The notes under the pieces were generated by a model. The model was not told the DNA's origin and ran no database searches. It saw only the letters and a program-made list of their open reading frames with translations. 64,000 bases of DNA, taken from assembly GCA_013368315.1 (NCBI GenBank), contig JAACJM010000292.1, positions 31,493-95,492 on the forward strand, in the 5' to 3' direction. Made by a program: the position numbers and the translations under genes. The stretch comes from Tetrapyrgos nigripes (lineage: Eukaryota; Basidiomycota; Agaricomycetes; Agaricales; Campanellaceae). Shown piece after piece: positions 1-64,000 of the stretch. Each line of letters begins with the position of its first letter. Positions within the stretch are counted from its first letter, which is position 1.

Positions 1-270
1 CTGTCCCGGCTCAACTCAAAGAATCATCTCAGCGCGTGCCTGCGCCATTTTCGTCGTCGATCATGCATTCAACCTTTGTTCCGAATCCGCCTCTATGTCC
101 TCTGGCTTCCGCAGCTTCCCTTTATCATCAACCTGGTCAATCATGACCTCAACGACGTCATTCCATAGTTCCTTTCGGATAAGCTTGGCCTCCATGCGCA
201 TAGACCAAGCGGCGTAGTTTGAGTCATTGAGTTTGGCAAAGCGAGGGGTGGAAGAGGAGTCGTCAGACAT
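1..270 (-). pseudogene. Copia-type Gag N-terminus, frame broken
   Basis: The ATG at 270 (minus) opens a frame whose residues 13-30 include LNDSNYAAWSMRMEAKL, which matches the conserved start of Ty1/copia Gag polyproteins (the region that precedes the UBN2/Gag domain). The frame stops at 61-63. The next conserved piece, a MAQARAEMIL-like segment at about 22-47, is in another frame and ends in TGA. So there is at least one frameshift and one further stop within 70 bases. It is a dead copy, truncated by the window edge. Confidence 0.6.
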
Positions 271-640
271 AGTGAAGGTGGTAGGTCTTTGTCGTTGTCC
301 GTGAATTCGTCTGTTCGTCAATAGAGAGTCGTCAATGTACAGTGTTCGTCGGCTGTACAGATAGGGGTTCGTTGTTATAGGACTAGACAGTTGCTGGTCG
401 TCGAAGCGAGGGCCTAGAACGGTGAGCGTAAGGTAAGGGTTGTGCCTGTGCGCTTGTGTTGAATTTAACGTTCGAAAGAAATTGAGAGAGAGAATTTCCG
501 AGCAACAAAAAGGTGAATTCAAATAGGCAGGGAACCCGTGGCAAGCGCACGACGTTCCCAAATCGTACATCAGTATATAAGATATGTAAAATAGGGGTTT
601 TCTTAATTAATCGTACAATACTTAGGGGTGTCAATGTATC
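1..640 (-). mobile_element. Decayed Ty1/copia retrotransposon end (LTR/leader plus gag start)
   Basis: Read on the minus strand, the segment from about 640 down to 271 looks like an LTR and leader, with a TATATA at about 575-580. It is followed by a copia-type gag start at 270. The outer edge is placed near 630-640 because the F-box-like reading frame on the plus strand begins at about 641. Candidate LTR starts are TGACACCCC or TGATACATT. The rest of the element lies outside the window, so no second LTR or TSD could be checked. The boundary is inference; the gag similarity is the firm part. Confidence 0.55.
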
Positions 641-1549
641 ACCGAGCTTCTGAGCTCATCAACGGAAACTCCAAATCCAACAGCGTCGATGCTTCGAGAT
701 GTCAAAATCACCGGCGTTGCTCCTTCACACATACCACTTCCCATCCGTCAACTCAGTCACCTGCACATTTCCAACACAACGTTGGGAGCAGCTTTTGACT
801 GTCTCCAACAAGCAACAGCAGTTCGGGAGGTTACATTTTCCTATTGATTGGGGGACTCTTATGCAGAGGACGAAGAGTTTGAAACCACCACATTATATCC
901 CATCAGTCTACCAACCGTCGAATCACTGACGATCATCACTGACGAGGCGGACCTCGTAGACTTTTTACAGTACACGACGTTGTTCAGCCTCACCCATCTC
1001 AGTATCAAGGCCCCTTCACTAGAGCCCGTTGATTACCTCACTGGTCCAAGAGACGCCATTAAAGAATTTTTCGCCCGTTCCCAGTGCACATTGACTTCGC
1101 TCAGTCTGCGTACTGTCCATATTCCAGACATAGAGCTCATTGCACTTATACAGACACAACCCTCTCTCATATCTCTCAGCATACATGAGAGGACCCCGTA
1201 CAAGGTTGAGGATCACTACATTGTCTTGACTCAGCGCTTCTTCCACAGGATGACTGTTGACCCTACGAATGTCCAGTCTACTCTCCTTCCCAATCTCAAG
1301 GAACTCGACTTTTGGATTTATACAGTTTCATTCCCGGTTGCTTCATTCGTTGACATGGTTCGTTCCCGCTGGATTCCTGATTACAAGCAGACGTCTGCTC
1401 CCGGAGTTGACTGCCTACAATCAGTGACTCTTTGCGTTTTTGGAGATACAAAGCAGTTAGAAAAGGATATACAGCCCTTGCGTGAGCTGGTTGGGTTGAA
1501 GATCCTTGTCATGGAGGAGGACAACGTATGGTGGAATACTCCCAGTTAG
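641..1549 (+). pseudogene. F-box/LRR-like protein, 5'-truncated with an in-frame stop
   Basis: One plus-strand frame runs from about 641 to the TAG at 1547-1549 and is interrupted only by a TGA at 845-847. The product has the alternating hydrophobic, leucine-rich texture of agaricomycete F-box-associated LRR proteins: pieces such as PLPIRQLSHLHI before the stop, then LPTVESLTI, LTHLSIKAPSLE, LTSLSLRTVHI and LLPNLKELDF after it. No F-box itself is visible, because the frame begins abruptly where the copia-like sequence ends. The likely history is insertion of the copia element into or beside an F-box gene, with the stop added later. Function is inferred from family texture only. A first exon beyond the transposon is possible but lies outside the window. 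Confidence 0.5.
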
Positions 1550-2409
1550 GGAGCAGTTTTTTTTTGGTAACACGGTGGATTTTCCCTAGAAATCAGCTGT
1601 TTATGAATCTGACTAGCGTATAAAATCTTGAGTATCTCTAGAAAATTTGCATTAAACTGGTGCATGTGCACCAGGATGCCCTTCCTCTACAGAAAATGCG
1701 GGTGTTATTGCAATCTTCGGCATGTGCAGCAATCCTCGATGCCACGAAATAACGAGACACATCGGAAGTACAAGGTTTCTTATCGAGCAGTAGCAGCATT
1801 TGAAAATGTTGTAGCAGAAGTTTGAGGACGTCTGTGAAAGAAGAGTTGAATGCGTTCGGTGACTTTGTAGCCTGATTCCGCAAGCAGAACAATAGTCATA
1901 CGGATAGCTCAGCAATTAGCCCAACCAAGACCGCCGAAAACCACTCAAAGTAGGATCACATATAAAAGCTTCAGCATCGGGATTTTGGGACGAAGAACAG
2001 GGGATCTGAGTGTGCTAGGATACTCCGAAGGTTTCGACGGACAGTTCTTGGAAGTGTGACTGTGACGTCACAGTCGCAAAATTTCGACGAGGTTTGCCAG
2101 ACGAGGTTAAGTATTGGTTAAGTATATTTTATTCTTTGACATAAGCTTCTAAGAATGTGCCGCCTGCCACACTATCAAGTGCAGCTGCAGCAGACGTCCG
2201 AATCCGTTTGCCAGTCCGACGTTCGGTGGGTGATAATCATAACCTTGGACAAACCAGCCGTTGGATGGAGCAGAAGCAGAGGCTGCAGAGCGCTGGAGCC
2301 CGTCTTATGCGAAGAGTCCAGGTTCCTTGCAAAGAGTTCCAGACAGAGAAGTCGAGTCAGAAGATGGCGCAAGAGATGGCTATATATCACACTGGTATGT
2401 AACTTGCTC
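1550..2409. other. Intergenic stretch, no gene recognised
   Basis: Only short overlapping frames without recognisable domains are present. There is a T-run just after the F-box-like frame (about 1556-1566). I see no RNA gene or repeat with a partner elsewhere in the window. Confidence 0.5.
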
Positions 2410-3058
2410 CATCAGGGAAAGCCTCAAATGTACTTTCATGCAATATAAGGATAAGAATACAAAAAACTGCATGAGAACACATAAAATTGTGTAATTATGC
2501 AAATTATGCACCTCATGCAAGTCCCCCGATGAGATACAGACATTATACAAAATTATGCATAAATCTTCATCATTTATGCTTCTCAATTCACGAGATTCAG
2601 GTCATATATTCTTTCATTTGACACATTTGAGACAGCAAAGCGAGCAAGAATAGAGAAAGATGTGTGTATTGCAAAGGACTACCGAGTACAGGCATAAAGG
2701 CTCATTACACTACAGATGTACAAAAGCTAACAGAATACTACTGAACGGACTGGACACATAGCGAAGAAAAACCTGGAAAGAGAAATCATGAGTTCAAAAA
2801 AGGATAGGAAGTCTGGCACACATACCAGAGCATACGTCCAAGGTACTGTCCAAAAATACCTACAGCCTAAGGGTCAGCCAGCGTCAACGAAAAGAGCAAG
2901 CGGATATACCTGGACACATACAAGGCACTACATCCTGGTGGCCGCTCAAGAGAAACATACCTACAACGGACTAAGACTCAGATCAGAGAAACACTTGGTA
3001 TGGATAAGCAAAAGACTCACCAGCGTAATGACCGCAATGTATTGGAATGAGTTGGCCA

Positions 3059-3107
3059 ACGAGTAAACCTGTAACGAGTAAACCTGTAACGAGTAAACCT
3101 ATAACGA
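3059..3107. repeat. 15-bp tandem repeat, about three copies
   Basis: The unit ACGAGTAAACCTGTA is repeated three times with one G/A change in the last copy. It lies in the left arm of element X1. Confidence 0.8.
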
Positions 3108-3909
3108 GTGCACATATGAGCGAGAAGATAGAAAGTTATTAATAACGACACTGACAAGCAAAAAAACAAAAAAGAGAGAATGCAAACAGATTTGGTAACG
3201 AGAAGATTGAGAAGAAGAGCACGTACCGTAGCACCATCCACGCCATGCAAAAAGTAGTTCGAAATCATATAACACCGCAACTGATATCCTGACAACATAT
3301 CCGGCTTGAGCTAGAGATCATCCAAGGAATGCGGGTAAGTGGGAAGGCAAAACCTCGTTACGGAGAAGTCTGGAAGGGATAATGAAGAAGGGAATCACGA
3401 GTCGACTTGAAGGTTTGAAAAGAAGAAGTCAACATGATCAGGTGATCGTTTTGTTGATCGGTTATCAACACTACAAAAGACGACCGTTTGTCTCGAGACA
3501 AATCTTAAATCTGATTGGCTAGTGCTTAAGCGCTTACAGTATATCTGACCTTGCGTCATCGTGGCTGATGTGATCGTGGGACCTTTGGAACTTGCCAGAC
3601 CCGTTTCCAGATGCTTCGCTGGCACGTCCTGCTTCCATCCTCACCCCTGTGCTCTCCCTCTTTCCCTGCTGGCCATTTTGAAGGGCCCTTTCAGGCTGCA
3701 CAAATACGACCGCCGAATGGCCCCTGTCTTCTCCGTGCCAGTCTCCCTTCAGTCTTCTTTTTTTTTCTCTTAGGTATTCAAAAAATACGGACTTGAAGAT
3801 TCCAGAAGTTTCTCTTTTGGTTCTGCTGCTAAGCGATGCGCTTTAAAGTATCATCTTGCTCCTTCAGCTATGACATCAACGAGTCTGTTTCAATGATTCC
3901 GCTTTCACA

Positions 3910-5485
3910 GTGAGTTGTCATTCTATAACTCATGTGTGTTTTTCTGATATATCCAGAGTCTCCTTTCGTAGGTCAACCAACGACACTTCAAACAACTCAT
4001 TCGAAATTGATAACAACGACTCTTTACCAATGTTGATACCCATTGAGCTGGAGCAAAGCGACGGGCAAAAGTCAGCCAACAGTCAACAAAACCGTGTCAA
4101 CATGGTAAGTCCCATCTCCCTGTCCTTTACTTACTACGCTAACGTCTCTTTAGAAACGCGGTCTACCTCACATTCACATCCTTCTATGGCTACAACCCTT
4201 GACCAAGCTTTAGGTCGTGATAGTTTGTTTTATCATTACTCATGAATAGATCTACTTCTATGAAAATCTTATGCGCTGTTCAATGCCAATAGGCACAGTA
4301 AGCTCAAACTCGGTAGTGCATGTTCTAGCAAGTTATCAAACAGATCCTGGCTTGACGCGTTGGTGTTTATTGCCGCGTCGCTAACACAGCTTTCCTTTCC
4401 CTCCCATGACCGTCCCCTCCCGCACATGTAAGTACTTTATACTTCTCTCACTCCTTGGGCCTCATTCCAATTCAGGTCAAACTCTGAGTATCTCAACACC
4501 CTGCAACATCACCAACAGCGTGTGAGACAGAATCTTAGGATCTTTCAGAGAGAACAAGACTCGACCACCAGTCCTCGAAGACGACAAGTTATTCATGGCT
4601 TTCAAGATGAAAACCAGGCTACTCAGCACTCTGCAAATGGTCAAACTTGCGACAATGAAGACGTATTTTTGGGTGGTTCCTTGAACGACGGGGAACATTT
4701 CATCCATGGCAACTTGGTATGTCTCCAATGGATATCTACTAATGTAAGACTAACTGGGTATTCCAGTCCTTTTTACCTTTGTCAGATTCTTCTCGACGTG
4801 CAGATTCTCCTACTCAGTCATCTGTACGGAACCTTCTTTTTCTTTCATTTTGATACTGATGACAGTACATAGTCCACGCGGAATACGCGTCAACCTCTTC
4901 AACGTATCAACCACAACACACCAAGACCTGTTCAGACACTTGCAGCAATTTCCCCCAGTACAAATGCATTACCTACTCCTCAAGCAACTCAAGCAACTCA
5001 ACACACTCCTGGTAAGCTTATCAAAGATGTGTTATGCTGCGTGCTTATCTGATTATTTGCATCGTCTTCAGGCTCTGTTCCCAATCGCCGTTCTATTGCA
5101 CAGCGAGCCAGTCGCCAACGTGAAGCTCTTCAGCGAGAGCAAACTCCAAGACCTCAAAGTACACTCAATTCTCCAAGCTCAACTCCAGGTCTCAGTGCCC
5201 GTCGTGAACGTGAACGAGAGCAAAGACAACGTTTGTCTGTCTGGCTCTTGCCTTCCTCAAGTTCAGTACCTGGTCCCAATGCGCTTGCATCAGGTAACAA
5301 ATCATACAAGAGATTTTCGGATAGCAGTGTCTCATTCCTCTGCTCAGTACCAGGACAAACTCAACACCGTACAGCAACAAATCATCTTCCCCAACAGCTT
5401 CCTACTCCATCACTGACAGCCTGACAAGGTAAGTCATTCTCAGTAAGCTGATCATTGGTCCACTACTGACTGTCACTGGCAACAG
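3910..5485 (+). other. Probable 5' leader exons of the Helitron RepHel gene
   Basis: Several short open stretches are separated by good GT-AG introns, for example 4104-4152 (GTAAGT to TTTAG) and the intron beginning 4717 (GTATGT). A stretch at about 5071-5296 codes for a basic, Arg/Glu/Gln-rich segment (QRASRQREALQRE, then ARREREREQRQR) of the kind seen at the start of fungal Helitron proteins. I could not fix the start codon or the exon chain. A TGA in the exon near 5420 may be another lesion or a sign that the splice choice is different. Confidence 0.4.
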
Positions 5486-8400
5486 CACATACCCCTTCTC
5501 CTCTGCGAAGGCACCCGCCTTTACCTCAGAATCATGATTTGCCCAGGAACCGCTCTCCTTCCCCTACCACCAGTGATGACGAAGATGATGGACATGAGCT
5601 GCCTGCAGGTAAGGAATACTCTTCCTCATTTGAGAGCTGATCACTTAACGTTCATAAATTTAGACACTGGCTTTAATCCAGACTACAGAGCATTCATGGG
5701 TACTACAGGTCTTTTCTGTGCTGCCCGGCGTCCTTACACTGAGCCTGTTGAACGTCATGACCTGGGACAGATGGAATACATCTGTCGTCACTGTGGTGCA
5801 CTTCATTGGCTTGCTGAGAAGACCTCCAAGTCCTCTCCCGCATCTCCCAAATTTGGCATGTGTTGTAAACATGGCGAGGTTCGTCTTCCACTACTCCAGC
5901 TGCCTCCTCCATACCTTCATCAGCTCCTCACTGCCAATGATCACCAAGCCAAAGAGTTTCGGGACAACATTGCTCAATACAATGCTGCCCTCGCCTTCAC
6001 CTCTGTTGGAGTTGATGTAGACGATAGTATCAGTGGTCGTGGGCCTCCTATATTCCGTATACATGGTGAATTAAAACATTGGTCTGGTTCTCTGTTACTG
6101 CGTGATGGGAAGGCTCTGTCATATGCCCAGCTTTATATCCTCGACCCCCGAACCGCTCTTCAATATCGAATGCACCGCAACAACAACCTCGATCGTCAAA
6201 CGATGGAGGGTTTGCAAACTCTATTGAGAGCTGTAAACCCATACTCTCAGATCTATCAGCATGCTTTCGAGATACTACAAAACCACCCTGATGCTCCTGA
6301 CCTCACTGTCAACCTCCGTGTCATGCCCGGCCAAGACAGGCGACGCTATAATTTGCCAACAGCTGACGAAGTTGCTGCTATAGTCCCGGGAGATGGGACA
6401 CAGGAGGTCGATAAGCGTGACATCATTCTTCGTCTTTGTTCTGGTGAAGATAGTGGAGGTCTACAGCACGTCAATGATGGGCATGCTGCATATGCACCTC
6501 TTCATTATGTTTTGCTTTTTCCATGGGGAGAATCGGGATGGTATTGGGATTTGCGGTTACACCAGCCAGATGCTGAAGAACCAAAACGACTTTCTCAGAC
6601 GCGCTATGCATCCTTCTGCCTGCACCCTCGGGTTGATGAGTTCTCTACCGTTCTTCATGGAGGCTGACTGATGCAACGTTATGCTGTGGATTTGTGGGCC
6701 AGTGCAGACCAGAATCGTCTCAACTACCTACGAAAGAATCAAACAAAACTTCGGGCTTCACTATATCAGGGACTCGAGGATGCACTGGAGAGGGACGCAG
6801 ATCTAAACAATGTTGGGCAACAAGTCATTCTACCATCGTCGTATATTGGTGGGCCTCGGCATATGCATCAGCGCTATCAAGACGCGATGGCGATTGCGCG
6901 TTTTTTCAAGAAGGTGGACCTCTTCGTGACCATGACAGCAGACCCCACTTGGCCTGAAATTACTCGAGAACTACTACCAAGTCAGACTGCAGCAGACCGT
7001 CCAGATTTAGTCAGTCGGGTGTTCAAGATGAAACAGGATGCATTGTTAGAGGATATAAAGCAGATATTTGGGCCTATCGCTGGCTATGTGTATACCATTG
7101 AATTCCAAAAGCGAGGCCTTCCTCATATGCACCTCCTCATCTTCCTTCGCCATGGCTACAAGCTGTTCAGTCCTCAGGATATCGATATGGCGATTTGGGC
7201 TCGGTGGCCTGATCCTGAAAGAGAGCCTCAACTCTTCAATGTGGTACGAAAATGCATGGTACATGGACCGTGTGGTGCTTTGAACCCTCAAGCTCCATGC
7301 ATGGAGAATGGCAGATGTACGAAAAACTTTCCTAAATCGTTCCAGTCCCACACCACCATGGATCATGATGGCTATCCCTTATACTACCGTCCTGATGACG
7401 GACAGGAGTATGATGTTGGAAACCACAAACTTGATAACCGCTGGATCGTCCCCTACAACCCTTACCTTTCCGCGAAATATGGCTGTCATATCAATGTCGA
7501 GTGCGCTACCTCCTTCAAGACAGTCAAATACACAGTCAAATACATCAACAAAGGCCATGACCATGGAACATTGACAGTTGAACAGCTGGATGAAATCAAG
7601 CAATTTATCGAGGGTTGCTACTTTTCTGCGTCAGAGGCTATCTGGCGTATCTTTCACTTTGATGTGCATGCCCAGGAGCCAAACGTCGTTCGCCTTCCAA
7701 TTCATCTCCCGGGTCAGCATTTGGTTCGTTTTGATCCAGATGAGGCTCCTGAAGTTCTTCAGCATCGCATTCGCGAGGAAAAAAGTATACTCATGGCATT
7801 TTTCAAAGCTAATGCAGATCCCAGCATTGGCCCAACTGCTCAACAGTATACTTATCAAGAGTTCCCTCAACACTTTGTTTGGAAGGACGACAAGCGCTGG
7901 AAGTTGCGGGAACGAGGTTTTGCATTGGGACGAATGTACTATGTGCCTCCGAATGCAGGCAAGCGGTTTTATCTTCGTACTCTTTTGACAGTAGTGAAAG
8001 GCCCAAAGTGTTGGGAGGATGTTCAGACTTATCGGGGCTGTACTTACGATACCTTTCGAGAGCCCTGTCTAGCGTGTGGGCTTTTGGAGGATGACGGGGA
8101 ATGGTGACAAGCATTGGAGGAAGCTTCAGAGATGCAGACTGGGCATAGTCTTCGACAGATGTTTGCTACCCTTCTACTCTTTTGCAATCCTCAACGTCCT
8201 GGGCTGCTTTGGAATGATTTCCGTGACTATATATGTGATGATTTGCAGTATCATTTAAGAGTCATGGGACGAGCAAACCCAACTGCAGAGGATGCTTATG
8301 ACTATGGGCTTTATCTCCTTGATCGTATTCTTCAGGAATCAGGCCACTTCCTTGAAGAATTCACAGACATGCCTTTACCCCAGCAAAACTGGGCATCTCA

Positions 8401-9898
8401 GAGCAACAATCTTTTCATCGCAGAGCAATTGGATTATAATAGAGAGGTAGAGCAGGAGAGAGCTGAGCAGAATTTGCAACTAATGGAGGGAAATCCTGAA
8501 CAGAAGTTGGCATTTGACCAGGTGATGGGTTCAGTGGAAAATCGTGATGGTCAACTGTTCTTTCTCAATGGACCAGGTGGGACTGGCAAGACATTTGTCT
8601 ACAAAACCATTTGTCATGCAGTTTGTGCCCGTGGTTGGATTAGTCTATGTGTCGCTTCTACAGGGATTGCGGCTCTTCTTCTGCCAGGCAGTCGCACCGC
8701 TCATTCCATGTTCAAGATTCCCATCGAAGGCCTTATGGAAGAATCTCTCTGCAATATCAATAAGGACAGTCCACGAGCTGAGCTTCTTCGGCAGACACGC
8801 ATCATTATTTGGGATGAAAGTCCAATGCAGAATCGTTTGGCTTTTCAGGCCTTGGATCACACTTGCTGTGATATCCGGGATGATGATAGACCATTTGGGG
8901 GTATTACGATGGTTTTTGGCAGTGACTTCCAACAGATTTTACCTGTTGTTGTCAAAGGTTCTCAGGAAGATATTGTTTCTGCCTGTCTGAAGTGTTCCTA
9001 TCTTTGGCCTCTGGTCACGCCACTTAATCTGACTCGGAACATGCAGCTACAACAAGGCGGTTCTGTCGATGAAGTTGACTTTGCTTCCTGGCTGTTGGAT
9101 ATTGGTCATGGCCAAGGTCTCTGTTCTAACGATAACAATGTATCGTTGTGCAGTGGCATGCGAGTAGACTCTGAGGAGTCACTCATTGACATTATTTATC
9201 CAGACCTTTTGGTATTGTCTACGGCCCCGCCTCCTGAATATTTCCTTGAACGTGCCATTCTTGCCCCTCAAAATTCAGACGTGGACAGTATCAATCGCGA
9301 ACTTTTGGACCGCCTTCCAGGAGAAGAACGAGTTTATATGAGCGCTGATTCTATTGCAAGGGAACAAGGTGCTGATGGTCCTGACGGAGATGATCCGATA
9401 CCGCCTGAGATGCTTCGTTCACTTGATGCATCTGGACTTCCACCGGGTGAGCTTCATTTAAAACCTGGTTGTCCGCTCATCCTCCTTTGTAATCTGGCAC
9501 CAGCACGAGGGCTCTGTAATGGTACTCGGATGGTGTTAGTTCGCTCTTTGGAACGGGTCTTGGAGGTTAAAATTATTGGTGGAGATCATCACGGAGAACT
9601 TGCACTCATTCCTCGCATCACACTCATTCCCTCAGCAAAAAATGCAGACTTCTCCTTTGTTCTGAAACGACGCCAGTTCCCTGTTTGTTTGGCATTTGCT
9701 ATGACCATCAACAAGTCACAAGGCCAATCTCTCAAGTACGTTGGTTTGGATCTTCGTGTGCCGGTCTTTACACATGGACAACTGTATATTGTGTTTTCTC
9801 GCGCTACCTCTGGGCAGAGGGTGAAAGTCCTCCTTCCCAATGATGAGCCTCTACCTCGGACTCCTAATATTGTATTCCCAGAAGTTCTGGTTAATTGA
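5486..9898 (+). pseudogene. Helitron RepHel: HUH replication nuclease and Pif1-type helicase (two premature TGA codons)
   Basis: Exons 5486-5608 and 5664-9898 flank a 55-nt GT-AG intron. The long exon is one frame broken only by TGA at 6665-6667 and 8105-8107. First part: a C-x2-C-x3-H zinc-finger-like motif (CRHCGALHW, about 5783-5809). Second part (6671-8107): the Rep nuclease, with the HUH motif GLPHMHLLIF at about residues 149-158, a Cys-rich stretch (CMVHGPCGAL) and the YTVKY tyrosine pair at residues 287 and 291, used for strand transfer. Third part (8114-9898): SF1 helicase with Walker A GPGGTGKT (153-160), Walker B IIIWDES and the C-terminal TINKSQGQ and VFSRATSG motifs. Helitron families have Arg codons at both stop sites, and CGA to TGA explains each. 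Length and end are otherwise complete. Confidence 0.9.
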
Positions 9899-10557
9899 TA
9901 GAATTCTGTGTTTAGTAGTATTTTAGACCAAACCAATAGTACGAAATTTACAAGCACTGCTCCTGAAGCTCCTGAAAATTTCGAGAATTAGGCTGATCTC
10001 TCTAAGAACTTTGGATCCAAGCATCACAGAGGATTCGGATTACAATGAAGTCAGAACATCAGGTTTGGATGATGGCTCTGGGTCACAATATGCAGGGTGA
10101 ATGAACGTTCCATGGTAAATTGTCTTGAAATTGTCTACAGAAAAGTCCGAACACGAAACTGCATTATCTAACTCAGTACAATCACTCTATCCTATGCACA
10201 CCAGCGCACACCCTTTTCATGTGACAGCTCCATATCGGGCCTGGCACAGTGGCGATCCCAACTGAGCGCGCTAGCTATATTTACAAACACTGTTCCTGAA
10301 GCTCCTGAATGTTCGAGAACGTTCTTGCCTGTGACGTGATCACATGCATCAGTACCATCCAGGTATGTCTCAGCACGCCTGGGATAGATGCTGAGCGACA
10401 TTTCAACCATTTTCTAGCATCTTCTTTCCGGTTCGTTTTGCGTCATACCCTGAAGCCCTGCTCTGCAGTATAAATATGAACTTCAATCTTTCGATCCCAA
10501 CTCAAAGTCCCAGTATCGTGATTCTTACTCTCTTCTCTCTCTCACACACATCTCATC
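9899..10557. other. Spacer between the two Helitron genes, with a direct repeat and the promoter of the second gene
   Basis: A roughly 40-bp direct repeat with the core CCTGAAGCTCCTGAA occurs at 9947-9987 and 10280-10319, about 330 bp apart, upstream of the OB-fold-like gene. It may be a duplicated promoter element. Nothing else with coding character is seen here. Confidence 0.5.
10469..10476 (+). promoter_or_regulatory. TATA box of the Helitron companion gene
   Basis: TATAAATA lies about 85 nt upstream of the ATG at 10558. The leader between them is pyrimidine-rich (TCTTCTCTCTCTCAC), typical of basidiomycete promoters. This supports separate transcription of the companion gene. Confidence 0.6.
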
Positions 10558-11532
10558 ATGTCCAACGCCAACAATAATGGTTGTGCCACTCTGTCTGGCC
10601 TTGCTGTGCTCGAGAACCCTTGCCCAGAGGAGCCCAGAGGGAAAACCATTCTCTTTGATGCTCACTTTTATTTCTACGACAGTCCAGATATAGAATCTGC
10701 TGGGCTCTCCTTGCTTCGTTATTTCAACAACAACGGCCACCAGTTTGAGGCTGTCGGCACATATTTTGTACACGTCAATGTAAGTTTTTCATGGCCACAT
10801 TTCAAACGTAATTTTACTCATCCTTCTTTCCAGGTGGCAAGGATGGAGGAGATGGTCAAGTCAGAGCTTTTGACTGAGGGATTGGCAAAGGTGGACTATG
10901 TCATGGTAGGCAACATTGTGGATGTGAGTCCAGTCACTCAGTCTTCAAATCCGTTCTTGATATTGACCACAATACTATTGGATTTGGACAGCTTATTCCT
11001 GCCGGCAATGTTGATCCACGTTATTGTGCGTTGATTACAGTTGCAGGAGTGGTCACCAGTGTGGACACGGAGGCACGAATTGAACTCAGCCCTCAAGTAT
11101 ACACCAATCTGCTTAAGGATTCCACTGCCCCTAAACCCTCTATGCCGATTCGTACCTTTTGCCCGAACACACCTCGATGGGCCAACAAACCGAAAGTCAG
11201 CCCTGGTACTTATGTTTCTGTGTCAGGATTTCTTCATTCCATCATCCGTAATCCTGATGGAATGGTCGGGCATTTCGAGATTGAGTTGGAAAAGGTTACT
11301 TTCTTGGGAAGGCCCTATGTTCCAGTGATGGGTACTCCCTCTCAAAAATCTCCTGTTGGTGAGTGTATGGACTTCGTTAAAAAATGCGTTCACTAACTTT
11401 CATTCAGGTAATTCTACCTCTGCTGGCAAGCATCTGCGATTTAGCTACGCAGATGGAACTCCGTCTAAGCGGCAGCGGACTGATTCGTCTTCTTCAAACT
11501 CAAGTTCTCCCTCAACCTTGGATTCTCCCTAG
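10558..11532 (+). CDS. Helitron companion protein, OB-fold/RPA-like, 267 aa
   Basis: Exons 10558-10779, 10834-10923, 10992-11358 and 11408-11532 are joined by three GT-AG introns of 54, 68 and 49 nt. They give an uninterrupted 268-codon frame including the TAG. The middle of the protein has two beta-rich stretches: YVMVGNIVDV followed by LITVAGVVTSVDTEARIEL, and later GTYVSVSGFLHSI followed by HFEIELEKVTFLG. This is the V-x-V-x-G ... I-x-V/L-x-x-V-x-F pattern of OB folds that bind single-stranded DNA. The tail is Ser-rich with a basic PSKRQR that could be a nuclear signal. Plant Helitrons often carry RPA-like genes, which bind single-stranded DNA, and this gene sits in the same place between the helicase and the 3' hairpin. 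It is intact while RepHel is not. The OB assignment is by eye; it could be another beta-rich fold. Confidence 0.6.
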
Positions 11533-11651
11533 GCCCATATTAGTAGTACATAGGATAGTAGTGTAGCATTCTCTCTAATCTTATGCTTTGCTAAAAAAAA
11601 TTGTGAGCTTTGAGTACATACTCTCGCATACTTACACTGAAATCAGAAAAT

Positions 11652-11679
11652 CCCGTAGCATCGCACGGGTCACGGCTAG
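11652..11679 (+). other. Helitron 3' terminus: hairpin plus CTAG
   Basis: The sequence CCCGTAGCATCGCACGGG (11652-11669) folds into a 5-bp GC-rich stem. Six bases later comes CTAG (11676-11679), followed by T. This is the canonical Helitron end (hairpin, then CTRR, inserted between A and T). Confidence 0.9.
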
Positions 11680-12146
11680 TATAATATATGGGAAGCGAGC
11701 AACTGTACAGTTCTTCAGCGGAGTTTGAATTATTTGAGAAGTAGGCTACGTAGCTGCTTCCCGGTTTCGGTTAAGTTCCTCCGGTGGCGACTTAGCTCTG
11801 AAGGTCTCGACACGTCCAGTCAACGTCGCAAGAAAAACCGTCCTCTTAAATGCAATGAGCCCATGTCTATAGTCTCTTGTCATCTTGTAAGTAAAATATC
11901 CTTATATTCTACCTGCTTGTCAAAGATGCCCAAAAGGCACATTACAAGCAGATTTTGACGGTCCTCATGTGCAACTCCTTCATACAACAGTGAGCATGTT
12001 CTATGCAATAGAATGCATGAGGATGCACTGTGTGCATTTTCATACCAAAAAATACAGAAATTATGCAACATGTTTCAGTGGTCATACATAAATATGCATG
12101 ATTAGGCTACATTTGCATAAAAGTGCCTTTGAGGCTTTTCCTGATG
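11680..12146. repeat. Right arm of element X1
   Basis: ATGCA-rich, non-coding arm. Read inward from 12146 it parallels the arm of X2 starting at 27576, and its inner end (AGCAACTGTACAGTTCTTC at about 11698) matches the inverse strand near 28350. Confidence 0.6.
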
Positions 12147-13329
12147 TCAGCAAGTCGCAAAAGAAACAAGACAAAATCTACCCACAATCAAACTACCAAT
12201 GTACCAAGGCCAGAAGATCAGGTAGGGAGATAATAGCGCGCTTTAACGCTGTTTAGCAACTTGCCAAAAGAAACCGAAAAGATCTCGACTTACAGTTTTC
12301 TTTGGAACCTCGATTTTGATTCCTTTCCGCATCGACGCAGCACCATTTAGTACAAATGCGCCAATAAATCCATCTGTAGTAGCACCCGAAGCAGCTGAAT
12401 GTACCGTACCGGAACATTGGGTGCGTTGAAACGTGTGCTTCCAGAAGTCCCCGAATGACAGACGGGGCTGGAAGTTCATGAAGTCCACGGACGACTCACG
12501 GGGGTAATGTAAAGCTGAAGTCTATGAGACGTGTTGGTGGTTGTGTAGGAAATAGGAACATAAAAATATGAAGACAAGAAGAAAACAAAGAAAACAAAGG
12601 GAATACATCATTAGCATAACTGGAAGACACGTCAATAAGAACACAACTCACCTCTCTTGTCCCATGCTTACAGTCACACTTGCATTAACACTAGGCCCAG
12701 CAACTGCACTAGCATACTTTCCTGTAGATCACACTTCCCATTCTCCCATAACCCGACCTCGTGCAGAGCTCTGTGTCCTAAATTCCGAGTCGGGTCTGTG
12801 AGCGAGTCTGCTCAAGAGCGCTGGAGAAGAGGGAGGAGAGTGGACTGATCAACGCGCGGTCGGACCTAATAGTGACCCAGATGATGAAGGTGACGCGTAC
12901 ACAGGAAAGCGAGATGCATAGAGTGAAAGACGGACGTTGACAGAATCAGAGATCCTGTTATAGAGATTTCACTCCTTTGCTTATGGTGAGAATGGACAGA
13001 ACAAGGCAAGTGGGGATGGTGTGGTATGGGAGGAAGCAAGGGAGCGATCGTGGAATTGGAAAAATTAGTGTTGGGGACGAGGCTAACGCATTGCGGTGGG
13101 GATGGACGCTTGAACGCCGGGTAATGCACAAGTAATGGAACACCGAGAAAGGCGATGAAAGGAGAGGGGGCTGAAGGCACGAGGAGGTTTACAAGTGCGA
13201 CTTGAGGCTTCAAACGATCACTTCGAAGGCAGACAGTATCGACGTTCTATGATGTAATCATGGAAAGCTCATTTCACGCTGGTACTATACGCGTCCTGTC
13301 AATACATATTACAACGCTGACTCTTTCCG
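12147..13329 (-). other. Degenerate minus-strand coding-like remnant
   Basis: A minus-strand frame at 12488-12243 could be an exon, with a GTAAGT-like donor near 12290. The stretch around 12660-12790 resembles the region 55140-55290 of another module (shared WEN-x-x-CD segment), which suggests a worn copy of the same unknown minus-strand gene. No complete gene can be assembled. Confidence 0.3.
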
Positions 13330-14520
13330 TCACCACCACGACCCTTTCCACCACCGCCGCCACCACACCTTGCAAACCATCTAGAATCGCAGCGCGAAAT
13401 CTTCCCCTCCTTTCCAAACATCCCGCTACTACCGGAAGAAGCCTCAGTGACGCAGAGAAGGAACAGGCAGGCATCAGGAGGCGCCGGTCTTCTGGGAAAT
13501 CCTCTGGGCTGGCAGCAGATAAAATTGGAAACAAGGAAGGAACGGAAAAGGGTATGTCTGTCTTTTGAATAGATTTGCCAACAACGCTGACTCGGGTTGC
13601 CGCTGCAGAGTCAGAGCTCGACTTGTCTGGATCTGTCCCCACCGGCGCTGTGAATGTCCTCATGAAGTCAGGATCTGTCACTCGGGATGAACGCGGAAAC
13701 GAAAATACTATTGCCTCTACGGTTGATTCACATATCAGCACTTCCGGGTGTTCGCATGATACTCAGGCTGATCTTGAAGGTGAGTCTACTTCTACTGTTC
13801 TTTGATACTAACTGATCTTCTATGTAGCCCGTAAACGAAAATCTTCAGTCTGTACCAACGGCGAACAATGGTGAGTAATTGCGTACTTTTTATAGAAGTG
13901 ACCTCTCACAGGTACGCAGACAACGGGAATGAGGGCGTATCGGGTAAACCCAATTCTCCAAAGACCGACAAGCGTGAGTGACACACTTTCCTGGACTCTA
14001 ATCATTATTCACTGTCTCTCAGAATTGGAAGGTGGCAAGTTACCAGATAACCTGTGCGATTCCGTTGCGCGAATATCAAAGGGCATAGATGCACTTCTTT
14101 CCGTGATTACTGAAGGACGTGAGTAACACTAGCATATCAGATGGGGTGTCTGTTTTCACTGAGCGTGTATTGACTGTAGACCACAATTCGGAAAACGCGA
14201 GAAGTAACCGAACTCAGCGACATGCCACCGAGACTGAGAAGAAGGGGAATTTTCGCCGGCTGTTGGGTATTCCAGAATATCAGAGTCCATACACCGGTGA
14301 GTCTTCATGATAAGGCTATGACACTCCATGTATTTAACTGTGCTCGACGCTCGTAGGAACCCGAGACTATGACTATACTAAGAAATACCCTCAGGACGAG
14401 TTTGGCGAAGAGGCGAGGGAGAACGCACGAGTGTGGAAAGTGTACCTCGACGAGGCCGAAGCATTTGACGATGAGATGTTGAAGGGTTTTAGGGACACTC
14501 TTGATGCACTTCTTGTGTTT
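13330..14520 (+). pseudogene. Unit 0: truncated DUF6535-family gene, exons 1-7 only
   Basis: This is the most diverged relative of genes 1-4. The exon pattern is the same: leader with SLSDAEKEQAGIRRR, exon 2 from about 13609 to 13779, small exons, and exon 7 at 14357-14520. Exon 7 is 164 nt, the same length as in genes 1-4, and encodes the start of DUF6535 (RDYDYTKKYPQDEFGEEA, then ARVWKVYLDEAEAFDDEM). The start codon of the relatives is replaced by TTG. The sequence departs from the family about 30 bases into intron 7, exactly where the large duplication starting at 14551 begins, so the membrane and ankyrin parts are missing. It is a 5' relic, not a working gene. Confidence 0.7.
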
Positions 14521-16665
14521 GTGAGTACGAAATATCACCCTTATGGAACAGTGTTGGCGTGCTACGATGCTGAGGTCGTTTGGGTATTCGGATTTTGTAT
14601 GTGTGACTGGTGTGACATATGTGACAGTCAAAACATCGAGATTTTGACGGCGACGATTATAAGGAATAGTGGATCCAGAGATGCATAGAAGGGTGTAAGG
14701 ATTGCCTTTCGTCGGAGCCTGAAGCCATCAACGCCGGTGCATCCCCCTGGGAAGGCGAACGTGAAGACACTTGATCTGAGACGGTTGACTCGGATCCAAA
14801 TCTTCAAACCTCCAAATACTGAACTAGAAGGGGAAGAAACGCATATCCCCAGCACCCGCATCATGATTAACCCTTCAATTCTCCATCTCAATCAGTTTTT
14901 CATCCTGGGAGAAGGTTTGATCGCTACTGGACCAGGCGACATGCGAAGACATCCGCTGAGCTGAGTGTAGGTAAAGGGATTGAGTTGGGGACGTTTGGCG
15001 GGGACGTAGGGTGCATGGGTGTGTGGGTTGATCGATGCGTCTGGACGAAGAAAAGGAGAAAAGAAGTAGTTACTAGGTGTTTGTCGTCGTAGATGTCGTG
15101 AAATAAAATTCGAAGAAAAACAAAAGAGCGAACTCAAAGGCAGAAAACCGACACTGAAATCGAAAGCGAAAATGAAGAGGACCGGCGGAAGAGAACTAAA
15201 ACGTGAAAAAGATGAACGGAAACGTACCTGAAGTATCAACTCTCATACCCACTGCTATCACTATCACCACTACGTTCTCCCTCATCACATCCTTCTTCAC
15301 CACCACCTCTACTTCCAAAAACCGATGAAAACGCCTTGACATTATCATCCCAAACCTCCTTTACAACCACCCAAACCTGTCCTTTCCCCTCGTCAAAAGA
15401 CGCTCCGAGTGGTCCGGTTGGTTTAGGCGGTGATTCGGAGAAAACCCTTCTCGTGAGTGTGAGTTCTTTGGTGAAGGTGGAGGAGAAGGGCAGGAGGTTG
15501 GGGGTTGGGGTTGGGTTTACGGTCGTTGGAGTGGCTGTGCATCTGCGTCGAGGATGGAAGAAGTGGAGGGCAACGGGCACGCAGGGAAGTGTGTGGCTTG
15601 GAGACGAGGAGAGGCGTTTTGAGTCATTCTCTTCGTCCAGCAGCGCCGGCTGCTGCTCTTTCTGCGGCCAAACCACCTTTGGAACCGTCCAGGCTTTTGC
15701 GAATCCTCAATCAACTCTGACACCGTATGAAGAGATGGTAACGGCGGTATGAGAGCGAACGGGTGAAGGGGTGTCTAGGTCATTGGACGCGTTGGATGTG
15801 TCGGATTCGTTGTGTGGAGATGGGACTGGGGAGAAAAACAATGATTCGGAGAGTTTACGGTCAACGTTTGTAAGTCTTGAGGTGGACGTGGAGGTGGGTA
15901 TGGAGGTTGCTTCAGTGTCTAGAAACATAGAAAGAAAAGAAGAAAGAAAATGAAAAAAAAGCACAAATCGTTAGTATCATTCGTTTATTGTCGAAAAATA
16001 CGCATAAGAAAACTCACCTCCTGTAGTTTTACCACCACGCAGAACCCAAACACACATCACTCTTCGTTCCACTCGCACCCACAGAAGCCCTCCCATTCGC
16101 ACTACCCGCTTGGGCCCCATTCATCAAACCTCCCTGATACCTGGTATGTCGCGCTTGAGAATAGATTCGGTCTTCAAGCGACTTGGTTGGACGGGTTTAA
16201 GACGATTGACTAGCCCAAAGTCAACGCAGAACTGGCGTTTATGTAGGTGAGAGGCGTTGGGAGTGACGGACGGCCTTGGGGAAAATGAGGGAGACTGTTG
16301 CTCGGTATGCGCTGAGGAAGGAAGGAATGGTAGCACGGGTTCTAGAAGAAACACCGAGGGAACTGACGAGATGGAGTGGGTGACCGGGCATGCGAGCGAA
16401 CAGCCAAAGTGACTCGGCGTTAAAGTGAAGATAGTACACAGACGCGTAAGAATAGGCAGAGAATGAGTAGAAGGTGGAGATATATCAAATTTTGAGTGAT
16501 GAGTGGGTTGTCTCGGTGGAAGACGACGTCGAGAAAGTCGCGACAAACGGCGAGTTCCAAATTTGGCGTTCACATGCTTGGCACCGCATTGCTGTTGTGG
16601 AATCATACTTCCTGTCAGTACACACGTTGACTCTTTCTACTACCACCACCACTACCACACTCACC
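14521..16665 (-). other. 5' flank of gene 1, with worn minus-strand gene module
   Basis: No intact gene is visible. On the minus strand, coding-like pieces can be followed with frameshifts from about 16160 to 14900. They include a Gly/Ala/Ser-rich piece (NGAQAGSANGRASVGAS), a Ser/Thr-rich piece (TSIPTSTSTSRLTNVDR) and a piece with FDEGKGQVWVVVKEVWDD at about 15390-15340. The same module recurs at 29900-30920, 54330-55310 and 56730-57970. The family is not recognised. The gene 1 promoter lies at the end, in a TCTTTCTACTACCACCACC leader conserved between units. Confidence 0.4.
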
Positions 16666-19600
16666 ATGAACGATCCACAATCCCAGCGAAAAGTCCCCCC
16701 CTCCGTTCCAAACATCCCACAACCCTCGGAAGAAGCTCGAAATAGCCTGAGTGACGCAGAGAAGGGACAGGCAGGCATCGGACGGCGTCAAACCTCCGAG
16801 AAATCCTCTGCGCCGGCAGGAGATAATGCTGGAAACGAGAAAGGAAAGGGGAAGGGTGAGTCTGTCTTTTGGCTAGATTTGCCAACAACGCAGCTGACTC
16901 GAATGCAACTGCAGAGCCGAAATCTGACCCGTCCCAATCTGTTCCCGCCAGCACTGCGGGTGTTCCGGTGAAGCAGGGATCTGGCGTTAAGCATACTGGC
17001 GGAGATGTCAGAACTACAGCCTTGCCTCAGTCTGTGGGGCACTCCATTCATTCAATTGGCACGTCTTCTCAGCCTTCCTCAAATACTCAGGATAGTCGGA
17101 CAGATTCCGAAGGTGAGTCTGGTGTTATTCCTTCGTCTGACTTGCATACTGACTGCTCCGTTAGTCCCTAATGTTATGGAAGAAAAGTCCAAGTCTGAAC
17201 CTATGGCAAACAATAGTAAGTAATTACCTACTTTTGAAAGAAATGACCTCTCACATGTACACAGACACCAAGGATGAGGCTCCTGGTGTACCGGGTAAAC
17301 CAAATTCTCAAGAGACAAAGAATTGTAAGTAGCACACTGTCTTCACCTGGTGGTCCTGTCATGAATATTGGTTTTTTTTCTAGCATTGGAGGGTGGCACA
17401 GTGCCAGATAATCTGTCTGATTCCATTGCGCGGATCGCAAAGGGCCTAGATGTACTTCTTTCTTTGATTACTGAAGGCAGTGAGTAACACTAGTATATCA
17501 GATAGAGTGCCTTCATTGACTATGACTATAGCTGACAACTCGGAAAATGCTCAGCAGCATGTCAATGAGACTGAGAAGAAGAAGGGAAACCTTCGCCGGC
17601 TATTGGGCATCACAGAATATCAGAGTCCATACACTGGTGAGTCTTTACGATAATGCTATGACTCTCTGACCAATCAACTGTCTTTTTAGGAACCCGAGAC
17701 TATGACTATACTCGTAAATACCCTCAGGATGAGTTTGGCAAAGAGGCAAGCGAGAATGCCCGAGTGTGGAAAGTTTACCTCGATGAGGCAGAAACTTTTG
17801 ATGACGAGATGTTGAATGGTTTCAGGGACACTCTCGATGCTCTACTTGTCTTTGTAAGTGCAAAAAATGGTTCATATTGAATGCTTTGTTCACCTAAGTA
17901 ATAGGCAGCACTCTTTTCTGCTGTAGTGACATCTTTTGTCATTTCCACTGTTGTCAATCTTCAACCAGATTACACTGAGATCACAGCCAGGCTTATGCTT
18001 GAGCAGAACCTGCTGCTTCGTGCTGCTGGCAACACAACTGCTCAGCAATCTGTTCCAAAGGCATCAGTTGATTTGGATAATGCTGATGTCAGTACCAAGG
18101 ATCTTTGGATCAATGGGCTGTTCTTTGCCAGCCTGTCCCTCTCCCTGGCTACAGCTCTTCTCTCTGTGCTTGTTAAGCAATGGCTTCAAGCATATACTCT
18201 CTCCCTTCCCACTGGTAATGCTCAGGAGCGTGCCAAAATTCGTCAATTCCGCTACCTTGGATTTGAAATGTGGAAAGTTCCTGAGATCATTGGGCTCTTA
18301 CCTATCATACTCCATGCATCCCTTGGCCTCTTCATGGCTGGCCTCTCAGTCTATGTTTCAGAGCTTCATGAATCCCTTTGTTGGATTGTGGTCTCTGTCA
18401 CTGGGATATCCTTTTTGATGTATTTTGGGAGCATCATCATCCCTGTCATTCACATCCAATGCCCATATCGAGTCCCAATACTATTTTCCCTTCTCCAGCT
18501 CCTTATGTTCCCTCTCAGCATTTTTCAATATTTTTGGAAACTAGTCACCTATCATGGGCAAAGATATTATTACCACTTTCAGGGCAGCCACCTTTCAAAT
18601 CTTGCCTCACCTGAATGGCCCTCTGCTCCAAACACGTCTCTCAGGCATGCAGAGACCATGTTTCTTCAGCTTATCCCTCCCAGCTACATATTTGAACCAC
18701 TATCACCCTCATCTACTCAACATCACACTATGTTGGCTTATTGTCTTAAATGGCTACAATCTCTGCAATCAAATGATTCCATCCAGGAGGTGGTTCAGCA
18801 GGCTGTGCATTGTGTTTTCCATGATACTGCTTATAAACGACCAGATGGGGAAATCTTTGGCTTTCAACTGGCTTTGAAATGCTATGTGGATCTTGACTGG
18901 AACTCCATTCAAGCCTTCATATGGGATACACTGAGGAGGAGGGATGAAACAGATAATCACAAAGTCTGTTCATCACTCTACAGCCTCTGGAGAAAGGCTA
19001 AGGAGATTTCTCACTTTCCTCCTCAAGAACCAGGATATGCACTTCATGATGCAGCTGAAAATGGATACTTCCATATAGTCAAGGTCTTGGTTGAAAATGG
19101 GGCTGATGTTAATGCAGAGGGAGGGGATTATGGGTTTGCATTGCAAGCAGCAGCACTTTGGGGAGATTTGGATATTGTCAAGTATCTTGTGGAGAAGGGG
19201 GCAGATGTTAATGCAAAGGGAGGGGATTATGGGTTTGCATTGCATGCAGCAGCATATAGGGGGCATTTGGATGTTGTCAAGTATCTTGTGGAGAAGGGGG
19301 CAGATGTTAGTGCAGAGGGAGGGCATTTTGGGTTTGCATTGCAAGCAGCAGCATTTAGGGGAGATTTGGATATTGTCAAGTATCTTGTGGAGAAGGGGGC
19401 AGATGTTAATGCAGAGGGAGGGCAATATGGGTTTGCATTGCAAGCAGCAGCATTTGGGGGACATTTGGATATTGTCAAGTATCTTGTGGAGAAGGGGCAG
19501 ATGTTAATGCAAAGGGAGGTGAATATGGGTTTGCATTGACAGCAGCAGCATATATGGGGAACTTGGATATTGTCAAGTATCTTGTGGAGAAGGGGGCAGA

Positions 19601-20000
19601 TGTTAATCCAAAGGGAGGGGAATATGGGTTTGCATTGCAAGCAGCAGCAGATAGGCTAGATATTGTGAAGTATCTTGTGGAGAAGGGGGCAGATGTTAAT
19701 GCAGAGGGAGGGAGATATGGGTTTGCATTGCAAGTAGCTGCATACTGGGGAGAGTTGGATATTGTCAAGTATCTTGTGGAGAAGGGGGCAGATGTTAATG
19801 CAGAGGGAGGGGAATATGGGTTTGCATTGCAAGCAGCAGCATATAGGGGAAGGTTGGATGTTGTCAAGTATTTTGTGGAGGAGAAGGGTGTGGATGTTAA
19901 TGCAAAGGGAGGGAGATATGGGTCTGCACTCAAAGCAGCACAGAAGCAATATACACTAGAGGTAGTGAAATATCTCCAAGAGCATGGAGCAACTGAGTAG
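16666..20000 (+). CDS. Gene 1: DUF6535-ankyrin membrane protein, about 986 aa, one frameshift
   Basis: Exons 16666-16855, 16915-17112, 17165-17215, 17265-17324, 17384-17479, 17532-17636, 17690-17853 and 17905-20000; exons 1-7 total exactly 288 codons. Residues 1 to about 230 are Ser/Thr/Pro/Gln-rich and look disordered. Residues 232-440 are the DUF6535 domain (RVWKVYLDEAETFDDEM, then about four hydrophobic membrane segments such as GLFFASLSLSLATALLSVLV). A roughly 200-residue linker follows, then ten ankyrin repeats of 33 residues (19032-19998), ending KYLQEHGATE. DUF6535 is a basidiomycete membrane domain of unknown function; ankyrin repeats bind proteins. One G is missing in the G-run at 19494-19497 in the fifth repeat, so translation would end at 19539; the correct frame resumes at once and stays open to the TAG at 19998. 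This could be a real lesion, a slippage variant or an assembly error. Confidence 0.8.
19032..19998 (+). repeat. 99-bp coding tandem repeat (ankyrin array of gene 1)
   Basis: About ten units of 99 bp encode [20 protein letters not shown] plus [13 protein letters not shown]. The framework bases are almost identical from unit to unit, and each unit carries a GAGAAGGGGG run. The seventh unit is two codons shorter (AAADRLDIV). Confidence 0.9.
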
Positions 20001-22880
20001 GATTAATTCAGAAGTTCTGGTACCTACATAGATATCTAGGTAGTGTTTTATACAGGGTTCCTCTTTCTTCAATATACACATGTGTACATTGATTTTTATA
20101 ACAAATTAGATAGATCACTCTATCCTAATAATTTCACCCCCCCCCCCCACTTGTCACTCACTTGCCCCCCCCACCTCAACCTCCCTCTGGCCCCATAGGT
20201 TCCCTCTATCCTGGCAGCCACCCCCTCTTGAAAGACCCAAATATGGTGTAAAGTGGAGTGGGGGGTTGCTCACTAGTTTGCATAGGTTAAGCTGTCTTTA
20301 TTTATAATTTATAATTTATAATTCTTTTGAAGTAGCTGGGGGAATGGAGCTGGATGGGGGACATGGAAACGGCGAGGGGGGCTGGAGGTTGGGAGGAATA
20401 AGACAGGTGGGGCAGAATGAATGTGAATGTGTGTGTGTAGTACAAATATGAAAAGGGAAAAGAAAACAAACCAGATTTTAAAGAAAGGAATATCAGAGAA
20501 ATAAATATGTGGGATACTAGATGACATCAATTCATTGAAGATGTTGGCGAAAACAAATGAGAATCCTTGAAATATTGAAATACAGACAAAACTCTACTTA
20601 ACAAAAACATACGCAACAGAATATTTAAAAAACAAGATCAAAACCACCTTTGTAACTGCCAAATTCATCCTTCTTCTTTAACCCCACTGCCACTCTCTAT
20701 GCTAGGAATAGCATCCAGGCTGAGTTTGAGCCTATGTGAGTGATTGAGTGAGGTGCATGCTGGGCCAAAAATACCAAAAATGATGAAGACAAATAGGTCA
20801 AGCATATATTTTCAGTCACTGACAGTCCAGGCTTTCTCTCCCAAAGCCATTGTATTGATCCTGATCTTCATTGTGATCAACACCATGCCCAACAAGACTG
20901 GCCCCTTTCTCTGCTTCTCAAGTCACAATAGCCAAAGTAGACATTCAACATATAGAAAAGGCCATGCCCCCCTTCCTCCCACTAGCCCCACTGGCATCAT
21001 AATTGAATCTGAAGACATCTGTTTTCGATGAAATTCCATTTTGAGACAAGAGAGAAGGCTAGATTGCTGAAATAGACGATACAGGAATGAGGTGAAGGCA
21101 TCCAGCGATGTGGGTGCCAGTGCATTGCCAGGTGGGGGTACATTTGTAGTGACGCATAATGCATTTTGATGAAAGAAGAGCAAGAAGGGGGGAAGAGGTG
21201 AGGGGGGAAGAAGAGAGAGTTTGATTAGCGTAAGTTCTTGTCAACATAAATAGATTGGGGGGGAAAAGATTGAGAACAATACAAAGGAAAAAGGAAGGAA
21301 AAGAATGAGAAAAAAACATATGACAACGCAACGAAGAATTGAAAGAAAGCAAACAACAAGAATATACCTAATCATACCTGGCTCCAAGCCACATTTATAT
21401 CCACTACCACCACTTCCATCCCCACCACCATCTTCCCAGTGTTCCCACTCCCAAACCCATCTCTTCCCCTCATCCAAGGTGTTCATTCCATTGGTTTGAA
21501 GAGGGTTTTGAAGAAGTCTTTCTTGATGGCTGATTTCTTTCGTGAGGGTATTTGCGTGATTTCATGTGTCGGCAGGAAAGGGAAAAGGGATGTGTTTTGG
21601 AGTCATTGGTGACCGTTTCTGCATATTCTGTTTCTCCTGTTCACGCTCTTGTTCTCGCATCAGTATTTTGACAAATATTTGGTGGACTGGTTCCGCCAAA
21701 AATGCCTGATCACATCTCTTCACCAATATTCCTAGTAGGTAGATTATCTTACATAGAAATGAAGTTATTTTACTGTAAAACAGAGGGACAGAAGCTAGCA
21801 GAGGTTGTGCGCGTTGCCATTTAAGATTTTTACTGGTGGATTTTGGACTTGGCTGGTCGCTTAACGAATGGTGACCGGTTTCCACTGGCGCCTGCCAAAT
21901 CTTGGCAGGCACTGGTCAACCAGTTTTTTGTCAAAATACTCTTCCCCTTCCAGATTCCATGATGATGACGCTTCCTCAATTAATGCTGGCATTGCATGAG
22001 AAGGGCATACGCAACAGAATACTTAAAAATTAAGATCAAAACCACCTCCGTCACCGCCGATAAAATGAAAAAGAACGAGAGAAGTAACGACTCGGAGGAA
22101 GCAAAGAAAGAGAAGAAAAAAAGTTAATAGTGCGAAGGGAAAAAGAAAACGGAAATAAATAGACTTAATTTATCATACCAGCCCGGATCCTCACTCATAC
22201 CACCAGTTCCACTTCCATTCCTATTGATCCGCACCCAGTCCCAAAAAAATCGACGAACATTGACAAGATAATGACGATACCCTTCTTGTCGCACTCAAAC
22301 TTACCCCAGCACCCACGTCAAAACCCATCTCGTACTGGTGACTGAGAACTGTGCCCGATCCTTCAGCTTAACTCCCTCTCTCCAACACCATTGCTTTTTC
22401 TGCTCCAAGGTGCTCTCTTGGTTGGTTTGCGATGGATTTTTGGTGTGCATGTGCTCGCATGGTATTTATGAGTTGGTGTGTATGGAAGAATTTGACCATT
22501 TCTTTCTGTATATAGGTCTACATAAGTGGGGCTTCATCCATCTATTTTGTAACCTCTTCACTCCCAAAATCTTTTCTTTGCCATCATCGTCATCGTCGTC
22601 GTCATCAACATCAAGCCCAATACTGGGGAAAGGGGCCACTGCTTTGCATGGCAAATTACGAGGCCTCTTTCCCTCAATAAAGTCTACTAATATCACAATA
22701 TTCTTACATTGAGTATGTAATTGCTACTGTCAGAGTATTATCAGAAAAATAAGTATGGTATTAAGCATAACAGTGGATGAAGAGCAGTGAACACTGATTG
22801 CAGTTTAAACAGACTGCACTTATCTGTGCACAATCATTGTGTGGTAATATTTTTCGAGACACATTTTGGCTTCCCTCAGG
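20001..22880. other. 3' flank of gene 1; no gene recognised
   Basis: This contains the conserved 3' flank found after every unit: a C-run at 20137-20148, the AAGTAGACATTCAAC site at about 20937 that serves as empty site for the insert at 46711, and purine-rich stretches. A partial copy of the SINE-like family lies at 22615-22690. On the minus strand the terminal part of the unknown module (LDEGKRWVWEWEHWEDG) is at about 21480-21385. Confidence 0.5.
21380..21690 (-). pseudogene. Terminal piece of the unknown minus-strand module
   Basis: Minus-strand coding-like piece with TLDEGKRWVWEWEHWEDG and a Gly-rich run, ending at a GTATGATTAG donor-like site. A piece rich in Arg/Glu/Gln (REQEREQEKQ) lies upstream at about 21660. 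The same arrangement recurs at 52020-52330 and 62910-63300. Family not recognised; frames do not join cleanly, so it is either spliced in a way I cannot resolve or broken. Confidence 0.35.
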
Positions 22881-23397
22881 TGTCAAGGTTATCGGTACAC
22901 TCAATAACCACCCAAGTCACACAATACGAGAAAGCCGGTTTTCAAGAGAATAGATTGACCAAGAAAGATAGAGAGATAGAGAGATGAAGAGAAAGTAGGC
23001 TAACTAGGCTCTACACTGCGTAGTAAGAGTACGGAGCGGAGACGAAGTGAACGAACTAAGGAATGGGTTACAAAGATCACAGGTATATAAGTAAAATATG
23101 AACGGATGGGAAAGAGTAAGTAATAATGGACGGTATCATGTGGAAACGTCAAGAGCGAGAGAATAATGAGCCGAATATGGATAGATGAAGGTACTAGATC
23201 GTACGGAGTGATTGATGGTGAAAATGTCCATGGAGATAGGAATCGGAGGAGATAAGAGTATGAGTCATAGATCTAGAGAGATGGTAACTATAGACGATGA
23301 TGAGAAATGGTTGTTGTTTATGGGGTTAGAGTGAGGAATCAGTAGTAAAGGGAAAAGAATAGAAAGGAAATGAATAGGCGGGAGACGATTCATGACA
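22881..23397 (-). mobile_element. Solo LTR of the Tf1-like retrotransposon family
   Basis: The reverse complement of 22881-23397 aligns along its whole length with the LTRs at 37806-38337 and 45172-45700, including the ends TGTCA...TGACA. It is flanked by the 5-bp direct repeat TCAGG (22876-22880 and 23398-23402). It is visibly more diverged than the two LTRs of the full element, so it is older. A solo LTR with a clean TSD indicates LTR-LTR recombination that removed the internal region. Confidence 0.9.
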
Positions 23398-23402
23398 TCA
23401 GG

Positions 23403-24164
23403 TATATAGTCTACGATTACCCACTGGCAACCAACTGGAGGGAACGTTGGTAAAACTGGGTCTGGCTCCAGCAACATGCATACGAGATGGGGAGAAGGAG
23501 GGCAAAGCAAAGAGAGAGAGTCAATGCTCAACTATTGACTACGGTCTGGACTATATATTTTGGGTTTAGCCGATTGACACCGGTCAATCAGTAAGTAGAT
23601 CAGGCCTTGCTGGAACATGCTGTTGCCTGATGGCATCTGGCTGCAGTTGGCTGTTTCCAGCCTTGCAATTCTGGGCAGCAAGCACCCTGTAGGAATCTTT
23701 CCTCGGTTATCTGTCGACCGCGGTATAGACCAGCATTGACAGAGTCCAGACTTTGGTTTGAACTGATGGGTATTAGTTAGTCTATGACCAACCCTGGTAT
23801 TGTGTAGGTTGAAAAGTGCAGGAATCATGAGCAGAACACTGGTGAAGGGACCTGGGCACAGTGAGGAACGGGGAGAAGACAAGGACGCGTTGGTTACAGC
23901 TGGTCCAAGAAAACCATTTACGACGTCATGAGATTCTCGACCATCATGCCAGATGACTCTGAATGAGCGCTTGACAAGTGCCAGCTAATAGGGATGGGAC
24001 TCCGAGTTTGAAACCATGAAAATGATTTCTAAGGTAAATTAAATGGACAGTGGAGAGGCAAGAATTACGAGGGCATTGAGGCTGAAGAAGTAGGGCAGTG
24101 AGTGCAGGCAAACAGCAGATAGTATGACTATACTTCCGGAGAGAAAGCCGTGGACGCACTGTAT
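23403..24164. other. Spacer with a SINE-like repeat copy, no gene
   Basis: From about 23900 to 24055 the sequence parallels 26400-26540 (ACGACGTCATG, GAGCGCTTGA, GAGTTTGAAACC). It looks like a worn copy of the dispersed family described at 46711-47028. No coding region is recognised. Confidence 0.4.
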
Positions 24165-24882
24165 CACAGCGGGGCACGGAGCATATTTGTCAGCCATTTT
24201 TGTGCATTCTTAAATGACAGATAGTTCACATGATTTTGGGTGAGATAAAATCCATCGTATTTACTGCTAAAAAACCGGGTCGCAAAAGCTCAAATTATGC
24301 GCTTAAGCTTTTCCGTGATAAACTTTTTATTCATTCGTGACCAAAAAAGGGAAGTAAATAGTATTCGAGTTTTGATTTGTAAGAAAAATACGCAAAAGGT
24401 ATGATCAATATTTGTGTGCCGGATTCCGGCGAGTAAAATGAATTCACTGGGGCAGTGAAAAACATGAACTTAAATTACCAATTTTTCTCAACAGCCGGGC
24501 ATACTCCATATGGAATATCAGCCTCAAATTGGTACTATATGGAGTAGGTCTGGTGCTGAGCAAAAATCCGTCATTTAAGTTTAGATTTTTCCCATCCGCA
24601 GTGCTTTTCCTTTTACTCGCTGGAATCTGGCACACAAATAGTGATCATACCTTTTTCGCATTTTCTCACAAATCAGAAGTCGAATACTATTTGCTTCCCT
24701 TTTTTGGTCATGAATGAATAAAAAGTTTAGCATGGAAAAACTGTAGCACATAATTTGAGCTTTTGTGACCCCTTTTTTGGCAGCTAATACAATCAATTTT
24801 ATCTCACCCAAAATCATGTGAACTATCCGTCATTTAAGAGTGCACAAAAATGGCTGGCAAATATGCTTTGCGCCCCGCTGTG
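24165..24882. mobile_element. 718-bp foldback (MITE-like) element
   Basis: The left half is the inverted complement of the right half over almost its entire length. The outer ends are CACAGCGGGGC and GCCCCGCTGTG. Further in, TTCACATGATTTTGGGTGAG at about 24227 matches the inverse at about 24820, and CTCCATATGGAATA faces TACTATATGGAG at the centre (24523). Arms are about 345 bp with scattered mismatches and only about 20 bp of loop. TAT lies directly outside both ends (24162-24164, 24883-24885), a possible 3-bp TSD. No protein is encoded with any confidence. Confidence 0.85.
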
Positions 24883-24885
24883 TAT

Positions 24886-25140
24886 ATCCCATGAAGCATG
24901 ACGCTGGCATGATGTCGTGGTTGTCGACATCATTACATAGTCCTTGGACCTGGTCCAGACCGCAATTCAGTTGTCGTAGAGACCGCAATATAAATCTGCA
25001 GGCGTGGGAAGATTGCAAAAGTCGACCTAAGTTAACTCGGCCTTTAAGAGGCCTCGTAAGGACTCTCAACCACAACTCAACTGGGGTAAAGAGCCATCGC
25101 TTCGCGTGGCAAGCTACGAGGCCTGTCCAATAAAGTCAAA
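24886..25140 (+). repeat. SINE-like dispersed repeat, copy next to the foldback element
   Basis: It shares TTGGACCTGGTCCAGAC, AAGTTAACTCGGCCTTTAAG and the end piece ACTGGGGTAAAGAGCCATCG with the reverse complement of 46711-47028. The order suggests two partial copies joined or one rearranged copy. Confidence 0.5.
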
Positions 25141-25239
25141 AATTTACTCTTATATTGACTATGCTGCAGCCACTGAGAGAAGGAGAGCTAAAACAGCAAA
25201 AGAGGATTTGAAGACAAACAGTGATACGTGAAAAATCAG

Positions 25240-25600
25240 TGTTCAAAAATCATACCTACCCATGTTGCAAGAAAAATCCCAACACAATACCAACATTGAA
25301 GCATGAAGTGTACCTCACCATCTTCATCACTCATGCAATCACTGCCAAAAAGTGAATCACTCCTCCTGGGTCCATCGTCGTCAGGCGTTAGAATCATATT
25401 CATTGCCATATGCATTCGTCCGAGTATGGACCTGTTGAGCCCAGCGGAGAAGCATTGGCACAGATGGGCCTCTGAGCAATGAGGTTCCGAGGGCAATTTG
25501 GGAAAGCCGCTATACCATTCCCAAGCTTCTGGGCCGATTGGCTCACTCACTGAGCCGGGGATGTGTAACGAAGAGAGCTTGAAGCCAGTGACGTCCTGCA
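25240..25600 (-). other. Possible minus-strand exon, family unknown
   Basis: Between a TTTGTGCAG acceptor (about 25597) and a GTACAC donor-like site (about 25312) lies an open stretch of about 95 residues. It contains LSSLHIPGSVSEPIGPEAW and a Cys/His-rich middle (HCSEAHLCQCF). It is more protein-like than its surroundings, but no neighbouring exons or known domain were found. It may be a gene fragment. Confidence 0.25.
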
Positions 25601-26340
25601 CAAACACAAAAGAAAGGTGGAACAAGGGGTGCCTTTTAAGAAACACAGAATTAACAAATCCAAAGCGACAGTCTTGAAATGAACATCAGACATTGGACAA
25701 AAGAACAACGGGAGGCTACTTCTGGAATAGCAGTGAATAATAAATTTGCAGATGTAAAGCTTCCTGTCATGCAAAAAACAAACACTCAGTACATAGAGAT
25801 GGAGACGAAAAAATCAAAGAAATGTGCCACTGCTATTGTAGAAGTTTAGTTCAAACATGCTCCTTCAACCACGATTTTATCAGAGCAAGTCTAGGATAGG
25901 TTTCTGTGGGTTTCAGCACAGATATTCCAGCGATTGGGACCAGCAGACAGAAAGAGAAAGAGAGCTTAAGAAGATGGGAAAGAGAAACAGGACTGATCAA
26001 TTGGTAGGAGTAGGCATCCAAAGGGAGGAGCCATGTCACAAGTGTGTATTATTTGCGATTTGGGGTATGCGAACACTGCTTGGAGTCAGGTAGAATCAAG
26101 GGTTGCTGCAGAACAAGAGTCCTGAGAGAACGCTGACGTCGCAGTTTGTCGACAAATCCTTGGGAAAAGGAGGACTTGACGAAAGAGAGGCAGGAATTAC
26201 AACTCGAGGCGAATGCAAGCTTGAGGAGTGGAGGAATAGGGCAGTGGAGGTTGTCGATGCTGGCAGTGAAAACGACGTGCTGACGTTTGCATGACGTTGT
26301 GGGTTGTGCCTAGACTGATCGGTTGTCGGCATCTCAGAGA
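25600..26340. other. Spacer, nothing recognised
   Basis: Short overlapping frames only, with no domain, RNA gene or repeat partner seen. Confidence 0.4.
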
Positions 26341-26545
26341 CCGGCAATAGAAATCTGAATGACCCAACTTAAAGGCCTCGCATTGTTCTGAGAAAGCTGT
26401 GAACGACGTCATGGGTCTCGACCGTGATTCCAGATGAGCGCTTGATGAGCGCCAACGCACAGGGGTGGGAGTTTGAACCCGTGGAAAAGATCCAGGAGGT
26501 CGCTACGACATAAATTAACTCAGCCTAAAGGCCTCGTAATCATCT
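26340..26545 (+). repeat. SINE-like dispersed repeat copy with box B-like motif
   Basis: It contains ACGACGTCATGGGTCTCGAC, GATGAGCGCTTGATGAGCG, GGGAGTTTGAACCCGTGG and ends TTAACTCAGCCTAAAGGCCT. GAGTTTGAACCC resembles the internal Pol III box B of tRNA genes (GGTTCGAANCC), which suggests a tRNA-derived SINE. It does not fold into a tRNA. Confidence 0.45.
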
Positions 26546-27575
26546 CCCCATTCCCATTCTTTCCTGTCCCCGACTTCTCATCCAAACTCTGTTCAAGCAT
26601 CCCAAGTTGAATTGAAGGCATAGAAGACGATCCACCTCAGCCTCGAATCCTCCATCTCGCCAAATTTTTACCTGGGAGCAAGGGAATAAACGAACGCAAA
26701 GAGACGTGGACGGGATGTGGGGAGCTAACGAGTGCAGAGAGAGAGCGTTTTTCTGGACAAAAAGCTAAAGAAGTAGGTAAGAAAAAGACGGGGCTAATAC
26801 GAGTTTATATCAGCTCGAAATGAAATGAAATTTGTGAAAATACGGCGCGAGAAAAGAAAGTAAAAGCCAACGTATCATCAGTAATCCCTGGCCAAAATCC
26901 TCCTTTATGATATGTAGCTGGTTACAATAACATTTGAGGCGTTAGATTGGGTGTTTGAGTAGAGCGGGTAGACAGAAGTCGCCATGGTGTGGCAATGGCG
27001 AATGGGCTAAATATAGAGTTGGAAGAAGAGAACGATACCGGGAGTTTACGTCCGACATCAAGCAGTTTTTGGCGACGCAGTTGGACAAAGGTAGAGAAGG
27101 GTACGAAAAGGAGAAAGGAAGGAAAAGAGGACATTGGTTAGTATGTGTTTATATCGCATAAAAACCAGATTTAAACCAAAAAGAGAGAGAGATGAGAAAA
27201 AAGAACGGAAAGTGAACGTACCTTATCGTCCTGGACTCCTCAGTAGCCATCACCTCCACCACCACCACTTCCATCTTTCTCATTACCATGGCCTTGTTGG
27301 CCGTCCACACCAGACCCCGATCCCAGCCCAGACCCAGGAGACGAGAATGACAAAGGAATCGTCTTCCTTGATCTATTATTCGTGTTAGCATTTCCACTTG
27401 CGTGATTACTCAAACTTGATCCAGAAATAGGGAGCATCAACGTGAAGGGTATTGTGGGGCAAGTGTATCTGGAGCATTGAATGGCGGTGGTGGTGGCCGT
27501 AGTGTGGAAGAGAATGATTCAGAGAGTTTATGGCTGACGTCGAGAAACCTTGGCATCGGAAGACAACAACAACGG
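26546..27575. repeat. Module upstream of gene 2 (parallels about 52650-53535)
   Basis: The order of conserved pieces is the same as in the second module: CATCTCCCCATTCCC, the GAAGAAGAGAACGATACCG piece, GAGTTTACGTCCGACATC, then GGCATCGGAAGACAAC. The pieces have no intact gene. On the minus strand a Gly/Ser/Asn-rich coding-like piece lies at 27440-27150. Confidence 0.6.
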
Positions 27576-29452
27576 CCCATCAGGAAAAGCTTCATATACA
27601 CCTTCATGCAATAAGTGTCTAATTAGGCTTTTTGTGCATAAAAATGCAAAATTTTATATAGTTTATACCTCGCTTTGCATAAGGTTTGAGACGAATTGAA
27701 TAACTATGCATTCAGAGCAACTTTATGCATTCTAGTGCATAATAGATGCTTGAAGTTGTATCGAAATGCATACTGCTCCTGTTCTCTTTATCCATTTTCC
27801 GGCGGCAGAAATAGTCAGAAGTATCAGATTTGCTTTCCACTCTAGTGATACTATACAAGTATTCTACTTAAACTACATTACTCCGTCATTTCTGACTCCC
27901 TCTGACTGTCTGGTGTCATCGCCAAGTCTGAGTACCCTGGAAATAAATGAGTGCGCAATAGTCAGCGACAGATGAGACAGCGGTCAAGAAACCATAAACA
28001 TACATATATCGCTTTGCGCACCTGGTCCCAACGAGAAACGCCTCATCGAGAAAGACAAGCGAGCAAGTTGTACGTATCTACCAAGTCCTGGTTCCACTCA
28101 GGAGTGGAAGGGGGAGGCGAGGGAAGGGACAAAACGAAGAGTGGGAATCATGGAGCTAGATCTGGCAGAAAGACACCTTCGCACAATCTTTCCGAGTGCA
28201 GAGACACCCTCAATACCATTGACGGAATGAGTATAGTTGCTGTACTGGCACTGTGTAGCTGCGGAACTGTGTGTCAAGGGATATCTTGAAGGACGTTTGA
28301 AGTGACTGGTGACACGCTGGTAGCTTCCGAAGAATTCAAGCTCCGATAGAAGAACTGTACAGTTGCTTGATTCGGATTTGAGGTCAACAAACGGTCACCT
28401 GACTCATGTTGACTTCTCTTCAAGTTCTTTCAATCTCGAACTTCAACTCAAGGTAATGGTATTCCCGTGCTGTCTTACCCTCCGTACTCCGTCGACGACA
28501 TCCTCACTGCCCTTGGCCTACTCAGGCTGCAAGAGTAATCTTTTTGTTTGGGATTTTGGGCACAATGTACGTCCCGCTATGCCTTCAACATGTACTCTTT
28601 CCAACTCACATCTCGTCACCAACTTTTACATTATTTTAGGTACTTTTAGGTACAGTGCCCTGCACGACTGCCAATGTCAATTGCCGTTTACTTAGTATCC
28701 TTGCCCCGCTGTGCTCTGTAGGGTCAGTCTTTTTCGCTCAGTATCTCTAACGTTTCTGACGCTGACCGCCCCTCATCTCCAAAGTTTTATTGCATAGGTC
28801 ATTGACGTATGATCAGGTATGTCCTCGGCACTCCCTACCTATCTTTCCTTACACTAATGTTTTTATATCCAGGTGTTTGTTCACTAGAGTGTCCAGGCTG
28901 CATCCTTACCTCCAAGGTTTTAAGGCATCGGCCATCGACGTCTCATCAGGTTTGTGCTCGGCACTGTCTATTGTTCCTTACACTGATATTTTCTCTCAAG
29001 GCGTTTGTTCACTAGGGTCTCCAGGCTGCATTGAAGATGTCACATCGTTGTTGCTCATTGATGTACGCTCAAGTATGTGTTCGATCTTCCTTGTTTGGTA
29101 TAATGTCCAGCCTGCGTCAGGACTGTTGTATAGCTGTATGGTACCTAATTGTCATGATTGTACTTCGTAGTCTTTGCCAATACACGCCCCTTTATCTGCT
29201 CATGGTTCTTATTGTGTCAAATGTGACAAACCAAGGGAATATATGACTGAATCTCGTTGAGTTAGCGAGTGTAAGCTATGCCTTCTGTTGCATAAAAAGG
29301 TAAAATTTGTGCATAATTCATGCCGCCGAAGAAAGGACTTGCATGAGGAGCATAATTTGCATAATCTTGCAATTTAATGCATTCTCATGCATTTTTCGGT
29401 CTTTTTTATCCCTTTATTGCATGAAAGTGTATATGAAGCTTTTCCTGATGGG
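27576..29452. mobile_element. TIR element of family X (copy X2), 1877 bp
   Basis: The ends are CCCATCAGGAAAAGCTTCAT (27576) and its near-exact inverse at 29452. The homologous module at 53535/53536 (GACGG|GATCATG) lacks this block, so the boundaries are fixed by an empty site. A TSD is not obvious. Both ends are followed by ATGCA-rich sequence. No transposase is recognised. It includes the tandem exon-like repeats at 28750-29100. Confidence 0.8.
28750..29100 (+). repeat. Tandem repeat with a period of about 125-133 bp
   Basis: Units start at about 28801 (ATTGACGTATGATCAGGT), 28934 (ATCGACGTCTCATCAGGT) and 29057 (ATTGATGTACGCTCAAGT). Each full unit contains CTCGGCACT, TTCCTTACACT and GTGTTTGTTCACTAG or its variant, with GT and AG sites that look like a repeated intron-exon unit. 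Confidence 0.75.
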
Positions 29453-31093
29453 GATCATGAAAGAGAGATCTGGAAGAGACAGAAAGAGTTAAAAAAAGGA
29501 GAAAATGTCACCGCAAGGCAAATGTACATACGCTACTAGCCTTCGTAGACTTCGTTATTTAAAAACCGAGCCCTTGACGTAGTTCCAGAACCAGCAGTAT
29601 TAGGACCATCCAGCTCCTTTCAGAGCATCTAGTGGTATCCCATATTCGCCACCGTGAATTTGCCGAGGATTGCATAGAGTCGGTGAGCTGCGCTGTTTTG
29701 TTGTTTTGGACGTTCACAGGTTTGGAGCGTGACCACTGTGATGGCGTGACAGTTGAGAGTCAGAAAAAGAACGTTGACGACGACGAGAATTGTGATCAAT
29801 GGCGGAGAGATGGATTGAAAGCATAAGCAGTGCTATGCGTGGAAGTCTGTAACCCTGAAACAAAAATTCGTCTACTGAGTTCTAACGCCAGAGTGAAGTG
29901 TTCAGCGGTTTTTGTTGAGAGTCAGAATGAAACCGACACAGAGACCGAAAATGAAGAGAACCGGCGGAAGAGAATCAAAACGCGAAAAAGACGAACGGAA
30001 ATGTACCTGATCTATCATCCCTTGCCCCATCCGCCCTCATACCCTCATATCCACTACCACTACCACCACGTTCTCCCTCATCACCAAGTCCTTTATCATC
30101 ACTTTTACTTCCAAAAACCAACGAAAACGCCTTAACATTATCGTCCCCGGACCCAATTCTCTACGCCGACCCAAACCCGTCCTTTCCCCTCGTCAACAGA
30201 CGCTCCGAATTGTTCAGTTGGTTTCGTTTGGGCTGCGATTCGGAGAAACCCTTTTCGTGAGGATGAGTTCTTTGCTGAAGGCGGGGAGAACGGCGGGGGA
30301 GAACGGCGGGGGCTGATGGTTGGTGGCTGGATTTATGGTCGTTGGGGTCCCGCTGCGTTGAGGACAAAAGAGGAACGGGTGGGCACGAAAGTGTACATGT
30401 GCATTTCAGGGACAAAGAAAGGCGATCTCATCCATTCTCTTTAGTAGCACCCGCCAGAACTCTTTCTGCGGCTTTTTTGCTCTCTCCAAACTAGCTTCAG
30501 AATCGTCCAGACTCTCGTGGGCCCTCAATCAACTCCGACACTGTATGAAGTGATCGTAACGGCGGTATGGGAGCGAACGGGTGAGGGGATTAGAGTGTCT
30601 AGGTCGTTGGATGCGTTGGCGAGAAAAAGAAGTTTGGAGAGTTTACGGCCGACGTTTGGAAGTCTTGACGTAGATGTAGAGGCGGGTATGGATGGTAGGG
30701 AGGCTGCTTAGCGTCTAGATAGGTAGAAAGAAAAGAAAAGACAAGAACAAATCGTTAGTACCATTCGTTGATTGTCGGAAAATACGCATCAGCCAACTCA
30801 CCTCTTGTAGTTTTACCACCAATCTAATTAGAACCCAAAAGCACATCGCTCTTGTTTCCAATCGCACCCACAGAAACCCTCTCATTCGCTGTACCCGCTT
30901 GGACCCCATTTGTAAAATTCACTGCCACGTCTCGTTCCGACAACTCGATCTTGCGAACCTCTGCATTGCGGAATAGCTTCGGTCTTCAAGTGACTAGGTC
31001 GTGATACGGGGTGCAGAAGGGTTTCAGATGACTGAATAGCTCCAAAGTCAACGATAGTCCATATGCAGGGTTGTCGTTTATGTGGGGACTCGG
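29453..31093. other. Continuation of the gene 2 upstream module, worn minus-strand gene
   Basis: After X2 the module resumes (GGGATCATGAAAGAGAG, parallel to 53534 onward). From about 30920 to 30000 on the minus strand the same broken module as in the 5' flank of gene 1 is visible (NGVQAGTANERVSVGA at about 30900, a basic piece ending KRMDE at about 30440). No intact gene. Confidence 0.45.
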
Positions 31094-32318
31094 CAAGGGG
31101 TCTTCAGTTGGTCTACCTGAGACCAGACCTTGGGGGAGGGGGGTCTGGAGAGACCTTATGACCAAAAGGTACACCATCACATGAAGGGTGTATAGACATA
31201 CTTTATGAAGCCATTTGGATCTGAAAGTGCACAAAACATACTCAGGACCCATAAAAGCCATGTGTAATGAGCTTTCTGGCCCGTAACAATGAAATCTCAC
31301 CTTTAAATGGTATGTAATTGCCACGATCAGTGATGTCACCACAGGTTTTGACTTTCCGCCCTCAACACGTGACGTCCCAATGGGGCTTCAATCGGCCGAC
31401 CGAAAGCCTCCTGTGTGTTTTGTTTATTCGTTCGTTGATTGTTCTTTCACCACCACCACTACCACCACCACCACTACCACCACCACTCACGAATGCCCTC
31501 CCCCCCTGGTCTTAGGCCTGCTCTCTCTATGCCTTGTAAGATAATCTATCACCATTGTCTCGCTTTTCCACTATCAGTTTGCTTCTATAGTGTCCTTCTG
31601 GTCTGTTTTGCTAACTTGCTCCTCTTTCAGGCTTATGTTGTGGTTCTTCTAGGGCTGGAGGCCCATTTTGTGCTTATGAGTTGAATGGGATAGGATAGTG
31701 TAGTTTAGTGTCTTTTGGACATGTTCAACACATCTTTTGGAGGTTTTTATATCAGGTTTATAGTGTATATTCCCTTAGCATGTCCAAATGTATCATTTTT
31801 ATGCTATTACATGGCATTTAAGAGCTCGTATATCAGGTTGACTTTGCCTCACCATAGCTCTGAGGCTTCTGTAGTGAAACGACGCTCACAACTTCAACCA
31901 GAGGCCAAAAATACAAACAAAAGCACCTCCGGAGGAAGAACAATGGAGCTCCGGGCTTGGCCCGTGGCCCATCAAAGGGCTTGCCTTTTTGGACCGTGGG
32001 AACATCACGTGTTGAGGGCGAAGAGTGCCCAAGTATGTCACCACTGGTGCCACATCACAAACATTGTCAGAAAATGATTTGCTACCTCAATATGATAGGT
32101 GTCACACAGAATATATCACTAATCCACAGCATCTGTAGGTTAGCAGAGGGCCTATGAGGTAGCCAGGAGGAAAAATTGATCTGATTTCATGATTTGTAAG
32201 CCATATTTATCTTATCACTTACCATTTTTGGGAAGGAGAGGGGGAGGGGGGGGTCAAGCTGGACCTTATGACCAAAAAGGAACGTCCGGTCTGGTCATAT
32301 CATTTTGGAGACCCCTTG
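31094..32318. mobile_element. Non-autonomous hAT-like DNA transposon, 1225 bp, 8-bp TSD
   Basis: Inverted ends CAAGGGGTCT (31094) and AGACCCCTTG (ending 32318) continue imperfectly with GACCAGACC inside both ends. The 8-bp direct repeat GGACTCGG flanks the element (31086-31093, 32319-32326). The gene 1 and gene 4 flanks run uninterrupted across the site (GGCGTTTATGTAGGTGAGAG region). An 8-bp TSD with C-A-x-G-G ends is the hAT pattern. No transposase frame is seen. Inside are a CCA-rich microsatellite and two direct copies of ACCTTATGACCAAAA near the ends. Confidence 0.85.
31445..31492 (+). repeat. CAC/CCA microsatellite
   Basis: A run of CAC and CTA triplets (CACCACCACTACCACCACC repeated) lies inside the hAT-like element. 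Confidence 0.85.
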
Positions 32319-32326
32319 GGACTCGG

Positions 32327-32759
32327 GGGAGAGAGGCGTTGGGAGTGACGAATGGTCTTGGGCTAAATGAGAAGGGCTTTTTCATGGTATGGGCTGAGGG
32401 AGGAAGGAATGGTAGCACGGGTTTTAGAAGAAACACCGAGGGAACTGACGGGTTGGAGTGGGTGACCGGGCATGCGAGCGAACAGCCAAAAGCCAAAGTG
32501 ACTTGGTGTCAAAGTGAAGGTAGTACACCGAGGAAAGTGACCAGACGAAAAGAAGAGAATGAGTAGAAGGTGGAGAGCCGGGATATGATGGATGTTGGAT
32601 GATGGCTTTGGGGGAAGGAAAGTGGGTTGTCTCGGTGGAAGACGACGTTGAGAAAGTCGGTGAGTTCCAAATTTGGCATCGCACTGCTTACAATGTTTAC
32701 AAAATGATATTCATCTCTGCCTATAAAATAGACTAAGGTATGTCGACCTCGATGAACCT
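32327..32759. other. 5' flank of gene 2 between two transposons
   Basis: This stretch parallels about 16245-16590 and 58110-58440 (GAGGCGTTGGGAGTGACG, GTGACCGGGCATGCGAGCG, GTGGGTTGTCTCGGTGGAAG). It is module sequence, not a gene. Confidence 0.6.
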
Positions 32760-32768
32760 AACTGGTAA

Positions 32769-34311
32769 ACAAAACGCTATCCCGCCACCTGTTCGACACT
32801 CTCACGTGATCAAAAAGTCACGCAAGTCCATGGTCCACGGATGAGTCAGCATGCGCGCGCGTCCGATTTTTCTTTAAGTTCAGCGTCGCGCCGCCTCCAG
32901 ACCTTCCTCACAGCAGAACGAGTTATCCGTAAGACCCGAAACTTTGCATACATATTTATATAAATAGTTTTTGTATATATAGCAAAAAAAAATTGAAATA
33001 CGACGGTAAAATTTAATGAAATTCTTTAATCTTTTTGTACCTGGTAGCCCAGGGTGTTCCTCTCCTGTCGTTTCGCCGTTTTACTAGATGAGCTTGCCCA
33101 AGTTGTAGGCCGGGCTCCTCGGGAATCCTCAAAACTTGCAATATCTTCCACAAAATGACTAATATCACGACCCAATTTCCTATCGTGCAACCCTTTGAGC
33201 CAAGTGAATTTCCTCCTTATGCTTTAGATGAATCCATGCACAAGGGTCATCCTCAAAGACCTTGATGGCCAGCCAACCATCACACTTGAAGGTATGCATC
33301 TGCCCCTTGTCCCGTTGAGAGGCGACAGGCTTACGCTGGCATTTGGTATTCTGAGAGCAGCTGTACTGAAAACGAGCTGAAGGTGTATTCCGGTGATCGA
33401 CATGCTTGTGATATCTGAAATGAGTAAGTATATAATCAACAAAAAGGAAAAGAAAAAACTGACGTAAAATGAAGACCTGTGGCATTCCAGACTTCAGACA
33501 CAATGTGTTCAGCTTTTGTTGCCAAAGCGGTGTCCTTGAGTTGTACACCAGAGAGGTCAACCTGAGCATCAAAGGAATGAATACCCTGTAAATTCTCGAT
33601 GGTGCGAACAAAGTCTGCGAGGGGTACAGTTGGCAGACCACGCAATAATGTGTCCAATTCTTCCTCATCACTGGAAGGTGTGGGATCATGAGCTGATATA
33701 TTTGTACCTTATAACAGTGGTAGATCAGTATAGTACAAAGCAGAGATGTCAAGCTTACCATTTTCACCCAATTTGGGCTTTTTTTTAGGTTTGTTGCGAC
33801 ATTTAGTGCTGCAAGTGCTGAAGAATCCTCCATTAGTGCCTGGCTTAGCAAAAGCACTCAGAGGCCTTGCTTGTGCACAGCCAGTACACATTCTGGTTTG
33901 CTCTTGTGGCTGGCTAGATGCCATGGGAAACGGCGGGACGGATTGTATGACAGGGGGCGGCAACGAAATGAATGAAAAGAAGCACAGAAGCAGTGACGGC
34001 ACTTTGCTGACATTGTTTGTCGCAAAGTGCACAGGTAAACAAACACCAGAAAAGCGTACTGTAAGGATTTTCTTAGATATTACCATTTTACTTCAATTTT
34101 TTTTTTGCTATATATTCTAAAAATGTCTATATAGGTATGTATGCAAAGTTTCAAGTACTAGAGATAGACCGTTCGGCCGTGAGGAAGGCCTGGAGGGACG
34201 CGACGCTGGACTTAAGAAAATCGACGCGCGCGCATGCTGACTCACCCCATGGACTTGCGTGACTTTTTGATCACGTGAGAGTGTCGAACAGGTGGCGGGA
34301 TAGCGTTTTGT
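32769..34311. mobile_element. Mutator-like (MULE) element, 1543 bp, long TIRs, 9-bp TSD
   Basis: Both ends begin ACAAAACGCTATCCCGCCAC and stay near-identical for about 60 bases, then similar with small changes for about 250 bp (left 32769 to about 33015, right about 34060-34311). The 9-bp direct repeat AACTGGTAA flanks it (32760-32768, 34312-34320). Long TIRs plus a 9-bp TSD are diagnostic of Mutator-like elements. The inside carries a short spliced gene with zinc-finger-like Cys patterns but no DDE transposase core, so it is an internally deleted, non-autonomous copy. Confidence 0.88.
33180..33924 (-). CDS. MULE-borne zinc-finger protein, 214 aa (truncated transposase-like)
   Basis: Minus-strand exons 33924-33759, 33707-33464 and 33414-33180 join in phase (645 nt) through two introns of 51 and 49 nt and end in TAG. 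Residues 13-42 hold CTGC ... STCSTKC, a C-x2-C/C-x3-C zinc-binding pattern, followed by a Lys-rich stretch (RNKPKKKPK). The last exon has YSCSQNTKC and FKCDGWLAIKV, which resemble the Cys-rich DNA-binding (WRKY/FLYWCH-type) heads of fungal MULE transposases. The protein stops soon after HLKHKEEIHLAQ, where such transposases would continue to the catalytic part. So it probably keeps only the DNA-binding region and might compete for TIRs. Family placement is inference. Confidence 0.55.
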
Positions 34312-34320
34312 AACTGGTAA

Positions 34321-34624
34321 ACAGTAAAAAATAGAGAAAATTACGGACTCGAAGGAGTATAAGTGAGGGTGTGCAGAAGGAGGCATGGGCGGAGGGCGGT
34401 ACTGGACAATGGAATAACGACTTCGCCTGAGTTTCCGAGGCTCAAGGAGGCCGGAATGATGACAACACACCCGGAGGTACGCGCGGGTGGTTGTTGTTGT
34501 TGCCAGGCAACAGCAATCTGTTGCCTGGCATCGTATTGCCGTTGTGGTATCAAACTTCCTGTCAGTACACACACTGACTCTTTCTACTACCGCCACCACC
34601 ACCACCACCACCACCACACTCACC
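34321..34624 (+). promoter_or_regulatory. Gene 2 promoter region
   Basis: From about 34525 on, the sequence follows the promoter of genes 1 and 4 (TCAGTACACACACTGACTC, then TCTACTACCGCCACCACC just before the ATG). The part before that is unique to this copy and includes a perfect hairpin at 34501-34530. Confidence 0.5.
34501..34530 (+). repeat. Perfect 13-bp inverted repeat with 4-nt loop
   Basis: TGCCAGGCAACAG and CTGTTGCCTGGCA are separated by CAAT, about 95 bases before the gene 2 ATG. Genes 1 and 4 have no such repeat at this place. Confidence 0.95.
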
Positions 34625-37600
34625 ATGAACGATCCACAATCCCAGCGCAAAGTCCCCCCCTCCGTTCCAAACATCCCACAATCATCGGAAAAAGCGCAAA
34701 ACAGCCTAAGTGACGCAGAGAAGGGACAGGCAGGCATCGGACGGCGTCAATCCTCCGAGAAATCCTCTGCGCCGGCAGGAGATAATGCTGGAAACGAGAA
34801 AGGAAAGGGGAAGGGTGAGTCTGTCTTTTGGCTAGATTTACCAATAATGCCGCTGACTCGAATTGCAACTGTAGAGCCGAAATCTGACCCGTCCCAATCT
34901 GTTCCCGCCAGCACTGCGAGTGTTCCGTTGAAGCCGGGATCTGCCGTTAAGCATACTGGCAGAGATGTCGGAACTACAGCCTTGCCTCAGTCTGTTGGGC
35001 ATTCCATTCGTTCAAATAGCACGTCTTCCCAGCGTTCCTCAAATGCTCAGGATGCTCGGACAGATTCCGAAGGTGAGTCGGCTGTTGTTTCTTTGTCTGA
35101 CTTGCATACTGACTGTTCCGTTAGTCCGTAACGTTATGGAAGAAAAATCCAAGTCTGAACCTATGGTGAACAATAGTAAGTAATTACCTACTTTTGAAAG
35201 AAATGACCTCTCACATGTACACAGACACCAAGAATGAGGCTGCTCCTGGTGTACCGGGTAAACCAAATTCTCAAGAGACCAAGAACTGTAAGTAGCACAC
35301 TGTCTCATCCTGTTGGTCCTGTAACAAATATTGGTTTTTTTTTCTAGCATCAGAGGGTGGCATGGTGCCAGATAACCTGTCTGATTCCATTGCGCAGATC
35401 ACAAAGGGCCTAGATGTACTTCTTTCTTTGATTACTGAAAGCAGTGAGTAACATTAGTATATCAGATAGAGTGTCTTCATTGACTACACCTATAGCTGAT
35501 GACTCAGAAAATGTTCAGCAGCATGTCAATGAGACCAAGAAGAAGAAGGGAAACCTCCACCGGCTGCTGGGCATCATGGAATATCAGAGTCCATACACTG
35601 GTGAGTCTTTACAACAATGCTATGACTCTCTGACCAATCAACTGTCTTTTTAGGAACCCAAGACTATGACTATACTTGTAAATACCCTCAGGATGAGTTA
35701 GGCAAAGGGGCAAGTGAAAATGCCCGAGTGTGGAAAGTTTACCTTGATGAGGCGGAAGCTTTTGATGATGAGATGTTGAAGGGTTTTAGGGACACTCTCG
35801 ATGCTCTACTTGTCTTTGTGAGTGTGAAAGATGGTTCATATATAATACTTTATTGACCTGATTACTAGGCAGCACTCTTTTCTGCTGTAGTGACATCCTT
35901 TGTCATTTCCACTGTTGTCAATCTTCAACCAAATTACACTGAGATCACAGCCAGGCTTGTGTTTGAACAAAACAATCTACTGCGTGCAGCTATGAATACC
36001 ACTGCTCTGCAATCTGTTCCGCATGCATCAGTTGATTTGGATAACGCTGATGTCAGTACCAAGGATCTTTGGATCAATGGCCTGTTCTTTGCCAGCCTGT
36101 CCCTCTCCCTGGCTACAGCTCTTCTCTCTGTGCTTGTTAAGCAATGGCTTCAAGCATATACTCTCTCCCTTCCCACTGGTAATGCTCAGGAGCGTGCCAA
36201 AATTTGTCAATTCCGCTACCTTGGATTTGAAAAGTGGAAAGTTCCTGAGATCATTGGGCTCTTACCTATTATACTCCATGCATCCCTTAGCCTCTTCATG
36301 GCTGGTCTTTCAGTCTATGTTTCAGAGCTTCATGAATCCCTTTGTTGGATTGTGGTCTCTGTCACCAGCATATCCTTTTTGATGTATTTTGGGAGCATCA
36401 TCATCCCTGCCATTCACATCCAATGCCCATATCGAGTCCCAATACTATTTTCCCTTCTCCAACTCCTTATGTTTCCTCTCAGCATTTTTCAATATTTTTG
36501 GAAACTAGTCACCTATCATGGGCAAAGATATTATTACTATTCTCAGAACAGGCTGCCTAAATGGCCCTCTGCTCCAAACACATCTCTCAGGCATGCAGAG
36601 GCCATGTTTCTTAAGCAGACTCCTCCCACATTCAATGTCAGGAATGATCAATTTGAAATATCACCCTCATATAAACGACATCACAATATGTTGGCTTATT
36701 GTCTTCAATGGCTTCAGGATCTGCAGTCAAACAATTCCATCCAGGAGGTGGTTCATCAGGCTATGCATGGTGTCTTCCTTGATACCACTCTCAAATACCC
36801 ATGGGGGGATATCTATCAACCAGCTTTGAAATGCTATGTGGATCTTGACTGGAATTCTGTTGAAGCCTTCATATGGGATACACTGAGGAGGAGGGATGAA
36901 ACAGATAATCACAAAGTCTGTTCATCACTCTACAGCCTCTGGAGAAAGGCTAAGGAGATTTCTAACTTTCCTCCTCAAGAATCAGGATATGCACTTCATG
37001 ATGCAGCTGAAAATGGATACTTCCATATAGTCAAGGTCTTGGTTGAAAATGGGGCTGATGTTAATGCAGGGGAAGGGTTTTATGGGTTTGCATTGCAAGC
37101 AGCAGCATTTGAGGGAGATTTGGATATTGTCAAGCATCTTGTGGAGAATGGGGCAGATGTTAATGCAAAGGGGGGGGAATTTGGGTTTGCATTGCATGCA
37201 GCAGCAGAAGAGGGACATTTGGATATTGTCAAGTATCTTGTGGAGAAGGGGGCAGATGTTAATGCAAAGGAAGGGGAGTATGGGTTTGCATTGCAAGCAG
37301 CAGCATATGGGGACATTTAGATATTGTCAAGTATCTTGTGGAGAAGGGGGCAGATGTTGATGCAGAGGGTGGGGAATATGGGTTTCCATTGCGAGCAGCA
37401 GCATATATGGGTCATTTGGATATTTTCAAGTATCTTGTGGAGAAGGGGGCAGATGTTGATGCAGAGGAAGGGTTGTATGGGTTTGCATTGCAAGCAGCAG
37501 CAGAAGAGGGACATTTGGATATTTTCAAGTATCTTGTGGGGAAGGGGGAAGATGTTAATGCAAAGGAAGGGGAGTATGGGTTTGCATTGCAAGCAGCAGC

Positions 37601-37805
37601 AGAAGAGGGACATTTGGATATTGTCAAGTATCTTGTGGAGAAGGGGGAAGATGTTAATGCAAAGGAAGGGGAGTATGGGTTTGCATTGCAAGCAGCAGCA
37701 GAAGAGGGACATTTGGATATTGTCAAGTATCTTGTGGAGAAGGGGGCAGATGTTAACACAAAGGGTGGGAAATATGGGTCTGCACTCAAAGCAGCACAGG
37801 AAGGC

Positions 37806-38337
37806 TGTCATGAATCGCTCCCCGCCTATTTATTTCCTTTCTATTCTTTCCCCTTTACTACCCATTTCCCACTCTATTTACTCTTAACCCCATAAACATC
37901 AACCAGTCCCCATCGTCGTCTATAGTTACTATCTCTTCAGATCTCTGACTCACACACTTATCTCCTCCGCTTTCTATCTCCATGGACATTCCCACTGTCA
38001 ATCATTCTTTATGATCCAGTACCTTCATCTATCCATATTTAAACTTATCATTCTCTCGCCTTTGACGTCTCCACATGATACCGTCTATTATTACCTACTT
38101 CTTCCCATCTGCTCTCACACCACTTATATACCGACTATCCTTGTAACCTATTCCTTAGTTCGTTCACTTCGTCTCCGCTCCGTACTACTACTACGCAGTG
38201 TAGAGCCTAGTCAGCTTACTACCTTATCTCTCTATCTCTCTTTCTCTCTATCTCTTTTGATCAATCTATCCTCTTGTAATCGGCTTTCTCGTATTGTGTG
38301 ACTTGGGTGGTTATTAAGTGTACCGATGACCTTGACA
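37806..38337 (+). repeat. 5' LTR, 532 bp
   Basis: Begins TGTCATGAATCGC and ends GACCTTGACA. Contains a TATA box (38125-38130) and the predicted transcription start (38157). Confidence 0.95.
38125..38166 (+). promoter_or_regulatory. LTR promoter: TATA box and predicted transcription start
   Basis: TATATA at 38125-38130 is followed 32 bases after its first base by AGTTCGTTCA (38157-38166). That is the normal TATA-to-start distance, and this decamer is the exact complement of the sequence just inside the LTR. Confidence 0.7.
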
Positions 38338-38339
38338 CT

Positions 38340-38349
38340 TGAACGAACT
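38340..38349 (+). other. Self-priming primer-binding site
   Basis: TGAACGAACT, two bases after the LTR end, is the perfect reverse complement of AGTTCGTTCA at 38157-38166. No tRNA-type TGG start is present. In Tf1 the first 11 bases of the mRNA pair with the PBS and prime reverse transcription; this fits that scheme. Confidence 0.75.
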
Positions 38350-38846
38350 CCCATACACCCACCTCACTAAATTGAGTCTTTCTCCTGACTACCTTGTCTA
38401 TTATTCTTTCTCAAAAAACAACCATCTTCCACTCTTCCTAAACCAGTCACTCTGTCTACCCTATTTTCCCAAATTCGTTTCGAACCCTCCATAACCCCTT
38501 CCAACTACGAACGGGTTCCATTTCCCCTTCCTCTCGACATCTTACACACCAAATACTGGGTCTCCCACAGAAGAAACATACGAGCGAATCCTTGGAGTTT
38601 CGACTGACACTTCATCTGCACAAGACGTTGGGTGTGGAAACTTATCTCAGGTGACGTAGTCCTCTCGACATTTTCATACATAACAGTGAAAGAGGACTTC
38701 GATACAGGAGAAACTGTGGTTCAGATTAGGGGACCTCTATTCTTTAGAGAACACGTCGACTACTCTCCATCATCATCCCCCGACTACGGACTGCCATCCT
38801 CCTTTATTCTAGGACCCAACTACCTAGCTTGAAGAAGAACTAGTAT

Positions 38847-40388
38847 ATGACAAGTCAACGATCCGCATCTGCAGACACGAACCTCCACTGTGCCGATTGA
38901 CCACACGTATTCCATCCCTTATCACTCCGAGACGCTGCCTACTTCATTGAGGATGGTAACGACCCCTGGGTTCCTTGCACCGTACAACCGTGTTTAAATA
39001 GATACAACACTCAGCGGCTTACTGCCGAGGAAATCCCAAGTGGGCTACACGTCGTAACCCAACTCCAAGAACTTGCAATCCGAAAAGCACATTCAAAAAC
39101 TAATCCCAAAACTGAACCAGAACAAGGAACCTCTACATCTCCTAACCCGCCTTCCGAATCTAACCCAGCACCAGAAACACCTTCCAATAACCCACCAGAA
39201 CCAGACAACCCCACTTCACCCCCTTCTTCTCCCACCATTCCATCTGCCGAAGGACCATCCATAGCCCCTCGTCGTCCTCCTACACCTCCTTCCCCAAATC
39301 CATCAGATCCAAACGACTCAATCATGGCTGATACACCTCCTATCAGGTCGAATGGTACTTCCAAACGAGGAAGAAAACCTGATGCCTTCAATGGGGAACA
39401 CAGCGAGGCAAAACGATGGCTGGCCTTGTTTAACAACTATCTGCGCATGAATAAAAGCAAGTACCCTACTGAGGAAAGTCAGGTCTCGTTATTCCTATCA
39501 TTCTTCACGGGAGAAAAAGGAGGAGATTGGGCAACACAACGACTAACCGAACGTGATGAGGATGAAGAGGACGAAGAGTTGGAAAAGACGCCAGAGAAGC
39601 GTAGATGGATCACTCTAAAACAGATACGTGACAGGTTCAAAAAGGACTTCAGAGCTCTTGCCTCGGATGATGTGGCGAGAACGAAAATCAAGTTTGCTAG
39701 GATGAAAGGGATGGATATCAGCAGCTACAACAGCATCTTTGATACATACGGAGAGGAATCTGACTTTGGAGAAACAGCACTGTTGGAATTCTACCAGGAT
39801 GGACTACCACCTAAACTCTGAGAGGCAGTCGGAAGAACGTATCCAAAGTGGGATGATTTCGAGGAATACAAAGAAAGGGCTGTAGAGCTTCATTTAGAAT
39901 GGTTGAAGGAACGGGAAAGGCAAGGATGCTGGAAAACCCCTTCAGCGACGAGGAGTAATCCGGGTCTGACTCAGGGAAGAACGGTAGCAAGCGTCAATGC
40001 GCTTATGAATATGGGACCAGGTGCTAACTCGTCCTTTACTCCATTCCCCAAACTGACACCTGATGAAAGGGACCAACTCCGAAAACTAGGAGCGTGCTTC
40101 GCATGTAGACAACCTGGACATATGAGCAACGAATGTCCAACGATCCCAAAACCGACATCTCAAAACGCCTCCCGAACCTTCTCTCCTCGTACTGTTCGAA
40201 CAGCCGAGATTGCAACAACACCTTCATCGTCTCACTCATCACCAGTAACGGTAGCTCAGGCGTCTTCATCTCGAAACGTAATCAAGGATATTTCCGACAT
40301 AGTTAACAAAGTTAAAGGATTGGAAGGGGAAGAAAAGGAACAAGCAGCCGTCTATTTAAAGGACATTATGTCCAAATTGGATTTTTGA
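38847..40388 (+). pseudogene. Gag, two in-frame TGA codons
   Basis: A single frame from the ATG at 38847 to the TGA at 40386 is interrupted by TGA at 38898-38900 and 39819-39821. A Pro/Ser-rich section lies at about 39100-39310. The capsid-like part follows from the ATG at 39324 (FNGEHSEAKRWLALFNNYL, typical of Ty3 Gag), and a CCHC zinc knuckle CFACRQPGHMSNEC at about 40096-40137 binds the RNA. The true start may be 38847 or 39324. Both stops are one C-to-T change from CGA. A small frame at 38632-38832 upstream has no recognised content. Confidence 0.75.
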
Positions 40389-41146
40389 ATTGCTCCTCTG
40401 CTACGTCGTCAGTAGGAGTTGAACAGTACACCGGACAGTTAAAAAGCAATCGATATAGTGTGTTATACTCCTCAAGTGAGCAAATCTTTCCTTCAAAATT
40501 AAGAATGTCGGCAATCACTCGTAACCGGCAGGTACCATCAATCACGCTCAAAACTGAATTAATCGGCAAAGTTACTGGCAGAAAAATCGACGCAAACACC
40601 CTAATAGACAGCGGTGCAGAAGGCATAATTATCAATAGCCGGTTTGCACAAGAAAATCAACTTACCCTCCTTCCTATCAAAAACCCATTCCCAGTACGAA
40701 ACGTTGATGGTTCCGAGAACACTATGGGATGGGTACGACAATATACCACGCAGAATCTCCGTATCTACTCCCAAGACAACAAAGCATATCACGAGGAACA
40801 GGCCGAATTCTACGTAACAGACATTGGGGATCACGATATAATCCTCGGTACCGACTGGTTGGAAGAACATAACCCAGAAATAGATTGGTCATTTTCACGA
40901 ATAGATATGATCAGATGCCCAGAGACGTGTATCATAGCAAACCCCCCCATTCTCCATTTAAAAACTAAAACGAAACCTTCGAAACCAGCGGTCGCCAACC
41001 CACGGACCTACCATAAAGATTACCAAGTCAGATGGTTGGAACCAATTGGACGATTCAAACCAGTTGTTCAATCAAAAATTGCAGGACGATGCCGTCAGAT
41101 TCCTATTCGATTCCTATTTGATCCTTCCATCGGAGTTCGGAGGTAA
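40385..41146 (+). pseudogene. Pol, protease part
   Basis: The frame lies at -1 relative to gag and overlaps its end, which suits ribosomal frameshifting. The aspartic protease active site LIDSGAEG is at residues 73-80, and ILGTDWL (about 157) is the second conserved block of Ty3 proteases. The frame ends at 41144-41146. RT continues in another frame that is open only from about 41122, so an indel lies at about 41095-41122. Confidence 0.75.
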
Positions 41147-42012
41147 CGGCGATCTTTACTGAAGACAGTTGTGGGAGAGATACAATCCCAGAACAGTGGG
41201 AACAAGACATGATGGAAGAACTGTTGGGAAATGAGGAAAGGGTAACGATGCTGAGCGGGGAAACACCAGAGACACCAAACCTGAACATCCACACAGGATT
41301 TATGAAGGCACAAGAACTTGCAGAGGCAGCTCAGAATGCCCAAACCGACATACCTCTTAAAGATAAGATTCCTTCACAATATCATCGATTTCTACAAGTC
41401 TTTGACAAACAAACCTCAGAACGACTACCAAGACACGGCGAATGGGATCACGCCATCGAACTAAAACCGGACTTTGAACCGCGTCCCTGCAAAACGTATC
41501 CTTTATCCCCAAATGAACAGAAGGAACTTGACGAATTCATCAGAGAGAACCTAGAGAAGGGATACATAAGGCTGTCAAAATCTCCTATGGCAAGTCCTTT
41601 CTTCTTTGTAAAAAAGAAGGACAGAAAACTACGTCCAGTACAGGATTATCACGCGTTAAACAGAGGGACTATCAAAAACGAATACCCCCTACCGCTCATA
41701 TCAGAACTCGTAGATAAACTGAAGGGGGCACGGATATTTTCCAAAGTCGACCTCAGATGGGGATATAACAATATACGCATAAAGGAAGGAGATGAATGGA
41801 AAGCAGCTTTTAAGACCAACCGTGGTCTTTTCGAACCAACGGTGATGTTCTTCAGTCTTATGAATTCTCCAGCCACATTCCAAGCGATGATGAACAATCT
41901 TTTCAAGGACCTGATCGACTCCGGAAAAGTCGTGATTTACATGGACGACATTTTGATATTCACGGAATCACTAGAAGAGCATCGATACATGGTAAAACAA
42001 GTACTCGCATGA
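41122..42012 (+). pseudogene. Pol, reverse transcriptase fingers and palm
   Basis: Typical Ty3 RT blocks: [38 protein letters not shown] with the first catalytic Asp, and YMDDILIF with the catalytic pair. The frame ends at 42010-42012 just after [10 protein letters not shown]. Relatives have about five more residues before YAQPEKC, and here these are missing, so a small deletion causes the frameshift. The ATG at 41209 is internal and not a real start. Confidence 0.8.
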
Positions 42013-42013
42013 C

Positions 42014-42625
42014 TTGTACGCTCAACCGGAAAAATGCACTTTTGAAACCAATTCGGTAGAGTTCCTAGGCCTCATCGTTTCACACAATACACTAGCAATG
42101 GACCCAGTCAAAGTCGAAGGCGTAACCAAATGGCCAACCCCACGTAACGTTAAAGACGTACAGTCATTCCTTGGCTTTGGAAATTTCTATCGTCATTTCA
42201 TATGTGATTTTTCAAAAATCGCACGGCCACTGTTCGATCTGACAAAGAAGGATGAACCATGGAGATGGTCAGATGAAACTGAAAGAGCCTTTCAGGCACT
42301 CAAAGATGCGTTCACATCTTCCCCAGTCCTCCTTATGCCCAATCATTCTAAACCGTACCGAGTAGAAGTCGATGTGTCAGATTACGCTACAGGAGGTATC
42401 TTGCAACAACAAGGACTGGACGATAAATGGCACCCCATAGCTTATCTATCAAAAGCTTTATCCGAAACTGAACAAAACTACAACATTCACGATAAAGAAC
42501 TGTTGGCAATCATACGCGGACTGGAAGCCTGGCGACACTACCTTGAAGGCGGACCACATACTATCGAAATCTTAACTGATCACAACAACCTCAGATACTT
42601 CACTACTGCTCAGAAACTCAGCTGA
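42014..42625 (+). pseudogene. Pol, RT thumb and RNase H
   Basis: YAQPEKCTFETNSVEFLG marks the RT thumb and SFLGFGNFYRHFI the connection. RNase H follows with the Asp of RVEVDVSDYATGG (residue 120) and LTDHNNL near the end. TGA at 42623-42625 separates it from integrase in the same frame. Relatives have KLSRRQAR here, so the TGA replaces an Arg codon. Confidence 0.8.
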
Positions 42626-44506
42626 CGACAGGCGAGAATGGCCTTGTTCCTGACTAGATTCGACTTCACACTTACTCACAAACCCGGAAGCCTTAATCGA
42701 AGTGATCCACTCTCTCGAAGACCAGACCATAAAGAGGGGGTCGAGAATGACAACAAAGATAGGGTCTTGCTTGATCCCAAGTTCTTCAGGATCCGAGCAA
42801 CAAGGCCAGGAACGGTAATCGCAATTGGAGATACAGAGTTGAGAAGACGAATTAAAGATTGCCCAGAGAAGGATGCCGAAGTCGTGGGTGCGTTACAAAC
42901 TATTTTTAACAACGGACTGCGTGTGTTGGCAAAAAACTTGCAGGAATGGAACTACAAAGATGGAATCATCCTGTTCCGAGGAAAGATCTACATCCCAAAC
43001 GACCAACAACTCAGGCAGGATATTGTGAAAATGCACCACGACAGCCTTACCGCGGGACATCCGGGACGATTCAAGATGTACGAACTCGTTAGCAGAGAAT
43101 TCTGGTGGCCTGGTATGTCAGTATTTGTTTGTGACTACGTTGAAGGATGCGCTACTTGTCAGTTAACCAAGGCAAATAACCACCCAGCACATGTACCATT
43201 AATCCCGAACGAGATACCAGAACGACCCTTCAGCACGATTACAACCGACTTCATCACGGATCTGCCAGAATGTGATGGTTTTAACGCAATTCATGTCACT
43301 GTCGATCGCGCAACAAAAACGGTTGTCATTTCTCCATGCAGAAAGGATATCGACAGTGATGGGACAATAGACCTCCTATTCGATAACACTTGGCGACAAT
43401 ACAGCTTGTGGGACAAAATGGTGTCCGACCATGGACCTCAATTCGCAAGCCAAGTAATGAAGGGGATATACGCTAAGCTGGGAATCACCTCAGCACTCAG
43501 TACAGCTTATCATCCACAAACAGATGGCGAGACAGAAAGGTTCAACCAAGAACTCGAACAATACCTTCGAACCTTCTGTAACTACTGCCAAGATGATTGG
43601 GTTAAATACCTACCCTACGCCGAGTTCTGCCACAATACGCGAGTCCATTCAGCAACTGGAAAATCGCTGTTCGAATTACTCCATGGATATCTACCCCGAC
43701 TCTTCCCTACAATCAATCCAACTTCGCATGTGCTGAAAGTCGAAGAACACCTTCAGAATCTGGACATACTCCGGGAAGAACTAAAAGCAAGTCTATCGAC
43801 AGCAGCGGAAACGATGAAGGAACAAAACAAGGACCATACAAATGAGAGGACGAAATTTAAAGTTGGAGACAAGGTGTTGCTAGACGGAAAAAATCTGAAG
43901 ACAACAAGGCCAAAAGCTAAGTTGGCAAATTGTTATCATGGCCCATTCGAAATCACTGACGTTATTGGTGAAGTCAATTATCGGCTCAAGTTACCGAATA
44001 CCTGGCGGATTCATCTGGTTTTCCATGCTTCACTTCTATCGCCATACAGAGAAACCGAAGCTCACGGGGTAAACTACCCAGGGGAACCAGCGGAATTACT
44101 TCCCGAAGACAATGAATACGATGTGGAAGCAATCTTGGATTCAAAACCAACAAGGAACCTTCGGGGAGTACAATACCTTGTCAAATGGCTAGACTACGCT
44201 GACTCAGAAAATTCATGGGAACCGGCATCAGGACTGACGAAGCTAAAAGATATGATCAAAGCCTTCCACCAACAACATCTGAACACTTATCGACCAACAA
44301 ACCTCATACGACCAGGAACGACAGTGCGCTCATTGGGAGTCACCATAGGAGATATATGGCGGAGTACTCGTGTGCTTCAAGCGAAAGCACAACTCAAAGG
44401 AGGAACATTGTCATGGATCGCTAGTGTTCTATGTCCTCCTTCCCACTCCACCTGGCAACCGAACTCGGAATTCCGTCACCATTCATCCATTGCATTTCCC
44501 CGTTAA
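42626..44506 (+). pseudogene. Pol, integrase with chromodomain
   Basis: The open frame continues after the TGA to 44504-44506. Counting from the ATG at 42638, residues 133-174 hold the HHCC zinc domain (HHDSLTAGHPG, CATCQ). The DDE core uses D204 (TTDFITDLP), D264 (VSDHGPQF) and E300 (HPQTDGETER). A chromodomain at about 493-545 (EYDVEAILDSK, YLVKWLDY, SWEP) would guide insertion to modified histones. This section is intact and seems able to fold. It is listed as pseudogene only because it belongs to a broken Pol. Confidence 0.85.
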
Positions 44507-44604
44507 TAACGCCCTACCTTAACGACACTAATAGACGGTGTTTACTGTCAAACTCGTCTCCGAGCGACAGCTCGCTCAACACTTACGTCACACTAAGCAA
44601 CAAC

Positions 44605-44612
44605 TATAAAAG
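44605..44612 (+). promoter_or_regulatory. TATA box before the extra retrotransposon ORF
   Basis: TATAAAAG lies 90 bases upstream of the ATG at 44695, between the end of pol and the 3' LTR. Confidence 0.5.
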
Positions 44613-44694
44613 ATACCACACCAGAAAGGAGGACAACAGAACAACATCCATCACTACCAGCCAAACAACAACCACTCGTACTCTCACTACCACA

Positions 44695-44934
44695 ATGTCA
44701 ACTGCTCCCTCTACCACCTCTACCACTCAGAATGGATCTCTCACGCGCCCAACTAACGGAGGGTGTTGTACATACGGACAACGCTCGGGACGTCAATGTC
44801 GACTCTCGAAACAACACCAAGGACCTCACAACGGATGCAAACGTTGCACATGGGGAGGAGAGGATGGACCAGGACGATGTATATTGGGGAGAGGACATAG
44901 AGCGACGTGTGTAATTCATCAAACATCCCTATGA
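44695..44934 (+). CDS. Extra retrotransposon ORF: 79-aa double zinc-motif protein
   Basis: ATG at 44695, TGA at 44932-44934. After a Thr/Ser-rich head come two related Cys/His motifs: C25-x9-C35-x5-H41-x3-H45, then C51-x10-C62-x5-H68-x3-C72, with C48 and H75 as extra candidates. The two halves read alike (CTYGQRSGRQC and CTWGGEDGPGRC), so they look like an internal duplication. Such spacing suits zinc or nucleic-acid binding. It is placed after integrase, where ordinary Ty3 elements have no gene, and has its own TATA box. No family is recognised. The longer in-frame extension back to 44431 overlaps the end of pol and looks less protein-like. Confidence 0.5.
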   Translation: MSTAPSTTSTTQNGSLTRPTNGGCCTYGQRSGRQCRLSKQHQGPHNGCKRCTWGGEDGPGRCILGRGHRATCVIHQTSL

Positions 44935-44957
44935 GCAGAGCATAGAAGGAACCTTGG

Positions 44958-45179
44958 ATGGGCAGCGTATGGGGTGCACACATCATCCTACAAAACGACG
45001 ACAACGACAGATGGGGTGCACCAGGCTGGGGTTCTGTAACCAACGTCACGGGATGGGGTGAACCCAGCGACTTCGCCGACTATTGGCCAGAACAGGGGGA
45101 ATTGGACAGACGACTTCGTGAACAATGGGCGAAACACTGGACGGATTGCCTGCTGAGCTCCGGTGAAAGCTCGTCATGA
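44958..45179 (+). CDS. Second extra ORF of the retrotransposon, Trp-rich, 73 aa
   Basis: ATG at 44958; the stop (TGA) lies inside the first bases of the 3' LTR. The product is rich in Trp and acidic residues (DRWGAPGWGSV, DFADYWPEQGELDRRLREQW). It might be a second exon of the preceding ORF or a separate peptide. Reading into the LTR is common for the last gene of retroelements. No family recognised. Confidence 0.3.
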   Translation: MGSVWGAHIILQNDDNDRWGAPGWGSVTNVTGWGEPSDFADYWPEQGELDRRLREQWAKHWTDCLLSSGESSS

Positions 45180-45700
45180 ATCGCTCCCTGCCTATTCATT
45201 TCCTTTCTATTCTTTCCCCTTTACTACCCATTTCCCACTCTATTTACTCTTAACCCCATAAACATCAACCAGTCCCCATCGTCGTCTATAGTTACTATCT
45301 CTTCAGATCTCTGACTCACACACTTATCTCCTCTGCTTTCTATCTCCACGGACATTCCCACTGTCAATCATTCTTTATGATCCAGTACCTTCATCTATCC
45401 ATATTTAAACTTATCATTCTCTCGCCTTTGACGTCTCCACATGATACCGTCTATTATTACCTACTTCTTCCCATCTGCTCTCACACCACTTATATACCGA
45501 CTATCCTTGTAACCTATTCCTTAGTTCGTTCACTTCATCTCCGCTCCGTACTACTACGCAGTGTAGAGCCTAGTCAGCTTACTACCTTATCTCTCTATCT
45601 CTCTTTCTCTCTATCTCTTTTGATCAATCTATCCTCTTGTAATCGGCTTTCTCGTATTGTGTGACTTGGGTGGTTATTAAGTGTACCGACGACCTTGACA
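45172..45700 (+). repeat. 3' LTR, 529 bp
   Basis: Begins CGTCATGAATCGC where the 5' LTR has TGTCATG, and ends GACCTTGACA. A typical long polypurine tract before it is not obvious (GGTGAAAG is the best candidate). Confidence 0.95.
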
Positions 45701-45756
45701 AAGGCAACGAACCAGAGGTAGTGAAATATCTGCAAGAGCATGGGGCAACTGAGTAG

Positions 45757-46710
45757 GATTAATTCAGAAGTTATGGTACATAGATATCTAGGTAGTGTTT
45801 TATACAGGCTTCCCCTTTCTTCAATATACAATATACACATGTGTATGTTGATTTTTATAAAAAATTAGATAGATCACTCTATCCTAATAATTTCGCCCTA
45901 CCCCTCCCCACTTGTCCTTATATCTTCACAGCTTCACTCATTGGCCCTCCCCCCCCCCCCCCCCCCCCCACCTCAACCTCCCTCTGGTCCCATGGGTTCC
46001 ATCCATCCTGGCAGCCTGTGAAGTTATCTTAACCTACCCCCTCCTGACAGACCCTGATGTGGTGTAAAGTGGGGTGGGGGGGCATAGGTGAAGCTGTCTT
46101 TATTTTTAATTTATGATTTTTTGTAGCTGGGGCAATGGAAATGGCGAGGGGGGCTGGAGGTTGGAGGGATAAGATGGGTGGGGCAGAATGAATGGATGTG
46201 GTCTGTGGTTGGTGAACGTGTGTGTGTGTAGTACAAATATGAAAAGGAAAAGAAAACAAACTGGATTTTAGAAAAGGAATATCAGAGAAACAAATATGTA
46301 GGATACTAGATGACATCAGTTCATTGAAGATGTTGGTGAAAACAAATGATAATCCTTGAAATATTGAAATACAGACAAAACTACTTAACAAAAACCATAC
46401 ACAACAGAATATTTAAAAAACAAGACCAAAACCACCTTTGTAACTGCCAAATACATCCTTCTTCTTCAACCCCACTGCCACGCTCTATGCTAGGAATAGT
46501 GTCCAGGCTGAGATTGAGCCTATGTGAGTGATTGAGTGAAGTGCACACTGCGCCAAAAATACCAAAACGATGAAAACAAATAGGTCAAGCATATATTTTC
46601 AATCACTGAAGCCATTGTATTGATCCTGATCTTCATTGTGATCAACACCGTGCCCAACAAGACTGGCCCCTTTCTCTGCCTCTCAACCTGCAATAGCCAA
46701 AGTAGACATT
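45757..46710. other. 3' flank of gene 2, no gene
   Basis: Matches the flank after gene 1 (20001 onward). It includes a run of 21 C at 45949-45969, longer than the 12 in gene 1. Confidence 0.6.
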
Positions 46711-47028
46711 ATGAGGCCTCTTAAAGGACGAGTTAACTTATGTTGACCTTGAAAAATTTACCAACCCTCAAACTCCCACCCCTTTTTGTTGCCACAGCCA
46801 GTCTTTGCCCTTCCCAACAACCAGAATGTCTGGACTCAGTCTGGACCAGATCCAAGGACTGTTGACGTCAATAACCACAACGTCATGCTAGCATGTCAGA
46901 TTGGTCTGCTTAATGCCCTTCTTCCCTCTCACTTTCCACTGATTCTCCCTCCCTTCTGCATAACCTGAGTTAGACTATGGGAATGGGTCTCATAATTTGC
47001 CATGTGAAGTGATGGCCCTTTGCCCCAG
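46711..47028 (-). mobile_element. SINE-like dispersed element, about 318 bp, bounded by empty sites
   Basis: The three homologous flanks (near 20937, 51555 and 62510) read GTAGACATTCAAC without a break, while here about 318 bp sit between GTAGACATT and TTCAATGCATAG. The duplicated TT could be a minimal TSD. Read on the minus strand it starts CTGGGGCAAAGGGCCATC and ends TTTAAGAGGCCTCAT. Partial relatives lie at 22615, 23900, 24886 and 26340. One relative has a box B-like motif, so a tRNA-derived SINE is the best guess. Confidence 0.7.
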
Positions 47029-47553
47029 TTCAATGCATAGAAAAGGCCATGCCCCCCTTCCTCCCACTAGCCCCACCAGCATCATAATTGAATCTGTTTT
47101 CGATGAAATTCCATTTTGAGACAAGGGAGAAGGCTAGGTTGCTGAAATGGACGATACAGGAATGAGGTGAAGGCATCCAGCGATGTGGGTGCCGGTGCAT
47201 TGCCAGGTGGGACATAGGGAGTGTACATTTATAGTGACCCATAATGCATTTTGACGAAAGAAGCGTTGCGACAGTCATGACAGTCATGTCACAGTAGACA
47301 AGCATCGACACGTAGCCTAAGCTACAGTAAAAAAAAATTGTTCTCAGCTAATTTCACGTGACTACTACATCTTAAGCCGTACTTAAGGGTGCTTAAGGGT
47401 TGCCAGTACCATTATGGCTTATGTCCCTTAAGAAGTTAAGCCCTTAATGTAAGTAAGGCTTAACCCTTAAGCAAACACTGTGTTGTGGAATCATACTTCT
47501 TGTCAGTACACATGTTGACTCTTTCCACTACCACTGCCACCACCACACCCACC
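47029..47553. other. Junction between the gene 2 flank and the gene 3 promoter
   Basis: The gene 2 flank ends at about 47270. A unique 200-bp piece rich in CTTAAG and CCCTTAA follows, then about 70 bp of the family promoter (ATCATACTTCTTGTCAGTAC, then the CCACC-rich leader). The normal upstream module of several kb is absent here. Confidence 0.6.
47391..47471. repeat. Inverted repeat GCTTAAGGGTT / AACCCTTAAGC
   Basis: An 11-bp perfect inverted repeat encloses further CCCTTAAG and GTTAAGCCC motifs, upstream of gene 3. It may be the end structure of a small inserted element or a binding-site cluster. Confidence 0.7.
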
Positions 47554-50315
47554 ATGAACAATCCACAATCCCAGCACAAAACCCCCCCCTCCGTTCCAAA
47601 CATCCCACAACCATCGGAAGAAGCTCAAAATAGCCTAAGTGGCACAGTGAAGGGACAGGCGGGCATCAGATAGCATCAATCCTCAGAGAAATCCTCTGCA
47701 CCAGCAGCAGATAGGGCTGGAAACAAGAAAGGAAAGGGGAAGGGTGAGTCTGTTTTTTGGCTAGATTTACCAATGACACCGCTGACTCGAATGCAACTGG
47801 AGAGCTGAAATCTGACCTGTCTCAATCTGTTGCTGCCAGCACTGCGAGTGTTCCGGTGAAGCCAGGATCTTTCGTGCACAATGCAGGCGAAAAAAATGAA
47901 ACTCCTGCAGCCTTGCCTCAGTCTACTGGACACTCTGTTCGTTCAAACAGTATGGCTTCCCAGCATTCCTCAAATGTTCAGGATGCTCGGACAGATTCCA
48001 AAGGTGAGTCTGCCATTGTTTCTTCGTCTGACTTGGATACTGACTGTTCCGTTAGTCCGTAATATTAATGTTATGGGAAAAAAATCCAAGTCTGAACCTA
48101 CGGCAAACAATAGTAAGTAATTACCTACTTTTGAAAGAAATGTCCTCTCACATGTATGCAGACACCGAGGATGAGGCTGCTCCCAGTGTACTGGGTAAAC
48201 CAAATTCTCAAGATACCAACAAGGGTAGGTAACACACTGTCTCATTCTGTTGGTCCCATACTGAATATTCAGAATTAGAAGGTGGCAAGTCACCAGATAA
48301 TACCATTGTACAAATCTTGGAGGGTATAGATGCACTTCTTTCCTCACTTCAGGAAACCAGTGAGTAATCATAGTATATTGGATAGAATGCCTGTTTTCAT
48401 TGACTACATGATGGCTGTACTGTAGACATGGGCTCCGAAAATGCAAAGCCAAGTAACCCAACTTGTCAGCTTGACACTGAGAAGAAGCAAGGGAATCTTT
48501 GCCAGCTGCTGGGTATCCTGGAATACCAGGCTCATACACTGGTGAGTCTTTATGATAATCCTACAACTCTCTGATTAATCAACTGTTCTCTTAGGAACCC
48601 GAGACTACAACTATACTCATAAATACCAAGCAGATAAATTTGGCAAAGAGGCAAGGGAGAATGCACGAGTGTGGAAATTTTACCTTGATGAGGCGGAAAC
48701 TTTTGATGATGAGATGTTGAAGGGTTTTAGGGACACTCTTGATGCTCTACTTGTCTTTGTAAGTGCAAAAAATGGTTCATATTGAATGCTTTGTTCACCT
48801 AAGTAATAGGTGGCACTCTTTTCTGCTGTAGTGACATCTTTTGTCATTTCCACTGTTGTAAATCTTCAACCAGATTACGCCAAGATCACAGCAAGTCTTA
48901 TGCTTGAGCAGAACCAGCTGCTTTGTGCTGCTAGGAGCACAACCACTCTGCAATCTGTTCCACAGGCATCAGTTAATTTGGATAACACTGATGTCAGTAC
49001 CAAGGATCTTTGGATTAACGGCCTGTTCTTTGCCTCCCTGTCCCTCTCCCTGGCTACAGCTCTTCTTTCTGTGCTTGTTAAGCAATGGCTTCAAGTAAAT
49101 AATTTCTCCCTTCCCACTGGTAATGCTCAGGAGCGTGTCAAAATCCATCAATTCCACTACCTTGGATTTGAAAAGTGGAGAGTTCCTGAGATCATTGGGC
49201 TCTTACCTATTATACTCCATGCATCCCTTGGCCTCTTCATGGTTGGCCTTTCAGTCTACGTTTCGGGGCTTCACCAATCCCTTTGTTGGATTGTGGTCTC
49301 TGTCACTGGGATATCCTTTTTGATGTATTTTGGGAGCATCATCATCCCTGTCATTCACATCCAATGCCCATATAGAGTCCCAATACTTTTTGCCCTCCTC
49401 CATCTTCTTATGTTTCCTCTCAGCATTTTTCAATATTTTTGGAAACTAGTCACCTATCATGGTCAAAATAACTACCATGATTCTTGGAGCAGCCACCTTT
49501 CAAATCTTGCCCCACCTGAATGGCCCTCTGCTCCAAACATGTCTCTCAGGCACACAGAGACCATGTTTCTTCACCTTATCCCTCTCACATGGGAAGACAA
49601 TTACCAATTATCATCCTCATCTACTCGACATCACACTATGTTGGCTTATTGCCTTAAATGGCTACAATCTCTGCAATCAAATGATTCCATCCAGGAGGTG
49701 GTTCATCAGGCTGTGCATGGTGTTTTCCATGATACTGCTTATAAAGATCTATAGGGGGGAATGAAAGACTTTCCAGCTTTGAACTGCTATGTGGATCTCA
49801 ACTGGAATTCCATTCAGGCCTTCATATGGGGTACACTGAGGAAGAGGGATGAAACAGATAATCACAAAGTCTGTTCATCACTCTACAGCCTCTGGAGAAA
49901 GGCTAAGGAGATTTCTCACTTTCCTCCTCAAGAACCAGAATATGCACTTTATGATGCAGCTGAAAATGGATACTTCCATATAGTCAAGGTGTTGGTTGAA
50001 AATGGAGCTGATGTTAATGCAAAGGGAGGGCATTATGGGTTTGCATTGCAAGCAGCAGGAGGAGAGGGACATTTGGATATTGTCAAGTATCTTGTGGAGA
50101 AGGGGGCAGATGTTAATGCAGAAGGAGGGACATATGGGTTTGCATTGCAAGCAGCAGCACCATGGGGACATTTGGATATTGTCAAGTATCTTGTGGAGAA
50201 GGGGGCAGATGTTAATACAGAGGGAGGGAGATATGGGTCTGCGCTCAAAGCAGCACAGATTGTACATCGACCGGAGGTAGTGAAATATCTGCAAGAGCAT
50301 GGGGCAACTCAGTAG
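47554..50315 (+). pseudogene. Gene 3: DUF6535-ankyrin gene with several stops, four ankyrin repeats
   Basis: Exons by comparison: 47554-47743, 47803-48003, 48056-48112, 48162-48224, 48273-48359, 48426-48541, 48595-48758 and 48810-50315. Lesions: TAG at 47671-47673 in exon 1, a one-base loss near the end of exon 6 (48531, CAGGCTCATACAC), and TAG at 49752-49754 in the linker. The membrane part of DUF6535 is still open (GLFFASLSLSLATALLSVLV, IIGLLPIILHASLGLFM). Only four ankyrin units follow, ending KYLQEHGATQ. It is the shortest array of the four and the most diverged in exons 2-6. From the GTG at 48810 a 314-residue frame is open, so a truncated membrane protein is conceivable but unlikely. 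Confidence 0.8.
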
Positions 50316-50429
50316 GGCTCATTCAGAAGTTCTGGTACTTACATAGATATTTATCTTGTTAGTATTTTATCAAAAGTTTCCTCTTTGTTCAAATATACAC
50401 ATGTATACATTCATTTTCATAAAAATTAA

Positions 50430-50688
50430 GATAGAGAGACATTTGGATATTGTCAAATATCTTGTAGAGAAGGGGGCATATGTGAATGCAAAGGGAGGGG
50501 AGTATGGGTTTCCACTGCACGCAGCAGCATATATGGGCAGGTTGGATGTTGTCAAGTATTTTGTGGAGGAGAAGAGTGTAGATGTTAATGGAAAGGGACA
50601 GAAATATGGGTCTGCACTCAAAGCAGCACAGGAAGGAGATGAACCAGAGGTAGTGAAATATCTGTGAGAACATGGAGCCACTGAGTAG
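50430..50688 (+). pseudogene. Detached ankyrin-repeat tail behind gene 3
   Basis: About 115 bases after the gene 3 stop, a second ankyrin tail starts abruptly ([20 protein letters not shown], a unit with AAAYMGRLDVVKYFVEE, then GSALKAAQEG). It ends with the usual EHGATE and stop; a TGA replaces a codon just before (KYL*EHGATE). It is followed by the normal 3' flank. This is a remnant of another copy left by recombination within the repeat array. Confidence 0.8.
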
Positions 50689-52600
50689 GATTAATTCAAA
50701 AGTTCTGCTACTTACATAGGTATCTATCTTGTTAGTATTTTATAAAAATTTTATTCCCTGTTCAGTATACCAAAAAAAGATATATTACTTTGTCCTAATA
50801 ATTTTGCCCACACCTCACTTGTCCTTATATCTTCACCATTTGCCTCCTACCCCCTCCCCCTCGGGTCCCATTCATCCAGATATGGTGTAAAGGGGGGGTC
50901 AAGGGGGGTTGTGCGCCAGGCATCAATTTGCGTAGATGAAGCCGTCTTTACTTTTGATTTATGATTTATAAGTTGTTGAGGGGAAAGGGAAATGGTGAGG
51001 GGGCGTGGGGGTTTGGGAGGTTGGGAGGAATAAGACGAGTGGGGCAGAAAGAGTGGACATGGTCAGTGAACGTGCATGTGTAGTACAAATATGAAAAAGA
51101 AAACAAACCAGAAAAAAAATCAAATATCAGAGAAAAAATACGCGAGATAGGTGACATCAGTTTTGCATCAATTCATTGAGGATGTTGGTGAAAACAAATG
51201 AAAATCCTTGAAATATTGGAATACAGACAAAACTCTAACAAAAAACATACGCAACAGAATATTAAAAAAGCAAGGTCAATACCATCTTTGTCACCACCAA
51301 AGCCATCCTTCTTTAGCCCCACTGCCATTCTCCATGCTAGGAATATAGCATCAAGGCTGAGATTGAGTCGGTGCACACTGTGCCAAAATACCAAAAACGA
51401 TGAAGACAAATAGGTCAAGCATATATTTTCAGTCACTGGCAGTCCGGGCTTTCTCTCTCAAAAGCCATTGTATTGATCCTGATCTTCATTGTGATCAACA
51501 CCACGCCCAACAAGACTGGCCCCTTTCTCTGCCTCTCAAGTCGCAATAGCCAAAGTAGACGTTCATCGCATAGAAAAGGCCATGATCCCCTTCCTCCCAC
51601 TACCCCCACCAGTATCATAATCAAATCTGAAGACATCTGTTTTCGATGAAATTCCATTTTGAGGCAAGGGAGAAGGCTAGGTTGCTGAAATGGACGATAC
51701 AGGAACAAGGTGAAGGCATCCAGCAATGTGAGTGCCGGTGCATTGCCAGGTGGGGACGTAGGGAGTGTACATTTGTAGTGACGCATAATGCATTTTGATG
51801 AAAGAAGAGACAAAAGGGGGAAAGAGGTGAGGGGGGAAGAAGAGAGTGTTTGATTAGCGTAAGTCTTTATTAACACAAATAGATTGGGGGAAAAGAGATT
51901 GAGAACGATACGAAGGAAAAAGAAAGGAAAAGAATGAGAGAAAAAAACACATGACAACGCAACGAAGAATTGAAAGAAGGCAAACGAAAAGAATATACCT
52001 AATCATACCTGGCTCCGAGCCACATTTATATCCACTACCACCACTTCCATCCCCACCACCATCTCTTTCTTTCATTACCATCTTCCCAGTGTTCCCACTC
52101 CCAAACCCATCTCTTCCCTTCATCCAAGGTGTTCGCTTTGTTGGCTTGAAGAGGGTTTTGAAGAAGTCTTTCTTGATGACTGATTTCTTTTGTGAGGGTG
52201 TGGGAGAGGGTTTATTTGTGCGTTTGTATTTGCCGTGATTTCATGTATCGGCAGGAAAGGGAAAAGGGATGCATTTTGGAGTCATTGGTGGCCGTTTCTG
52301 CATATTCTGTTTCTCCTGTTCACCCTGCTCTTGTTCGAGTCATTCTTCATCTTCCAGATTCCATGACTCCTTCCTTGTCGCTCTGACTCTGACGATATCA
52401 AGAAAAGAGGTTTTGAGGATTTGCCTTGCTTCAAGTTCATCAGAGGGCTATGTGTGTGAGTCTTGAGATTCGGAAAATATACTATTTGAGGTATGTGTCC
52501 AACTAGTCATGATCTAGCTGTCAATAGTTAACTATTTCTTTCTGTATCTAGGTCTACCTAGGTCTGGTTTCATCTACTCTGTAGCCTCTTCGCTCCCAAA
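50689..52600. other. 3' flank of gene 3, no intact gene
   Basis: Parallels 20001-21700, including the minus-strand terminal piece of the unknown module at 52330-52020 (DEGK-like, Gly-rich). Confidence 0.55.
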
Positions 52601-54329
52601 ATCTTCGCTTGGTCAGCATCTTCGTCGACATCAACATCAAGCCCAATGCGACTCTCAACCATCTCCCCATCCCCTTCATTTCCTTTCCCCAACTTCTAAT
52701 CCCTACTCTGTTCAAACGTCCCAAATTGAGTCGGCTTGATAAATTTTCATCTTCTTGGAGCCAGAGAGGAGTAGAATTGGATGTGGGGAGCTAACAAGCG
52801 CAGAGAGAGCATTTTTTGGACGAATACAAGCATTGGGTAGGGGACGAAAAGCTACAGAAGCAAGAAAAAGAAGGGGTTAATACGTGTTTATATCGGATTG
52901 AAACGAAATAAAATTTGAGAAAAGACAGCACGAGAAAGGAAAGGCAGAACGAAACGAAAGTAAAAGCGAAAGTACATACCTTGTCATCAATCATCCCCGG
53001 ACAAGACCCTCCTTCAAGTTCGTGATAGCTGTTTACCGAGTAGCATTTGAGGCGTTGGACTAGGTGTTTTGAGTGGAGCGGGTATAAGGTAGCCGCCACT
53101 GTCAAGTGTGTTGCACCAAATCCGGCATCAGATGGGGAGGGAGCGATGGTAATATGGCGAATAGAAGCAGAGGAGCGAGTGTGTCTAGGGCTTTGACGTG
53201 TTTGATGGTTTAAAAGTGTCATAGGGAGCAAGCGGGGCGAGCCTGGGCGAAATATAGAGCTAGAAGAAGAGAACAATGCCGAGAGTTTACGTCCAACGTC
53301 AAGCTTGAGGAATGGGTGATGCGGTTGGACAAGAAAGGTGCAGAGAAGGGTATGAAAGGAAAAGAGGACAGTGGTTAGTACGTGTTTATATCATCGCATA
53401 AAAACCAGATTTAAAACAAAAAGAGAGAGCAACAAGAGAACAAGGGATGGAAACAATGGAAACAATGAAAGCGAACGTACCTTATTGTCCTGGACACCTT
53501 GGTAGCCACCACCTTGGCATCAGAAGACAGCGACGGGATCATGAGAGGAAAGAAATCTGGAATAGACAGAAAACGCACACACACTGAAAGCCTTCGGAGA
53601 TTTCGTCATCTAAAAACCAAGCCCTTGAGATAGCTCAAGAACTAGCAGTGTTAGGACCATCCGGCTCCTTTCAGAGCATCGAGTAGTATTCCACATTCGC
53701 TACCGTGAATTTGGAGAGGACTGCACAGAGTCTTGACGTGCTGTGATGTTTTGTTGTTTTGGACGTTCGAGTTTGAAAGTGTGACTTGTGTGACAGCGTG
53801 ACAGTAGAGAATCAGAAAACGAGAAACGTCGACGACAGGGACGAGGATTGTGATGAGTGGCAGTCAGAGATAGATAAGAGGGTGTAAGCAACGCCTTGCA
53901 TCGAAGTCTGTAGCCCTGAAACAAAGATTTGTTTACCGACGCCAGAGTGAAGAGGTGTTGAGCTGTTTTTCTTGGGACTCGCCGCTACTTTGCCTCTGGC
54001 AACTGCTTGAGTATAGTACGACAGGAACTTGACAGCAGAACGAAGCTAGGGTTGGATGAAGGAAACAAAGGTATGACGAGTTCTGGCGGGTGGATGGGTT
54101 TGTCTAATTTGGGTTGCTGCTTGGTTGCTGCGTAATTTGGGCGTAATGGCAATATCCGCCATCAAAGTTGAAAGAACCATCTGGACCGTTTTTCCCATTT
54201 TGTGCACATAAATCAGCATAGCTGCAACTTGGAGCTTGAGACTTGCCCAGTGAGTGATGAGCGGAGAGCTTGACTTGAGATTTTGGGAGTGACAGCTTGT
54301 GTACAGCTTGTACAAACGAACCTATAGCA
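52601..54329. repeat. Upstream module of gene 4, first part (parallels 26546-27575 and 29453-29960)
   Basis: The pieces occur in the same order as upstream of gene 2 but without element X2. The uninterrupted site is at 53535/53536. No intact gene. Confidence 0.55.
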
Positions 54330-55310
54330 TGGGTTGGTTATGTAAGAAGAGAAAGAACGAGAACGAAAACGAAAATGGAGACGAGCCAGTAGTAAAAGAG
54401 CGAGAAAGAAAATGCAAAGAAAACGCAGACAAGGAAAATAAATGTACCTGCCTGTCCTTTGTCCCAGAACCATCCATACCCATACCGCAGGAACATCACT
54501 GAAAACGACGAACAATCTCCTAGTCCTCTCCTCCCCTTTCCTTCCTCACAGTACTCAAACTCAACTGCAACCCAAACTTCCCCTTCGTCCACGATACTCG
54601 TCGAGTCGTTCGTTTGGTTTGAAGTTGTATTTTGAAGAAACTCGTTTGGGAGCTGGCATTCCTCTGGTGAGGGAGGGCTGGGAAGCGGGTGAGAGGGATT
54701 TGTGAGGGGATTTGTGGGGTCAGGAAGAGGTAGCAGTGGTCGAAGTGGTGAGTTCTAATAATAGAGACTGGCGTTTCCGTTCCTTCGCTTCTTTTGGCTG
54801 CGCCGGTTGCTGCTCTCTCTGCAGCTCTCGATCTCTTCTCGAATCCCACAAAGACAACACATTGATCCGGTATCGTATTAGAAGGTAACGGTGGTATTTA
54901 GTGTCTAAGGCCATCCTGTATGGATCAAACATGCTTTTGGATGGGGTGATGGTGCGAGCGACGGCGAGAGAGGGAATGGGTCAGAGAGTTTATGGCCCAC
55001 GTTAAAAAGTCTCGATGTGGACCATGGATGTTGGGACAATGGTGGACGATCTCTGTTTGACTGGAAAAGAAGAACATACATTGTCAGGAGCGCTATAGAA
55101 AATACATATGAAAACTTACTCACTGGCCCCAATGAGACTCGCAGCAGTCCCAGCCTTATCACCCATACTCGCAATCGCACTTGCGTTCACACTAGCAAAA
55201 CTCGCCACCGGCTGTGAATCACAATTCCAATTTTCCCATAACTTGACTTCTCCGAGCTCTGCGTCGCAAATTCTGCCTGTGAGGGATACTGAAGGGCGGG
55301 TTGTCAATGT
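54330..55310 (-). pseudogene. Unknown minus-strand gene module, best-preserved copy
   Basis: From 55310 down: an open piece with CDAELGEVKLWENWNCDSQ and ASVNASAIASMGDKAG up to a GTGAGT donor near 55131; an intron ending TTTTCCAG near 55072; then a Gln/Glu/Arg-rich piece (RELQREQQPAQPKEAKERK) and VDEGEVWVAVEFEYCEEG, ending at a GTACAT donor near 54447. It could be part of a real multi-exon gene, perhaps secreted or membrane-bound. I cannot name the family or give start and end. Copies elsewhere in the array show frame breaks. Confidence 0.35.
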
Positions 55311-56370
55311 TGTCGATAGAGTTGATACAGATGTAGATGAAGCTGAGATTTAAAGAGATGAGAAAGGGCCTTGGACGAGATATCTGCGTCAAGGGAATCT
55401 GGACCACATAGAGGGAGGGTTGAGTGGTAGTGTCATTTGGGACAGAGAATTAGGAGGTTTGCCGCATCCATTTGATAATGTAGTGGGAAGGCTGATGCGA
55501 ACACAGTGTTGAAGTGAGAAAGACGGTTGACCGTGTGGGATGAACAGAGAGAGGATGAGTTGAGGATGAGAGGAAGTTGGGCCGTGATTACATCATTGGA
55601 CAGCGCGTTTCTTGGACGCGTACCGTCACTGCATCTCTTATGCTTTTATTTTGTTTCTCAAGTTTCTCTACTCCTTTTGACGGTTGGGCTGGTGGGATGA
55701 GGGACTCAAGAGGCTCTGGACTTTCGTATGACCTGGGACTGGATCGATGTTTTTGGGATGACTTATGCGAAAGAGTCACTCAAAATTAAAGGATGGGGTT
55801 AGTATGAGGCAAAGAATACCGGTACATTGGAGAGGAGTTCGAGTAAGCTTTACACCTTTCTCTCGTTGTCAACTCGTATTTGTTGATTTTGACAATCTTT
55901 TTAGGAAAATTTCAAATTGTCATATATTCAACTGTGATACTCATCGTCATTTTAGCGTGTACCATTAGTGTTAACAACACATATATAAATCCATAACACT
56001 GTAACACATCTGAAATAACGATTCCTAGCGAAAGAAAAGTCATAACAGACTCTGCATTGTCCCGAGTTCTTAAAGAGTCTTTTGAGATCAACAAACATAG
56101 TAATTATGATATCTCTGAAGGCTGGGACACTAGAAAGAGTTGACTCAACTGCACACAAAGCAAGATACATCATGTAGGGTGCTTCCCCGAAAGCCTCAAA
56201 GCGAACGCAGACGGACCGAGTGCGCTAGCTGCCATCGTAGGTTTTGCCATCCAAAAGCCAAATCGTCGAAATATTTAGAGACCTAGTGACCTAAGGGCCA
56301 TCCGGCTACATCCAGAGTATCCAGTAGTATCCGTCAATCGCCACCGTGAGTTTGGTGAGGAGCGCACAAA
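55311..56370. other. Spacer, nothing recognised
   Basis: Only short frames. The part from about 55560 to 56160 has no visible partner elsewhere in the window and may be unique sequence. Confidence 0.4.
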
Positions 56371-58525
56371 GTGTTGGCGTGCTACAATGTTGAGGTCGTT
56401 TGGGCGTTCGGATTTTGTATGTGTGACTGGTGTGACACATGTGACAGTCAAAACGTCGAGATTTTGACGACGATGATTATAAGGAATAGTGGATCCAGAG
56501 ATGCATAGGAGAGTGTAAGGATTGCCTTTCGTCAGAGCCTGAAGCCCTGGAGAAATGATTTGCCCATCAACGCCGGTGCATCGCCCTGGGAAGGCGAAGG
56601 TGAAGTGAAGACATTTGATCCGAGACGGTTGACTCGAATCCAAATCTTCAAACCTCACAGATACTGAAGTAGAAGGGGAAGAAACACATATCCCCAGCAC
56701 CCGCACCCTGATTAACCCTTCAATTCTCCATCTCAATCAGTTTTTCATCCTGGGGAGAAGGTTTGATCGCTACTGGACCAGGCGACATGCGAAGACATCC
56801 GCTGAGCTGAGTGTAGGCAAAGGGATTGAGTTGGGGACATTTGGTGGGGACGTAGGGTGCATGCGTGTGTGGGTTGATCGATGCGTCTGGACGAAGAAAA
56901 GGAGAAAAGAAGTAGTTACTAGGTGTTTGTCGTCGCAGATGTCGTGAAATAAAATTCGAAGAAAAGCAAAAAAGCGAACTCAAAACCAGAAAACCGACAC
57001 TGAAACCGAAAGCGAAAATGAAGAGGACCAGCGGAAGAGAATTAAAACGCGGAAAAGATGAAAGCAAATGTACCTTGAGTATCAACCCTTGCCCCACCAC
57101 CCTCATGCCCTATCCCCATACCCACTACCACTATCCCCACTACGTTCTCCCTCATCATCACGTCCTTCTTCACCACCACCTCTACTTCCAAAAACCGATG
57201 AAAACGCCTTGACATTATCATCCCAAACCTCCTTTACAACCACCCAAACCTGTCCTTTCCCCTCGTCAAAAGACGCTCTGAGTGGTCCGGTTGGTTTAGG
57301 CGGCGATTCGGAGAAAACCCTTCTCGTGAGTCTGAGTTCTTTGGTGAAGGTGGAGGAGAAGGGCAGGAGGTTGGGGGTTGGGGTTGGGTTTACGGTCGTT
57401 AGAGTGGCTGTGCATCTGCGTTGAGGATGGAAGAAGTGGAAGGCAACGGGCATGCAAGAAAGTGTGTCTTGGAGACGAGGAGAGACATTTCGAGTCATTC
57501 TCTTCGTCCAGCAGCGCCGGCTGCTGCTCTTTCTGCGGCCAAACCACCTTTGGAACCGTCCAGGCTTTTGCGAATCCTCAATCAACTCCAACACCGTATG
57601 AAGAGGTGGTAACGGCGGTATGAGAGCGAACGGGTGAGGGGGTGTCTAGGTCATTGGACGCATTGGATGTGTCGGATTCGTTGTGTGGAGAGGGAGTGGG
57701 GAGAAAAACAATGATTCCGAGAGGTCACGGTCGACGTTTGTAAGCCTTGAGGTGGACGTGGAGGTGGGTATGGAGGTTGCTTCAGTGGCCAGATACATAG
57801 AAAGAAAAGAAGACAGAAAACGAAAAAAAGAACAAATTGTTAGTATCATTCATCTATTGTCGAAAAAGACGAATGAGAGCACTCACTTCCAAGGGTGGCT
57901 TTACCACCACGCAGATTAGAACCCAAACCCATATCACTCGCACCCACAGAAGTCCTCTCATTCTCACTACCCGCTTGGGCCCCATTCGTCAAACCTCCCT
58001 GGTACCTGGTACGTCGCGTTTGAGAACAGATTCAGTCTTCAAGCCGAAGGTGAGGAGGGATTTCAGGTGACTGACTAGCCCAAAGTAAGCGCAAGACTGG
58101 TGTTTATGTGGGTGGGAGGCCTTGGGTGTGATGAAAGGCCTTGGGGGGAAAATGAGGAAGACTTTCGCGGGGTATGGGCTGAGGAAGGAAGGAATGGTGT
58201 TCAGAGCACGGGTTTTAGAAGAAACACCGAGAGAACTGGTGGGTGACCGGGCATGCGAGCGAACAGCCAAAGTGACTCTGCATCAAAGTGAAGTGACCAG
58301 ACGGGTAGAGAAAGGAAGAGAATGAGTAGAAGGTGGAGATGTATCAAATTTTGAATGATTTGCAGTGGGTTGTCTCGGTGGAAGACGACGTCGAGTCGCG
58401 ACAAACGGCGAGTTCCAAATTTGGCGTTCATATGCTTGGCACCGCATTGCTGTTATGGTATCATACTTCCAGTACACACATTGACTCTTTCTACTACCAC
58501 CACCACTACCACCACCACACGCACC

Positions 58526-61500
58526 ATGAACGACCCACAATCCCAGCGAAAAATCCCCCCCTCCGTTCCAAACATCCCACAACCCTCGGAAGAAGCTCGA
58601 AATAGCCTGAGTGACGCAGAGAAGGGACAGGCAGGCATCGGACGGCGTCAATCCTCCGAGAAATCCTCTGCGCCGGCAGGAGATAATGCTGGAAACGAGA
58701 AAGGAAAGGGGAAGGGTGAGTCTGTCTTTTGGCTAGATTTGCCAACAACGCAGCTGACTCGAATGCAACTGCAGAGCCGAAATCTGACCCGTCCCAATCT
58801 GTTCCCACCAGCACTGCGGGTGTTCCGGTGAAGCAGGGATCTGGCGTTAAGCATACTGGCGGAGATGTCAGAACTACAGCCTTGCCTCAGTCTGTGGGGC
58901 ACTCCATTCATTCAATTGGCACGTCTTCTCAGCCTTCCTCAAATACTCAGGATAGTCGGACAGATTCCGAAGGTGAGTCTGGTGTTATTCCTTCGTCTGA
59001 CTTGCATACTGACTGCTCCGTTAGTCCCTAACGTTATGGAAGAAAAGTCCAAGTCTGAACCTATGGCAAACAATAGTAAGTAATTACCTACTTTTGAAAG
59101 AAATGACCTCTCACATGTACACAGACACCAAGGATGAGGCTCCTGGTGTACCGGGTAAACCAAATTCTCAAGAGACCAAGAATTGTAAGTAGCACACTGT
59201 CTTCACCTGGTGGTCCTGTCATGAATATTGGTTTTTTTTCTAGCATTGGAGGTGGCACAGTGCCAGATAACCTGTCTGATTCCATTGCGCAGAGCGCAAA
59301 GGGCCTAGATGTACTTCTTTCTTTGATTACTGAAGGCAGTGAGTAACACTAGTATATCAGATAGAGTGCCTTCATTGACTATGACTATAGCTGACAACTC
59401 GGAAAATGCTCAGCAGCATGTCAATGAGACTGAGAAGAAGAAGGGAAACCTTCGCCGGCTATTGGGCATCACAGAATATCAGAGTCTATACACTGGTGAG
59501 TCTTTACAATAATGCTATGACTCTCTGACCAATCAACTGTCTTTTTAGGAACCCGAGACTATGACTATACTCGTAAATACCCTCAGGATGAGTTAGGCAA
59601 AGAGGCAAGCGAGAATGCCCGAGTGTGGAAAGTTTACCTCGATGAGGCAGAAACTTTTGATGACGAGATGTTGAAGGGTTTCAGGGACACTCTCGATGCT
59701 CTACTTGTCTTTGTAAGTGCAAAAAATGGCTCATATTGAATACTTTGTTCACCTAAGTAATAGGCAGCACTCTTTTCTGCTGTAGTGACATCTTTTGTCA
59801 TTTCCACAGTTGTCAATCTTCAACCAGATTACACCAAGATCACAGCAAGTCTTACGCGTGAGCAGAACCTGCTGCTTCGTGCCGCTGGCAACACAACTGC
59901 TCAGCAATCTGTTCCAAAGACATTAGTTGATTTGGATAACACTGATGTCAGTACCAAGGATCTTTGGATCAATGGGCTGTTCTTTGCCAGCCTGTCCCTC
60001 TCCCTGGCTACAGCTCTTCTCTCTGTGCTTGTTAAGCAATGGCTTCAAGCATATACTCTCTCCCTTCCCACTGGTAATGCTCAGGAGCGTGCCAAAATTT
60101 GTCAATTCCGCTACCTTGGATTTGAAAAGTGGAAAGTTCCTGAGATCATTGGGCTCTTACCTATTATACTCCATGCATCCCTTGGCCTCTTCATGGTTGG
60201 CCTTTCAGTCTATATTTCAGAGCTTCATCAATCCCTTTGTTGGATTGTGGTCTCTGTCCCTGGGATATCCTTTTTGATGTATTTTGGGAGCATCATCATC
60301 CCTGTCATTCACATCCAATGCCCATATCGAGTCCCAATACTATTTTCCCTTCTCCAGCTCCTTATGTTCCCTCTCAGCATTTTTCAATATTTTTGGAAAC
60401 TAGTCACCTATCATGGGCAAAGATATTATTACCACTTTCAGGGCAGCCCTTGCCTCACCTGAATGGCCCTCTGCTCCAAACACATCTCTCAGGCATGCAG
60501 AGACCATGTTTCTTCAGCTTATCCCTCCCAGCTACATATTTGAACCACTATCACCCTCATCTACTCAACATCACACTATGTTGGCTTATTGTCTTAAATG
60601 GCTACAATCTCTGCAATCAAATGATTCCATCCAGGAGGTGGTTCAGCAGACTGTGCATTGTGTTTTCCATGATACTGCTTATAAAGGACCAGATGGGGAA
60701 ATCTTTGGCTTTCAACTGGCTTTGAAATGCTATGTGGCTCTTGACTGGAATTCCATTCAAGCCTTCATATGGGATACACTGAGGAGGAGGGATGAAACAG
60801 ATAATCACAAAGTCTGTTCATCACTCTACAGTATCTGGAGAGAGGCTAAGAGGATTTCTTACATTCCTCTCCTGGAACCAAGATATACACTTCATGATGC
60901 AGCTAAAAATGGATACTTCCATATAGTCAAGGTCTTGGTTAAAAATGGGGGTGATGTTAATGCAGAGGGAGGGTTTTATGGGTTTGCATTGCAAGCAGAA
61001 AATGGATACTTCCATATAGTCAAGGTCTTGGTTAAAAATGGGGCTGATGTTAATGCAGAGGAGGGTTTTATGGGTTTGCATTGCAAGCAGAAAATGGATA
61101 CTTCCATATAGTCAAGCTCTTGGTTGAAAATGGGGCTGATGTTAATGCAAAGGGAGGGTTTGCATTGCAAGCAGCAGCATTTCAGGGACATTTGGATATT
61201 GTCAAGTATCTTGTGGAGAAGGGGGCAGATGTTAATGCAGAGGAGGGTTTTATGGGTTTGTATTGCAAGCAGCAGCATTTAGGGGAGATTTGGATATTGT
61301 CAAGTATCTTGTGGAGAAGGGGACAGATATTAATGTAAAGGGAGGGGATTTTGGGTTTCCATTGCAAGCAGCAGCATATAAGGGGAAGTTGGATGTTGTC
61401 AAGTATCTTGTGGAGAAGGGGCAGATGTTAATGCAAAGGGAGGGGAATTTGGGTCTGTACTCAAAGCTGCACAGGAAGGAGTTCAACCAGGGATAATGAA

Positions 61501-61531
61501 ATATCTGCAAGAGCATGGAGCAACAGAGTAG
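58526..61531 (+). pseudogene. Gene 4: DUF6535-ankyrin gene with multiple frameshifts
   Basis: Exons by comparison with gene 1: 58526-58715, 58775-58972, 59025-59075, 59125-59184, 59244-59338, 59391-59495, 59549-59712 and 59764-61531. Exon 5 lacks one G (GGAGGTGG at about 59250). The linker lacks 11 bases at about 60450 (GGCAGCC|CTTGCC). In the ankyrin array bases are missing near 61060, 61240 and 61418-61421. The array also carries a local duplication of the first unit ([20 protein letters not shown] appears three times). The membrane part stays open (59785-60462). Its upstream sequence and exons 1-7 are nearly identical to gene 1, so the lesions are recent in family terms. Confidence 0.85.
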
Positions 61532-63350
61532 GATTAATTCAGAAGTTCTGGTACTTACATAGATATCTATCTTGTTAGTATTTTATATATCATCAAGTTT
61601 CCCTTTGTTCAATATACATGTGTACATTGATTTTTATAAAAATTAAGATACATTACTCTATCCCACCCCTCCTCACTTGTCCTTATATCTTCACAGCTTC
61701 TCTCATTTGCTCCCCCCCTCCCTCCCCCCTCTCCTCCATGGCTCCCATTCATCCCCCAAAATCCTCTTAACCCACCTCCTTGCAACAGACCTAGATATGG
61801 TGTAAAGGGGCGGGCGGGCGGGGTTCTTCACCAGGCATCAGTTTGCGCAGATGAAGCCGTCTTTACTACTGATTTTTTATTTTCTGAAGTGATTGGGGGG
61901 AAGGGGTTGGATGGAGAATGAGGAAATGCTCAGGGGTGCAGGAGAGTGGGACAAATAAGACGGGTGAAGTAGAAAGAGTGGACAACGTCAGTGAACGTGC
62001 GTGCGTAGTCCAATATGAAAAGGAAAAGAAAACAAACCAGATGAAAAAATCAAAACTGAATATCAGAGAGAAAAATACATAGGATAGGTGGCACCAGTTT
62101 ATTGAGGATATTGGCAAAAAGAAGAAAACAAAGTCCTCGAAATCCAGACAACAACTCTAACAAAAAAACATATGCAACAGAATATTAAAAAAACAAGATC
62201 AAAACCACCTTTGTCACCACCAAAGCCATCCTTCTTTAGCCCCACTGCCATTCTCTATGCTAGGAATAGTGTCCAGGCTGAGTTTGAGCCCATGTAAGTG
62301 ATCGAGTGAGGTGCGCGCTGTGCCAAAATACCGAAAACAACAAAGACAAATAGGTCAAGCATATAATTTCAATCACCGGCAGTCCAGGCTTTCTCTCCCA
62401 AAAGTCATCATATTGATCCTGATCCCCATTGTGATCAACACCCACCACCAACAAGACTGGCCCCCTTCAAGTTCTCTGCCTCTCAAGCTGTAATAGCCAA
62501 AGTAGACATTCAACGCATAGAAAAGGCCATGCTCCCCCTCTCCCACTAGCCCCACCGGCGTCATAATTGAATCTGAAGACATCTGTTTTCCCTGAAATTC
62601 CATTTTGAGACAAGGGAGAAGGCTAGGTTGCTGAAATGGACAATACAGGCATCCAGTGATGTGAGTGCCGGTGTTTGTAGTGACGCATAATGCTTTTTGA
62701 CGAAAGAAGAGTGAAAAGGGGGAAAGAGGTGAGGGGAGAAGAAGAGAGAGTTTGATTAGCGTAAGTTCTTATCAACACAAATAGATTGGGGGAAAAAAGA
62801 TTGAGAATGATATGAAGGAAAAGAAAGGAAAAGAATGAGAAAAACACACATGACAATGCAGCGAAGAATTGAAAGAAAGCAAACAAAAATAATATACCTA
62901 ATCATACCTGGCTCTGAGCCACATTTATATCCACTACCACCACTTCCATCCCCACCACCACCTCTTTCATTACCATCATCCCAGTGTTCCCACTCCCAAA
63001 CCCATCTCTTCCCCTCATCCAAGGTGTTCGTTCCGTTGGTTTGAAGAAGGTTTTGAAGAAGTCTTTCTTGATGGCTGATTTCCTTCGTGAGGGTGTGGGA
63101 GAGGGTTTATTTGTGCGTTCGTACTTGCGTGAATTCATGTATCGGCAGGAAAGGGAAAAGGGATGCGTTTTGGAGTCATTGGTGACCATTTCTGCATATT
63201 TCTGTTTCTCCTGTTCACCCTGCTCTTGTTCTCGCAACAGTATTTTGACAAATATTTGGCGGACTGGTTCCGCTGGTTCGACTGGTACAGCCAAAAATGT
63301 CTGATTACATCTCGCCCCCTCGTACCTTCACCAATATTCCTAGTAGGTAC
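61532..63350. other. 3' flank of gene 4, no intact gene
   Basis: Conserved unit flank with the empty site GTAGACATTCAACGCATAG at about 62507 and the minus-strand terminal module piece at 63300-62910 (RKSAIKKDFFKTFFKPTER in one frame, DEGKRWVWEWEHWDDG in another). Confidence 0.5.
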
Positions 63351-64000
63351 AAGGGGGTCCGAAAAATTTATTTTATTACACAACTCGAAAAATTTTTTAA
63401 GGACCTTGAGCAGACCAACCGACCGACCGACCTTCCATAAAAGGTAGCTTATGTAATATACGCGTCATCAATTTCGCCTTCCTCGTTTCTGAGACCGACC
63501 TCTCTCTGCCTCGCAAACCTCGCACAGCCAGCCAGACAGCACAAACTCATCCAGCTGCACACATATACAATGGTACTATGATTTGGGAATGCAAAGGTGA
63601 GTTTCCTGACGCAAAAATGGCAGTAATAGTACTCACCCATTTTGCTCGGTTGCTGCAACCAGCTGCAACGTTGGTCGACTTCTCTCCATCTTGGACAACC
63701 ACCCCGCACACACACACAAAGATATCGCTACCTTCCATCACTCTGGGCCTTTTGGTACGCTGGATTTCTCATCCGAGTCAATCATTACTGTTTTTTTTTT
63801 TTTCTGAGTACCATGATGGAGTGGACGGCCAGGCAATGAGGATATTTGATTTTCCGTCTTACATGACCTATCCTCGCTGCCGCTGCCTATGATAGCTTAC
63901 TTACTTCATCTTTGTTGCTCAAACTGTCAGAAAGGGATGTAAAATTATTTTTATACACACTATCCTGCTCTTCTCAACGTCTACGAAGCCCAAAAATATT
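63351..64000. other. Right edge, nothing recognised
   Basis: This lies beyond the duplicated module. There is a short GACC tandem repeat at about 63418-63434 and a T-run at 63790-63804. A gene start here cannot be excluded, but no convincing exon is seen. Confidence 0.4.

Follow-up and report, generated by a model that had tools for sequence, protein, structure and literature searches.

The window, meaning here the whole stretch of 64,000 nucleotides that was analysed (G000:C287:31493-95492), lies in the 98.5 Mb, 587-contig genome of Tetrapyrgos nigripes and holds four DUF6535-ankyrin genes, all of them disrupted, and one leader-only fragment (Table 1). A whole-genome search places DUF6535 (PF20153) in the window four times, with E values from 4.5e-52 to 2.2e-48, and a 99-bp ankyrin array follows each occurrence. 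The four units score 169.9 to 182.0 bits for PF20153, above the curated Pfam cut-off of 23.9 bits, as against 190.4 bits for an intact paralogue; the match in unit A, C287:49259-49849, corresponds to window positions 17767-18357. With a profile of the 99-bp repeat, 10 matches are found in unit A, 9 in B, 4 in C (and 3 further downstream) and 6 in D, in agreement with the original prediction of 10, 9, 4 and a rearranged number, and the array of unit A has a Tandem Repeats Finder score of 1208. That prediction counted five related units with membrane segments. Four do carry DUF6535 and arrays, whereas the fifth is a leader with neither a transmembrane helix nor an array; its best piece in a tblastn search with residues 1-350 of the family protein P0001 reaches 55% over residues 182-292, and its DNA is 70-71% identical to the other leaders.

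Table 1. Features of the DUF6535-ankyrin locus, in window coordinates
Feature	Position	Strand	Content
Leader-only copy	13398..14526	+	Leader exons and exon for first ~30 DUF6535 residues
Unit A (D9758_017222, P0012)	16666..20000	+	Leader, DUF6535, 10 ankyrin repeat matches
Unit A, DUF6535 domain	17692..18360	+	Two exons, intron ~17854-17904
Unit B (D9758_017224, P0010)	34625..45756	+	Leader, DUF6535, 9 repeat matches
Ty3/gypsy-type LTR element in unit B	37806..45700	+	LTR pair; protease, integrase and chromo domains
Unit C (D9758_017227, P0021)	47554..50315	+	Leader, DUF6535, 4 repeat matches, canonical tail
Detached second array piece and tail, downstream of unit C	50436..50688	+	3 repeat matches
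Unit D (D9758_017230, P0024)	58526..61531	+	Leader, DUF6535, 6 repeat matches, rearranged

The intact long exon is found in none of the four window copies, a disruption that the original prediction had overlooked. The array of unit A is frameshifted at a run, starting in its motif at 19489, of 4 G rather than 5. In unit B the frame shifts near 37309, and the LTR element splits the last repeat, such that the tail lies at 45715-45753; a 5-base target duplication, AAGGC, flanks the element at 37801-37805 and 45701-45705, and the two LTRs match at 528 of some 535 aligned positions. Unit C carries an in-frame stop at 49752-49754. Several frameshifts are present in unit D, the 5' part and flank of which are 91.8% identical to unit A. 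The public protein models of these loci, by our own comparison, bypass the damage through truncation or unusual introns. A further full copy upstream of the window on the same contig, L031, has a likewise frameshifted array.

It could be argued that the window frameshifts are sequencing errors and that the local genes are intact. Unit A, with one single-base frameshift only, fits such an account, given that the G-run is five bases long at 85 of 88 comparable places and four bases long at the other 3. Against it stand the 7.9-kb LTR element and target duplication of unit B, the stop of unit C and the several indels of unit D, which are not homopolymer slips, and sequencing error is an improbable explanation for the locus. 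The window copies look like pseudogenes or, where the damage consists of single-base indels, possibly mis-sequenced genes. PF04998, examined for the reading of the assembly as two unmerged haplotypes, gives 9 rows at five places in the genome.

Other mobile and duplicated sequence is present in the window. A solo LTR-like copy at 22876-23397, on the minus strand and thus opposite to the element of unit B, is about 83% identical to its LTRs, and a Helitron at 6668-9898 (+) consists of adjacent open frames for Helitron_like_N (6668-8107) and a PIF1 helicase (8108-9898). A recent 5-kb duplication, 14550-19646 versus 56370-61471 at 91.8% identity, spans most of units A and D. A match to the mating pheromone MFA1_2 at 37321-37887 was rejected, as its translation is out of frame and its score falls under the Pfam cut-off.

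The genome as a whole contains at least 40 DUF6535 loci with a downstream ankyrin array, by our own count of the rows listed (25 close relatives and 15 others). Integrity was examined in 24 copies, the 4 of the window and 20 from elsewhere, with leader exons checked in L035. In 10 of them (L032-L036, L042-L045 and L047) the long last exon has no interruption between the membrane part and the canonical tail, and L046 has an open long exon with an atypical end. An intact canonical long exon is missing in 14 of the 24, which counts against reading these genes as receptors. The spliced model of the L035 paralogue has eight exons and 1021 residues and is identical to D9758_010607 of T. nigripes. 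On contig C61, copies L037, L038, L040 and L042 have a second, more decayed ankyrin array some 1 to 1.4 kb past the first, with frameshift positions in common among these second arrays; window 60969-63349 is 90% identical to the second-array part of L042.

Diversity was measured on a repeat set in which 214 profile matches gave 113 full, ungapped repeats, 112 usable ones and 106 kept, from 23 arrays, with the second arrays of four copies excluded. The repeats average 87% nucleotide identity, 0.872 within arrays and 0.868 between them. High internal conservation (HIC) has been defined as repeats over 85% identical across at least 100 residues (PMC4986451, in the portion consulted). Four or more full units are present in 41 protein arrays, of which 7 come up to that 85% level by our own measure, identity to the array consensus, which differs from the original HIC program. 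"Near-identical", the term first applied to these repeats, was therefore slightly overstated. Most of the diversity falls on four of the 33 codons, 9, 19, 20 and 22. By pairwise counting, with a bootstrap over arrays, piN is 0.519 at these codons and 0.075 at the rest, with piS at 0.123 over all codons, so that piN/piS is 4.21 at the four codons (95% bootstrap 3.18-5.27) and 0.61 elsewhere. When the data are split in halves, the same four codons are selected in 200 of 200 cases, and the held-out ratio never falls below 3.27. Among close repeats compared as 30 independent pairs, the four codons take 39.6 of 90.6 amino-acid changes, and the synonymous total is 13.4. Positive selection at repeat positions, which the original prediction proposed to look for, is thus supported by pairwise counting among the paralogues of one genome.

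Similar positions vary in other genera. In Lentinula arrays and in the high-conservation arrays of Stygiomarasmius, positions 9, 19 and 20 are among the top four by entropy and 22 is among the top six. Internal conservation is low in one Stygiomarasmius subfamily, and the pattern of variable positions is absent in the 11 Rhodocollybia units.

The full-length structure model has a mean pLDDT of 72.9, with blocks of 91-98 over residues 771 to 1010 or so and lower values for the first repeats. It places position 9 at the tip of the ankyrin hairpin and 19-20 where helix 1 ends, with 22 immediately beyond. The closest solved structures include designed ankyrin proteins (DARPins), and the four positions resemble those randomised in DARPins. 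The membrane helices come first in the protein and the array last. In 17 copies, piN/piS is 0.22-0.36 for the membrane part and 0.68-0.85 for the linker, and by this measure the membrane part is under purifying selection. Of 95 sequences, 82 carry an N-glycosylation sequon in the stretch that links TM1 to TM2, whereas shuffling gives a mean of 36; together with the charge pattern, this conserved sequon suggests that the array is cytosolic. The proposal of a fast-changing sensor array on a DUF6535 membrane part is strengthened by both results, piN far above piS at four interface positions and constraint on the membrane part.

The repeats behave as one pool, given that the nearest repeat lies in the same array for 15 of 106, which is within the range of shuffles (mean 6.4, maximum 15). 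The nearest relative by 5' block is also the nearest by 3' flank in only 3 of 21 copies. In controls, the two halves of the 5' block agree in 5 of 21 copies, as against 10 of 21 for the halves of the 3' flank. The claim that recombination is confined to the array was therefore dropped, since the mismatch of 5' and 3' ends goes little beyond the control with 5' halves; because the controls disagree too, exchange looks family-wide.

Such exchange, together with the LTR element in unit B, the damage to every window copy and the 14 of 24 copies that are not canonically intact, would fit a multiplying set of mostly dead genes, in which the arrays owe their variation to decay and gene conversion, not to function. 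Relaxed constraint alone predicts a ratio of about 1, however, and the ten copies with an open long exon, taken by themselves, give a piN/piS of 3.56 (2.37-5.68) at the four codons and 0.49 elsewhere. The membrane part is also conserved. A family varying through decay is quite unlikely.

The same repeat type occurs on NACHT-type genes. A search with 99 residues of the unit A array gives 246 matches, many of them on contigs without a listed DUF6535 match, and four array stretches were read (L051, L052, L053 and L054). The upstream frame, scanned in L053, is NPHP3_N (NACHT-type) at 56.6 bits, although NPHP3_N is a broad P-loop family with matches in 9 of 14 control genomes, 5 of them over the cut-off. 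L054 has a frame that is near-identical to it by eye, and by our own reading NPHP3_N lies upstream of a same-strand array for at least 11 further matches. In the 30 repeat units of L051, L053 and L054, codons 9, 19, 20 and 22 are again variable, with piN 0.526 versus piS 0.118 (ratio 4.5), and position 21 varies too. The 35 units of the L052 array have piN 0.296 versus piS 0.022, with positions 9, 10, 20 and 22, not 19, the most variable. L052 (G000:C232:92800-98000) is a single open frame of 1557 residues that follows an NLR-like segment and encodes 35 or more ankyrin repeats, 94% identical at the nucleotide level. In the consulted part of PMC4986451, Dyrka and colleagues report NLRs as the main carriers of such repeats and positive selection on the concave face formed by ankyrin repeats. 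That NACHT-type genes share the repeat type and the variable positions favours the idea of the array as sensor.

Fungal NLRs with highly conserved ANK, TPR or WD40 arrays (HNWD/het-e type) are one comparison; ANK-NLRs among them are described in the same part of PMC4986451. The likeness consists of a C-terminal ankyrin array of the GGxYGxALQAA type, carried by the NACHT-type genes here as well, diversity at the same four codons, piN above piS and a conserved framework. Diversification of interface positions, a mark of HIC receptors, is seen in the DUF6535-ankyrin arrays as the piN/piS of 4.21 from pairwise counting, and the C-terminal superstructure-forming repeats of STAND proteins are present as well. 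In DUF6535-ankyrin proteins, a multi-helix membrane domain replaces the NACHT or NB-ARC of fungal NLRs. Over residues 1-671 of P0001, DUF6535 is the sole Pfam match with an E value up to 1, and the precomputed domains of this protein are DUF6535 and ankyrin families only; neither source holds a NOD (NACHT or NB-ARC). By domain content, then, DUF6535-ankyrin proteins are not STAND proteins, and of the earlier idea of a membrane version of STAND-type receptors the C-terminal array stands and the NOD does not. No fusion of DUF6535 to NACHT occurs among 120 (of 206) matches listed, nor in other DUF6535 listings.

Among the matches listed, DUF6535-ankyrin proteins occur in Stygiomarasmius, Lentinula, Rhodocollybia, Mycena, Flagelloscypha, Termitomyces, Tephrocybe and Arthromyces. 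A pattern search finds the GGxYGxALQAA-type repeat in 30 of 32 such proteins in Tetrapyrgos, 11 of 16 in Stygiomarasmius, 4 of 4 in Lentinula, 1 of 1 in Rhodocollybia and 1 of 8 in Mycena, and in 0 of 45 from Flagelloscypha, Termitomyces, Tephrocybe and Arthromyces. Given this distribution, the fusion probably predates the array type. Most DUF6535 proteins among the matches listed lack an ankyrin domain, so that the membrane domain has a task independent of the array; these ankyrin-free proteins, with the same Pfam domain, are common notably in Schizophyllum and Armillaria, and five of them (P0093, P0106, P0059, P0115 and P0119) show no other convincing Pfam domain. In Schizophyllum commune, the ankyrin-free P0150, P0152, P0153 and P0154 are 94-95% identical in blocks with most of the membrane domain and 59-84% identical in later alignment blocks, and may be alleles of a variable locus or paralogues. 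Another hint of variation between strains comes from Lentinula edodes, where P0040 has 9 repeat matches and its close relative P0122 (492 residues, in a 6-sequence cluster) stops short of the array. Either the strains differ here or the gene model is at fault, perhaps by truncation.

Plants offer a second comparison. ACD6 and LR14A are ankyrin-transmembrane proteins of a multi-gene family with an immune role, and ACD6 is reported to conduct calcium (PMC11387256 and PMC7878491, in the parts consulted). Both combine an ankyrin array with several membrane helices, as DUF6535-ankyrin proteins do, and so show, by analogy, that this layout can serve immunity with the domain order reversed: ankyrin comes first in LR14A and last here. 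No plant-type membrane domain is found among the Pfam matches to the first 671 residues of P0001, and LR14A, in the text consulted, shows no coding variation, unlike the DUF6535-ankyrin arrays. WeiTsing, an Arabidopsis ER calcium channel (PMC10441888; PDB 8hf2), is also counted among the closest known systems.

The array may instead bind endogenous partners that change fast, such as cargo, signalling or developmental proteins, with DUF6535 as a membrane scaffold and no role in self/non-self recognition. A general basic role would suit a domain found mostly without ankyrin among the matches listed, and in the consulted part of PMC12387923 one Flammulina DUF6535 transcript drops strongly under high CO2, a developmental treatment. 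A piN/piS above 4 at four surface codons, on a repeat type carried by NACHT-type genes, is rather the pattern reported for fungal recognition receptors in the portion of PMC4986451 consulted, and partners of this kind are an unlikely, though not negligible, explanation. No function for DUF6535 (PF20153, IPR045338) was found in the literature searched, where the one mention is in an expression table in that part of PMC12387923; this agrees with the earlier remark that no assigned function is known for DUF6535-ankyrin proteins. Nor is a family of this kind described in the consulted sections of PMC12881547 or PMC9815663.

We consider it reasonably likely that DUF6535-ankyrin proteins are NOD-less, membrane-anchored recognition receptors. 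Their sensor variation is like that of immune receptors in the same genome, which suggests a second class of recognition receptor, one bound to membranes. In the proposed mechanism, a disordered cytosolic leader would be followed by DUF6535, with most likely four helices in a membrane of the secretory pathway and a fifth hydrophobic stretch of predicted topology, and then by a helical linker and the cytosolic array. The concave face of the array would bind a variable ligand through four residues per repeat; candidates are an allorecognition partner or a foreign protein, be it a self, non-self or parasite product. Specificity would keep shifting through exchange among dozens of paralogues and selection on the four residues, and broken copies, as in the window, would be by-products. 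Binding may alter the state of DUF6535, as an oligomer, an ion-permeable assembly or a docking platform, and thereby start a death or defence response, or the membrane domain may hold the sensor at a membrane. In its strongest form, which is put forward only tentatively, some mushrooms would have a second innate recognition system, in which an NLR sensor array sits on DUF6535 as a ligand-gated, cation-permeable oligomer, an independent counterpart of ACD6 and LR14A. Recognition and execution would therefore be fused in one polypeptide without a NOD.

The N-termini of basidiomycete NLRs are poorly annotated, according to the parts of PMC4986451 and PMC9815663 consulted. By combining an NLR-type sensor array with a conserved membrane domain, this large family supplies concrete candidate loci in agarics. 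To our knowledge, little is known at the gene level about post-fusion non-self recognition in basidiomycetes. Together with these loci, the interface, defined as four residues in each repeat, and the predicted topology can be tested in crossable agarics. If the receptor reading is true, the sensor array, and not the NOD, would be the shared currency of fungal recognition.
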